Of a DNA stretch of 41,796 nt, positions 1 through 41,796 are shown in pieces (position 1 is the stretch's first letter; the number at the start of each line of letters is the position of its first letter). The notes beneath the pieces were generated by a model. It searched no databases. It was not told the origin of the DNA and worked only from the letters and a program-made list of their open reading frames with translations. Source of the DNA: Levilactobacillus bambusae (lineage in GTDB: Bacteria > Bacillota > Bacilli > Lactobacillales > Lactobacillaceae); contig NZ_QCXQ01000003.1 of the NCBI RefSeq assembly GCF_003124125.1, forward strand, positions 95,097 through 136,892. The letters run 5' to 3'. Both the position numbers and the translations under genes were made by a program.

Positions 1-32
1 GAATTTAATGCCCCGCCTTATTTAAACTTTGA

Positions 33-293
33 TTAGTCCTTACGCTTAACAATGACCCGAATGTCTGCGTCCACATCTTCCGGGTGAATATCTTCTTTGT
101 ACTCAAAGTTCGTCTCTTGGAAGTAGCCTTTAATTTCGTCGTTAACTTCCTTTAAAGGCCGGGTATCGCCGTCCTCTTGAGAAATCAATAAGGTGTATTG
201 ACTGTTATCGTCGTCCACATCTTCAAACGTGTAAGGGACATCCTCAGTGTTCAAGATCTCTTGAATCATTTGACGTTCTGTCATTGCCATCAT
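33..293 (-). CDS. small acidic protein of unknown function
   Basis: Encodes 86 residues, rich in Asp and Glu, with no membrane segment, signal peptide or motif I recognise; probably a small cytosolic protein. The chosen ATG lies 6 nt after a GGGG run; a second ATG follows at once, so the start is uncertain by one to three codons. It lies 69 nt downstream of the 214-residue gene on the same strand, with no strong terminator between, so the two may be co-transcribed. I do not recognise the family. Confidence 0.6.
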   Translation of the reverse strand: MMAMTERQMIQEILNTEDVPYTFEDVDDDNSQYTLLISQEDGDTRPLKEVNDEIKGYFQETNFEYKEDIHPEDVDADIRVIVKRKD

Positions 294-362
294 CCATTAC
301 CCCATTTCAAAAAGTGATTACTCTTTCACTGTACCGTTCTTTAGTGGATTTGTGAACTGATT

Positions 363-1001
363 TCAACGGTTCCACACAGACTCCTGGCGTTTCTCTAGCC
401 GTTCCTTGGCACGAGCCCGTTGTTCATCGCTAAACGCAATGACGTTGCTTGGCGCTTCTGGCAAACCCTCGGCGACCCCCACTAACGGAACCCCAAAGTT
501 AAAGTCAGCGACAAAGTTCGCCAGCGCCCGTTTGTTCGGAAACTTGACTTCACCGTCAATCACCTGCATGCCCATCTTCTTATGCTCGCTCCAGCTATCC
601 GTAAAATCGGCAAAGTGAGCACCGGACTTAGCGGCTTGTCGAACATGTCGAGCTAACTCGTCGCCGTTCTTAATCTTTCCTGTCTGCTGCAGAAACCCCA
701 AAAAGGCTTGTAGGATGGGGCCCACGCTAGTAAAGAATTCTGGCAACGCCGTAATCATACTTGGAAAGTAGACCCCGACGATCCGTTTCATATTTTCAAC
801 GGACCAATCCTTGGGTTCCCGCGAAAAATAAACGTAATTCATTTCAGAAAAAGCTTGGGTCACAAAAAAAGCCGCCCGTTGTTCTTCATGTGACAGCCGT
901 TGAAAGTTGTCCGTGGATCGAAACTCGTTAAACCAGTCTCGGTTACGCTGTAAATTCTGATCCGCAATTTGCGAAGAGAAATTGTTTATCATACGTTCCA
1001 C
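363..1001 (-). CDS. conserved-looking protein of unknown function
   Basis: About 212 residues, soluble, with no recognised domain. The middle (about residues 75-110) is hydrophobic and could form buried helices; the C-terminus is rich in Arg, Lys and Glu and looks helical. Start choice: an in-frame ATG at 1007 directly touches the AGGAG ribosome site (zero spacing) and is unlikely to be used, whereas the GTG two codons later (999-1001) has the normal 6-nt spacing. A good -10 (TATAAT) lies upstream and is overlapped by a perfect inverted repeat, so the gene may be repressed by a local regulator. Function unknown. Confidence 0.7.
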   Translation of the reverse strand: MERMINNFSSQIADQNLQRNRDWFNEFRSTDNFQRLSHEEQRAAFFVTQAFSEMNYVYFSREPKDWSVENMKRIVGVYFPSMITALPEFFTSVGPILQAFLGFLQQTGKIKNGDELARHVRQAAKSGAHFADFTDSWSEHKKMGMQVIDGEVKFPNKRALANFVADFNFGVPLVGVAEGLPEAPSNVIAFSDEQRARAKERLEKRQESVWNR

Positions 1002-1012
1002 TTCCATCTCCT

Positions 1013-1026
1013 AATGTTCTAACATT
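1013..1026 (-). promoter_or_regulatory. inverted repeat overlapping the -10 of the 212-residue gene
   Basis: AATGTT-CT-AACATT is a perfect 6+6 inverted repeat. On the minus strand it begins inside the TATAAT -10 hexamer and ends next to the AGGAG ribosome site. Its position suggests an operator; the regulator is unknown. Confidence 0.4.
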
Positions 1027-1123
1027 ATACTAGCACATTAAAATTGAAATAATCCGGACGACGACTTGGCACCGTGCCACATAATGCGTAAAATGGAAGT
1101 TAGGTGGAAGGGAACGGTATGAG

Positions 1124-1777
1124 ATGCACACAAACGATATGAAGCAACGCTTAGGATTCCTAGTTTTTTCAATTATTTTAAATTCGGCGGCCAACGGGCT
1201 AACCATCTCCACCAACTTAGGGAGTGCCGTTTGGACTGCCAGTTCCGTTAACCTAGCTGACTGGATCCACATAAGTCTGGGGACCACCATGTTCATTTAT
1301 GGTATCGTGGTAACCCTCATGAATCAGATTTTAATCGGATCCTTTGATCGACGCCGATTCATCTCCAACCTTCTGTATATTATTCCGTTTAGCTATCTGG
1401 TTGATTGGACCCACCTATTTTGGAACTGGATTGGAGTCCCGGGATACAGCCTAGGCTGGCGAATCGTGATTGATTTAGTCGGTTTGACCGGCATTGCGTT
1501 TGCCGTGTCTATCTACCAGCGGTGCAATATTTTAATGCATCCAAACGATGACCTCTCCTACATTTTACGGTTTAAATACCTCCATGGCTCAGCAGCCTTG
1601 GCCCAGTGGGTCAGCTATACTCCGCCAATCTTAATTATGGTCATGTCATACTTCGCCACCGGGCAGCTGCACGCCATTGGCTTTGGAACGGTCTGGGCCC
1701 TCTTAACACAGGGTATTGTGATGGGTTGGGCCGATAACCACGTTTTTCCCCGGCTGAAGCACCATGTTGATTTATAA
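1124..1777 (+). CDS. YczE/YyaS-like integral membrane protein
   Basis: Encodes 217 residues with about five hydrophobic segments (near 9-27, 46-66, 78-95, 108-130 and 163-195). The overall pattern, including the N-terminal Asn/Gly-rich segment with Ala-Asn-Gly-Leu and a Thr-Asn-Leu-Gly, resembles the YczE/YyaS membrane family (COG2364), whose function is not settled. The ATG is preceded by purine-rich GGAAGGGAA at a rather long spacing. It is followed by a clear intrinsic terminator at 1783, so it is probably monocistronic. Family assignment is from memory of the sequence pattern; the transport role sometimes suggested for the family is not shown by anything here. Confidence 0.7.
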   Translation: MHTNDMKQRLGFLVFSIILNSAANGLTISTNLGSAVWTASSVNLADWIHISLGTTMFIYGIVVTLMNQILIGSFDRRRFISNLLYIIPFSYLVDWTHLFWNWIGVPGYSLGWRIVIDLVGLTGIAFAVSIYQRCNILMHPNDDLSYILRFKYLHGSAALAQWVSYTPPILIMVMSYFATGQLHAIGFGTVWALLTQGIVMGWADNHVFPRLKHHVDL

Positions 1778-1782
1778 GTTCT

Positions 1783-1812
1783 GCAGGCATATTAATTATG
1801 CCTGCTTTTTAT
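1783..1812 (+). terminator. intrinsic terminator
   Basis: GCAGGCATA / TATGCCTGC, a 9-bp perfect stem with a 5-nt loop, followed by TTTTTATT. It ends the YczE-like gene. Confidence 0.9.
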
Positions 1813-1927
1813 TAACTGTATAAACTAATTTATACTTAAAAATATTAATAAAAGTATGTATAAAGTGATTGAAATATCGTAATATAAGCTAAGTGTCTCT
1901 CATTGTTCTAGAATTATCGGAGGAAAT

Positions 1928-3817
1928 ATGTTAAAAAACGTTTTACATACTCGCTATGGTAAAATTGGCCTACTTTTCATTTTACTACTGGCTGAGCTTT
2001 TACTTAGTCTGTGGTTGATTCAGGCCATCCAGATGAACAGCTTGTCCGCCTCATTTCTATGGCTTGTGCACCGCAAAAAGGTCGTTCTGGTGACGCTCCT
2101 CATCTGTTTTATATTAGATTGTTTTGTTATTGCGCTATTCAACCGGGTATGGTTAGGAAATGCACTCTTACTCCTGCTTCTAATCCTCTTTGAATACATT
2201 AATTATCAAAAAATGGCGCTCAGAAACGAACCCTTTTTGCCTAGTGACCTCTTATTAGCAAAACAAACGAAAGAGTTATCTGGAATGATTAATGTCGGTA
2301 GTTTGGCGAGCGTCATCATTATAATATTAATTATTATTATTGGCGCCATTTTTATTCAATCTAATCGCACCGTGCCCTTTTCCACACTGCGTTTCAACCT
2401 CTTTGAACGGATAGGCGCCGTTTCCCTGGCACTGATCGTCGGGTGGGGAATTGCGTTTCTAAATCACCCTGGAACTCCCAGTAATGTCCTAGCAGCCAAA
2501 ATCGAGAACGACCACTTTGCGTGGAACCTTGTCGCCGGCGCTAAGTCCAACGGTCCAATCATTACTTTTATCAATAACGTGGATAAAAAGCCAATGAACG
2601 AACCCGATCACTACAGCAAAGCTAAAATTGAACAGATTGTCACCCACTATAAGAAGGTGGCCGCCAACATTAACCAAACTCGGGCTCATTCGGACATTAA
2701 CCAGCAGACTTTAATTTACGTCCTAAGCGAGAGTTTTTCCGATCCAAAACGAGTACCAGGACTCACAGTAAACCACAATCCCGTAGCAAATATCAATCGC
2801 GTTGAGAATCAATCTACCGCTGGGCTTATGTTAAGCTCCGGATACGGCGGCGGGACGGCTAACATGGAATATATGACCGATACCAGTTTTTTAACCACCT
2901 TTTTTACCCCATCCTTATCAACGCCATTTACCCAGTTAGTTCCGACTCAGTCGCATGTTCCAACCATCGCTAAGTTATTCAAGACTCGTAACGCAATTCA
3001 CACGAACTCCAGCGAGTTCTATAGTCGCAACCTGGTTTACAAAAAGTTTGGGTTTCAAAGCGCCCGTTTTTCGGATTCTACGGGGACCGATAAGTTAAAG
3101 TATCATCAAACCATCCAAAAAAGTGATTTAATTTCTGACGAGGATGCTTATAAGGACGCCGAATGGCAAGTTAATCAGGAAAAGGACGGCCAATTTATCA
3201 GTCTAGTCACCATGCAAAATCACCTGCCCTTTACCAATAAATACAACCACGATGATTACGGCGTTGCCGGACCCGCAGTTGGCCAAAATTCCCAGCAGGT
3301 CAAGAATTACGTGGAAGGAATCCATCTCACCGATCAATTTACCCGGGAGTTCTTAGCCCGCCTCGACAGCATAAAAAAACCGATCACCGTTCTATGGTAT
3401 GGTGACCACTTAGCGGGTATTTGGAACGCTCCTATGGCGGCCAATAATATTCCGCTGCACGAAACAGATTATTTCATCTACAGCAATCGGTATGCCAGAC
3501 AACACGGGTTTTCAATCGGTAAACAAAAAGGGGTGAACGTGGTTTCGCCTAACACCTTTTCACCACTAGTTTTACAGCAAATGAACCAACGAGTAACTCC
3601 GTATTATGGTCTCATGACCCAAGTCCTATCTGACTTACCCGCAACTGCAAAAGATAGTCAGGGAAATCCCAACGGATTAATGGTCAACGATCAGAATCAA
3701 CAGGTTACCATCGCTTCATTTACACCCAAACAGCAAAAATTATACGAAGATTACAAACTAATCCAGTACGATCAAATATCAGGCCGCCACTACGCCCAAC
3801 AGTTCGGCTTTTACTAG
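1928..3817 (+). CDS. LtaS-like membrane sulfatase (phosphoglycerol transferase family)
   Basis: 629 residues: five N-terminal membrane segments (about 11-33, 52-72, 77-92, 126-145 and 161-178), then a large extracellular alkaline-phosphatase-fold domain. Catalytic features of lipoteichoic acid synthases are present: the metal-binding Glu268 in LSESFSDP, the nucleophile Thr310 in GGGTANMEY, His432 in MQNHLPF and Asp493-His494 in WYGDHLAG. Members move glycerol-phosphate or related groups onto cell-envelope polymers outside the membrane. The ESFSDP/GGGTANMEY wording differs from classical LtaS, so this is a paralogue whose acceptor may not be lipoteichoic acid. GGAGG lies 4 nt before the ATG. 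The gene stands alone and ends at a long bidirectional terminator. Confidence 0.88.
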   Translation: MLKNVLHTRYGKIGLLFILLLAELLLSLWLIQAIQMNSLSASFLWLVHRKKVVLVTLLICFILDCFVIALFNRVWLGNALLLLLLILFEYINYQKMALRNEPFLPSDLLLAKQTKELSGMINVGSLASVIIIILIIIIGAIFIQSNRTVPFSTLRFNLFERIGAVSLALIVGWGIAFLNHPGTPSNVLAAKIENDHFAWNLVAGAKSNGPIITFINNVDKKPMNEPDHYSKAKIEQIVTHYKKVAANINQTRAHSDINQQTLIYVLSESFSDPKRVPGLTVNHNPVANINRVENQSTAGLMLSSGYGGGTANMEYMTDTSFLTTFFTPSLSTPFTQLVPTQSHVPTIAKLFKTRNAIHTNSSEFYSRNLVYKKFGFQSARFSDSTGTDKLKYHQTIQKSDLISDEDAYKDAEWQVNQEKDGQFISLVTMQNHLPFTNKYNHDDYGVAGPAVGQNSQQVKNYVEGIHLTDQFTREFLARLDSIKKPITVLWYGDHLAGIWNAPMAANNIPLHETDYFIYSNRYARQHGFSIGKQKGVNVVSPNTFSPLVLQQMNQRVTPYYGLMTQVLSDLPATAKDSQGNPNGLMVNDQNQQVTIASFTPKQQKLYEDYKLIQYDQISGRHYAQQFGFY

Positions 3818-3851
3818 TTACTCCCCTAAAAGACCGCGATAAAAATTGCTA

Positions 3852-3907
3852 AATAATACCGCTGACTCATTGATCAACAAACGATCGGATGAGTCAGCGG
3901 TATTATT
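3852..3907. terminator. bidirectional terminator with 19-bp perfect stem
   Basis: Arms 3852-3870 and 3889-3907 pair perfectly over 19 bp around an 18-nt loop; the arm ends are A/T-rich, giving a T tract in both directions. It separates the convergent LtaS-like and hydrolase genes. Confidence 0.85.
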
Positions 3908-3933
3908 TTACCCTTAACCAAACCCGTTCGGGC

Positions 3934-4824
3934 TTAGTTCACTTCGCCATCGGCCGTCACAAACCGGCTGATCGCTTTAATCGTTTTCTTCGTTTCGGGC
4001 AGATCGTTCCATAACACGTAATCGTGCCACATGCCTTGTTGTTTATGGACCTGAACGGCCGTTTGCTTAGCCGTAATCAGTTTGGCCGTTAACCGCTCGA
4101 TGTCCGGGGCAATAAGATCACTCGTCCCGTAATCAAGCAGGATTGCGCCTAGATGATCGAAGGTGCCATAGAACGGGCTCACCTTCGGATCCGTGGTCGA
4201 CCACTCACCGGCATATTGCCGGCCAATCGTTCGCAAAACATCGTACGCCATAAACGGATCGTCATTGGCGGAGACAATCAGGTCGGGATTACTCATGGAA
4301 AAATCCGTCCAGGGGGAAAGCAGAATGGTTCCTACGGGCATGGTTGCGTTGGTGGCCCTGAGCTTTTGCAGCATGGCCAGGATTAAGCCTGCCCCACCAG
4401 AATCACCCATTAAGAAGAACCGGTCACCGGGATACTGTACATGTAAATAATCATATGCATTAACGATAAAGGGCAATACCGTTTCACAGTTATGAACCGG
4501 CGGCATGGGAAAGTCTAAGTAGGAAACTGTCACGTTAGTTTGTTTAATCACTTCGGTCACTAACTCCGCGTGCTTTTGAAGGCTGACGGCGGCAAAGTTT
4601 GGCCCATGAACGTAAATGAGATGTTTTCGTTGCGGATTAGCCTCTGAAACGGTCGTAATTCCGGCGCCAAACACATTCCGAGTGGCTACCTGCAAATTAT
4701 CCGCAAACGACCCTGCCGCTAGTTCTGGTAAGGGGGCGCCCTCGTTAATGACAAAGTCTTTCACCCGTTGTTTCATGTGCTGCCGCCGCATTTGATATGT
4801 AACGAGACGTCCACGTACGCTCAC
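3934..4824 (-). CDS. alpha/beta hydrolase, HSL/steryl-esterase-like, with altered oxyanion motif
   Basis: 296 residues from a GTG start that sits 8 nt after AAAGGAG. An alpha/beta-hydrolase fold with nucleophile Ser142 in GDSGGA, acid Asp236 in TSDLIAPD and His267 in GMWHDY fits the hormone-sensitive-lipase (HSL) group of carboxylesterases. The HGGGF oxyanion-hole motif expected in that group is replaced by His73-Gly-Pro-Asn-Phe77, so two of the glycines that stabilise the transition state are missing. Activity may therefore be weak or altered. No signal peptide, so cytosolic. Single gene. Confidence 0.85.
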   Translation of the reverse strand: MSVRGRLVTYQMRRQHMKQRVKDFVINEGAPLPELAAGSFADNLQVATRNVFGAGITTVSEANPQRKHLIYVHGPNFAAVSLQKHAELVTEVIKQTNVTVSYLDFPMPPVHNCETVLPFIVNAYDYLHVQYPGDRFFLMGDSGGAGLILAMLQKLRATNATMPVGTILLSPWTDFSMSNPDLIVSANDDPFMAYDVLRTIGRQYAGEWSTTDPKVSPFYGTFDHLGAILLDYGTSDLIAPDIERLTAKLITAKQTAVQVHKQQGMWHDYVLWNDLPETKKTIKAISRFVTADGEVN

Positions 4825-4985
4825 AATCTCAGCTCCTTTAATTCGCCCAAACTATTAGTTAGAGTTTACTCCATGACCAGAGGCCTTGTACAGAATTACT
4901 CTTCAAGCTTAATAGGTTCGCTTTCATTTTGATCCCAAAACCCTTACAATGAAGGACAACTAGGACAGGAAAGGTGATTACGTTT

Positions 4986-5777
4986 ATGGTAGAACAACGC
5001 GTGTTAGATCTTGCTGGTGGAGTGAACTTCCGCGAACTTGGGGGTTATCCCACCGTTAATAATCATACCATTAAGTGGCACAAACTCATTCGTTCCGCAA
5101 ACTTAGCCACCCTGGCCGACTCTGATTTGCTATACCTTAAGGGGTACGGCGTTGCGACCGACATTGATTTACGTTCGGATGAAGAAATTAAGCAGCAGCC
5201 CGATCGCATTCCGGATGGCGTCACCTACAGCGTTGACTCCGTCTTCCCTAGCGACCAAACGGATGCCTCTAAATCAGAAAGCCAGTTGACCCAAGAGTTT
5301 TCGGCTAACCCGCATCAGGGGTATCAGCACATGATTGAGGTCTATCAAGATATGGTGACCACTAAGCAGGCCCAGGGCGCCTACCGGGACCTGTTCGATA
5401 ATTTACTGGCTAACGATCAGTCTAACCAGTCCATTCTCTTCCATTGTACGGCTGGAAAGGACCGGACGGGGATGGGTGCTATCTTTACCCTCTCCGCATT
5501 AGACGTCGACCCCACGGTGATTAAGGACGACTACCTCTTAACTAACCAGGTGGCTGGGGATCACATTCAGCACAATTTAAATGAGATCAAACAAAAGGGC
5601 GCTTCTCAGACCCTCTACGATAATATTGCCGCCCTCTTAACGGTTAGCGCGGACTACTATGACGCTGCGATGAAGGTCATCAACACCCAGTATGGTGGAA
5701 TGGCCGACTACCTTCACGACGTCCTAGGGCTAACTACCGCCCAAAAACAAACGCTCCAAAAAATTTACTTAGATTAA
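4986..5777 (+). CDS. protein-tyrosine/serine phosphatase (Y_phosphatase3 type)
   Basis: 263 residues. It has the N-terminal signature VNFRELGGY and the phosphate-binding loop HCTAGKDRTGMG, with the nucleophile Cys and the binding Arg six residues on (Cys152 and Arg158 from this start). This places it in the LipA/PtpB-like family of bacterial tyrosine phosphatases, some of which also take phosphoinositides or phosphoserine. I chose the ATG at 4986, 11 nt after AGGAAAGG; an in-frame GTG at 4974 overlaps that ribosome site. No signal peptide. A weak promoter (TTTCAT, 17 nt, TACAAT at 4945) precedes it, and a terminator follows at 5806. Confidence 0.9.
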   Translation: MVEQRVLDLAGGVNFRELGGYPTVNNHTIKWHKLIRSANLATLADSDLLYLKGYGVATDIDLRSDEEIKQQPDRIPDGVTYSVDSVFPSDQTDASKSESQLTQEFSANPHQGYQHMIEVYQDMVTTKQAQGAYRDLFDNLLANDQSNQSILFHCTAGKDRTGMGAIFTLSALDVDPTVIKDDYLLTNQVAGDHIQHNLNEIKQKGASQTLYDNIAALLTVSADYYDAAMKVINTQYGGMADYLHDVLGLTTAQKQTLQKIYLD

Positions 5778-5805
5778 TTAGGCACCCCTGAAACGGTGTC
5801 CTAGT

Positions 5806-5843
5806 CGGGATGATGGCCAAATGCGGTCATCATCCCGATTTTA
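5806..5843 (+). terminator. intrinsic terminator
   Basis: CGGGATGATGGCC pairs with GGTCATCATCCCG (13 bp with one G-T wobble), followed by ATTTTAAT. It ends the phosphatase transcript. Confidence 0.85.
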
Positions 5844-5927
5844 ATATAACCTGAACGTCTTCAATCCCAGCCGCATCACAGGGAGGCCTTTATATCGCCT
5901 AAATTAAAATTTCACTGACCACCATGT

Positions 5928-5956
5928 TTGTTTTCTCTTCTGAACACTTCTATAAT
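5928..5956 (+). promoter_or_regulatory. promoter of the hydrolase/membrane-protein operon
   Basis: TTGTTT at 5928, a 17-nt spacer and a consensus TATAAT at 5951, about 40 nt before the TTG start of the next gene. Confidence 0.6.
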
Positions 5957-5992
5957 GAATCCCATGATTAATTTACGAAAGGACTGACTCCG

Positions 5993-6946
5993 TTGGTCAA
6001 ACACGCTTGGCGCATCCTAGCTCCACTGGCCGGAGTGGCCGCTACCTCCCTGTTCGTTAGTGAAAAACTCTTTAGCATTGCTATGAACCGGGTCGATGAC
6101 GTCCCCGAAACTTCCGATGATAAAAAACAGTATGCCGCTGCGTACTACCACTACTTAGATTGGTTAGCTAAGGTTGAGACCCACGACTGGTTTTTACATC
6201 AGCACGATCCAAATAGACGGATGCACGCGATCTATATTCCGGCCAAGGCCCCATCAAATAAATTTGTAATCATTTCTCACGGGTATAAGGGCAACGGAGA
6301 AACCATGTCCGGGTACGCCAAGATGTTTTATGACATGGGCTTTAGCGTCCTACTCCCGGACGACCGGGCCCACGGAAAATCAGCGGGCAAGTACATTAGC
6401 TTTGGCTGGTTAGACCGACTTGACTACCTCGAATGGATCAACACGGCCATTAAGTACCGGGGCGAAACCTTAGCGATTCTCTTATTTGGGGTCAGTATGG
6501 GGGGTGCCACCGTCGAAATGTTATCGGGGGAAAATTTGCCAACCCAGGTTAAAGCTATCATTGCAGACTGTGGTTACTCCAGCATTGCCGAAGAACTGAC
6601 CTACATCCTAACGAACCAGTACCACCTGCCTAAATATCCCTTTGAGCCCATGGTCAGCACCATTAACCGGCGGCGGTTAGGTTACTACTTGGGGGACGTT
6701 TCTTCCACCGATCAGTTAGCCCATAATACCCGGCCCATTCTGTTTATTCACGGCGAAAAGGACGCTTACGTGCCACCCTACATGTCCTACAAGAACTATG
6801 CGGCGACCCACGCTCCTAAACAGCTTTGGCTGGTCCGCAACGCCAGCCACGCCGAAAGCTTCTGGATTGACACCCCCGCCTATCAACATCGTGTCGCCAA
6901 GTTTCTTCATACCTACTTTGACCCCCGCGTCATTCCCGCACAATAA
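5993..6946 (+). CDS. membrane-anchored alpha/beta hydrolase
   Basis: 317 residues. The start is TTG, 9 nt after AAAGGA; no better start is near. A hydrophobic N-terminal segment (about 6-24) suggests a membrane anchor or uncleaved signal. The rest is an alpha/beta-hydrolase domain with an HGYKGN oxyanion region (His96), nucleophile Ser168 in GVSMGG, Asp257 in GEKDAYV and His286 in NASHAE. This pattern matches the FrsA/YqkD-like group of hydrolases; the substrate is unknown. A 14-nt gap to the next small membrane protein suggests an operon. Confidence 0.85.
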   Translation: MVKHAWRILAPLAGVAATSLFVSEKLFSIAMNRVDDVPETSDDKKQYAAAYYHYLDWLAKVETHDWFLHQHDPNRRMHAIYIPAKAPSNKFVIISHGYKGNGETMSGYAKMFYDMGFSVLLPDDRAHGKSAGKYISFGWLDRLDYLEWINTAIKYRGETLAILLFGVSMGGATVEMLSGENLPTQVKAIIADCGYSSIAEELTYILTNQYHLPKYPFEPMVSTINRRRLGYYLGDVSSTDQLAHNTRPILFIHGEKDAYVPPYMSYKNYAATHAPKQLWLVRNASHAESFWIDTPAYQHRVAKFLHTYFDPRVIPAQ

Positions 6947-6960
6947 AGGAGCTTTCCCGC

Positions 6961-7302
6961 ATGAAAAATAGTCGGATTTTTAAACTTATTGGCACTTTAA
7001 TTGCCCTGATCTTAATTTGGGGATATGGAGATGGCACAGTTGGCTACTTTAGCTCAGCCATGTACGTTGGCGGAATTTTCTGGCTCATTACCGGCCTTTT
7101 AGTTCTAAGCTGTCTCCTCATCCTATTCGAACTCGGATTACTCTGGCTGCCTAACGACCGATCCATCAGTAACTGGAGCAATTGGGTGGCCATCTTAACG
7201 GTCATTACCGTCACCGTTACTTACTTAGCCGGATACACCTTATGGGTTCCATTGGCCTTAGCCATTTTATTTAATATTATGTTGGTGTCGGTCAAAAACT
7301 GA
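6961..7302 (+). CDS. small integral membrane protein, unknown function
   Basis: 113 residues with about four hydrophobic segments (near 7-22, 36-58, 74-91 and 93-110) and short charged loops. I do not recognise a family. It follows the hydrolase gene by 14 nt, and its ribosome site (AAAGGAG) overlaps that gene's stop codon, so the two are probably translated from one mRNA. A long hairpin terminator ends the unit. Confidence 0.75.
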   Translation: MKNSRIFKLIGTLIALILIWGYGDGTVGYFSSAMYVGGIFWLITGLLVLSCLLILFELGLLWLPNDRSISNWSNWVAILTVITVTVTYLAGYTLWVPLALAILFNIMLVSVKN

Positions 7303-7333
7303 CACCAACGGGAAAATCATCAGATTACCAATG

Positions 7334-7393
7334 GGGTAGCACTACTGGCTTCGATTGAATTTCAATCGATGTTAGTGGTGCTGCCCTATTTTC
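7334..7393 (+). terminator. long intrinsic terminator
   Basis: Arms 7334-7358 and 7362-7386 pair over 25 positions, with several G-T wobbles and one mismatch around a 3-nt loop, then TATTTT. The right arm touches the stop codon of the opposing gene. Confidence 0.8.
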
Positions 7394-7757
7394 GTGATTG
7401 CCGATTAAACCAGCAAAGAACCACCCATAACAAGAGGTCGCCTAGCCCCGCCTTCACCCATAAATTAGCGGAGAATAACCGGGGATACACCAGGGCAATG
7501 ACAACTAAACTCATGAACTCTAAGCCGGCCCGAATCTGCCGTTTCTTAGTCACCGTACTTGGGTTATCCGCTACGGACCGGGGCGCAATCCGCCACCTTG
7601 GGCCAGCAAACAGTGCCGTAAACAGTAACAGGCCCGTTATCCTTGCTAACTCGGGCCAAGCACCTTGCTGCCCCGGTACTAAGGCCACCATCATCCAATA
7701 GATCGTAACAGCAATAAGATTTCCGAGTATGACCCTGAGAAATTGTTTGACCACCAT
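7386..7757 (-). CDS. small membrane protein, unknown function
   Basis: 123 residues from the ATG at 7757, which follows GGGAGGG by 3 nt; an open frame continues upstream into the divergent promoter region but has no ribosome site. Hydrophobic segments near 5-28, 38-52, 78-98 and 104-118 suggest four membrane spans, with a basic loop (about 53-76) between spans two and three. No family recognised. It is divergent from the helix-turn-helix gene at 7879, and the two share a 121-bp intergenic region with two similar palindrome-like sites. Confidence 0.7.
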   Translation of the reverse strand: MVVKQFLRVILGNLIAVTIYWMMVALVPGQQGAWPELARITGLLLFTALFAGPRWRIAPRSVADNPSTVTKKRQIRAGLEFMSLVVIALVYPRLFSANLWVKAGLGDLLLWVVLCWFNRQSRK

Positions 7758-7768
7758 GATCCCTCCCT

Positions 7769-7780
7769 GAACATCAGTTA
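7769..7780. promoter_or_regulatory. putative operator half of a site pair
   Basis: GAACATCAGTTA, imperfect inverted repeat (AAC/GTT core). It matches the site at 7845 at 10 of 12 positions. Both lie in the divergent intergenic region. Confidence 0.3.
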
Positions 7781-7844
7781 TTTGCCTTAGAATACCGTAA
7801 AATATCAATTCATAAAACCCCGGTTTAGATATTTCCTCGTTGCG

Positions 7845-7856
7845 TAACATCTGTTA
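7845..7856. promoter_or_regulatory. putative operator, perfect inverted repeat
   Basis: TAACA-TC-TGTTA lies just upstream of the ribosome site of the helix-turn-helix gene and overlaps a TTATATT stretch that could be its -10 region. It pairs with the related site at 7769, so autoregulation is possible. Confidence 0.35.
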
Positions 7857-7878
7857 TATTAGAGGTGGAGGTGTCATT

Positions 7879-8295
7879 ATGACAACAACAAAAACTTACA
7901 CAATTAAACAAATGGCCGATGAACTCGGTGTTTACAAGATGAAGGTTTCCCGGATTATTTCTGACCATAACGTCCAAAACATTGGGGTGGCAGGTAAGGC
8001 ACAAATCTACGATCAAAGTCAGTTCGACCAAATTAAGCAGTGGCTGAGCGATAAACCCAAAACCACTTCGATAGTAAAAGCCCCGGATCAGTCCGATACC
8101 ATTGCCCTTTTAACGGATCAGACGAAGGCCCAACAAACTCAAATTGCGGATCTACAGCAACAGGTTACCCGGCTAACGGAACTGCTCGGTCAAGCTCAGC
8201 AGTTACAAATGAGTGCCGAACAGAAGCTGCGGGCATACGAAAAGCCCGAGGATTCAAAGAAAAATTCCCGCGGGCTCTTTAACCGTTTATTCTAG
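7879..8295 (+). CDS. helix-turn-helix protein with coiled coil (DUF536-like)
   Basis: 138 residues from the ATG that follows GGTGGAGG by 7-8 nt. Residues about 5-45 (YTIKQMADELGVYKMKVSRI and following) look like a MerR- or DUF536-type helix-turn-helix. Residues about 75-120, rich in Gln and Leu with a heptad pattern (IADLQQQVTRLTELL), form a likely coiled coil for oligomerisation. The tail is basic. DUF536-type proteins are often found next to plasmid replication genes; none is seen here, so this is either a domesticated copy or a chromosomal relative. It may bind the paired sites upstream of itself. Confidence 0.75.
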   Translation: MTTTKTYTIKQMADELGVYKMKVSRIISDHNVQNIGVAGKAQIYDQSQFDQIKQWLSDKPKTTSIVKAPDQSDTIALLTDQTKAQQTQIADLQQQVTRLTELLGQAQQLQMSAEQKLRAYEKPEDSKKNSRGLFNRLF

Positions 8296-8560
8296 CTTAA
8301 CGTTCTTTAATTTTGCTTATGAAAGTTATCAATAATTCGTCACACTTTTATCGCGATTGCTTCTTAACTTGTGGGTATAGTTATCACCATAGTCATTAAG
8401 TAATTGATGACTTGATAGATAAAAATATCCCCTGAGGACATCTTGATAGTCTTTCCCCTAAGATTTGATATCCTTCTTTTCTTTCCTCTCTTTAAAATTC
8501 AATTGCCTCCCAACAATTGAATTCCCTGAGCGGCCGTCTCCCCCGACGGTCGCTTTTTTA
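8296..8560 (+). ncRNA. candidate C-rich small RNA or structured 3' UTR
   Basis: No protein frame with a ribosome site is present. Four C-rich strings occur: TATCCCCTG (8426), TTTCCCCTA (8453), CCTCCC in the loop of a perfect 10-bp hairpin (arms 8496-8505 and 8514-8523), and TCCCCC in the loop of a terminator (arms 8530-8538 and 8545-8553, then TTTTTTA). C-rich, UCCC-bearing loops that mask GGAGG sites are typical of several Gram-positive regulatory RNAs. I could not find a clean promoter; TATAGT at 8376 lacks a proper -35. The stretch could instead be the 3' UTR of the upstream gene, which has no earlier terminator. Confidence 0.4.
8530..8560 (+). terminator. intrinsic terminator with C-rich loop
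   Basis: GCGGCCGTC pairs with GACGGTCGC (one G-T wobble) around TCCCCC, followed by TTTTTTA. It ends the transcript from 7879 or from the candidate small RNA. Confidence 0.85.
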
Positions 8561-8591
8561 GTGCTCGGGGACTCTTAGCTCCCGTTCCACA

Positions 8592-8630
8592 CGAAAAAGG
8601 ATCCCCGTTTCCAAGGGGGACCCTTTTTCG
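8592..8630. terminator. bidirectional terminator between the candidate RNA and purB
   Basis: CGAAAAAGG-A-TCCCC pairs with GGGGA-C-CCTTTTTCG around a short loop with one internal mismatch. The A/T-rich arm base gives a T run on either strand. It is the likely end of the purB transcript, about 100 nt after its stop. Confidence 0.75.
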
Positions 8631-8728
8631 TTACAGCTCTGGTGAGGAACTGTCATATGAAAAATTATAAATCTGCATCTATAAGATAACACGATTCGAC
8701 CACTATGTAAAGGGTTACATCTCAATCA

Positions 8729-10024
8729 TTAGTTTAATCCCAACCGGTTAAAAACCTCATCCACATGTCGCAAATGATAGTGGTAATCAAAGGCATCCTC
8801 AATTTCGGCCGGTGTTAAAAACTGCCGGATTTCCGAATTTTCTTCAACCAGTGGTTTAAATTGAATTTGTTCGTCCCACGCCTTGGCCGTTAACGGTTGA
8901 ACCAAATCGTAAGCGGCCTCGCGCGACATTCCCGCCGCCACTAATTTTAGCAGAACGCGCTGACTATAGATAAGGCCATAGGTCCGGTCCATATTTTTCC
9001 GCATCGTTTCTGGAAAAACGTCGAGGGACCGTAAAATCGCCGTGAACCGGCCCAGCATATAGTCAATTAAGGTCGTACTATCCGCTAAAATGATCCGTTC
9101 AGCGGACGAATGAGAAATATCCCGCTCGTGCCATAACGTCACGTTTTCGTACGCCGTGACAACGTATCCGCGTAATACACGGGCTAGGCCCGTTACGTTT
9201 TCTGATCCAATGGGGTTCCGTTTGTGCGGCATTGCCGAGGATCCCTTCTGACCGGGGCGAAAATGTTCTTCGACCTCATGAATTTCGGAACGCTGAAGAC
9301 TACGAATTTCAGTGGCAAACTCTTCTAGGCTCGTTCCAATTAACGCAATTTCGGCAACGTAGGCGGCGTGCAGATCCCGGGGCAAAACCTGACTCGAAAT
9401 TTCCTGTGCCCGAAGCCCTAGGTGGTCGCACACTAGCTGTTCTAACTCCGGTGGGACGTTGGCATACGTTCCAACGGCTCCGCTAATCTTGCCCGCTTCA
9501 ACACCCGCCGCAACCTCGTCAAACCGCTTAATGTGCCGGTTGATTTCGGAATACCACCGGGCGACTTTCAGTCCAAACGTCGTTGGTTCGGCCTGGACGC
9601 CATGGGTGCGACCGATCATAACGGTGTCCTTGTAGGTTACCGCTAACTGGGCCAACACCTGCTTTAGGGCTTCTAAATCGGCCTTAATGATGGCGTTAGC
9701 CTGCTTTAACCGGAGTCCCTGCGCGGTATCCACAACATCCGTACTCGTTACCCCGTAATGAATCCACCGCCGTTCATCCCCTAAGCTTTCGGAAACGGCA
9801 CGGGTAAACGCCACCACGTCATGATGAGTTTCCGCCTCAATTTCAGTAATTCGATCGACACTATAGTTCGCGTTTTGCTCAATCTTTGTGAGATCGGCAT
9901 CGGAAATCACCCCTAACCGATTCCACGCATGGTCCACCGCTAATTCAACGGCTAACCAAGTTGCATACTGATTATCTAACGACCAAACCTGACCCATTTC
10001 AGGGCGGGTATAGCGTTCTAGCAT
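8729..10024 (-). CDS. purB: adenylosuccinate lyase
   Basis: 431 residues. It splits adenylosuccinate to AMP and fumarate and SAICAR to AICAR, so it serves both branches of purine synthesis. The fumarate-lyase signature GSSAMPHKRNP (261-271, Ser262/Ser263) is present, with catalytic His in ETHHDV (67-68) and GRTHG (His141). The start is set at the ATG of MLERYTRPEM, the usual N-terminus of the family, behind AAGGATGAGG; longer upstream starts lack support. It is divergent from purA. A terminator lies downstream. High certainty. Confidence 0.97.
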   Translation of the reverse strand: MLERYTRPEMGQVWSLDNQYATWLAVELAVDHAWNRLGVISDADLTKIEQNANYSVDRITEIEAETHHDVVAFTRAVSESLGDERRWIHYGVTSTDVVDTAQGLRLKQANAIIKADLEALKQVLAQLAVTYKDTVMIGRTHGVQAEPTTFGLKVARWYSEINRHIKRFDEVAAGVEAGKISGAVGTYANVPPELEQLVCDHLGLRAQEISSQVLPRDLHAAYVAEIALIGTSLEEFATEIRSLQRSEIHEVEEHFRPGQKGSSAMPHKRNPIGSENVTGLARVLRGYVVTAYENVTLWHERDISHSSAERIILADSTTLIDYMLGRFTAILRSLDVFPETMRKNMDRTYGLIYSQRVLLKLVAAGMSREAAYDLVQPLTAKAWDEQIQFKPLVEENSEIRQFLTPAEIEDAFDYHYHLRHVDEVFNRLGLN

Positions 10025-10159
10025 TTTCCTCATCCTTTCGTCGTGACCACCTAAGATATTACCATACATTGTTCCTGATTTCATTAATTTTATTGTTATT
10101 CGGGGTTAAAAAGTTTTTTATTTCATTTAATTTACATATATAAACAAAAATATTTACAT

Positions 10160-10222
10160 TTTCGTTCGTTATTTCGTTTGATTTTCATGTCGAACATGGG
10201 TATACTTTGCGATGTTGGTTCG
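10160..10222 (+). promoter_or_regulatory. purA promoter with PurBox-like sites
   Basis: TTGATT at 10178, a 17-nt spacer and TATACT at 10201 form a good promoter for purA-guaC. CGAACAT (10191-10197) lies in the spacer, and an opposing GTTCGTTAT is at 10164. Both match the CGAAC core of PurBoxes bound by Gram-positive PurR. The gap between the cores (22 nt) is shorter than the classical Bacillus arrangement, so PurR control is a reasonable inference rather than a certainty. A further GTTCG core lies at 10218. Confidence 0.55.
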
Positions 10223-10256
10223 AAGGAATCAATAATTTGATCAATGAGGTGCTTTT

Positions 10257-11540
10257 ATGTCATCAATCGTAGTTGTCGGCTCCCAGTGGGGCGACGAAGG
10301 TAAGGGAAAAATCACGGATTTTTTAAGTCAGGATGCGGATATTGTTGCGCGGTACCAAGGTGGCGATAATGCCGGCCACAGTATTGTGTTTAACGGCCAG
10401 CAATTCTCGCTTCAACTCATCCCGTCCGGCATCTTCTTTCCGGAAAAGACGTGCGTGATTGGAAATGGCGTGGTCGTGAACCCCGTTTCCCTCATGGATG
10501 AGTTAAAATACCTGCACGATAACGGAATTTCGACGGATAACCTTCGGATTTCTGACCGGGCAAACGTCATCTTCCCCTACCATCGGTTACAAGATGAATA
10601 CGAAGAAGAAATGAAAACCGAAAAGATCGGCACAACCCACAAGGGCATCGGTCCCGCTTACATGGATAAGGCGGAACGGATTGGCATTCGCATGGTTGAT
10701 TTGCTGGACCAGGATATTTTTGCCGCTAAGCTCCAGCAAAATTTAACCATTAAAAACCGGTTATTTGATCGCCTATATGACAAACCGACCCTTAAATTCG
10801 ATGAAATTTTCAATCAATATTATGCAATTGGTCAACAGTTAAAACCATTCATCACCGATACATCCGTCCTCGTTAACGACGCCCTCGCTAACGGCCAGCA
10901 CGTTCTTTTTGAAGGGGCGCAGGGCGTCATGCTGGACGTCGACCATGGAACCTATCCGTTCGTTACCTCTTCAAATCCGGTCGCTGGTGGTGTCACCACG
11001 GGCTTAGGAATTGGCCCTAGCCTGGTTAATGAAGTCATCGGGGTCTGCAAGGCTTACACTTCCCGGGTCGGGGATGGCCCCTTCCCAACGGAACAGATTA
11101 ATGAAATCGGGGACCAGATTCGTGAAACCGCCCATGAGTACGGCACCGTTACCCATCGGCCACGTCGGATTGGCTGGTTTGACAGCGTCTGTTTGCGCCA
11201 CGCCACCCGGGTTTCTGGTTTTACCCGGCTGTCCCTCAACTGTTTAGACGTTCTAACGGGAATTCCCACCCTCAAGGTTTGTGTTGCCTACGACTTAGAC
11301 GGCCAACGAATCAACCACTATCCGGCTAGTCTAGCTGAAATTGACCGGTGCCGCCCCATTTACGAGGAACTTCCGGGATGGACCGAGGATATTACACAGT
11401 GCCGCCGGTTCGAAGACTTACCGGATAATGCCCAACATTACCTGACCCGCATTAGTAAACTCGTTGGGGTTCCCTACCTCACCTTTTCGGTAGGCCCCGA
11501 CCGGGATCAAACGAACATCTTAGCATCAGCATGGCAATAG
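10257..11540 (+). CDS. purA: adenylosuccinate synthase
   Basis: 427 residues, the normal length. It joins IMP and aspartate to adenylosuccinate using GTP, the first committed step to AMP. The N-terminal [11 protein letters not shown] (8-18) with catalytic Asp13, His41 in [14 protein letters not shown] and [17 protein letters not shown] are all present. The ATG follows GAGGTGCTTTT. guaC begins 15 nt after the stop, so they form an operon. Together with divergent purB the unit converts IMP to AMP. Confidence 0.97.
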
Positions 11541-11555
11541 CCAAGGAGGCCCAAC

Positions 11556-12542
11556 ATGACCATTAACGAAGTTTTTGACTACGAAGACGTTCAATTAATC
11601 CCCAATAAATGTGTGATTAACAGCCGGAGTGAAGCAGATACCAGCGTTCAGTTTGGCAGCCGTACCTTTAAGATTCCCGTCGTTCCCGCTAATATGGAAA
11701 CGGTGATTAACGAAGAGTTAGCTACTAAACTAGCCCAGCACGGTTACTTTTACGTCATGCACCGGTTCCAACCGGCGGATCGGTTGGGGTTCATTACCCG
11801 CATGCACGACCAAAACTTATTTGCTTCCATCAGTGTCGGTGTCAAACCGGATGAACTAGCCTTTATAAAACAACTTCACGATGAAAACGCGGTCCCGGAA
11901 TATATCACCATTGATATTGCCCACGGCCACGCTGACTCAGTCATCCACATGATTCAGGTTATTAAGGACTTGCTCCCTGATGCCTTCGTCATTGCTGGCA
12001 ACGTCGGCACCCCCGCTGGTGTTCGGGACCTCGAGAACGCCGGGGCCGATGCCACTAAGGTGGGGATTGGTCCCGGAAAGGCCTGTATCACGAAACTCAA
12101 GACCGGGTTTGGAACCGGTGGTTGGCAGTTGGCTGCCCTTCGACTCTGCGCCAAGGCCGCCCGAAAGCCCATCATTGCGGACGGTGGAATTCGGTACGAC
12201 GGCGACATTGCTAAGTCGATTCGGTTTGGTGCCAGCATGGTCATGATCGGTTCAATGCTGGCTGGTCACCAGGAGTCCCCTGGCAACGAAATCACCATTG
12301 ATGGCCGCGTCTACAAGCAATACTGGGGGTCTGCCTCCGAGAAACAAAAGGGCACCTACCAAAACGTTGAAGGAAAACAGATGCTGGTTCCTTACCGGGG
12401 ACCCATCAAAAATACCCTCAACGAAATGGAAGAAGACCTGCAATCCTCAATTTCATACGCCGGTGGTCGTCACCTCATGGATATCAGGACCGTCGACTAC
12501 GTGATCGTTAAAAACTCAATTATGAACGGGGATAATTACTAG
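11556..12542 (+). CDS. guaC: GMP reductase
   Basis: 328 residues of the IMPDH/GMPR TIM-barrel family. It lacks the CBS-domain insert of IMP dehydrogenase and has the catalytic Cys177 in [11 protein letters not shown], followed by the GMPR-typical TGFGTGGWQ. It converts GMP with NADPH to IMP and ammonia. Following purA directly, it feeds IMP into the AMP branch, so purB/purA/guaC act as a guanine-to-adenine salvage loop. The ribosome site is AAGGAGG, spaced 7-8 nt. Confidence 0.96.
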
Positions 12543-12633
12543 GTGGTTGTTGACCTTTATGCGCCAGCAATAACCTCCCACAAAATACTTTTAGGTTTTA
12601 TGAATCATTGGGATTTATCGTAAAAAAAAATGT

Positions 12634-12717
12634 TATAATTGGTTAGCAATAATAAAGAGAATAGTTCTTATGTAACAGCACAAAAGCCTCATCCCTTGCC
12701 GGATGAGGCTTTTTTTA
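12634..12717 (+). terminator. terminator, possibly of a short independent transcript
   Basis: AAAGCCTCATCC (12683-12694) pairs perfectly with GGATGAGGCTTT (12701-12712), then more T. A consensus TATAAT at 12634 lies about 45 nt upstream, so besides ending purA-guaC this could bound a transcript of about 75 nt. No convincing -35 is visible (TTGGGA lies 20 nt upstream). The remaining bases of 12543-12833 hold a weaker stem near 12542-12577 and the terminator at 12787. Confidence 0.6.
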
Positions 12718-12786
12718 TCACCTGTGCGATGGAACCCGACTAAAGAGTATAGTATGCACGTTCTTCCCTCCATTAATTAATAATTA

Positions 12787-12833
12787 AAAAATCCGGTTTT
12801 ACTCACCTAACTAATGAGTAAAACCGGATTTTT
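12787..12833. terminator. bidirectional terminator, 19-bp perfect stem
   Basis: Arms 12787-12805 and 12815-12833 pair perfectly; A and T runs at the base serve both strands. It is directly adjacent to the stop codon of the NhaC-family gene. Confidence 0.9.
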
Positions 12834-14243
12834 CTAATCGATTACCGTCTCTGCCTTCACCGGCTCAGTCGCCGTATGCTTTAATCCGATTCCCGTGTAC
12901 CCGCTTAAGATTGAGAAAATCGGCGATAGAATACTAAAGAAACAGAACGGCAGGTAAGCTAGCGTAGACACTCCCAGCGTGTTGGCAGCAAAAGCGCCGG
13001 CAACTCCCCACGGAACCAAGTAGTTAATAACCGTCCCTCCATCTTCAAGTACCCGGCTTAAAGCCAAGTTATTGAGGCCGTGCTGATTGAACGCCCGTTT
13101 AAAAGCTTTCCCAGGCAACAGAACGGACAGGTACTGTTCCCCAACGAAAACGTTAACCCCAATTCCCGATAAGATGGCGGCGGTCACCATCGAACCATCC
13201 GAGTGCAGGTGGTTAATCAACGGGGTCATCGCCGTTTGAATCAGCCCAAACTGCATGAGCAGACCGCCTAACGATAACGTTAAAAGAATTAACGCAATGG
13301 TGCCCAACATGGCGTTAATCCCGCCCCGGGTAAGAAGCGTATCAACACTGGAATTTCCCGTATGCGCAACGTACCCCGATTCAATAATGGCAGCCATTTT
13401 CTTAATGGTCATTCCCGGCGTTTGAATAAACGTCATCCCAATCGCAATCCCGATGTTTAAAAAGAGGGTCGCAATGGCAGGAATCTTAAAGATCGCACAA
13501 AGCATCATCACGACAATGGGTAGGGCCGCCCACCACGAAATCACAAAGTGACTGTTTAACACCGACAGGGTGGTTTCAACCCGTCCCAAAGCCAAGTGTT
13601 GGCTTCCCTGGCCTAAAATCCCGTACAGGATAAGCGAAAGCACAAAGGCCGGGATGGTCGACCACATCATATTCCGAATATGATCAAACAAGTCATCCTC
13701 TGCAATGGCTGACGCTAAGTTAGTGGAGGCCGATAGCGGCGACATCTTATCCCCAAAGATCGCCCCTGAGATGACGGCGCCCGCCACTAACGCTGGCTGT
13801 ACGCCCATGGTTAACCCCATCCCAAACAGGGCAATTCCCACGGTGGAAATGATGGTAAAGGCACTCCCAATGGAGGAGCCGATTAAGGCGCACACGAGAA
13901 ACACAGAGGGAACAAACCACTGGGCTGAAATCATGTGGAACCCTAACACCATCATGGATGGAATAATTCCGGCCGCAATCCACGTACTAATAATGGCCCC
14001 AATGAGTAAAAAAATGACCAGGGGAATAATTCCGTTGGAAACCCCCTTTGATATTCCTTCGTGAATGTCCTCCCAGCTAAACCCCCGCACCTTGGCCCAT
14101 AAAATAATGAGGGCAATCGTCGTCAAAACGGGAACAAGCGGTGACAGGCCAAACCCAATGACCCCGGTTCCTAAAATGATAATCATGCCGGCTAATACCG
14201 TAACGGATTCAGCGAACCCGACTTTAAGCGTTGTTTGTTTCAT
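12834..14243 (-). CDS. NhaC-family transporter, probable T-box-controlled tyrosine transporter
   Basis: 469 residues with about 11-12 membrane segments and the NhaC-family motif GDKMSPLSASTN (164-175). NhaC-family members exchange Na+ or H+ for ions or organic substrates. Sequence alone would give 'Na+/H+ antiporter', but the gene sits behind a T-box leader whose specifier reads most easily as a tyrosine codon. From memory, YheL-type NhaC relatives under tyrosine T-boxes have been predicted as tyrosine transporters. The substrate call is therefore inferred from regulation. The ribosome site AAGGAG is spaced 10 nt. The malate/lactate exchanger MleN is another NhaC-family option. Confidence 0.85.
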   Translation of the reverse strand: MKQTTLKVGFAESVTVLAGMIIILGTGVIGFGLSPLVPVLTTIALIILWAKVRGFSWEDIHEGISKGVSNGIIPLVIFLLIGAIISTWIAAGIIPSMMVLGFHMISAQWFVPSVFLVCALIGSSIGSAFTIISTVGIALFGMGLTMGVQPALVAGAVISGAIFGDKMSPLSASTNLASAIAEDDLFDHIRNMMWSTIPAFVLSLILYGILGQGSQHLALGRVETTLSVLNSHFVISWWAALPIVVMMLCAIFKIPAIATLFLNIGIAIGMTFIQTPGMTIKKMAAIIESGYVAHTGNSSVDTLLTRGGINAMLGTIALILLTLSLGGLLMQFGLIQTAMTPLINHLHSDGSMVTAAILSGIGVNVFVGEQYLSVLLPGKAFKRAFNQHGLNNLALSRVLEDGGTVINYLVPWGVAGAFAANTLGVSTLAYLPFCFFSILSPIFSILSGYTGIGLKHTATEPVKAETVID

Positions 14244-14264
14244 ATCTTTACGTCTCCTTATTGA

Positions 14265-14342
14265 TTAATTATCCGTCTTCAACCCTGAAGTTTCCGGTAA
14301 TAACCAATAATAAGGGTTGCCCCCGCACGTTCGTTTAATCAT
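14265..14342 (-). CDS. 25-codon open frame between T-box and transporter
   Basis: It runs ATG to TAA with 25 codons and has a strong GGAGG 8 nt upstream, immediately after the T-box terminator. The product MIKRTCGGNPYYWLLPETSG (first 20 residues) is polar, with no membrane segment. It holds adjacent Tyr-Tyr-Trp codons, striking beside a likely tyrosine-specific T-box. The stop is 21 nt before the transporter start. It could be a translated leader peptide or simply a small protein of unknown role. Confidence 0.5.
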   Translation of the reverse strand: MIKRTCGGNPYYWLLPETSGLKTDN

Positions 14343-14361
14343 CGTCTCTACCTCCATATGC

Positions 14362-14625
14362 AAAAAAAATCGTCCCTGCTGCCAACTGCAACAGGGACGA
14401 TTTTCACCGTGGTACCACCCAGATTGCTCCCTCCGGCTGTTAAGCACGACAAAGGAACCTCTTCATCAGATGGTAACGGTTCTGACGATTTTTCCGCTGG
14501 GTTGCCCCAGAGCCCATCACTGTATTTCGACGACGTAACCCTGATCGGTTCGCAGCACCCACCGACTTCCTGACACCCAGATTACTCGCTACTTAAGCGT
14601 GATTTTATGCGTTCATTTTTAATTG
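14362..14625 (-). promoter_or_regulatory. T-box riboswitch, likely tyrosine-specific
   Basis: On the minus strand the T-box sequence GGGTGGTACCACGG occurs (forward 14407-14420). It is followed by a 17-bp terminator (arms 14388-14404 and 14366-14382) and a T8 run. Stem I is recognisable: ATCAC pairs with GTGAT at its base. The AGTA box faces GAA as in known specifier loops, and the distal loop carries GGGTG. After GAA the 3' side reads ATACA, so the specifier is TAC (Tyr) with one spacer base, or less likely ATA (Ile). The bulge TGGT fits an A73 discriminator, as in tRNA-Tyr. Confidence 0.88.
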
Positions 14626-14631
14626 TTGCCT

Positions 14632-14660
14632 AGTGTATCATGCCCGTATCCCAACGTCAA
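14632..14660 (-). promoter_or_regulatory. promoter of the T-box transcript
   Basis: On the minus strand: TTGACG, exactly 17 nt, then TACACT with an upstream TG (extended -10). Transcription would start near 14625. It lies just after the stop codon of the acetyltransferase gene. Confidence 0.75.
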
Positions 14661-14663
14661 TCC

Positions 14664-15200
14664 CTATTTAAAGAACCCGTTGGGGTACCGGATGACGCCG
14701 CCTTTATGCAATAAGGCGCCATCCTTCAGCGGTTTAATTAAGTTATCCGCCATATTAATTTCCAAACTATTCCGTACGTTAAACGTATCCGCAGGAACAA
14801 AGTTAAACCGTGAAAGATAGTTTGCATCCCCAACCGCACTCATGGCGGGAACCCCAGCTAATTGAGCACGGGTCGTCAGTTCGTGAACGAGGGCTTCAGC
14901 AATTCCCTGTCCCTGATATTCCGGTAAAACGGCTAACGGGGTTAAGGCCACCAGGTCCATTTCATCGTAACCGTGGTGCAGAACCACGGGCATTAACATG
15001 GCGTACCCCACAATGGTAGCCGACTCCCGTATTTTAGCTTCCACTTCAAAGCTAGGGTTATACTTGGCCGTTGCCCGAATTCGTTCCATTGTCTCAGCTT
15101 CATCACCGTACGCCTTTGGTTCGTTAGCGTAAGCTTGGTTAACAATCTGTTTGACTGCTTCATAATCCTCTGGTTGAACCGTTTCTATGCTAACTTTCAC
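14664..15200 (-). CDS. GNAT-family N-acetyltransferase
   Basis: 178 residues with a single GNAT fold. The acetyl-CoA-binding motif A appears as LAVLPEYQGQGIAEALV (about 89-105), with the QGQGIA pyrophosphate loop. The closest pattern is COG3153-type acetyltransferases, whose substrates are mostly unknown. The start is GTG, 6 nt after GAGGG. It is separated from the T-box promoter by only a few bases downstream, so it is transcribed separately from the transporter. Confidence 0.85.
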   Translation of the reverse strand: MKVSIETVQPEDYEAVKQIVNQAYANEPKAYGDEAETMERIRATAKYNPSFEVEAKIRESATIVGYAMLMPVVLHHGYDEMDLVALTPLAVLPEYQGQGIAEALVHELTTRAQLAGVPAMSAVGDANYLSRFNFVPADTFNVRNSLEINMADNLIKPLKDGALLHKGGVIRYPNGFFK

Positions 15201-15310
15201 AACGTTCCCTCACATTTCACGCTTTTTTCTTCATTATACCCACTTGAAAAAAATTTGTCGAAAATATGATAATTTTTTTAATTAAAACTGAACGTTTACG
15301 GTCAACCCAA

Positions 15311-16180
15311 TTACTTGGCCTGACTGGTGTTATACGTGACCGACCGTTTTAAAAAGGCTTCGTCGTTAGGATCCGAACCCACCCGGTCCCCGCGGTCTAA
15401 TCCAGCCATCGCCTTCATTTCCTCTTCATCTAAACCGAAGGCGAAGATATCCCGATTCTCCTGAATTCGGTTTTGGTGGATCGACTTCGGAATCACGACC
15501 TCTTCGCGTTCGACGTGCCACCGCAAGATGATTTGGGCCGGTGTGACCCCGTGATTTTCGGCCAACTGTTTAACCAACGGATCGTTTAGTTCCGAACTCT
15601 TGCCGCCACCAAGCGGGCTCCAAGCTTCGTGAATAATTCCCTGATCCTTCAGGTAGGCATGGAGCTCCTTCTGCTGAAAGTACGGGTGCGTTTCAATTTG
15701 GTCCACGACCGGTTTAACGTCCGAATGGGCTAATAAATCTTCAATGTGCCGTTTCTCAAAGTTCGATACCCCGATATTTTTAATTTTTCCTTCATGGTAC
15801 AGATCGACTAAGGCCGCCCAAGCTTCAACGTACCCGTCGGCCGGCCAGTGAATGAGGTACATGTCCAGGTAATCAAATCCCATCAGGTCTAAGGTCTTTT
15901 CATACTGGGCCCGAACGTTGTCGTACCCACGGACATCATTCCAAAACTTAGACGTCACAAATACGTCCTCCCGGGGCACGTCACTTTCTGCAATGGCCTC
16001 GCCCACTTCTTTTTCGTTGGCATAGTACGACGCCGTATCAATGTGCCGGTAACCAGCTGCAAGGGCCCATTTGACCGCCTCTTTCACCTGGGTAGCGTCA
16101 TCCACCCGGAAAACGCCCAATCCGAGCTGCGGGATGGTATGTTCATTATTTAATGGAATATTGGGAATCTCATTGTGCAT
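15311..16180 (-). CDS. aldo/keto reductase
   Basis: 289 residues, a TIM-barrel oxidoreductase using NADPH, of the 2,5-diketo-gluconate/methylglyoxal reductase group (AKR5-like). The tetrad is complete: Asp48 and Tyr53 in HIDTASYYANE, Lys78 in VTSKFW and His111 in LIHWPADG. The C-terminal IPKS cofactor motif is present. AAAGGGG lies 10 nt before the ATG. It lies downstream of the family-1 repeat array, which separates it from glycerate kinase. Confidence 0.92.
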   Translation of the reverse strand: MHNEIPNIPLNNEHTIPQLGLGVFRVDDATQVKEAVKWALAAGYRHIDTASYYANEKEVGEAIAESDVPREDVFVTSKFWNDVRGYDNVRAQYEKTLDLMGFDYLDMYLIHWPADGYVEAWAALVDLYHEGKIKNIGVSNFEKRHIEDLLAHSDVKPVVDQIETHPYFQQKELHAYLKDQGIIHEAWSPLGGGKSSELNDPLVKQLAENHGVTPAQIILRWHVEREEVVIPKSIHQNRIQENRDIFAFGLDEEEMKAMAGLDRGDRVGSDPNDEAFLKRSVTYNTSQAK

Positions 16181-16210
16181 TCTAAAATTACCCCTTTCAT
16201 GGGTTAGATC

Positions 16211-16599
16211 ACTGTTGTTAAATGATTTGGGTCATGTGCTCTTCTTAAATGCGCTCCCTCAAATCTGACAGTTCCGGTTAAGTTAATACCAAGATAAGCC
16301 CTAACCCGGCTTTTCTTGGCATCCCCTTAATCCTCGCTGTCAAACGATTGGGGTCACGCTCTCTTCCTAAACGCGCTCCCTCAAATCTGACAGTTCCGGT
16401 TAAGTTAATACCAAGATAAGCCCTAACCCGGCTTTTCTTGGCATCCCCTTAATCCTCGCTGTCAAACGATTTGGGTCACGCTCTCTTCTTAAATACGCTC
16501 CCTCAACCTGACCATTCCGGTTAAGCCAGTTTCGAGATAAGCTCCAGAATCGGACTTTTCCCGGAACTTTCTTAATCCTCATGGTCATTCCGGTTGAGG
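16211..16599. repeat. tandem array of family-1 hairpin repeats (A0-A3)
   Basis: Three full units with 121-122 nt period and a right-end fragment (16211-16236) fill the gap between aldo/keto reductase and glycerate kinase. A1 (16258-16353) and A2 (16380-16475) are nearly identical; A3 (16501-16599) is diverged. A2 stems: P1 CTCAAATC/GATTTGGG, P2 TGACAG/CTGTCA, P3 GGTTAAG/CTTAATCC, P4-P5 CCAAGATAAGCC/GGCTTTTCTTGG. A3 stems: P1 CCTCAACC/GGTTGAGG, P2 TGACCA/TGGTCA, P3 as in A2, P4 AGTTTCG/CGGAACT. P1, P2 and P4 differ on both sides yet still pair. The last base touches the TGA stop of glycerate kinase. Confidence 0.85.
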
Positions 16600-17760
16600 T
16601 CACTCTCTATACTTTTCTCCATCGACCTTAATCAATCGGCCGATGTTTTCGGTTGTTCGTTCCAGATTGATGGCGGCATCCTGCATCGCCTTGTCTAGGC
16701 TCATGGCGCCGGGGGTCATGGAAAAGATGGCGTCCACCCCAACGTTGTACAGTTCATCAATTCCATCGCCAATCCCGCCCGTTACAATAATAACGTGGGT
16801 ATCAGGATTTCCCTTATTAGCTTCAATCGCCACGCCCAACGGGGTTTTACCGTACTGGGTTTGATAATCCACCATCCCTTCTCCGGTAAACGTATAGTCA
16901 GCTCCAACTACTTTTTCATCGAGCTTCGCCACCTTCGCTACTAGATCGACGCCACGCACAATGTGGGCGTTCGTAAACGCCATGACGCCACCCGCTAAGC
17001 CACCTGAGGACCCGGACCCCGGCATATCCTTAATATCCTTACCCGTAAACCGCTGTAAAACATCGGCATAGTGGGTTAAATTTTGATCTAGGGTTTCCAC
17101 CATTTCTGGCGTGGCTCCCTTGTTCGGCGCAAACACAGCGCTGGCCCCATATTCACCGACCATTGGGTTGGCGACGTCGGTGGCAATGACAAACTCCACG
17201 TCCGCTAGCCGGGGATCAATGTTGGACATATCAATGGAAACCAAGCCACCTAGGCCACCGCCACCCCGGGGAATCGGATTCCCTTTACTATCCAGGAAGC
17301 GAACGCCCAGAGCTTCAAACATCCCGGCCCCACCGTCATTAGTGGCGCTCCCGCCAATGGCAATGATAATCCGGTTCACGCCCTTATCTAGGGCGTCCTT
17401 CACTAACTGTCCCGTGCCGTAAGTCGTCGTAATCAACGGATTTCGGTCATCATCATTTAAATAACCTAAGCCACTGGCCTCAGCGACCTCAATAATTCCC
17501 GTAAAATAGTGACTGTCTTTAATTAATCCGTAACGGGCACTAATGGTATGCATCAAAGGATCGTTTACTTCGGCCGTAATAAATTCACCGTGACGAGCAT
17601 CGACCAACGATTGAGCGGTTCCCGCGCCGCCATCGGCCATGGGAACCTGAATAAATTCCGCGCTTGGAAAAATACGTGATAAACCGCGTTGCATTGCGGA
17701 AGCTGCTTGTTTGGCAGTCAGTGATCCCTTAAAGGAATCTGGTGCTAAAACAAATTTCAT
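16600..17760 (-). CDS. glycerate kinase (GlxK/GarK type)
   Basis: 386 residues, typical for the family. It phosphorylates glycerate with ATP, feeding it to glycolysis. The N-terminal FVLAPDSFKGSLTA and the GGSATNDGGAGM motif, with a long Gly-rich stretch, match the bacterial glycerate kinase 1 fold. I prefer the ATG at 17760 over a TTG three codons earlier; neither has a strong ribosome site, so translation may be modest. The stop codon abuts the repeat array. Confidence 0.93.
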   Translation of the reverse strand: MKFVLAPDSFKGSLTAKQAASAMQRGLSRIFPSAEFIQVPMADGGAGTAQSLVDARHGEFITAEVNDPLMHTISARYGLIKDSHYFTGIIEVAEASGLGYLNDDDRNPLITTTYGTGQLVKDALDKGVNRIIIAIGGSATNDGGAGMFEALGVRFLDSKGNPIPRGGGGLGGLVSIDMSNIDPRLADVEFVIATDVANPMVGEYGASAVFAPNKGATPEMVETLDQNLTHYADVLQRFTGKDIKDMPGSGSSGGLAGGVMAFTNAHIVRGVDLVAKVAKLDEKVVGADYTFTGEGMVDYQTQYGKTPLGVAIEANKGNPDTHVIIVTGGIGDGIDELYNVGVDAIFSMTPGAMSLDKAMQDAAINLERTTENIGRLIKVDGEKYRE

Positions 17761-17899
17761 GGTTATCAACTCATTTCATTTTTGAATTTCTTATTCCTAT
17801 TGTAAGCCTTTTACTACGGATGAACTAGACCCCTGTTTGTTAATTTATTGACAATTGGTCTATTTTGGTAAATGACAAGCACCATCTTTTAGAAGCTGG

Positions 17900-17905
17900 T
17901 ATAAT
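17900..17905 (+). promoter_or_regulatory. extended -10 promoter element
   Basis: TGGTATAAT, an extended -10, lies 60 nt before the anchored Ser-rich protein. No good -35 lies at the right distance; a TTGACA at 17848 is too far away. Confidence 0.5.
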
Positions 17906-17965
17906 ACAAGATGACGATGAAAAAGAAAATTGATTGCACCACGAACCGGAAACTGGAGGTTTTCT

Positions 17966-18478
17966 ATGAACAACCAACAACCACAACGCTCTAGGGTGCA
18001 GCGTTATAACTTCAATTCCACTCGTCAACAAACTCGCAGGAAACCACGGCGGCCTAAATGGCCCTGGATTCTGACGCTGATTGTACTGGTGGTCTCGCTA
18101 AGTCTTGCCTTGGTAATTCGTATGAACGTAACGGCCAATCGATCTTCCGTTGCCGATAGTTCATCCAGTACAGAAGTTGTTGATTCCCAAACGAGTAGCA
18201 AGCAAGAAGCACAAACATCCTCAACGTCTCAACCGGATTCTTCCCCGACGAGCACGTCCTCGTCTTCTTCGGCTTCATCCTCTACCACACCGTCTAGTTC
18301 ATCCTCATCCACTAAAACGTCGGATTCACAATTTAGTGCAACCCACACTTTTTCATCGGTTAACGACGCCACCAATTGGGCGCGCGCCACAAAGGATGAT
18401 TGGCTAGCAGCTGGTTATAATAATTACACGGTGACGACGGATGCACAAGGAAATTATCTGTTGAAATTTCAACGGTAA
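17966..18478 (+). CDS. membrane-anchored protein with Ser/Thr-rich linker
   Basis: 170 residues from the ATG that follows GGAGG by about 7 nt. A very basic cytoplasmic N-terminus (1-38) precedes one membrane span (about 39-60) beginning WPWILTL. A long low-complexity Ser/Thr linker (about 70-120) follows, then a compact C-terminal domain of about 45 residues with aromatic residues. It is probably bitopic with the C-terminus outside. Function unknown; the small domain might bind cell-wall components, but I recognise no motif. Confidence 0.8.
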   Translation: MNNQQPQRSRVQRYNFNSTRQQTRRKPRRPKWPWILTLIVLVVSLSLALVIRMNVTANRSSVADSSSSTEVVDSQTSSKQEAQTSSTSQPDSSPTSTSSSSSASSSTTPSSSSSSTKTSDSQFSATHTFSSVNDATNWARATKDDWLAAGYNNYTVTTDAQGNYLLKFQR

Positions 18479-18481
18479 TTA

Positions 18482-18530
18482 AACCAAAACAAAAGGGACT
18501 CCCCACTGGGGAGTCCCTTTTGTTTTGGTT
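18482..18530. terminator. bidirectional terminator, 23-bp perfect stem
   Basis: Arms 18482-18504 and 18508-18530 pair perfectly around a 3-nt loop. It separates the convergent anchored protein and ABC transporter genes. Confidence 0.9.
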
Positions 18531-18539
18531 CGTCATCTT

Positions 18540-19211
18540 CTACCTCACCACCGTTTGAAATTCACGGTCGGCCAGTTGAATTTCCACGTCGCACTGTTTT
18601 GCCACCTCGGGTTCATGCGTCACAATAATGACACACTTTCCCTGATCGTGGGCAATGGACTGAAACTGGTTAATCACCGCCTTGGTGTTTTGTTCGTCAA
18701 GGTTCCCGGTCGGTTCATCCGCCACCACTAACGCTGCGTCACAGCACATCGTTCGGGCGATGGCAACCCGTTGCTGCTGTCCCCCGGATAGGTGGGTTAC
18801 ATTACGGTTAAAGTCACCCTTGGGAATCCCAATCTGTTCCAGCATGCGTTTCGCATACTCTTGGTCCCCCCGGTGCTCGGCATTGGTAATAGCCATCGCC
18901 GTCATTAAATTGTTCACGGGTGACATATAGTTAAAGAGGTTGTAAGCCTGAAAAACGATCGAAACATCGCGTCGGCGATAATTCGTCAGACCAATCTTTT
19001 TTAGCGTTTCATTATCATACAAAATTTCTCCGGCCTTCGGATGATCCAGGCCCGCAAGTAGGGAGAGAAAAGTCGTTTTTCCCGTCCCGCTTTGCCCGAC
19101 AATGGCATAGGATTTGCCGGCCTCAAAGGTCAAATTAACATCCTTAAATAACGGTCGTGAACCATTCTCGTACCAGTAAGCCAAGTCCTTTGTTTCTAAC
19201 ATCGTGGTCAT
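18540..19211 (-). CDS. ABC transporter ATP-binding protein (MacB/LolD type)
   Basis: 223 residues. Walker A GQSGTGKTT (about 39-47), signature LSGGQQQR, Walker B LVVADEP with the D-loop GNLD, and the H-loop VTHE are intact. I chose the third in-frame ATG: the first touches AAGGAGG directly, while the chosen one has 6-nt spacing. The ribosome site overlaps the stop codon of the upstream permease gene, so the pair is translationally coupled. It powers the FtsX-type permease. Confidence 0.94.
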   Translation of the reverse strand: MTTMLETKDLAYWYENGSRPLFKDVNLTFEAGKSYAIVGQSGTGKTTFLSLLAGLDHPKAGEILYDNETLKKIGLTNYRRRDVSIVFQAYNLFNYMSPVNNLMTAMAITNAEHRGDQEYAKRMLEQIGIPKGDFNRNVTHLSGGQQQRVAIARTMCCDAALVVADEPTGNLDEQNTKAVINQFQSIAHDQGKCVIIVTHEPEVAKQCDVEIQLADREFQTVVR

Positions 19212-19222
19212 CAGCATCCTCC

Positions 19223-20671
19223 TTAATCGTCAATGAGTACTTTTTTGGGTTCTAACCGCATGATACCTAGGGACCCAATGGCTACGGAGACAAACATGAT
19301 GGATAAACCAAAGCCGCCTAGCTCTGCCATCTCGGTTGCGGTAACGGTGGTTGAGAGCTTAGTCTTAGCCGCCTTTTTCTGGCTGAATCCACCTGATCGT
19401 TGACCGCCCATACCGCCGCTTCGCATCCCGCCAGGTTGTCCGCCACCCTGACCCATTGGCCCGCTCGTTTCAGAGGTCTGACTAGTTTGAGCTTGGGTCA
19501 CAAGCTGCTGGCCTAGTTGATTACCGACGAACTGGCCACCAATCCCAGCAATGGCTAGGGAAACGATTAGCACCATCACTAATTCCGTGAAGAACTGAGC
19601 GGCAATTTTAAAGCGGGACTCTCCGAGGGATAACAAGACCCCGATTTCATACCGGCGTTCCCGAACCATCATGATCACGATGAGCGCGAGAATCACGGTT
19701 CCCGCCGCTGCAACGAGCCAGACAATCTTATTGGCGAATCCGCTAACGGTATTCATGGATTTTTTCACAGTTTGGTAGCTATTATCGTCCGTTGTCAAAC
19801 TGTAAGTTGAGGTGTTAATCAGTTTATCACCGGCCTTTTTCACGGCAGTCGTTTTGGCCGGGTTGCTAATCTTAAAGGTGACCGAATCAGCGGTATCCTT
19901 ATATTTGCTGCCCTTAATGGTGTTGGCAAACGTGTAGGAAGTGTACACGGCATTGGATGGATCACTGCCCATCATGCCCATTCCGCTGGAGGCGCTGGAA
20001 CTGGCCTTGTAAATTCCGACTATTTTCAATTTATAAGTCGTTTTATTGCCAGTGGTTTGTTTAACGGTCATAGTATCCCCGACCGTTAAGTTATCCTGCT
20101 TGGCCAGTTCGCTTTCAATCACAACGTTGTTTGTACCTTCATCAGAAGCCTTAATTCCACGCCCCTTCGTAATTTTACTGGATTTGCTGGTAAAACTGGA
20201 AACGTCAGAAGTTGAAGTGACACCGTTGACCGTCACGTCGCCCGTCGAACTGGAACTGCCGCCCCGCATGCCCATCATCCCGGTACTTGAACTCGTCGTG
20301 CTCACGGTATCGAATGATTTGGCGTCAACGGAGGTCGTTGCTGTCGCATTCATACTGCTAATGTTACCTGAACGCGCAATCTTTTTGGCATCACTCAGTT
20401 TGACGGGAGTCATCGTGATCTTCTTGGGTTTACTGGTGGTCGAACCAGACTGCATTTTCTTGAAGGCCGCTTCCCGGTTCGCCGACAGGGTTAAAGTGGC
20501 GCCTACGCTCTTCTTGGCTTCCGCAGTCGCTTGACTGGCCGCATGGCTGATTAATAGTCCCGCTAACACAAACATCAAGATGGTCGAGGTCACCAGGACT
20601 AAGAGGATGGAGCGCCCCCACTTAGCGGAGAGGGAGAGCCAAGCCCGTTTCACAAAATTCATTTTCAACAT
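19223..20671 (-). CDS. ABC transporter permease (MacB/FtsX type) with Met/Gly-rich loops
   Basis: 482 residues: one N-terminal span (about 20-44), a large extracellular domain (45-310) and three C-terminal spans (about 315-337, 360-382 and 453-472). The FtsX-typical RERRYEIGVLLSLG follows the second span. Unusual Met/Gly/Ser-rich stretches occur in the extracellular parts: GMMGMRGG (131-138), GMGMMG (230-235) and GPMGQGGGQPGGMRSGGMGG (404-423). The start is ATG 4 nt after AAAGG. With its ATPase it probably exports a peptide, drug or metal-related compound, or acts as a mechanotransmission complex; substrate unknown. Confidence 0.9.
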   Translation of the reverse strand: MLKMNFVKRAWLSLSAKWGRSILLVLVTSTILMFVLAGLLISHAASQATAEAKKSVGATLTLSANREAAFKKMQSGSTTSKPKKITMTPVKLSDAKKIARSGNISSMNATATTSVDAKSFDTVSTTSSSTGMMGMRGGSSSSTGDVTVNGVTSTSDVSSFTSKSSKITKGRGIKASDEGTNNVVIESELAKQDNLTVGDTMTVKQTTGNKTTYKLKIVGIYKASSSASSGMGMMGSDPSNAVYTSYTFANTIKGSKYKDTADSVTFKISNPAKTTAVKKAGDKLINTSTYSLTTDDNSYQTVKKSMNTVSGFANKIVWLVAAAGTVILALIVIMMVRERRYEIGVLLSLGESRFKIAAQFFTELVMVLIVSLAIAGIGGQFVGNQLGQQLVTQAQTSQTSETSGPMGQGGGQPGGMRSGGMGGQRSGGFSQKKAAKTKLSTTVTATEMAELGGFGLSIMFVSVAIGSLGIMRLEPKKVLIDD

Positions 20672-20823
20672 CACACCTTTGCTTTTCGATGTTTCAGTTA
20701 TACCATCCCCGCCGCCCCCTAATCTTGTGACCAAGATAAACGTTGGATAAGAAATTCTTAGGATGCTTTTTAAATCGCTAGCTTCGAGGATTAACCTAGG
20801 CAGGCCTCCGCAGATTCAGAAAA

Positions 20824-20852
20824 TTGACTCCGTGTCCATTTACAGCTATTTT
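20824..20852 (+). promoter_or_regulatory. possible promoter of the MFS gene
   Basis: TTGACT, 17 nt, then TATTTT, giving a leader of about 115 nt. The rest of the gap 20672-20972 shows no other clear structure; on the minus strand TATAAC near 20700 may belong to the ABC operon promoter. Confidence 0.4.
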
Positions 20853-20972
20853 TGCAACCATTTTCATAAGCAAAAATCCATTGTTTTCAACGATTGTGTA
20901 TTCATCACAAGCAAATTTTACCGGTTTCAGCATATTCCTTGCTAAACTTTACGTATTAAGGGGGAAGTCGTT

Positions 20973-22181
20973 ATGGATAAGGCAAAAACCAGTTCGCCGT
21001 TATTTAAAACAGCGTTACTGTCCATTTCAATTTTATTAATGATGGGGCCCGTTGTTTCCTCAACCGTCCCATCCATGTCGAAGACCTTAATTGGTCAATC
21101 ACCGTCTGCGGTGGAATCATTAGTTTCCATCCCTAACTTCGGGTTAGTTTTTGGAATTTTTATTGGGAGTTTCTTAGCCCTGCATTGGGGTGCCAAACAG
21201 ACGGTCTTAACCGGGGTGGCCGGCGTCTTTATCTTTGGGATCATGCCGGTGTTTACGGATAGCTACACCGTCCTACTAGTTTCCCGGTTACTGTTAGGGG
21301 TCAGTCTGGGGTTATATAACTCCCTGGCCATCAGTTTAATCTCAGATTTCTACACGGGGGATGAACTCTCGACGATGATGGGGTATCAGAGTGCGGTTCA
21401 ATCACTCGGAAATTCAGCCTTCTCATTCGTGGTGGGTTACCTATTGCTATTCAGTTGGCACGCCGCCTACTGGATTTACGCCATTGCCCTCCCCGTTTTC
21501 TTCCTGTTTGGAGCCGTTGTTCCAATGATCAAACGGCCAACCCAACAAACCCAAACGAAGACGGACAGCGGGCAAACCAGCCAAACCACCCAGAAGGTTA
21601 AGCAACGGGTCAACCTGCCCGTCATCTTGATTTCAATCTTGACGTTCTTCGTCTTTGGCTTTTTCATGGTTTTAACCGTTAAACTGGCAAGTCTCTTTAC
21701 GTCCGAAAATATCGGGACCGCCAGTGAAGCTGCCGGCGTCCTTGGGGGTTACACCCTGTTATCCATGTTCGTTGGTTTTGGATACGGGTGGGTGCATAAG
21801 TTCATGGGCCGCCTTGTCCTGCCAATTGGGATTGGGGTGATGGCCCTCGGCTGCTTTGGGGTTGCCATGTTCCACAGTTTCTGGGGGGTTACCCTCTCCG
21901 TCTTAGTGGTCGGTGCCGGGTACTCCATCGCTAACCCGTACATTTTTACGGAAGTTAACCTGGTTGCGCCAGCTGGTTCAAAGAACTTAGCCTCTTCCGT
22001 GATGCTCGTCTTCTTAAACGTCGGAGTTTTTGTGGGCCCAATCTGGGTCAACTGGGTTGCCGGGTTGTTTGGCAACACCACGCCGGCTGCCGACATGATT
22101 ATCTGTGCGGTTGGGTTGGTCATCCTCACCGGCCTGATTATCTTCATTCAAGCCACCCACAAACAACCAAAACAAGCTTAA
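20973..22181 (+). CDS. MFS transporter
   Basis: 402 residues with 12 predicted membrane spans and a central basic/Gln-Thr-rich cytoplasmic loop (about 185-215), the usual division between two six-span halves. The first-half loop has LALHWGAKQTV in place of the classical motif A, and the RLLLGVSLGLYNS segment is typical of CynX/NimT-like MFS members. Substrate unknown. AAGGGGGA lies about 8 nt upstream of the ATG. It is a single gene, followed by a hairpin-rich gap and divergent in function from the alsSD unit. Confidence 0.88.
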   Translation: MDKAKTSSPLFKTALLSISILLMMGPVVSSTVPSMSKTLIGQSPSAVESLVSIPNFGLVFGIFIGSFLALHWGAKQTVLTGVAGVFIFGIMPVFTDSYTVLLVSRLLLGVSLGLYNSLAISLISDFYTGDELSTMMGYQSAVQSLGNSAFSFVVGYLLLFSWHAAYWIYAIALPVFFLFGAVVPMIKRPTQQTQTKTDSGQTSQTTQKVKQRVNLPVILISILTFFVFGFFMVLTVKLASLFTSENIGTASEAAGVLGGYTLLSMFVGFGYGWVHKFMGRLVLPIGIGVMALGCFGVAMFHSFWGVTLSVLVVGAGYSIANPYIFTEVNLVAPAGSKNLASSVMLVFLNVGVFVGPIWVNWVAGLFGNTTPAADMIICAVGLVILTGLIIFIQATHKQPKQA

Positions 22182-22252
22182 CCATCATCACAATAAGAGG
22201 AGCGGTTTGGGACATTAGGTCCGCTTCGCTAAAAATACGATTCTTGCAACGT

Positions 22253-22293
22253 GGTCCGAAAGCCCTTCATCCTTAACAGGATGCTTTCGGACC
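22253..22293. other. hairpin of unassigned function
   Basis: GGTCCGAAAG pairs with CTTTCGGACC, and inside it CATCC pairs with GGATG around TTAACA. There is no T run on the plus strand. An upstream ATTAGGTCCGC (22215) resembles the right end of family-1 repeats, so this may be a decayed copy. Confidence 0.4.
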
Positions 22294-22302
22294 ATTAGTT
22301 AC

Positions 22303-22412
22303 GGGAAATAAGACAGACCACAACCAAATAGGGACAAGGACCAAATCCGATCAAAGTACAATCGAACCTGGTCCTTGTCCCTATTCGGCATGGTCTAAAC
22401 GTCTTATTTCCC
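22303..22412 (-). repeat. family-2 hairpin repeat, copy 2a
   Basis: Nested perfect stems: GGGAAATAAGAC/GTCTTATTTCCC at the ends, AGACCA/TGGTCT, and a 17-bp stem (22327-22343 with 22369-22385). Read on the minus strand, downstream of alsD by 41 nt, it shares flanks (ATGCCGAATA on the left, TTGTGGTCTGTCTT on the right) and the CGATTG/TTGATCGGATTTGG core with copy 2b. The arms outside the core differ but pair. Confidence 0.8.
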
Positions 22413-22453
22413 AGCCTTTTTATCTCTTATTCTACTCGTGCCGCTTAATTAAA

Positions 22454-23164
22454 CTACTCCGCCTTTTTAATGACGCCGTTCACGTCATCATTACTGAAGT
22501 CGTGCGCCATAAAGTCTGGGTCAGAGGTTGGTAAATGTTGTTCTAGGGTATCAAATAGCTGAATGGCGACATCGGCTTTTTCAACGTCATATTGGAGGAC
22601 GTGACCCCCCATTGACTGATCTTCCGTTAGAAAATGGGCGTGAAACCCACCGACCGCCGCACCGTTAAATAGTTCGGGTGAGTAGTAGCTTAATAGGGTT
22701 CCAGAAACGTGGTCCGCCACAAACTGACTTTGGTTTTCTGCTGCGGAAGCTAACGTCGCGTCCGGGGCCATATTGCGAGCCACCGCTCGGGTTGTCATAC
22801 AGGTAAACGTTCCCTTCACGGTGACGGCAAAGAACGTGTTCGCAAAGTGGCCCTGTTCCAAAATGAGGGCCTCAAGATCATCTGCCGAAACGTCTTCAAC
22901 CGTCATGAGCGGCTTAAAGGCAGCGTGATGCACGCTCGCAAATGGGAGTAAAAATTCGTCATCAACAACGTGAACCACCCCGTCGCTTGTCACTTGGTAG
23001 GGGGTCCCGTCCAGGATAAGGAGTTCCCCGTCCAGTCCCTCACCCGTTCCAATTCCCGTGTCTCCGTGTGTCAATAAGTCGCCCATCCGCATGGTTCCCC
23101 GAAATAGTCCGGGCACTAGCAGGGCTAAGGTCCCGTGCTGATATAAAATAGTGGTCTTTGACAT
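22454..23164 (-). CDS. alsD: acetolactate decarboxylase
   Basis: 236 residues, normal length. It turns 2-acetolactate into acetoin. The three zinc-binding histidines have the family spacing: His175 and His177 in GGFHAHFL and His188 in GGHVLQYD; the N-terminal GLFRGTMRMGDLL is also typical. It begins 13 nt after the alsS stop with its own AAAGGAAGGG site, so the two are one operon. They redirect surplus pyruvate to neutral acetoin, relieving acid stress. Confidence 0.97.
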   Translation of the reverse strand: MSKTTILYQHGTLALLVPGLFRGTMRMGDLLTHGDTGIGTGEGLDGELLILDGTPYQVTSDGVVHVVDDEFLLPFASVHHAAFKPLMTVEDVSADDLEALILEQGHFANTFFAVTVKGTFTCMTTRAVARNMAPDATLASAAENQSQFVADHVSGTLLSYYSPELFNGAAVGGFHAHFLTEDQSMGGHVLQYDVEKADVAIQLFDTLEQHLPTSDPDFMAHDFSNDDVNGVIKKAE

Positions 23165-23177
23165 GAGATCCCTTCCT

Positions 23178-24854
23178 TTAATAGAATTGATCGTCCAGCA
23201 GAGTTTGACTCAGCTGGCTGTTTTCACTGTAATCAACGGGCACATCTACAATAACCGGGCCCTCCGTCTGAAAGGCTTCGGCTAAAACGGCCGCCAAGTC
23301 ATCTTCGTTAGTGACCCGAAGTCCCGTTGCCCCGAAACTTTCGGCATATTGCACGAAGTCCACGCCGCCAAAATCTACGCCGGCTGACCGGCCGTACTTC
23401 GTTTCTTCCTGAAACTTCACCATGTCATAGTGGCCGTCGTTCCAAATAATATGCACAATATTCAGGTTCAATCGCACGGCCGTTTCTAATTCCTGCCCGG
23501 AAAATAGGAAGCCTCCGTCACCGGAAATCGAAACGATTTGGGTGTTAGGCCGCACTAGGGCCGCTGAAATGGCCCACGGTAACGCCACCCCCAGTGTCTG
23601 CATCCCATTACTAAACAAAAGGTGTCGGGGTTCATAACTACGGAAGTGGCGGGCCATCCAAATGTAATGGCTTCCGACGTCCACCGTTACCGTCATCTCA
23701 TCGGTGATGCAGTTTTGCAGCTCGGACACTAACGCTAAGGGATGAACCCGGGTGGAATCGGTAATGACGGGCGGTACATCTTCGGCATCCCGTTTCTCCC
23801 GGAGCGTCGTCAGATAATCGGTTGCCGACTGATTCAGACTAAAGCTTGAGTCAAATTGTGCGGCCAACGCCGTTAAGGTGGCTCCCATGTTCCCAGTCAT
23901 CATCATATCAGGTTGGTAGTCGACGGTTAATTCAGGATCAATACTATCCAGGTTAATGATTTGGCCGGTCCGGTCTTGGTTCCAATTTCGGGCTTCATAT
24001 TCAACGGGGTCGTAACCCACCGCAATTACAAGATCGCTCTTTTTCAGCAGGAGGTCGCCCGTCTGATTGTGGAATAACCCAACCCGGCCAAAATAATCAT
24101 CCTCAAGTTCATGTGAAATGATCCCGGCTCCCTGGAAGGTTTCAACAACGGGTAAGTGCACTTGTTGCAGTAGACGTCGGATTCCCGCCGTGGTTTCATC
24201 ATCTGAGGCTCGCATTCCGGCCAGGATCACGGGCAGTTTGGCCCGTTTAATTTGACTGGCGAGTTCCTGCAACTGATTTTCCGTTGGAATACCTTGATTG
24301 ACGGGGACGGGGGCCTTCATGACGGGCCGGTCGGTTGTTTCGCTCAGGACATCCTGAGGAAGCGAAATAAAGGTCGCTCCGGCCTTCGGTGCAATCGCAG
24401 TCTGATAGGCATTAGCAAATGTTTCAGAAAGCGCATTTGCATCCTGAACTTCCGTGCTAAACTTAGTGGTTGGGGCTAATAATTCCTGACTCTTAATGCT
24501 TTGGTGGGTTAATCGAGCTAAGTCGTCCCGTTTAACCTGGCCACCTAGTGCAATGACGGGATCGCCCTCTGACGTAGCAGTCACTAATCCTGTCGCTAAA
24601 TTAGACGCCCCAGGACCCGAGGTAACCGCAACCACCCCCGGCTGGCCGGTTAACCGGCCAATTCCAGCAGCCATAAACGCCGCGTTCTGTTCATGACGGG
24701 TAATCACGAGTTGCGGGGCATTAGGATCCGTGGAATACTGAAGATCTTCAAACAATTGATCCACCTTAGCGCCCGGAATTCCGAACACGTAGTGAATCCC
24801 GTGGTTCATCATCGTTTCAATTAAGGCTTCCGAACCTCGTTTATTTGTCGTCAT
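23178..24854 (-). CDS. alsS: catabolic acetolactate synthase
   Basis: 558 residues, a thiamine-diphosphate enzyme joining two pyruvates to 2-acetolactate. It has the cofactor-activating Glu55 in TRHEQNAAF and the ThDP-binding GDGGFLFSGQELETAVRLN. The length and the lack of an accessory regulatory subunit gene fit the catabolic AlsS type. The start is set at the ATG 9 nt after AAAAAGGGG; an earlier ATG has no ribosome site. Transcription starts from a strong promoter covered by repeated operators next to the divergent marR-family gene. Confidence 0.96.
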   Translation of the reverse strand: MTTNKRGSEALIETMMNHGIHYVFGIPGAKVDQLFEDLQYSTDPNAPQLVITRHEQNAAFMAAGIGRLTGQPGVVAVTSGPGASNLATGLVTATSEGDPVIALGGQVKRDDLARLTHQSIKSQELLAPTTKFSTEVQDANALSETFANAYQTAIAPKAGATFISLPQDVLSETTDRPVMKAPVPVNQGIPTENQLQELASQIKRAKLPVILAGMRASDDETTAGIRRLLQQVHLPVVETFQGAGIISHELEDDYFGRVGLFHNQTGDLLLKKSDLVIAVGYDPVEYEARNWNQDRTGQIINLDSIDPELTVDYQPDMMMTGNMGATLTALAAQFDSSFSLNQSATDYLTTLREKRDAEDVPPVITDSTRVHPLALVSELQNCITDEMTVTVDVGSHYIWMARHFRSYEPRHLLFSNGMQTLGVALPWAISAALVRPNTQIVSISGDGGFLFSGQELETAVRLNLNIVHIIWNDGHYDMVKFQEETKYGRSAGVDFGGVDFVQYAESFGATGLRVTNEDDLAAVLAEAFQTEGPVIVDVPVDYSENSQLSQTLLDDQFY

Positions 24855-24883
24855 CGCAGCGATCCCCTTTTTATTTATCATTA

Positions 24884-24937
24884 AGTTGAATTGTCAACAC
24901 AGATAGAATAACGACTTTTAGTTGAATTGTCAACACA
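24884..24937 (-). promoter_or_regulatory. alsS promoter with duplicated operator
   Basis: AGTTGAATTGTCAACACA occurs twice (24884-24901 and 24920-24937), 36 nt apart. Each copy contains the inverted repeat GTTGA-ATTG-TCAAC. On the minus strand the far copy holds the -35 TTGACA, followed by 17 nt and TATTCT (24905-24910); the near copy lies at or just after the transcription start. The layout fits repression of alsSD by the adjacent MarR protein, which would also control itself. Confidence 0.75.
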
Positions 24938-24979
24938 AATCAGTTAACCTTACCCAAACACTAAACGGAGGAATCAACT

Positions 24980-25408
24980 ATGAAAGATCTTGGTTACCTG
25001 GCGCAGGATATTTCGATCCTGCACCGCCAATACTATAAGGACACCGGTGAACGTTTTAAAGACCTGGGACTCAATCCCACGGCAGCCTGTATTTTACTGG
25101 CGGTTAAGGACCAGCCAAACGTCAATCAAGCCCAAATCTCAGCTCAGCTCGTGATTGACAAAGGGTTAACAACCCGGGAAATCAACAAGTTAAGGGACCT
25201 CGGCTACGTCAATAAACAACCCGGCAAGGGAAAGTCCGTGACGCTGACCCTAACCGATGCCGGATCGGCAGTGGTTCCTCAGGTGAGTCAGATTCGTGAA
25301 TCCTGGTGGAACGACCGGTTTGCCCAGACGGGAATCACCCCTGATAGCCCCCTAGTGGCTGGAATCCAACGGGTCGTCAACAGTATTACCGACCAACCCA
25401 TTCATTAG
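24980..25408 (+). CDS. MarR-family transcriptional regulator
   Basis: 142 residues with the winged-helix pattern of MarR proteins: recognition region about 52-75 (NQAQISAQLVIDKGLTTREI), then a wing rich in Gly and Lys. The ATG follows GGAGG by 8 nt. It is divergent from alsSD, and the duplicated palindromes in between are good candidate operators. The likely ligand (pyruvate, acetate, acetolactate or a stress signal) cannot be told from sequence. Confidence 0.9.
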   Translation: MKDLGYLAQDISILHRQYYKDTGERFKDLGLNPTAACILLAVKDQPNVNQAQISAQLVIDKGLTTREINKLRDLGYVNKQPGKGKSVTLTLTDAGSAVVPQVSQIRESWWNDRFAQTGITPDSPLVAGIQRVVNSITDQPIH

Positions 25409-25470
25409 CAAAGCGTCAAACAATCGTCACATTCTTGTGCTACCCTATTTTGGCAAAGGAGCAAACGCCA

Positions 25471-26157
25471 ATGACCAATAATATTCTACTAGTTGATGAT
25501 GAACCCAGCTTAACCAGCTACCTTGAAAAAGAATTAACGTTTGACGGGTTTAACGTCATTACCGTTCATGATGGCACGACTGCGTGGCAAACGTATCAGG
25601 ACCACCGGGGCGACTGGCTCGTCATCTTGCTGGATTGGATGCTGCCCGAAATGGACGGCATGGCTATTCTACGCCGAATTCGGAAGGAAGATGACGTTGC
25701 CATTATTATGATGACCGCCCGGAGTTACGTGAGCGACAAGGTAACCGGGTTAGACAACGGTGCCGATGACTACCTGACTAAGCCCTTCGAAATCGAAGAA
25801 CTCTTAGCCCGGATCCGGGTGATTCAACGTCGGGCTAACAAGCACCAAGAACCCGCCGGGATCTACGAAGTGGGTCCCATCAAACTCATCCCTAAGTCCC
25901 GCCAGGTTTCCCAAAATGGGACGCCCATTTCCCTAACCCAACGGGAATACGACCTCTTGCTGTTTCTCATGCAGCATCCCAATGAAGCCTTAACTCGCGA
26001 TGATCTCCTCGATCACGTCTGGGGGGCTGACTTTTTTGGGGATCAAAACGTGGTCGACGTTTACATCGGCTACCTGAGAAATAAGCTGACCCCGCCCAAC
26101 GCTGAATCCCGACTGGAAACGGTTCGCGGCGTTGGCTACCGGCTAAGGGGGGATTAA
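25471..26157 (+). CDS. OmpR/PhoB-type response regulator
   Basis: 228 residues. Receiver domain 1-118 with acidic pair Asp9-Asp10, phosphoacceptor Asp55 in LLDWMLP, Thr82 and Lys104; winged-helix DNA-binding domain about 130-226. The ATG follows AAAGGAG by about 9 nt; longer starts lack a ribosome site. The stop codon is followed after one base by the histidine kinase start, so the two make one two-component system. Target genes unknown. Confidence 0.95.
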   Translation: MTNNILLVDDEPSLTSYLEKELTFDGFNVITVHDGTTAWQTYQDHRGDWLVILLDWMLPEMDGMAILRRIRKEDDVAIIMMTARSYVSDKVTGLDNGADDYLTKPFEIEELLARIRVIQRRANKHQEPAGIYEVGPIKLIPKSRQVSQNGTPISLTQREYDLLLFLMQHPNEALTRDDLLDHVWGADFFGDQNVVDVYIGYLRNKLTPPNAESRLETVRGVGYRLRGD

Positions 26158-26158
26158 A

Positions 26159-27496
26159 ATGGCTAAACCGATAAAATCCAGTGCCGCCCTCATTCAGCGG
26201 TCCTTTACCCCCCTGCTCATTAGCGCCGTGTTAGTCGTGGGGCTCTTACTAACCGGCGCCATGCTCTACCAAGCGGTCGTTCTTTCACAGGCCGAGGCAT
26301 ACCGAACCCTCAATATCATGGAGAATACCCAGCAGCTCCCCGGGCAGTTTGCGATGGCTACCGGGCGCGCATCACGAATTTCTCAAAACACCTACGCCTC
26401 CATTTCACGCGGAGCGGCGGCGATCGAATCGACCGGACTATCGCAATTTTTAGCGCACCCCCAGTTTAAGCTTCCCTTCTTAAACCTCGTCTGGGTCATG
26501 AATCGCGGCCTCTTCTTGGCCGTCTCAACCAGCCATAACCAAACCCACTATGAACTCTGGGTTGGTGTACACGGCGTCATGAATCAGTTCCAGCTTGTCG
26601 CCGCTGCGTGTGCGGTCGCCATGGTCATCATCATGGTTATTAGCCTGATTGTCGTTCGTCAGTTGGCTAACCGGCTTAGTCAGCCCATGCTGGATCTTGC
26701 CAGTGCCGCAACAACGGTAACCCACACCCATTCAACCAAGAAGTTGCCGGTCCCCGCCGAACCCCGAGAAATGCACGATCTAGCCGTTCAATTCAACCAG
26801 TTGCTCGCCGAATTAGGGGCGGAACTTAAACGGGAGCGGCAGTTCGTATCGGATGCGGCTCACGAGCTTCGTACCCCCATTGCTGCGGTTCGGGGCAACG
26901 TCAATTTGATTAAACGTCACGGTGAAGAACATCCCGAAGTAGTCCCCGAATCCCTCCAGTTTATTGACGAAGAATCCCAACGACTGGAACATTTGATTAC
27001 GAATCTACTGGATCTTTCGCGGGCGGATCAACGTCAGGTTCAAGTTGAACCCGTTAACCTCACCCAACTCTCGACTGATCAAATCGCCCGGTATCAGCCA
27101 ACGATCACGCAGCCAATTACCTTGAAGGCACCTCAAAAAGCCGTGACGGTGACCGCGAACGCTGATTACCTGACCCAAATACTGTTGATCCTCCTAGATA
27201 ACGCCCATAAATACTCACCGGTTGACTACCCCATTGTCGTTCAAATTTCCCCAACCGACCGTTCCGTGATCCTAACGGTGAGTGATTTAGGGCCGGGGAT
27301 TCCCGATGATCAAAAAGCAGCTATCTTTGATCGGTTTTACCGGATTGATTCCTCACACTCCAGTAAAATTGCCGGCAGTGGCCTTGGGTTAGCTATTCTT
27401 AGCCAACTTGCAACACTGCAACACATCACTGTTACGGTACTCGATAACGAACCAAACGGAGCAACCATGCAGTTAACTTTCCCAATAGATAACTAA
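26159..27496 (+). CDS. sensor histidine kinase
   Basis: 445 residues: spans at about 17-40 and 145-166 flank an extracellular sensor region of about 100 residues. A HAMP linker (167-220), a dimerisation domain with phospho-His235 in SDAAHELRTP, and an ATPase domain with Asn348 (LLDNAHKYSP), Asp376-Gly378-Gly380 (DLGPGIP) and GSGLGLAI (406-413) follow. AAGGGGGG lies within the end of the regulator gene. A 17-bp terminator follows. Confidence 0.95.
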   Translation: MAKPIKSSAALIQRSFTPLLISAVLVVGLLLTGAMLYQAVVLSQAEAYRTLNIMENTQQLPGQFAMATGRASRISQNTYASISRGAAAIESTGLSQFLAHPQFKLPFLNLVWVMNRGLFLAVSTSHNQTHYELWVGVHGVMNQFQLVAAACAVAMVIIMVISLIVVRQLANRLSQPMLDLASAATTVTHTHSTKKLPVPAEPREMHDLAVQFNQLLAELGAELKRERQFVSDAAHELRTPIAAVRGNVNLIKRHGEEHPEVVPESLQFIDEESQRLEHLITNLLDLSRADQRQVQVEPVNLTQLSTDQIARYQPTITQPITLKAPQKAVTVTANADYLTQILLILLDNAHKYSPVDYPIVVQISPTDRSVILTVSDLGPGIPDDQKAAIFDRFYRIDSSHSSKIAGSGLGLAILSQLATLQHITVTVLDNEPNGATMQLTFPIDN

Positions 27497-27536
27497 AGAA
27501 TCGTTTGTAAGGGTGACTTACAAACGATTCTTTTAT
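27495..27536 (+). terminator. intrinsic terminator of the two-component operon
   Basis: Arms 27495-27511 and 27517-27533 pair perfectly over 17 bp around GGTGA, ending in TTTTAT. Confidence 0.9.
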
Positions 27537-27585
27537 ATCATTGTTACTAACAACAACTTTGCGGATAATTTAGGGGGAGACACCC

Positions 27586-27906
27586 ATGGAAAACAACGTC
27601 CTTTTGGCCTGGAAACGACTGACGAGCCGAAATTTTGCGGATCAGGTCAGTCAGAAATGGCGTCGCCGGCTCACCTGGATCGTTCTAGTGAGCCCGGTCA
27701 TTTTACTCGGGCTGGCACTAGTCGGGTTTCAGCGCACCAGTAATTGGTTAAACGACTTCTATTTTTTTCTATTAGCGGATTACTTCTGCCTGGTCTTTGG
27801 CCGACGCCACATTCGCTTCATCTGGTCCCTTATTTTAGGGACTTTATGTGCCATGGGCTGCATTCTGCTGTTAACCTTCTGGATTAGTTGGGTAACGGGA
27901 CAATAA
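27586..27906 (+). CDS. small membrane protein, unknown function
   Basis: 106 residues: a basic cytoplasmic N-terminus (1-29), then about three hydrophobic segments (near 30-47, 57-70 and 77-103). No family recognised. GGGGGAG lies 6-8 nt before the ATG. It follows the terminator of the kinase gene by about 50 nt, so it is not part of that transcript unless read-through occurs. Downstream lie family-2 and family-1 repeats. Confidence 0.7.
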   Translation: MENNVLLAWKRLTSRNFADQVSQKWRRRLTWIVLVSPVILLGLALVGFQRTSNWLNDFYFFLLADYFCLVFGRRHIRFIWSLILGTLCAMGCILLLTFWISWVTGQ

Positions 27907-27938
27907 TTAGCCAAAATAAAGATGGGGTTGGAATACAA

Positions 27939-28030
27939 AACGTTCAGGATATGCCAAATAAAACAAAGGGCCAGATTCGATTGTTTTTGATCGGATTTGG
28001 CCCTTCGTTTTATTTAATTGTGGTCTGTCT
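27939..28030 (+). repeat. family-2 hairpin repeat, copy 2b
   Basis: Flanks ACGTTCAG..ATGCCAAATA (left) and TTGTGGTCTGTCTT (right) match copy 2a. Stem AAATAAAAC-A-AAGGGCCA pairs with TGGCCCTT-C-GTTTTATTT, and GATTCGATTG faces TGATCGGATT. Compared with copy 2a, A-T pairs next to the core are G-C here. It lies 33 nt after a plus-strand stop codon and may act as its terminator. Confidence 0.8.
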
Positions 28031-28150
28031 TTAGTTGGGTTCCACCGCTCAGATCTCTGCGGTTAACCAGGGCATCGAATAATGCCTAAGACCAGCATTT
28101 TTCGATGCCCCAGTTAAACCTCCAGATCTACCGAGCGGTTCCGCACCCTA
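28031..28150 (+). repeat. family-1 hairpin repeat, copy E
   Basis: P1 CCGCTC/GAGCGG, P2 AGATCT/AGATCT, P3 GGTTAAC/GTTAAACC, P4 GGGCATCGAA/TTCGATGCCC, P5 AATGC/GCATT. The conserved right end TTCCGCACCCTA contains, as CTA, the reverse of the TAG stop of the following minus-strand gene. Confidence 0.85.
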
Positions 28151-29266
28151 TCCCCTTAACCACTTAGCCATTTCCCACGCAAAGTCTTCGGCTTGGGCAA
28201 ATAGACCGACGTTGTTTAGGAAGGCGTGGGTCATTCCTGGGTAGTATAGGTAGTGGAGGTCAACCCCAGCCTTCGCTAACTTTTTGGCAAAGGCGTACCC
28301 TTCTTCGTGCAATGGATCAAATTCGTCCGTTACAAGGATGGTCCGGGGCAGGTTAGCCGTGACGTCATCCGGGTAGTTAATTGGCGATACTAACGGATCC
28401 ATCTTATCAATCTTATCGTGAGTATAAGCGGTTCCAATCGTATCAATTAACGTTGTAAAATCACCACTTGCACCTACGGGACCACTTCCGGCACCCTTGG
28501 GGGTTAATTCACGAATTTGTTTGGAATCGATGGTGACCAACGGGTAGAGCAGCGCCTGCTGCTTAGCGTAGCGGGTTTCGCGGTCCATGTACGTAATGGC
28601 AGCCGCAATGTTAGCGCCCGTACTTTCCCCGTACAGGGTAATGTTGGCTGGATCAATGCCTAATTCATCCGCATGTTCTGACAGGTAACGTAGCGACGAG
28701 TAATTTTCACTCGTTGTCGTTTCATAGTCGAATTCTGGTGCGTAATGGAAGTCAACGGCAAATACCTTAACGTGAGCAACTTGAGCTAAGAGATATGAAA
28801 AGCCCTGGGTTAAGTAAATGGAGCCCCCAATAAAGCCGCCCCCGTGAATGTACATAACAGCTGGTAAGGTTTCGTAAGGTGCCGTTAGAACTGGTGTGTA
28901 AGACATCATGCTGACGCCTTCGTCAGTCGTTACCTTTTCGGTCTTAACGTTCGGCGCCATGTTGACACTAACCCCGTTCATCCGTTCCCGCCATGCAAAC
29001 AGCTTCTTTTCCGTATCATTACGTGGGGCCCGCGCAGCTGCTGCCATAGCAGCTGAAGGCTGAGCCTTATAGTCCTTCGGGAACTTATAGTCCTTCTGGT
29101 AATCCTTTAAGACGGGATCTTCTTCGCCGTCTTTTACCTTGGGATCACGTTTCGTTAAAGACAGAACCCCGTTTTCATCCTTTTGGAACTCTTGAATCTT
29201 CGACAATCGAGCTAATTTCTCGTAATACGTTTCTGTACGTGGATATGCATCTGAATTTGTGGACAT
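28148..29266 (-). CDS. alpha/beta hydrolase, HSL/Aes-type esterase
   Basis: 372 residues. A charged N-terminal extension of about 110 residues precedes an HSL-family esterase domain: the oxyanion motif His141-Gly-Gly-Gly-Phe, nucleophile Ser215 in YGESTGA, Asp317 in DEFDPLHEEG and His347 in GMTHAF. Unlike the hydrolase at 3934 this copy has the intact HGGGF. Start: the first ATG touches the AAGGGGG ribosome site, so the ATG three codons later (9-nt spacing) is preferred. No signal peptide. The TAG stop lies inside the family-1 repeat. Confidence 0.9.
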   Translation of the reverse strand: MSTNSDAYPRTETYYEKLARLSKIQEFQKDENGVLSLTKRDPKVKDGEEDPVLKDYQKDYKFPKDYKAQPSAAMAAAARAPRNDTEKKLFAWRERMNGVSVNMAPNVKTEKVTTDEGVSMMSYTPVLTAPYETLPAVMYIHGGGFIGGSIYLTQGFSYLLAQVAHVKVFAVDFHYAPEFDYETTTSENYSSLRYLSEHADELGIDPANITLYGESTGANIAAAITYMDRETRYAKQQALLYPLVTIDSKQIRELTPKGAGSGPVGASGDFTTLIDTIGTAYTHDKIDKMDPLVSPINYPDDVTANLPRTILVTDEFDPLHEEGYAFAKKLAKAGVDLHYLYYPGMTHAFLNNVGLFAQAEDFAWEMAKWLRG

Positions 29267-29395
29267 ACTATCCATCCCCCTTTTTAGCCATTATATCAAG
29301 CTTACATTCAGATTCGTAACAAAAAGCCTTATCCTCCATTTACCGGGAAGGAAGCGCTATAATTAAGGGTATTCTTAGCATTGGAGGTTAACATC

Positions 29396-29905
29396 ATGAA
29401 AATTTCTGTTCCGCTTCAAAACGGCGTCTTGCCGGATCAATACGCAAAGTATGCGACGGGCAGTGACGTTCATAACGGCCAACCCGTCCGATCGTTTCCC
29501 ATCCGAATCGAAGATGCTCCTGAGGGCACCCAGTCGTTTGCGTTAAGTCTTCTCGACTTTGATGCCATTCCGGTTAGCGGGTTCCCCTGGATTCACTGGG
29601 TCGCCGCCAACTTCCCGGGGGACATTACCGAAATCCCCGAGGACGACAGCCGAACCCTAGTCGTTCCCCACACGCTCGGTAAAAACAGTAATGCCGGGTC
29701 ATTAATCAATGAAACGAACCCCTCAATTATTGAACACTATACGGGGCCGTTCCCACCGGATGCTGATCATACCTATACGTTAACGGTGTACGCCTTAAAA
29801 TCCGTCCTCGACCTTGAAGAAGGATTCTGGTTGAACGAATTGATGCACGATGCTGACTCTCAAACGTTAACGACAGCGACCTGTACCTTTATTGGCCGCG
29901 TTTAA
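29396..29905 (+). CDS. YbhB/YbcL family (PEBP-like) protein
   Basis: 169 residues. The PEBP fold is recognised from the DAPEGTQSFALSLLDFDA segment (ligand-pocket Asp residues) and PWIHWVAANFPG. Bacterial members resemble Raf-kinase-inhibitor proteins and may bind small anionic ligands; the cellular role is unclear. The ATG follows GGAGG by 8 nt; TATAAT at 29358 is the likely -10. An aldo/keto reductase begins 22 nt after it, suggesting co-transcription. Confidence 0.9.
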   Translation: MKISVPLQNGVLPDQYAKYATGSDVHNGQPVRSFPIRIEDAPEGTQSFALSLLDFDAIPVSGFPWIHWVAANFPGDITEIPEDDSRTLVVPHTLGKNSNAGSLINETNPSIIEHYTGPFPPDADHTYTLTVYALKSVLDLEEGFWLNELMHDADSQTLTTATCTFIGRV

Positions 29906-29927
29906 AATTTAAGGAGGTAACTTGCTT

Positions 29928-30869
29928 ATGACTTCAACTGTTAAAATTGGCCACTCCGACGTAATGACCACCCCACTTGGTTTAGGTACCAATGCGGTCG
30001 GCGGTTATAATCTTTTTCCGAACTTAGATGATAACCGGGGCAAAGAAATGGTTCGGGCCGCCATCAACTCGGGAATCAACCTCTTAGATACAGCCTACGT
30101 TTACGGTTTAGGCCGGTCAGAAACCCTTATCGGTGAAGTTCTCCGGGATTACAAACGTGAGGACGTCACGATTGCCACTAAGGCGGCCCAAGATCCCAGT
30201 CTAGGCAAAAACGCCGTGAACAATTCCCCTGCCTTTCTAAAGAAGGCCGTCGATGAAAGTCTGGAGCGGTTGCACACCGACTACTTAGACATCTTCTTCA
30301 TTCACTTCCCTGACGAAAAAACTCCTAAGGACGAAGCCGTTTCAACGTTAAACGATTTAAAACGGGACGGTAAAATTCGCGCCATTGGGATTTCCAACTT
30401 TACGTTAGACCAAGTCAAAGAAGCTAACCGTGACGGTTACGTCGACGTGGTCGAGGATCAATACAGCTTAATTCACCGGGACGCCGAAGTCGAATTACTC
30501 CCATACCTTCAGCAAAACGGGATTTCGTTTATCCCTTACTTCCCACTTGCCTCTGGACTATTAACGGGTAAGTACACCGCTGAGGAACCCCACTTCCCGG
30601 ACGGTGACCTACGGCAAAATGACTACGACTTTAAGGGCGACCGCTACCAACAAATCATTGGCAGCGTTGACTCCTTAATTCCAATGGCCAAAAAGTATGA
30701 CGTCACCATAACCCAACTGATTCTAGCTTGGTACATCAAGAACCCGGCTATTTCCGTTGTGATCCCCGGTGCTAAACGGCCCGAACAAGTGATGGCGAAC
30801 GCCCAATCTATGACCGTTAACCTCAGTGACGCCGATTACCAAATCATTGATACCACCTTCAAGGCTTAA
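29928..30869 (+). CDS. aldo/keto reductase (YajO/Tas-like)
   Basis: 313 residues from the ATG 10 nt after AAGGAGG; a TTG two codons earlier has only 4-nt spacing. Tetrad Asp54 and Tyr59 (LLDTAYVYG), Lys85 (ATKAA) and His126 (FIHFPDE) is complete, and the C-terminal cofactor region VVIPGAKRPEQV is typical of the COG0667 group. NADPH-dependent reduction of aldehydes or ketones, physiological substrate unknown. The next gene starts 3 nt after its stop, so the two are coupled. Confidence 0.93.
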   Translation: MTSTVKIGHSDVMTTPLGLGTNAVGGYNLFPNLDDNRGKEMVRAAINSGINLLDTAYVYGLGRSETLIGEVLRDYKREDVTIATKAAQDPSLGKNAVNNSPAFLKKAVDESLERLHTDYLDIFFIHFPDEKTPKDEAVSTLNDLKRDGKIRAIGISNFTLDQVKEANRDGYVDVVEDQYSLIHRDAEVELLPYLQQNGISFIPYFPLASGLLTGKYTAEEPHFPDGDLRQNDYDFKGDRYQQIIGSVDSLIPMAKKYDVTITQLILAWYIKNPAISVVIPGAKRPEQVMANAQSMTVNLSDADYQIIDTTFKA

Positions 30870-30872
30870 CGG

Positions 30873-31454
30873 ATGAATAAGAGCCGTTTAGAAGCCTTTA
30901 CGGACGCCATTGTGGCAATTATTTTGACGATTATGGTGTTGGAGGTTAAGACCCCCGACAGTTATCAGCCCGATGCCCTAGTCGGGGATGTTCCCTATTT
31001 CTTTGCCTACGCCGTGAGCTGGTTATTCATCTTAACCGCTTGGTATAACCACCACTACATGTTTAGCCTAGCGACTCACATTCGGAAAAGTACCTTCTGG
31101 TTAAACTGTTTATGGTTATTCGTCATGTCTTTTTTACCGATCGCCACAAGCTGGACGGGTCGCTTTATCATGCACCGGGCCCCCGCCTACTTCTATCTCT
31201 TAGTCCTAGTTTTGTGGGATACAACTTACCACGCGCTGTCGCTTGACTTGGCCCGGCATAATCCCGAAATTGCCAGTCGAATTACGAACATGCTGGTCTA
31301 TCGATTCATCGGGACTTGGTATGGCTACCTGTTAATTGGGGTGGAAGGCGTTTTAGTTTACTTCTATCCCCCTAGTCTACTCATTATTACAACGGTTGAG
31401 CTCATCACCATTGCCGTTCGAACTCCCCATGACTCGGATACCCTATTTAATTAG
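30873..31454 (+). CDS. DUF1211/TMEM175-like membrane protein
   Basis: 193 residues with about six hydrophobic segments. The N-terminal RLEAFTDAIVAIILTIMVLE (5-24) is the signature helix of the DUF1211/TMEM175 family, whose studied bacterial members are potassium-selective channels with the pore lined by this helix. Here the usual F(S/T)DA pattern is kept. One six-span repeat is encoded, so a tetramer would be needed for a pore. It is 3 nt downstream of the aldo/keto reductase gene in the same operon and ends at a terminator at 31474. Confidence 0.88.
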   Translation: MNKSRLEAFTDAIVAIILTIMVLEVKTPDSYQPDALVGDVPYFFAYAVSWLFILTAWYNHHYMFSLATHIRKSTFWLNCLWLFVMSFLPIATSWTGRFIMHRAPAYFYLLVLVLWDTTYHALSLDLARHNPEIASRITNMLVYRFIGTWYGYLLIGVEGVLVYFYPPSLLIITTVELITIAVRTPHDSDTLFN

Positions 31455-31473
31455 GGGACCAGTGGGGCAACTC

Positions 31474-31514
31474 AAAAGACCGGTCAAATTCGAAAGAACT
31501 TGGCTGGCCTTTTT
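31474..31514 (+). terminator. intrinsic terminator
   Basis: AAAAG-A-CCGGTCAA pairs with TTGGCTGG-C-CTTTT, with two G-T wobbles and one internal mismatch; ends in T5. Confidence 0.75.
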
Positions 31515-31803
31515 ACGTTAGTGCACGGGATTTATCGATTAGGTCCGCACTATTTTATTCCGGCTCCCCCAATCAGATTTCTGTGGCTAACTACGCAAGA
31601 ACTTAACCGTCAAAGCCCAGACGCTTATGTCCTTGCTAGGTTAGTCCTCAAAATCTACCGATTGGGTCCGCACTATTTTTTTTATTCCGGCTCCCCTAAT
31701 CAAATCCTTCCGCCTAACAAAATCACCCGTAATACCCAAGTGCAGGTATTTCGGGTGATTACGTTAGTGCTCGGGATTTACCGATTAGGTCCGCACTATA
31801 TTT
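31515..31803 (+). repeat. family-1 repeat array (fragment D0, full copies D1 and D2)
   Basis: D0 (31515-31556) is a right-end fragment. D1 (31568-31666): P1 CCCAATC/GATTGGG, P2 AGATTT/AAATCT, P3 GGCTAAC/GTTAGTCC, P4 GCAAG/CTTGC, P5 CGTC/GACG. D2 (31695-31789): P1 CCTAATC/GATTAGG, P2 AAATCC/GGATTT, P3 CTAAC/GTTAG, P4 AATCACCCG/CGGGTGATT, P5 AATACC/GGTATT. Right ends all read GATT(A/G)GGTCCGCACTAT. Between D1 and D2, P1, P2, P4 and P5 change on both arms. The array ends about 15 nt from the stop of the next minus-strand gene. Confidence 0.88.
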
Positions 31804-32133
31804 TTACCTTCCGCCCCCGATTTTAATGGCTGCGGCCTCCAAACGGGATAGGGTGGACTCCGCGTTCGTTTTGAAATCTTCAATAAATGTGGTGCCTTCT
31901 GGTGTAACATGGCCCATATCTTCGCCGTAAATATCCTTGACGACTAGGGCATGGCCCTCATAAACGCCTGTATCGTAGTGCCCGTCCTCCACCTGATCCA
32001 AGAACTGTTGAAAGGCGTCTAGGACTCCCTGCTTAATCACTTCATCCTCCGTCATATCCACCCCGCTGCGTTGTAATTGAACCTGACGCAAAGTGACTTC
32101 ATCCATATCTTGTGGAATTTGAATAATCATCAT
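31804..32133 (-). CDS. small acidic protein of unknown function
   Basis: 109 residues beginning MMIIQIPQDM. The N-terminal 45 residues predict a beta strand followed by helices, a little like the N-termini of antitoxin or ribbon-helix-helix proteins. The rest is acidic with a short helical tail, and I cannot place it. AGGAG lies 5-8 nt before two adjacent ATGs. No toxin-like partner gene is next to it. The stop codon is adjacent to the repeat array. Confidence 0.65.
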   Translation of the reverse strand: MMIIQIPQDMDEVTLRQVQLQRSGVDMTEDEVIKQGVLDAFQQFLDQVEDGHYDTGVYEGHALVVKDIYGEDMGHVTPEGTTFIEDFKTNAESTLSRLEAAAIKIGGGR

Positions 32134-32239
32134 CACCACTCCTCATTCCTGTTTTGCTTCTATAGTATCACGGCAGGAGTTGGTTCTTGCATTATTTTGC
32201 CAAGTAGGTCAGGATTTAGGTAAAAGGAGTTGAGCGCAG

Positions 32240-32887
32240 ATGACAGACGCCATTACAGTTGCACAAGCACAAGAATATGATCATTACACCATGGAGGAGG
32301 TGGGGATTCCCTCCCTCGTCTTAATGGAACGGGCCGCACTAGCTTGCTACCGGGATATTTTAACCGGGCCGTTCGACCTTAGCCGAATTTTAGTGGTTGC
32401 CGGATCGGGTAATAACGGCGGGGACGGGGTTGCGGTCGCTCGATTGCTCCGCATTCATGGTTTAAACGTTAGACTCATGCTGGTTGGTCAACCTGACCAC
32501 GCTACCGAACAAACAAAGCAGCAGTTAAAAATTGCCGCTCACTACCAAACACCCATGACCACGGAAACGGCGGATATTGAACACGCAACCCTCGTTGTCG
32601 ACGGGATCTTCGGGGTTGGACTTTCACGGCCCGTTGAAGGTCACTATGCCACAATTATTCATCAGATTAACGAAGTCGATGCGCCTGTGTTTGCCATTGA
32701 CGTTCCGTCAGGCATTAACGCTGACACAGGTGACGTTTTGGGGGTCGCCTTGACCGCCCGCATGACAACGACCATGGGTTATCGTAAAATAGGCTTTGAA
32801 ACCACGAGCGGCCGACAGCACGTTGGTCAGCTTCACGTTGCCGACATTGGGGTTTACGCACCTTCGCCCCTCATTCCAAGCAAGTAA
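32240..32887 (+). CDS. nnrE: NAD(P)H-hydrate epimerase (YjeF N-domain)
   Basis: 215 residues. It repairs the damaged cofactor by interconverting R- and S-forms of hydrated NAD(P)H. Motifs GSGNNGGDG (55-63), VVDGIFGVGLSRPVEG and AIDVPSGINADTG match the YjeF_N domain. The dehydratase domain that is often fused is absent, so that activity must be encoded elsewhere. AAAGGAG is 10 nt upstream. A large FAD/NAD(P)-binding protein follows after 15 nt, suggesting an operon. Confidence 0.93.
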   Translation: MTDAITVAQAQEYDHYTMEEVGIPSLVLMERAALACYRDILTGPFDLSRILVVAGSGNNGGDGVAVARLLRIHGLNVRLMLVGQPDHATEQTKQQLKIAAHYQTPMTTETADIEHATLVVDGIFGVGLSRPVEGHYATIIHQINEVDAPVFAIDVPSGINADTGDVLGVALTARMTTTMGYRKIGFETTSGRQHVGQLHVADIGVYAPSPLIPSK

Positions 32888-32902
32888 GAAAGGATCTTCC
32901 CC

Positions 32903-34771
32903 ATGCAAATTACCATTATCGGAGCTGGCCCACGCGGCCTATTAGTACTCGAACGGCTGCTTACCTGGCATTCGCCCCACTCAACCGAGTCACTGGAAAT
33001 CACGCTAATGGATGACTTTCCCGTCGGGGGTCATGTTTGGCGGACTGATCAAAACCCGCTGCTTTTGATGAATACCGTTGCACAGGAAATTTCGCTCTTT
33101 GCCGATTCGTCCGTTGAGATGCGGGGCCAATCCGTTACGGGCCCTGATCTCTGCGACTGGGCCCAAAGTCAGGTTGGCCAACGGTACATAGCGACGCATG
33201 ATTTACCAAACCGGGAGACGCTTCAAACCTTCGCCCGCCACCTGGGCAAGAACGACTACGCTCCCCGGGCTTTGTTTGGCGTCTACCTTCAATGGTTCTA
33301 CGAACAGCAGTTAAACCGACAGTCAGACACCGTCACCATTCAGTTTATTCAGGAATCGGTCGTCGAAATTCGGCACGTTGACACCCATGACATCATTAAG
33401 ACGGCTCACCGATCCCTTTTGGCCGACCAAATTATCATGGCCCTTGGTCACTCTGAGAACCGGCCCACGACGGAACAGCGCTCGTTTGCCGACTTTGCTG
33501 AAAGTCACGGTCTGGCCTACTTCCCACCCATGCACCCGGGTGACGCTGATTTTTCCAAACTCACCGATGGTCAAACCGTTATTATGCGCGGATTAGGGCT
33601 AAGTTTCTTTGATTACATTACCCTATTAACGTTGGGCCGGGGAGGGAAATATCAGCAAACGGATCATGAACTCACCTACCAGCCGTCCGGTTACGAACCC
33701 CAAATCATTGCGGGTTCCCGGCGGGGTTTCCCTTACTACCCTAAGGGCGTTAACCAGAAAAAACCGGGGGAGGAATGGCAGTCCCATTTCTTAACGGCCG
33801 AAGCCCTGACTGCCCGTCATATTAGTCGTCCCATGGACTTCACAGCGTTTCAGCACCTCGTCCGCTTAGACGTTGAATTAGTGTATTACCAACTGTTGAT
33901 TAAGCAAAAGTACCCGAAACTCAGTGCCGATCAGTTTAAGCAGGATTACCTTGCTGCGGCCGACCCTGAAACGGTAATTGACCAGGCGCCGTTTAACCCC
34001 GAAGACCGGTGGAACTGGGAGTCAATCATTCAACCGCTGCGAGACGAACCAGCTGGCGTTAACCACCAGCAATTTATTCTTGAACGACTTAACACGTTAA
34101 TTGTCGACGCCAAACTCGGTAACCTAACGGGACCCATCAACGGGGCATTAGATGCCCTCCGGGACTTCCGGAGCGACATTCGGTTCATCGTCGAAAACCA
34201 CTGGTTAACTAACGACGCCTACATTAACGACTTTTTAACCACGTTTGACCAGCTAAACAGCTTCTTAGTGGTCGGGCCGCCACTAGTTCGGATAGAACAG
34301 CTCTGCGCCTTAATGCGCGCGGGTATTGTGACCCTAGCGGATCCCAACATGACGGTTACCATCGCTGACAACCACTTTCAGACTCAGGTGGGAGGTCAAC
34401 CCGTATCAGCCGCAGCGTTAATTGAAAGCCGGCTGCCCCGGATTGACCTCATGGTGAGTCACAATCCGTTGCTGGCCTCCTTAATTTCCCACCACACAGC
34501 GACGCCAGAATTGTTAGCTACCACCACTAATCCGAAGGCCCAAACCCACGCGGTCTTAGTGGATCACGAAACGGACCGGCTCATTGACGCTTACGGCCAC
34601 TCCCTGTCAAATTTCTATTTCTGGGGAATTCCTACCGAGGGCGAGCACTGGATGACTACGACCGCCCCCCGGCCGGACGTTAATGATAGCAACTTCATTA
34701 CGGCCGACCGCATCGCCAGTGAAATTTTGGCCCCTGAAAACCAGGAGAAAGACTTGGATGAACTAGTTTAA
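32903..34771 (+). CDS. FAD/NAD(P)-binding protein (NAD_binding_9 type)
   Basis: 622 residues, the usual length for this family. The N-terminal Rossmann motif IIGAGPRGLLVLERL (5-19) and the later GHVWRTDQNPLLLMNT match the FAD-NAD(P)-binding (NAD_binding_9) group, a broad set of poorly studied flavoproteins. A second GxGxxx-type segment is seen near VIMRGLGLSFFD. No membrane span. The ribosome site is AAAGGA. Directly behind nnrE; cofactor repair and a flavin/NAD enzyme together are suggestive but do not prove a joint role. Confidence 0.85.
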   Translation: MQITIIGAGPRGLLVLERLLTWHSPHSTESLEITLMDDFPVGGHVWRTDQNPLLLMNTVAQEISLFADSSVEMRGQSVTGPDLCDWAQSQVGQRYIATHDLPNRETLQTFARHLGKNDYAPRALFGVYLQWFYEQQLNRQSDTVTIQFIQESVVEIRHVDTHDIIKTAHRSLLADQIIMALGHSENRPTTEQRSFADFAESHGLAYFPPMHPGDADFSKLTDGQTVIMRGLGLSFFDYITLLTLGRGGKYQQTDHELTYQPSGYEPQIIAGSRRGFPYYPKGVNQKKPGEEWQSHFLTAEALTARHISRPMDFTAFQHLVRLDVELVYYQLLIKQKYPKLSADQFKQDYLAAADPETVIDQAPFNPEDRWNWESIIQPLRDEPAGVNHQQFILERLNTLIVDAKLGNLTGPINGALDALRDFRSDIRFIVENHWLTNDAYINDFLTTFDQLNSFLVVGPPLVRIEQLCALMRAGIVTLADPNMTVTIADNHFQTQVGGQPVSAAALIESRLPRIDLMVSHNPLLASLISHHTATPELLATTTNPKAQTHAVLVDHETDRLIDAYGHSLSNFYFWGIPTEGEHWMTTTAPRPDVNDSNFITADRIASEILAPENQEKDLDELV

Positions 34772-34782
34772 GATATACGTTA

Positions 34783-34828
34783 AAATCCCCACCACCAAAC
34801 AGCATTGCGTTTGATGGCGGGGATTTTT
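34783..34828 (+). terminator. intrinsic terminator
   Basis: AAATCCCC-A-CCA-C-CAAAC pairs with GTTTG-A-TGG-C-GGGGATTT (two mismatches), then TTTGT. It ends the nnrE unit. Confidence 0.85.
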
Positions 34829-34888
34829 GTGTTAATAACTTAATTTTTATTGGGGTTGAATAAGTTTCACACCCTTTAGTCAGGTTCC

Positions 34889-35060
34889 ACTTCTCAACTT
34901 CCTGCGGTTAACCAAGTTCCCCAGTAATACTAAAACCCAGTATTTTCGGTGAACTCCGTTAATCCTCAGAAGTAAGCGAGAAGTTTCACACCCTCAGTCG
35001 GGTTCCACTTCTCAACTTCTTGCGGTTAACCCTAGAACTCCCGAGTGATTCCACACCCTA
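34889..35060 (+). repeat. family-1 repeat, full copy C and truncated copy G
   Basis: C (34889-34984): P1 ACTTCTC/GAGAAGT, P2 ACTTC/GAAGT, P3 GGTTAAC/GTTAATCC, P4 AGTTC/GAACT, P5 AATACT/AGTATT. G (35007-35058) keeps the left side through GGTTAACC and the right end ATTCCACACCC but lacks P4-P5, as if deleted. The right end CACACCCTA overlaps the TAG stop of the minus-strand DUF1835-like gene, as in copy E. Confidence 0.85.
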
Positions 35061-35879
35061 ATTTTGCGTGACCCGTTTGACTTCCGCATCGGCCACGTCA
35101 CGTTCATCGCCAACGTATTCGATCATCTGGTTAGCCACTAGGGTGTCAATCCGGCTTAAATACCACCACAGCGGCATCCCGCCTGGACCAGCTTCAATGG
35201 TGAGTTCAACGACGGCACTGAGTTTTGTCGGGGTGTCCTGCACGCTAGCGTAAACAAATTGGTCATAAAAACTGTCCGCCACACTAATGATCACTCCGTT
35301 AACGTTCACCCGTAACGGGGCATTTTCAGCCACTAAGACGTCCCAAATATGCTTAATATCCCGCAGCGTTAACCCATTAACGGAGGTGACGTTATTAATT
35401 TGGTTCACGAGTTCATCCAGGGACATATCGCCAATGGTATTCCGTTTGTAAACACCCATTAATTTCATGGCGTGCCGGGTAACGTTGACCGTAAAGACTT
35501 CACCGGCCATATTGCCAGCTAACCGGGCGCATAACCAGTAGTAACCGCAAAGATCACTCGGATCATTACTAATCCACACCCGGAGCGACCGGCCATCATC
35601 AATGGCATCGTCTAAGTGGCCCAGCTGGCTAATCATATCATCGCCCGTGGGTGCATCAGGATTAAACTTCCGCCGGGTATCCCAGATGGCTTGCCGGGTC
35701 TCGGTATCATCCACGTGGCTAATGTCTCCAACGTCTAAGGCCAGATCCAACTCTAAAACTTCATCGTGGTCGTCGTCGCTTAAATCATGGAAGGTTGTCA
35801 GCGTGGTGGCCAATGCGTGGTCAAACGTGATATCTAAAAATGACGCCTCTGCATTCTCCAAGATCATTCCCCTTTTCAT
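35058..35879 (-). CDS. DUF1835/DUF3658-like protein
   Basis: 273 residues, acidic and soluble. Residues about 95-120 (LRVWISNDPSDLCGYYWLC) resemble the conserved centre of DUF1835. The C-terminal part (about 165-265), with LTLRDIKHIWDVLVAENAPLR cut into helices, resembles DUF3658. Function of either domain is unknown to me. The ATG at 35879 has AGGG 7 nt upstream; a second ATG four codons later lies too close to a GGGG run. A weakly supported family call. Confidence 0.65.
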   Translation of the reverse strand: MKRGMILENAEASFLDITFDHALATTLTTFHDLSDDDHDEVLELDLALDVGDISHVDDTETRQAIWDTRRKFNPDAPTGDDMISQLGHLDDAIDDGRSLRVWISNDPSDLCGYYWLCARLAGNMAGEVFTVNVTRHAMKLMGVYKRNTIGDMSLDELVNQINNVTSVNGLTLRDIKHIWDVLVAENAPLRVNVNGVIISVADSFYDQFVYASVQDTPTKLSAVVELTIEAGPGGMPLWWYLSRIDTLVANQMIEYVGDERDVADAEVKRVTQN

Positions 35880-35931
35880 CGTTTACCCTAATTTTCTGTT
35901 ATCTCGTTTAGAACTGCAAGCTTAACGACTT

Positions 35932-36576
35932 CTAGTGGGTTGCTTCGCCAGCCCGGTAACGGACAAAGCTTTTATCCGGCACCCGAATCAGTGTGAAGCG
36001 ATCGGCTAAGCGGCCGGCATGAAGGCCAATCCCGTTTTGCCAGGTCTTTTTATAGGTGGTATCAACCGTCCCAACCCAGGCTCGCTGGTGGCGTTTGTCA
36101 TTTTCCTTAACCTTTTTATCGTCCCACTGATACCGGGACGCCGAAATATTAATGGCGTTCTTGCCGCTCGAGATGGTGGCGTTCGGGCTTGCAATCCGGT
36201 ACCGTTCGCCATCCGTATAGTAGCTATAGAACTGAACGGGAGAACTTCCCGTCGTGTTTTTTACCGAGACGTAGTACGAAGCTCCTGAACTCGTGGTATT
36301 GACCACTAACGGGTGGTAGGTCGTGGTGACCGTCACTTGACTAGCGTTTAAATCGTGCGGGTTTTGGAAGAACGTTGTCTTGCCCATCCCATAGGCCGCT
36401 ACGAGAAAGACGATCAATTCAACGGTGGAAATCCCAAGGTTACGCCACGAAAAGCTCTTTCGCTCCTGAACAATCAGTTTTAACCGGCGAACCCGCATAT
36501 TATGAATCATCCAAATTAGGTAAATCAGAAGAATTAGCCACAGGGCCATTCCCACTAAATTCCATGCTGATTTCAT
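35932..36576 (-). CDS. membrane protein with extracellular C-domain, unknown
   Basis: 214 residues. Two spans (about 7-26 and 47-64) are separated by a short basic cytoplasmic loop, so the C-terminal 150 residues are outside. That domain is rich in Tyr, Ser and Thr and predicts beta strands. Family not recognised; probably a Lactobacillaceae envelope protein. GAAGGG lies about 9 nt before the ATG. It is divergent from the NlpC/P60 gene. Confidence 0.75.
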   Translation of the reverse strand: MKSAWNLVGMALWLILLIYLIWMIHNMRVRRLKLIVQERKSFSWRNLGISTVELIVFLVAAYGMGKTTFFQNPHDLNASQVTVTTTYHPLVVNTTSSGASYYVSVKNTTGSSPVQFYSYYTDGERYRIASPNATISSGKNAINISASRYQWDDKKVKENDKRHQRAWVGTVDTTYKKTWQNGIGLHAGRLADRFTLIRVPDKSFVRYRAGEATH

Positions 36577-36805
36577 CTGTTACACCCTTCCCTCAATTAC
36601 AATGGTGATTATTTTCCTATAATAAGGGTACGTGATTAAGTTTCGAAATACAAGCCAAACTCAATTCCAGCGGCCGGCATTTTGTCAAAACCCAGTTGAA
36701 ATAACAAACGGTCAGTAAATCGACAACTATCTGAGATATTTCTGTAACACTAAGCTGATATGATAGAACCATTGGAAAAAATACATATTACTCAGGGGAT
36801 GTCTT

Positions 36806-37282
36806 TTGGATATGAAACGTTTGTGGATTAAGCTCGTATTAATGGTGGCCGTTATGTTTGGGGTTACGGCCAGTTTGCCGATGGGGCACACGAATTCAGC
36901 CCAGGCCGCCACTATCAAAGCCAGCAAGGTTGTCTCAAAAGCGAAAAGCCTGCGGGGAACCCGTTACCGTTGGGGTGGGACAACTCCCGCCGGATTTGAC
37001 TGTTCTGGATTTACCAAGTACGTCTACAAAAAGGCAGCTAAAAAAACCTTACCCCGGACCGCACAGGCCCAATACAACCATTACCAACACGTTTCAGCCA
37101 AACACCTGAAAAAGGGCGACCTAGTTTTCTTTGGCGGTAACAAGCGATCCATCAGCCACGTTGGCCTTTACGTCGGCAACGGCCAAATGATCGACGCCCA
37201 AAGCCGCGGGGTCGTTACCGAGTCCATCCATGCACCATGGTGGCACGCCGTTGGCTATGCCCGCGTTGCCAACTTAAAGTAA
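36806..37282 (+). CDS. secreted NlpC/P60 peptidoglycan hydrolase
   Basis: 158 residues: signal peptide (about 4-34, cleavage after Ala-Gln-Ala) and one NlpC/P60 domain, a gamma-D-glutamyl-diamino-acid endopeptidase fold. Catalytic Cys66 in FDCSGF and His118 in SHVGLY are present. The third residue is Asp130 (MIDAQS) rather than the His common in the family. No separate wall-binding domain. The TTG start has ideal 7-nt spacing from AGGGG; the ATG two codons later has 13. The promoter has an extended -10 (TGATATGAT, 36756). Confidence 0.92.
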   Translation: MDMKRLWIKLVLMVAVMFGVTASLPMGHTNSAQAATIKASKVVSKAKSLRGTRYRWGGTTPAGFDCSGFTKYVYKKAAKKTLPRTAQAQYNHYQHVSAKHLKKGDLVFFGGNKRSISHVGLYVGNGQMIDAQSRGVVTESIHAPWWHAVGYARVANLK

Positions 37283-37334
37283 ACCGCACCCTAGTGTTTG
37301 ATCACCGGGGACTTTCTGAGGGGATGACAAATAA

Positions 37335-37730
37335 ATGAAGAAATGGTACCGCCTGGGTTTTAGCAGCCTGCTAATCCTTGTGACCGGGCTTATCTTTTTA
37401 ATGGGCCCCGCTGCCATTGCCCACGGCCAAATGCAGCCGGAGCCAATCCACCAGCAGGCCTTTCATAGGGCCCACAAAGACCAACTCATTGTAACACCGG
37501 ATGGGCGGCTGATTTCACCGAAGGATCAACACGAACAACCCCAAAAACTTGACGTTAAAAAGCCCCAAGCCAGACCCAAAGTCGTGACTGAATCCTACAT
37601 CCCGAAGAATAACTGGCAGTTAGTCGATCTATCAACGGGCGCCTATACATGGCCCGTTCAGGTCGCTCTCTATACCTTTGTCATTGCCACCATCAGTTTG
37701 GTCGCGTGGATTTTGTACCGGGTAGGTTAG
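37335..37730 (+). CDS. small surface protein with C-terminal membrane span
   Basis: 131 residues: signal peptide or N-terminal span (about 8-28), a polar and His/Gln-rich extracellular stretch, and a C-terminal span (about 108-128). Function unknown and family not recognised. GAGGGG lies 11 nt before the ATG. It follows the NlpC/P60 gene by 52 nt without a clear terminator, so co-expression is possible. A family-2 repeat follows. Confidence 0.7.
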   Translation: MKKWYRLGFSSLLILVTGLIFLMGPAAIAHGQMQPEPIHQQAFHRAHKDQLIVTPDGRLISPKDQHEQPQKLDVKKPQARPKVVTESYIPKNNWQLVDLSTGAYTWPVQVALYTFVIATISLVAWILYRVG

Positions 37731-37754
37731 CCGACTTACTGCAAGACTTGACCA

Positions 37755-37856
37755 TCAAAAAAACATTCAGAGTATTCCCAATATGGATGACGCCCAAATT
37801 CGATTGCACGATAATCGAATTTGGGCGTCACCCTTTTTAGTTGTGAGTCGACTTTA
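37755..37856 (+). repeat. family-2 hairpin repeat, copy 2c
   Basis: Left flank ACATTCAGAGTATTCCCAATA matches copies 2a and 2b in spacing and many bases (written here in part: CCCAATA). Perfect 18-bp stem 37788-37805 with 37813-37830, then CCCTTTTTA, so it can terminate. The right flank TTGTGAGTCGACTT resembles TTGTGGTCTGTCTT of the others. The lower stem sequence (TGACGCC/GGCGTCA) is unrelated to that of 2a and 2b. Confidence 0.75.
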
Positions 37857-37874
37857 GGTAGTACCGTTATTCCT

Positions 37875-38025
37875 TAAGATCTACCGAGCGGCTCCACACC
37901 CTTTTAGTTGGGTTCCACCGCTCAGGTCTCTACGGTTAACCAAGTCATCGGATAATGCCCAAACCCAGCATTTTCCGATGACTCAGTTAATCCTCCAGAT
38001 CTACCGAGCAGCTCCACACCCTTTT
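37875..38025 (+). repeat. family-1 repeat, fragment F and full copy B
   Basis: F (37875-37901) is a right-end fragment reading AGATCTACCGAGCGG and CTCCACACCC. B: P1 CCGCTC/GAGCAG (one mismatch), P2 AGGTCT/AGATCT, P3 GGTTAAC/GTTAATCC, P4 AGTCATCGG/CCGATGACT, P5 AATGC/GCATT. It directly follows a family-2 copy, as at 27939-28150. Here the right end does not meet a stop codon. The remaining gap to 38186 holds only the next promoter. Confidence 0.85.
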
Positions 38026-38121
38026 CATCCGTTCCTTACATTTTACAACACCACGGAGTGTGGTTTGACCACAATATCTAGTTTTGGTTAAATTTCAGAC
38101 ACCAGATATAGATATTAATGA

Positions 38122-38149
38122 TTGCCTTTCACCAAAAAAGAGTTAAAAT
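38122..38149 (+). promoter_or_regulatory. promoter of the ATP-cone gene
   Basis: TTGCCT, 16 nt, TAAAAT, about 35 nt before the AAAGGAGG ribosome site. Confidence 0.5.
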
Positions 38150-38186
38150 AGGGAGTAAGGAATGAGAGAAAAGGAGGCCACCGCCC

Positions 38187-38474
38187 ATGGATGTTCAAAA
38201 AGCACTCCAGAACAGCAGTGATATTAGCACACTTACCGTGGAAAAATCTGACGGAACGTTCACTGCGTTTGATCAAAAAAAGCTGCACGCCTCTTTATGC
38301 ACCCTCTCCCGTAATCCGATCATTATTCGCCGGACCGAAGGATTGGTGATTGCACAGTTAGCCGGGTTTTCGCTGGTGGCCACATCAACGATTCATCAAA
38401 CGGTGGTGGACACTCTCACCTTGCTTGGGCAAACTAAGCTAGCCAACCGGTACGATCATCATCTTAGAAAATAA
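38187..38474 (+). CDS. stand-alone ATP-cone-like protein
   Basis: 95 residues. The pattern fits an ATP-cone: TVEKSDGTFTAFDQKKL (17-33) is the strand-turn-helix start. TSTIHQTVVDTLTLLG and KLANRYDHHLRK at the end match the closing helices, where A-x-x-Y-x-x-x-R recurs. ATP-cones bind ATP/dATP in ribonucleotide reductases and in NrdR; here the NrdR zinc ribbon is absent. No reductase gene is nearby. It could be a free-standing nucleotide sensor or a decayed relative. The ribosome site AAAGGAGG is spaced 9 nt. Confidence 0.7.
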   Translation: MDVQKALQNSSDISTLTVEKSDGTFTAFDQKKLHASLCTLSRNPIIIRRTEGLVIAQLAGFSLVATSTIHQTVVDTLTLLGQTKLANRYDHHLRK

Positions 38475-38478
38475 AAAA

Positions 38479-38503
38479 ACCAGCTAGAGTTTACCTAGCT
38501 GGT
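38479..38503 (-). terminator. intrinsic terminator of the Spx-like gene
   Basis: ACCAGCTAG pairs with CTAGCTGGT around 7 nt; on the minus strand it runs into T7. It lies about 115 nt beyond the spx stop codon. Confidence 0.8.
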
Positions 38504-38617
38504 ACAATCCATTTACACTGAATCGGATCCCGTCCGATCGGTGCTAACCGATTAGTTTTAATGTAATTTAATAACGACGTCCATGATCGATAATCCCCCC
38601 AGATTACCGGTCATTTT

Positions 38618-39016
38618 TTATGAGCTTAATTGAGATTCTAGTTGGTGCAGCTCGGCGATCCGAACTTCACGTGGTAAGAAACGACGAATTTCTTCTTCGT
38701 TATATCCCACTTCAAGCCGGCGGTCGTCAAAGATAATTGGGCGCTTGATTAAATCAGGGTACTTCACCACTAAATCAATTAGTTGGCTAACACTTAACCC
38801 ATCCATATCAATAGCCAATTTTTTGAAAATATTGGACCGAGTGGAAATAATATCTTCACTACCATTTTCAGTCAGTCGCAAAATTTCCTTAATTTCGTTA
38901 GCATTTAATGGTTTGGATTTGATGTTCCGTTCCTTGAATGGAATATCATGCTCCTTTAACCATGCACGTGCTTTCCGACTCGATGCACTACTTGGTGCAA
39001 CGTATAAATTAATCAT
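38618..39016 (-). CDS. spx: Spx/ArsC-family regulator lacking the CxxC switch
   Basis: 132 residues, the Spx length. Spx proteins bind the C-terminal domain of the RNA polymerase alpha subunit and redirect transcription under thiol stress. Gly52 (TENGSED), needed for alpha contact, and the ISTRS and RRPIIFDDRRL segments are kept, as is the YNEEEIRRFLPR C-terminal core. The redox switch Cys10-x-x-Cys13 is replaced by Ser10-Ala-Ser-Ser13, so the protein cannot form the usual disulfide. The start is the ATG 8 nt after GGGAG. Its promoter is TTGTCT-17-TACTAT. Confidence 0.92.
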   Translation of the reverse strand: MINLYVAPSSASSRKARAWLKEHDIPFKERNIKSKPLNANEIKEILRLTENGSEDIISTRSNIFKKLAIDMDGLSVSQLIDLVVKYPDLIKRPIIFDDRRLEVGYNEEEIRRFLPREVRIAELHQLESQLSS

Positions 39017-39036
39017 CCCGAACACTCCCTAGCGTG

Positions 39037-39065
39037 ATAGTAGTTGAACATTGTAGGCAAGACAA
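39037..39065 (-). promoter_or_regulatory. spx-like gene promoter
   Basis: On the minus strand TTGTCT (39065-39060), 17 nt, TACTAT (39042-39037), about 20 nt before the gene start, giving a very short leader. Confidence 0.6.
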
Positions 39066-39588
39066 GATCACATCGTTTTAAAGCAATCACAGCCATCCGT
39101 AATGCTCAGTTAAAAGCATAACATAAATGTATGAATAATCAATCATCAGAATACCCACCCTAGCCAAAATCGGTCATTTTCTCAAAATTTATAAATAAAA
39201 TTGATAAAAAATGAAAAATACTTGACGCAATCCACTACTACAAATGCCTTTATATATAGGTTTTAACACATATGTCTTCATTTTTTTGTCATGTTTTGGA
39301 GATTGGATAGTTCTGAAGTCGACTTGGAGAATAATGAATATTAATCCCTTTAAATGAATATTAATTCTATATCGTATCAGTTGGGACACATTTTAATAAC
39401 TGTAACTAACGGAGTGTTAGATCCCAAAATGTTTACGTAAAACCCCACAAATTAAGGATTTTGCCCCAAAAACCCCCGTTGAGTTTAGCGTTTTACTCTA
39501 AATGACCTAACACAATGTTTTTTTGTGAAATTATTCATCCTATCAACTGTTTCCGTTGTACCCAACTTGTGGCTTCTGTTAAATTCCT
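39066..39588. other. AT-rich gene-free stretch
   Basis: No frame with ribosome site and coding character. It holds a direct repeat ATGAATATTAAT (39334 and 39354, 20 nt apart) and small hairpins CTAAC/GTTAG (39406-39420) and TTTAG/CTAAA (near 39487). The base composition is lower in GC than the surroundings. It may be a decayed insertion or a long regulatory region; I see no further support for either. Confidence 0.4.
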
Positions 39589-39616
39589 TTCGACTTCCGC
39601 AACAGTGCAGTAAAAT
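39589..39616 (+). promoter_or_regulatory. promoter of the CPA1 antiporter
   Basis: TTCGAC, 16 nt, TAAAAT, about 30 nt before the start codon. Confidence 0.45.
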
Positions 39617-39646
39617 TAAGGGGAGAACCTTATTGGAGTGATTTCG

Positions 39647-41761
39647 ATGACAATTTTTTACGCGGTGGTTTTGCTTGTCATTACCACCATCTTTGCGAAC
39701 ATCGTCTATACGTTGCTACCAAAGATTCCACTGGCGTTTTACCAAATCGGCGCCGGTTTAGTCCTATCCTTTGTTCCGATGTACCATCACTTTAACTTAG
39801 ATCCCTCAGTATTTATGCTGATCATTATTGCCCCCCTCATGTTTGAGGACGGGCAAAACGCGAATACCCGTCTGCTGCGGCGGTCCATTAATTCAATCCT
39901 ATCGATGGCCGTCCTACTCGTCATGATTACCATTGGGGTCGTGGGTTTAATCACCCACTCCGTCTTGTTAACCATACCGCTCCCCTTAGCCTTTGCTCTT
40001 GCGGCCATTATTACGCCAACGGATGCGGTTGCGGTTAGCAGCGTGACCACCAACTTAGCGGTGCCAAACAAGATTATGACGTTACTGAAGAACGAGGCGC
40101 TGTTTAACGACGCTTCCGGTATCGTTGCGTTTGACCTGGCTTTAACGGCGTTCACGAGCGGGCAGTTTTCTCTTGGCCACGGAGTCGAACACTTTTTAAT
40201 CGTCTTTTTAGGTGGCCTGCTAGTTGGGCTTATCCTCGGTTACTTCCTAGTGATTGGCCGGATTTGGCTCGTCCAACGTTCCATGAGCACCGCTGCGGTT
40301 GTGATTCCGTATAGTATTCTGACCCCCTTCCTAGTCTACGTCGTTGCCGAAGAACTGGGCCTGTCCGGAATTTTAGCCGCCGTGGCTGCCGGCTTAGTCC
40401 ACGGGGTTGAACATAACCGATTGCAGTTAACGTCCACCCACTTGCAAATCGCTTCACGGGCAACCTGGTCCATTTTGACCAGTATTTTGAACGGAATTGT
40501 CTTTGTCCTCTTAGGGGTAACCCTGCCGACCGTCCTCGCTAACATCTTGAGTGACCCCAAAAGCGACTACTTACGGTACCTGCTCTTAGCCGTCCTCCTA
40601 TACGTGGTAATGACGTTAATGAGATACTTATGGATTCGGTTCGGTTTTTCCGACGCCCACTTTACGAAGAAACAGACGCCCGTAGCCGCCCTCATTGGCG
40701 CGCTATCCGGCATCCACGGAACGGTTACCCTCTCCATGGCCTTTTCACTGCCCCTATTTTTCCACGGGGCGCCCTTCCCGTTTAGAAACGTCATTATTTT
40801 CATTGCCAGCATCGTCATTATCATCAGCTTGCTGGTTCCGACTCTGGTCCTGCCGCTAATTCTGCCCGCAAAGGAACTTCCCGTTAGTGAGATCGAATTT
40901 GCGGAAACCCGACGCGCTATGGTGAATTACGCAATCCAGCAGCTCCTAGATAACCATTCCGAAACCCTTGCAACCACCCAGCAAGTGGTGGAAACCTTAA
41001 GCAGTCAGGTTTCTGCCCAGCGACCTAACAGCAAGGAAACTGAACACCTCATGCGCAAAGCTGGGCTCGTTGAATCCGATACAATCAACAATCAGATTGA
41101 AAACGGTGAAATTCCCAGCGCCTGGGGCCAAATGTACGAACGATTTATCATTATTAATAACTATAAGGCGACCCTAGGTTTTTGGGGGCGCGTTCGATTA
41201 TCCCTCCGTTTCTGGGCCCGCTTCTGGACCCATCGTCGGCCCAAGGAGGGCGACGTCATGGTGCGGCGCAACTTGACCCATCACCCACTGGAACTTGGGG
41301 CGACCGAAAAGGCTAACCAGTATGTTTCGGCGGATGAAAAAGAGGTGGCCATCTTACCGCGGGAAGCTCACCCTCAAACTTACCGGTCCTACAGGGAGTT
41401 TAAGAAAAAACTGAAGTCGCCCGAGAGTAAGGCGGCCCTATCCGACCGTCGCCAGGCAATGGCCGAAATTGAAACGGATGGGTACAACGCCGTCATGACT
41501 TACCTCGGAAACATTATGACACCGGAAAATGTCGCGGAAACCAGTGCGGTTCGCCGTTACTACAACCTACGGCATCGGCGTATGACAAACTCCAATGAAA
41601 CCAACGAAGAACAAAACGACCTCTTTATCCAAGCCTTTCAGTACGAGTATAACTACATTCAGGCGCAACTTAGCTCGAATAAAATTAGTAAAGCGTTAGC
41701 TAACCAACTTTACGAACAGGTTTCCACGGATGAATTGGTTTACATGCAGCAGTCGGATTAG
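39647..41761 (+). CDS. CPA1-family cation/proton antiporter
   Basis: 704 residues. Residues 1-405 form about 12 membrane spans with the CPA1 core: TPTDAVAV (123-130) and FNDASG (153-158), where Asp155 is the conserved ion-binding acidic residue. Residues about 410-704 form an unusually long, charged cytoplasmic tail that is mainly helical and probably regulatory. It expels Na+, K+ or Li+ in exchange for protons. The ATG lies 8 nt after GGAG; an upstream GTG overlaps that site. Cation preference cannot be read from sequence. Confidence 0.92.
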   Translation: MTIFYAVVLLVITTIFANIVYTLLPKIPLAFYQIGAGLVLSFVPMYHHFNLDPSVFMLIIIAPLMFEDGQNANTRLLRRSINSILSMAVLLVMITIGVVGLITHSVLLTIPLPLAFALAAIITPTDAVAVSSVTTNLAVPNKIMTLLKNEALFNDASGIVAFDLALTAFTSGQFSLGHGVEHFLIVFLGGLLVGLILGYFLVIGRIWLVQRSMSTAAVVIPYSILTPFLVYVVAEELGLSGILAAVAAGLVHGVEHNRLQLTSTHLQIASRATWSILTSILNGIVFVLLGVTLPTVLANILSDPKSDYLRYLLLAVLLYVVMTLMRYLWIRFGFSDAHFTKKQTPVAALIGALSGIHGTVTLSMAFSLPLFFHGAPFPFRNVIIFIASIVIIISLLVPTLVLPLILPAKELPVSEIEFAETRRAMVNYAIQQLLDNHSETLATTQQVVETLSSQVSAQRPNSKETEHLMRKAGLVESDTINNQIENGEIPSAWGQMYERFIIINNYKATLGFWGRVRLSLRFWARFWTHRRPKEGDVMVRRNLTHHPLELGATEKANQYVSADEKEVAILPREAHPQTYRSYREFKKKLKSPESKAALSDRRQAMAEIETDGYNAVMTYLGNIMTPENVAETSAVRRYYNLRHRRMTNSNETNEEQNDLFIQAFQYEYNYIQAQLSSNKISKALANQLYEQVSTDELVYMQQSD

Positions 41762-41796
41762 CCAAATATCATGCATAAAGGGAAGGTCCCCCATAC

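Follow-up and report, generated by a model that had tools for sequence, protein, structure and literature searches.

Repeat copies in the window

The window, meaning the whole 41,796-nucleotide stretch of DNA that was analyzed, carries eight full copies of an intergenic repeat, all in sense on the minus strand. They score 97 to 119 bits with a model that was built from these eight copies, which they consequently match by construction. The original prediction had counted seven full copies and several fragments at five loci; the element is indeed present at all five, but the full copies number eight. All features given below for the window lie on the minus strand. The three-copy array at positions 16250 to 16607 consists of full copies at 16250 to 16361, 16372 to 16483, and 16494 to 16607. 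Upstream of it is a glycerate kinase gene (16600 to 17769), and the TGA stop codon of that gene falls within the first copy. A single full copy (28035 to 28148) overlaps an alpha/beta hydrolase gene (28148 to 29275) by one base, the final G of the gene's TAG stop codon being the first G of the copy. The first copy of a two-copy array (31559 to 31798; full copies at 31559 to 31675 and 31686 to 31798) lies 5 nucleotides from the stop of an open reading frame at 31804 to 32139, and the 3' end of this array is marked by a half copy comprising the 5' arm in sense (31515 to 31556). At the next locus, a full copy (34880 to 34993) is found beside a copy without its apical half (34998 to 35058; 22.2 bits), the first G of which closes the TAG stop codon of a DUF1835/DUF3658 gene (35058 to 35879) that ends there. 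A short remnant of another copy was recognized by eye at approximately 34862 to 34874. The last full copy (37908 to 38021) adjoins another half copy with the 5' arm in sense (approximately 37866 to 37905) and is an exception to the placement described below, as no sense gene of at least 70 amino acids ends there. The window model also gave an antisense shadow of one copy and a weak match at 12784 to 12838 (E value of 0.017) that is probably due to chance.

Family-wide conservation of the sense-strand fold

The repeat unit is about 115 nucleotides long, with nearly all full matches spanning about 110 to 123 nucleotides. On the sense strand it folds as an outer helix P0, an internal loop GGA/GGA, P1, a one-sided bulge such as GGTTA, P2, an asymmetric loop TGAG/GCAG with a bulged A, P3 (TTAAC/GTTAA), P4, P5, and a loop. 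The layout from P1 to P5, with P3 the most conserved, had been proposed and was confirmed in the window copies, and relatives show P0 (GNGY with RCNC) beyond P1. Judged by eye, P0 takes the forms GTGY, GAGC, GCGC, and GGGC, each with a matching partner, and these differ between lineages. The asymmetric bulges are the most conserved part of the element, and the unpaired loop bases are conserved. In loci found by an exact pattern, P0, the loops, and P3 were partly set by the pattern itself, and conservation there is uninformative.

The eight window copies were aligned with MAFFT, which is blind to structure and gives an alignment without bias towards a model's fold. RNAalifold found 35 pairs, 26 of them with changes on both sides. 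Cells were paired at 94.3%, versus 69.2% in shuffled alignments, and covariation was 0.746 versus 0.237; none of 500 shuffles equaled the alignment on any of five measures. When pairing partners were slid by 1 to 3 columns, covariation fell to 0.05 to 0.14. Both-side changes were seen in 34 of 37 pairs across 53 rows from relatives and in 36 of 41 pairs across 76 distinct rows (96.5% of cells paired versus 68.2% shuffled), these two alignments, like all those designated A2 to A6, having been fitted to a model's structure and being biased towards it. The predicted compensatory change held in the window and as further copies were added.

The minus strand folds better in all eight full window copies, the copy near 28 kb giving −65.2 versus −52.8 kcal/mol. 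Wobbles in the stems comprised 187 G-U against 51 A-C in total (91 against 35 in 72 rows from the source genome and 96 against 16 in 48 rows from relatives), and this excess indicates that one strand is under selection. Family-wide covariation and the strand-specific G-U excess support the view, already put forward, that selection maintains the structure, whether in RNA or in folded DNA. At fixed sites, however, arms differ in blocks, on both sides, between sister species, as if copied from another repeat. The covariation therefore reflects selection on the family and not on every copy, and selection on single copies is not proven.

Distribution and placement at gene 3' ends

Strand, docking on gene 3' ends, and host range are three points that the first reading of this DNA had missed. 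The source genome (designated G000), assigned to Levilactobacillus by GTDB, holds at least 72 nonoverlapping matches, including one at an E value of 0.084 and one at 0.39; the latter is probably a chance match and makes up one of the 41 arrays of this genome. Related copies were found in at least 33 of 36 genomes of the genus and at least 11 of 24 other genomes of the family; in a sample of 299 genomes from the class, at least 10 have them. Copy numbers and match rates are lower bounds, because scoring covered 150 out of the 392 candidates from the first look at the source genome, and either 37 or 12 candidates for each genome when the search was widened. Dozens of copies occur in each of G000, G001, and G008, the loci of the latter two being covered in part. 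Searching the host and other Lactobacillaceae with a model thus brought many further copies, with covariation retained. Copies occur in tandem, some decay by apical deletion, and closely similar composites are present at eight sites. Behind the stop of alaS, an array is present in two sister genomes among 30 loci (240 nucleotides behind each stop, viewed by eye), and behind that of glycerate kinase a copy is present in 3 of 29 loci (model scan of all 30 loci, 19 of them inspected by eye). One gene end has intact or decayed copies common to four of six genomes, and the insertion there is therefore old. Plasmids (four queries), phages (two queries), and viral contigs (one pattern) gave no match, nor did five relatives in which the DNA of one element-bearing 619-amino-acid gene was sought.

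The main new point is placement: the element's 5' end frequently lies at the 3' boundary of a gene that reads in the same direction. In the source genome, 19 of 39 arrays start at a sense stop (−20 to +12), against 4.7 ± 1.9 under the null and 0 of 39 in the mirror count; in the named genomes the corresponding values are 31 of 64, 4.5 ± 1.8, and 1 of 64. Across both sets the null never exceeded 11 in 500 trials. Among 184 arrays in relatives, a stop codon marks the start of 79, and 51 follow closely on a T-run, versus 1 and 19 in the mirror count, so that the T-run class is partly background; a control placed 100 nucleotides further upstream gave 7 of 183 for T-runs. The gap behind the stop is 0 to 12 nucleotides in 59 of the 79 arrays, with another 19 starting at the third base of the stop, and the gap behind the T-run is 5 to 9 nucleotides in 42 of the 51. 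Two copies in one genome lie 5 nucleotides behind the end of 23S rRNA, and one array lies 9 nucleotides behind a tRNA-Arg. Neither stop nor T-run was found for 54 of the 184 arrays, 36 of them unexplained, and 18 of the 39 source-genome arrays were classed as other, 8 of these lying after another repeat module. Gene calls came from a simple longest-open-reading-frame script. Antisense overlaps and matches shorter than 90 nucleotides were left out of the placement counts, duplicates and copies with less than 60 nucleotides of upstream sequence were also removed from the 184-array set, and orthologous loci of several species were counted separately.

The explanation that we favor, and to which we give an even chance, is a new family of structured, probably nonautonomous repeats on which selection acts through the folded RNA (or folded single-stranded DNA) and which are inserted at the 3' ends of genes. 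Such repeats would spread as nonautonomous mobile sequences whose fold is recognized, in RNA or in single-stranded DNA, and their choice of target would be linked to where transcription units have their 3' ends; arms would be exchanged between copies, and copies behind stop codons would ride in a putative 3' untranslated region (UTR), where they would do no harm or serve as a structured mRNA tail. The source genome has no Y1_Tnp and no RVT_1 match, and no mover was linked to the element. If this reading is right, a single structured family that has escaped description makes up a sizeable share of the intergenic sequence in Levilactobacillus and in a scattering of other Bacilli; its fold has about 40 base pairs, mostly covarying, and conserved noncanonical loops. 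The family would then lend itself to the search for a new protein that binds RNA or single-stranded DNA, and its docking on stops and terminators would offer a direct test of how elements can target transcript ends. Its copies alter the 3' ends of core genes, such as alaS in two species.

The leading alternative, which we regard as possible though unlikely, is a host-beneficial 3' UTR RNA, similar in effect to REP and ERIC, in which the hairpin would block 3' exonucleases or serve as an RNase III site and so tune mRNA life, its spread being incidental. The sense-strand, stop-proximal position fits this, as does the placement between stop and terminator-like hairpin at three glycerate kinase loci read by eye. 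One-sided changes kept pairing in 41 cases and broke it in 13 (17 comparisons in 10 pattern-found groups, not independent), and in 28 and 24 cases, respectively, at 13 loci of two sister species; by chance, 18% would be kept. Block exchange of arms, though, can mimic such selection in place. Transcripts bearing bcr3 in Bacillus cereus have longer half-lives, a link that the authors call hard to interpret (PMC3446304). Against a host role, the 51 of 184 arrays behind a T-run would be outside the main mRNA if the T-run is a terminator, and copies are rare at the stops of glycerate kinase and alaS.

Slightly more doubtful is a bolder form of our favored reading, a Bacilli-wide parasitic or domesticated RNA or single-stranded-DNA element that would choose its target by transcript ends. 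It would enter in sense at a stop codon's third base or directly after the stop, a short distance of a few bases past terminators, and at the 3' ends of tRNA and rRNA. Such targeting would be directed at the 3' ends of RNA, or at termination complexes that have stalled, and not at a DNA sequence; we know of no other mobile element with a transcript-end target rule. Improbable, in our estimate, is a reverse transcriptase that, while copying RNA of the element, switches to the 3' end of a second RNA and so produces sense fusions behind stops (ribosome-trimmed ends), terminators, tRNA, and rRNA. This predicts the orientation and the kinds of docking seen, and the gaps given above are in its favor, but RVT_1 occurs in 6 of 25 genomes and in none of G000, G001, and G008, which are rich in copies, and the required cDNA integration step was not seen here.

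A further alternative is a BIME-like DNA-level element at transcript ends, for example a gyrase or cruciform site. A gene reads towards the array's 3' side at 34 of 41 source-genome arrays, as such a role would have it; the one-stranded wobbles, conserved unpaired loop bases, and sense polarity make it very improbable. Slightly less probable again is movement by a Y1 transposase. Elements of the IS200/IS605 and REP/RAYT style use a folded single strand with unpaired recognition bases, which this repeat resembles, but Y1_Tnp is absent from the copy-bearing genomes G000, G012, G037, G054, G238, and G289; among carriers it was found in 8 of 14, and among genomes with at most one weak match in 4 of 10. 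Least probable of all is that quasi-palindrome correction or copy-to-copy conversion alone produced the paired changes; this would suit the both-arm block changes between sister species, but correcting an imperfect palindrome would be expected to remove its asymmetric bulges, and here these are conserved more than any other part. The G-U bias is also one-stranded and the covariation extends across genera, and a quasi-palindrome artifact was rejected.

Comparison with known repeat families

The earlier statement that no named family with this layout was known stands within what was searched: Rfam 15 gave no match in the window at gathering scores, its 17 matches on 14 distant loci do not cover the element, and with E values up to 1 across 15900 to 38300 a single chance-level match fell on a copy (mir-1266, E value of 0.41). 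The literature searched, also with short element strings, contained no description. Intrinsic terminators were rejected because the hairpin is not immediately followed by a T-run: what most often follows the element is TTC and next G or A in relatives, and CTAAA in the source genome. Integron attC sites are likewise imperfect hairpins behind stop codons, with structure above sequence and extrahelical bases, and follow the rule of an invariant AAC/GTT core in R boxes at the hairpin ends. Here the core is variable (broken in rows L075, L088, L089, and others) and internal to the hairpin in P3, and no cassette arrays were seen.

REP/BIME and ERIC, the enterobacterial repeats, are also many-copy intergenic hairpins near gene 3' ends in tandem combinations. 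REP is a palindrome of 20 to 40 nucleotides, whereas the matches here are about 110 to 123 nucleotides, with a much larger and more ornate fold, and the source genome has no Y1 transposase. This element occurs in Bacilli, has no Y1 link, and docks its 5' end in sense on a stop or T-run. ERIC forms a single long hairpin (PMC2267715).

Classical miniature inverted-repeat elements do not fit, because the terminal helix P0 varies with compensation in place of fixed terminal inverted repeats. RUP and Correia have such fixed repeats and a target duplication, whereas the terminal helix of the present element covaries and its flanks give no clear sign of a duplication: two of three sets showed a modest excess of matching flanks, at best 8 versus 3.8 expected (68 copies) and 6 versus 1.3 (48 copies), at differing shifts, a third set gave at most 2 of 74, and a few arrays repeat the upstream flank as a spacer, as judged by eye. 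In length and lack of autonomy the element resembles RUP, Correia, and CIR, described as nonautonomous repeats of about 100 to 155 nucleotides (PMC2229807).

A further comparison is with bcr1 to bcr18 of B. cereus, intergenic repeats of 100 to 400 nucleotides, some with a conserved RNA fold, often in UTRs, some resembling miniature inverted-repeat elements, and with mobility tied to a TTTAT motif, as described in two papers (PMC3446304, PMC6542083), one of which calls them confined to the B. cereus group (PMC6542083). They share intergenic location and, in part, a conserved fold and (for our element putative) UTR positions with our element, which has no TTTAT motif at its ends; the two are set apart by description, not by sequence. 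Compared by description as well, the Firmicutes intergenic hairpin families of Cozzuto et al. (2008) include Efa-1 of Enterococcus faecalis (163 nucleotides) and Sta-1 of Staphylococcus aureus (105 nucleotides) (PMC2267715), and Sta-1 could be a staphylococcal relative of the element described here.

Fold and strand of the first repeat

The first repeat, a hairpin family of about 115 nt, folds as one strand, docks in sense orientation at gene ends far more often than the null predicts, and occupies many sites, with tandem copies. Its presence in the window was as described in the original prediction, but the number was not. Instead of seven copies, reading of the five loci and a scan with a model built from the window copies themselves gave eight full copies and one without the apical half. 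By the same approach, half copies or remnants, with their sense on the minus strand, were placed at about 31515-31556, 34862-34874, and 37866-37905. The minus strand is the sense strand for all window copies, full and partial.

RNAalifold gave 35 pairs for the eight window copies, and 26 of these showed at least one pair-keeping change on both sides, bearing out the proposal that the stems vary on both arms. Compared with 500 column shuffles, 94.3% of cells were paired (69.2% shuffled) and the covariation score was 0.746 (0.237 shuffled); on each of five measures, none of the 500 shuffles was as high. Column shuffles break the relatedness of the copies. Sliding the partners by 1 to 3 columns keeps it, yet covariation fell far lower, to 0.05 to 0.14. 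Both-side change occurred in 34 of 37 pairs in 53 rows from relatives and in 36 of 41 pairs (847 cells versus 241) in 76 distinct rows from pattern-found loci, which were 96.5% paired versus 68.2% when shuffled. Model fitting biases both of these alignments towards the modeled structure, and the pattern that located the loci behind the 76 rows fixes P0, the loops, and P3 in part.

In the relatives, the outermost stem, P0, opens with GAGNGY paired to RCNCGT and encloses an internal loop (GGA/GGA) and then the 7-bp P1. A one-sided bulge, for example GGTTA, leads to P2 of 6 to 7 bp, followed by TGAG opposite GCAG, P3 (TTAAC/GTTAA with a bulged A within), P4, P5, and the apical loop. Conservation there is highest in the unpaired bases and P3, and variability is highest in the remaining stems. 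Most own-genome (Levilactobacillus bambusae) copies have the ends GGGTG ... CCCGAC, and several distant genomes have AAAAGCGGA ... GGAGCTGGACA, with loops of the same kind.

Minus-strand folding was better in all eight full window copies. Stem G-U pairs outnumbered A-C mismatches by 91 to 35 in 72 own-genome rows and by 96 to 16 in 48 rows from relatives. Each A-C mismatch appears as G-T on the opposite strand, so the sense strand is the strand kept paired. The selected form of the first repeat is RNA, or one DNA strand.

Copy number and hosts

Scoring 150 of 392 candidates gave 75 matches in the own genome, a lower bound. In 256.7 kb around own-genome matches there were 84, of which 72 (two of them weak) were nonoverlapping and formed 41 arrays of one to four copies; 383.8 kb scanned elsewhere in that genome gave no match at an E value of ≤0.01. 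The copies are clustered, with the arrays on contig C10 mainly at 133 to 758 kb. On C10, GC skew goes positive between segments at 699 to 705 and 719.6 kb, and five DnaA-box-like matches lie at 719.6 to 739.3 kb, so the copies may be concentrated towards the replication origin.

Among relatives, at an E value of ≤1e-4, matches occurred in at least 45 of 99 genomes: at least 33 of 36 in the genus (both counts include the own genome), at least 11 of 24 in other genera of the family, and at least 1 of 39 in the rest of the order. In a class sample searched with a model from relatives, at least 10 of 299 genomes, own included, had matches at an E value of ≤1e-7, and five carriers besides the own genome had nine or more each. 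A pattern scan of named genomes gave 55 stretches, carried by Levilactobacillus, Lapidilactobacillus, Pediococcus, Paucilactobacillus suebicus, and records named Lactobacillus sp. No match was obtained in plasmids or phages by blastn of single copies, which has little power for such a variable element, or in viral contigs by a pattern scan.

Placement at gene 3' ends

A sense gene lies on the 5' side of 33 of the 41 own-genome arrays (one of the 41 being a probable chance hit), and none of the 41 lies between divergent genes. A sense stop falls within -20 to +12 of the start in 19 of 39 arrays, versus 4.7 ± 1.9 (maximum, 11) in a null of 500 trials in which each element was slid and flipped at random within its own interval; the mirror case, in which the array's 3' end meets an antisense stop, was seen in 0 of 39. 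In named genomes, the counts were 31 of 64 arrays (null, 4.5 ± 1.8) and 1 of 64 for the mirror. A stop stands at the start at four of the five window loci (16600, 28148, 31804, and 35058), the copy at 37908-38021 being the exception.

Relatives pooled from three alignments gave 184 arrays after removal of antisense overlaps, hits shorter than 90 nt, duplicates, and copies with less than 60 nt of sequence upstream: 79 starting at a stop codon, 51 behind a T-run, and 54 with neither. The element's first base is the stop's last base in 19 of the 79, 59 have a gap of 0 to 12 nt, and in one the stop is 13 nt further on. The T-run gap is 5 to 9 nt in 42 of 51 arrays, and a hairpin folding at -6 kcal/mol or lower precedes 46 of the 51 T-runs, versus 133 of 300 random 36-mers. 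The mirror test on the 184 arrays gave 1 stop and 19 T-runs, and 7 of 183 had a T-run 100 nt further upstream. Of the 54 remaining arrays, 13 are at a short ORF's stop, 4 lie behind an element remnant, 1 starts 9 nt behind a tRNA-Arg, and 36 are unexplained. The T-run class is nearly absent from the own genome (1 of 39 arrays), where 18 of 39 were classed as other; in 8 of these 18, another repeat module precedes the array. In the distant genome G238, two loci (L198 and L203), in two rRNA operons, each have a copy that begins 5 nt after the end of the 23S rRNA and before the 5S.

A second, roughly 105-nt hairpin repeat has conserved ends and a variable but matching central stem; it occurs at 27926-28031 (plus sense), at 22310-22416 (minus sense) and, diverged and seen by eye, at about 37733-37850 of the window. 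The copy near 37.8 kb gave a subthreshold Rfam hit to MIR6459 (E value of 0.0006; 33 bits versus 100 needed). At eight loci (L042, L047, L048, L051, L055, L056, L062, and L066) this repeat lies behind the first, on the next-gene side, and a third conserved module lies between the upstream sequence and the array, some 100 nt ahead of the array's first copy, making a three-module composite. At window 18482-18530, two 24-nt arms form a perfect inverted repeat around a single nucleotide, perhaps a terminator.

Site history, mobility, and known systems

For glycerate kinase, 30 loci were scanned out of 34 matches. The element is directly at the stop in 3 of 29 loci outside the source genome (G007, G009, and G033), each with a terminator-like hairpin 3' of the element by eye; G032 has a deletion remnant, and the G002 copy is about 140 nt behind the stop. 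At alaS (30 of 36 loci read), an array is at the stop only in the sister pair G001/G008; this pair lacks the final Asp codon present in most others, and gain explains the pattern more simply. The source-genome AlaS (contig C36) is a genus outlier, 69% identical to the query versus 87 to 100% in the other 35 genus genomes. At another gene end, read by eye in six genomes, the copy looks intact in G001 and G018, G008 and G015 have remnants, and G024 and G011 have nothing. Together, these three comparisons suggest that sites are gained, are passed on by descent, and are lost through apical deletion.

Among the G008 arrays examined, counterparts were found for 26 of 47 G001 arrays, with upstream flanks 87 to 99% identical (one, 76%). 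Thirteen single-to-single loci had 105 differing pairs, 53 paired after both-side change, 28 paired after one-side change, and 24 broken; 17 comparisons in ten pattern-found orthologous groups gave 56, 41, and 13, respectively. By chance, 18% of single changes would leave a pair intact. In several of eleven G001/G008 alignments inspected, P1/P2 or P4 was replaced on both arms while the flanks hardly differed. Copying from another repeat copy explains such block changes better than many separate compensations. The case for selection on each copy in situ is therefore weaker; that for the family fold is unweakened.

Y1_Tnp was found neither in the source genome nor in five other carriers, RVT_1 was absent from 19 of 25 genomes tested, the source genome included, and flank repeats around copies showed only a modest, unsteady excess. 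The mover may have been lost. In the mechanism we propose, the folded strand would be recognized, target choice would be linked to transcript 3' ends, copies would reside in the 3' UTR, and arms would be exchanged between copies.

In the way it works, the first repeat most resembles REP, ERIC, bcr, and other structured intergenic repeats, with which it shares a kind and not family membership. Cozzuto et al. (PMC2267715) list Efa-1 and Sta-1, one of which may be a relative.
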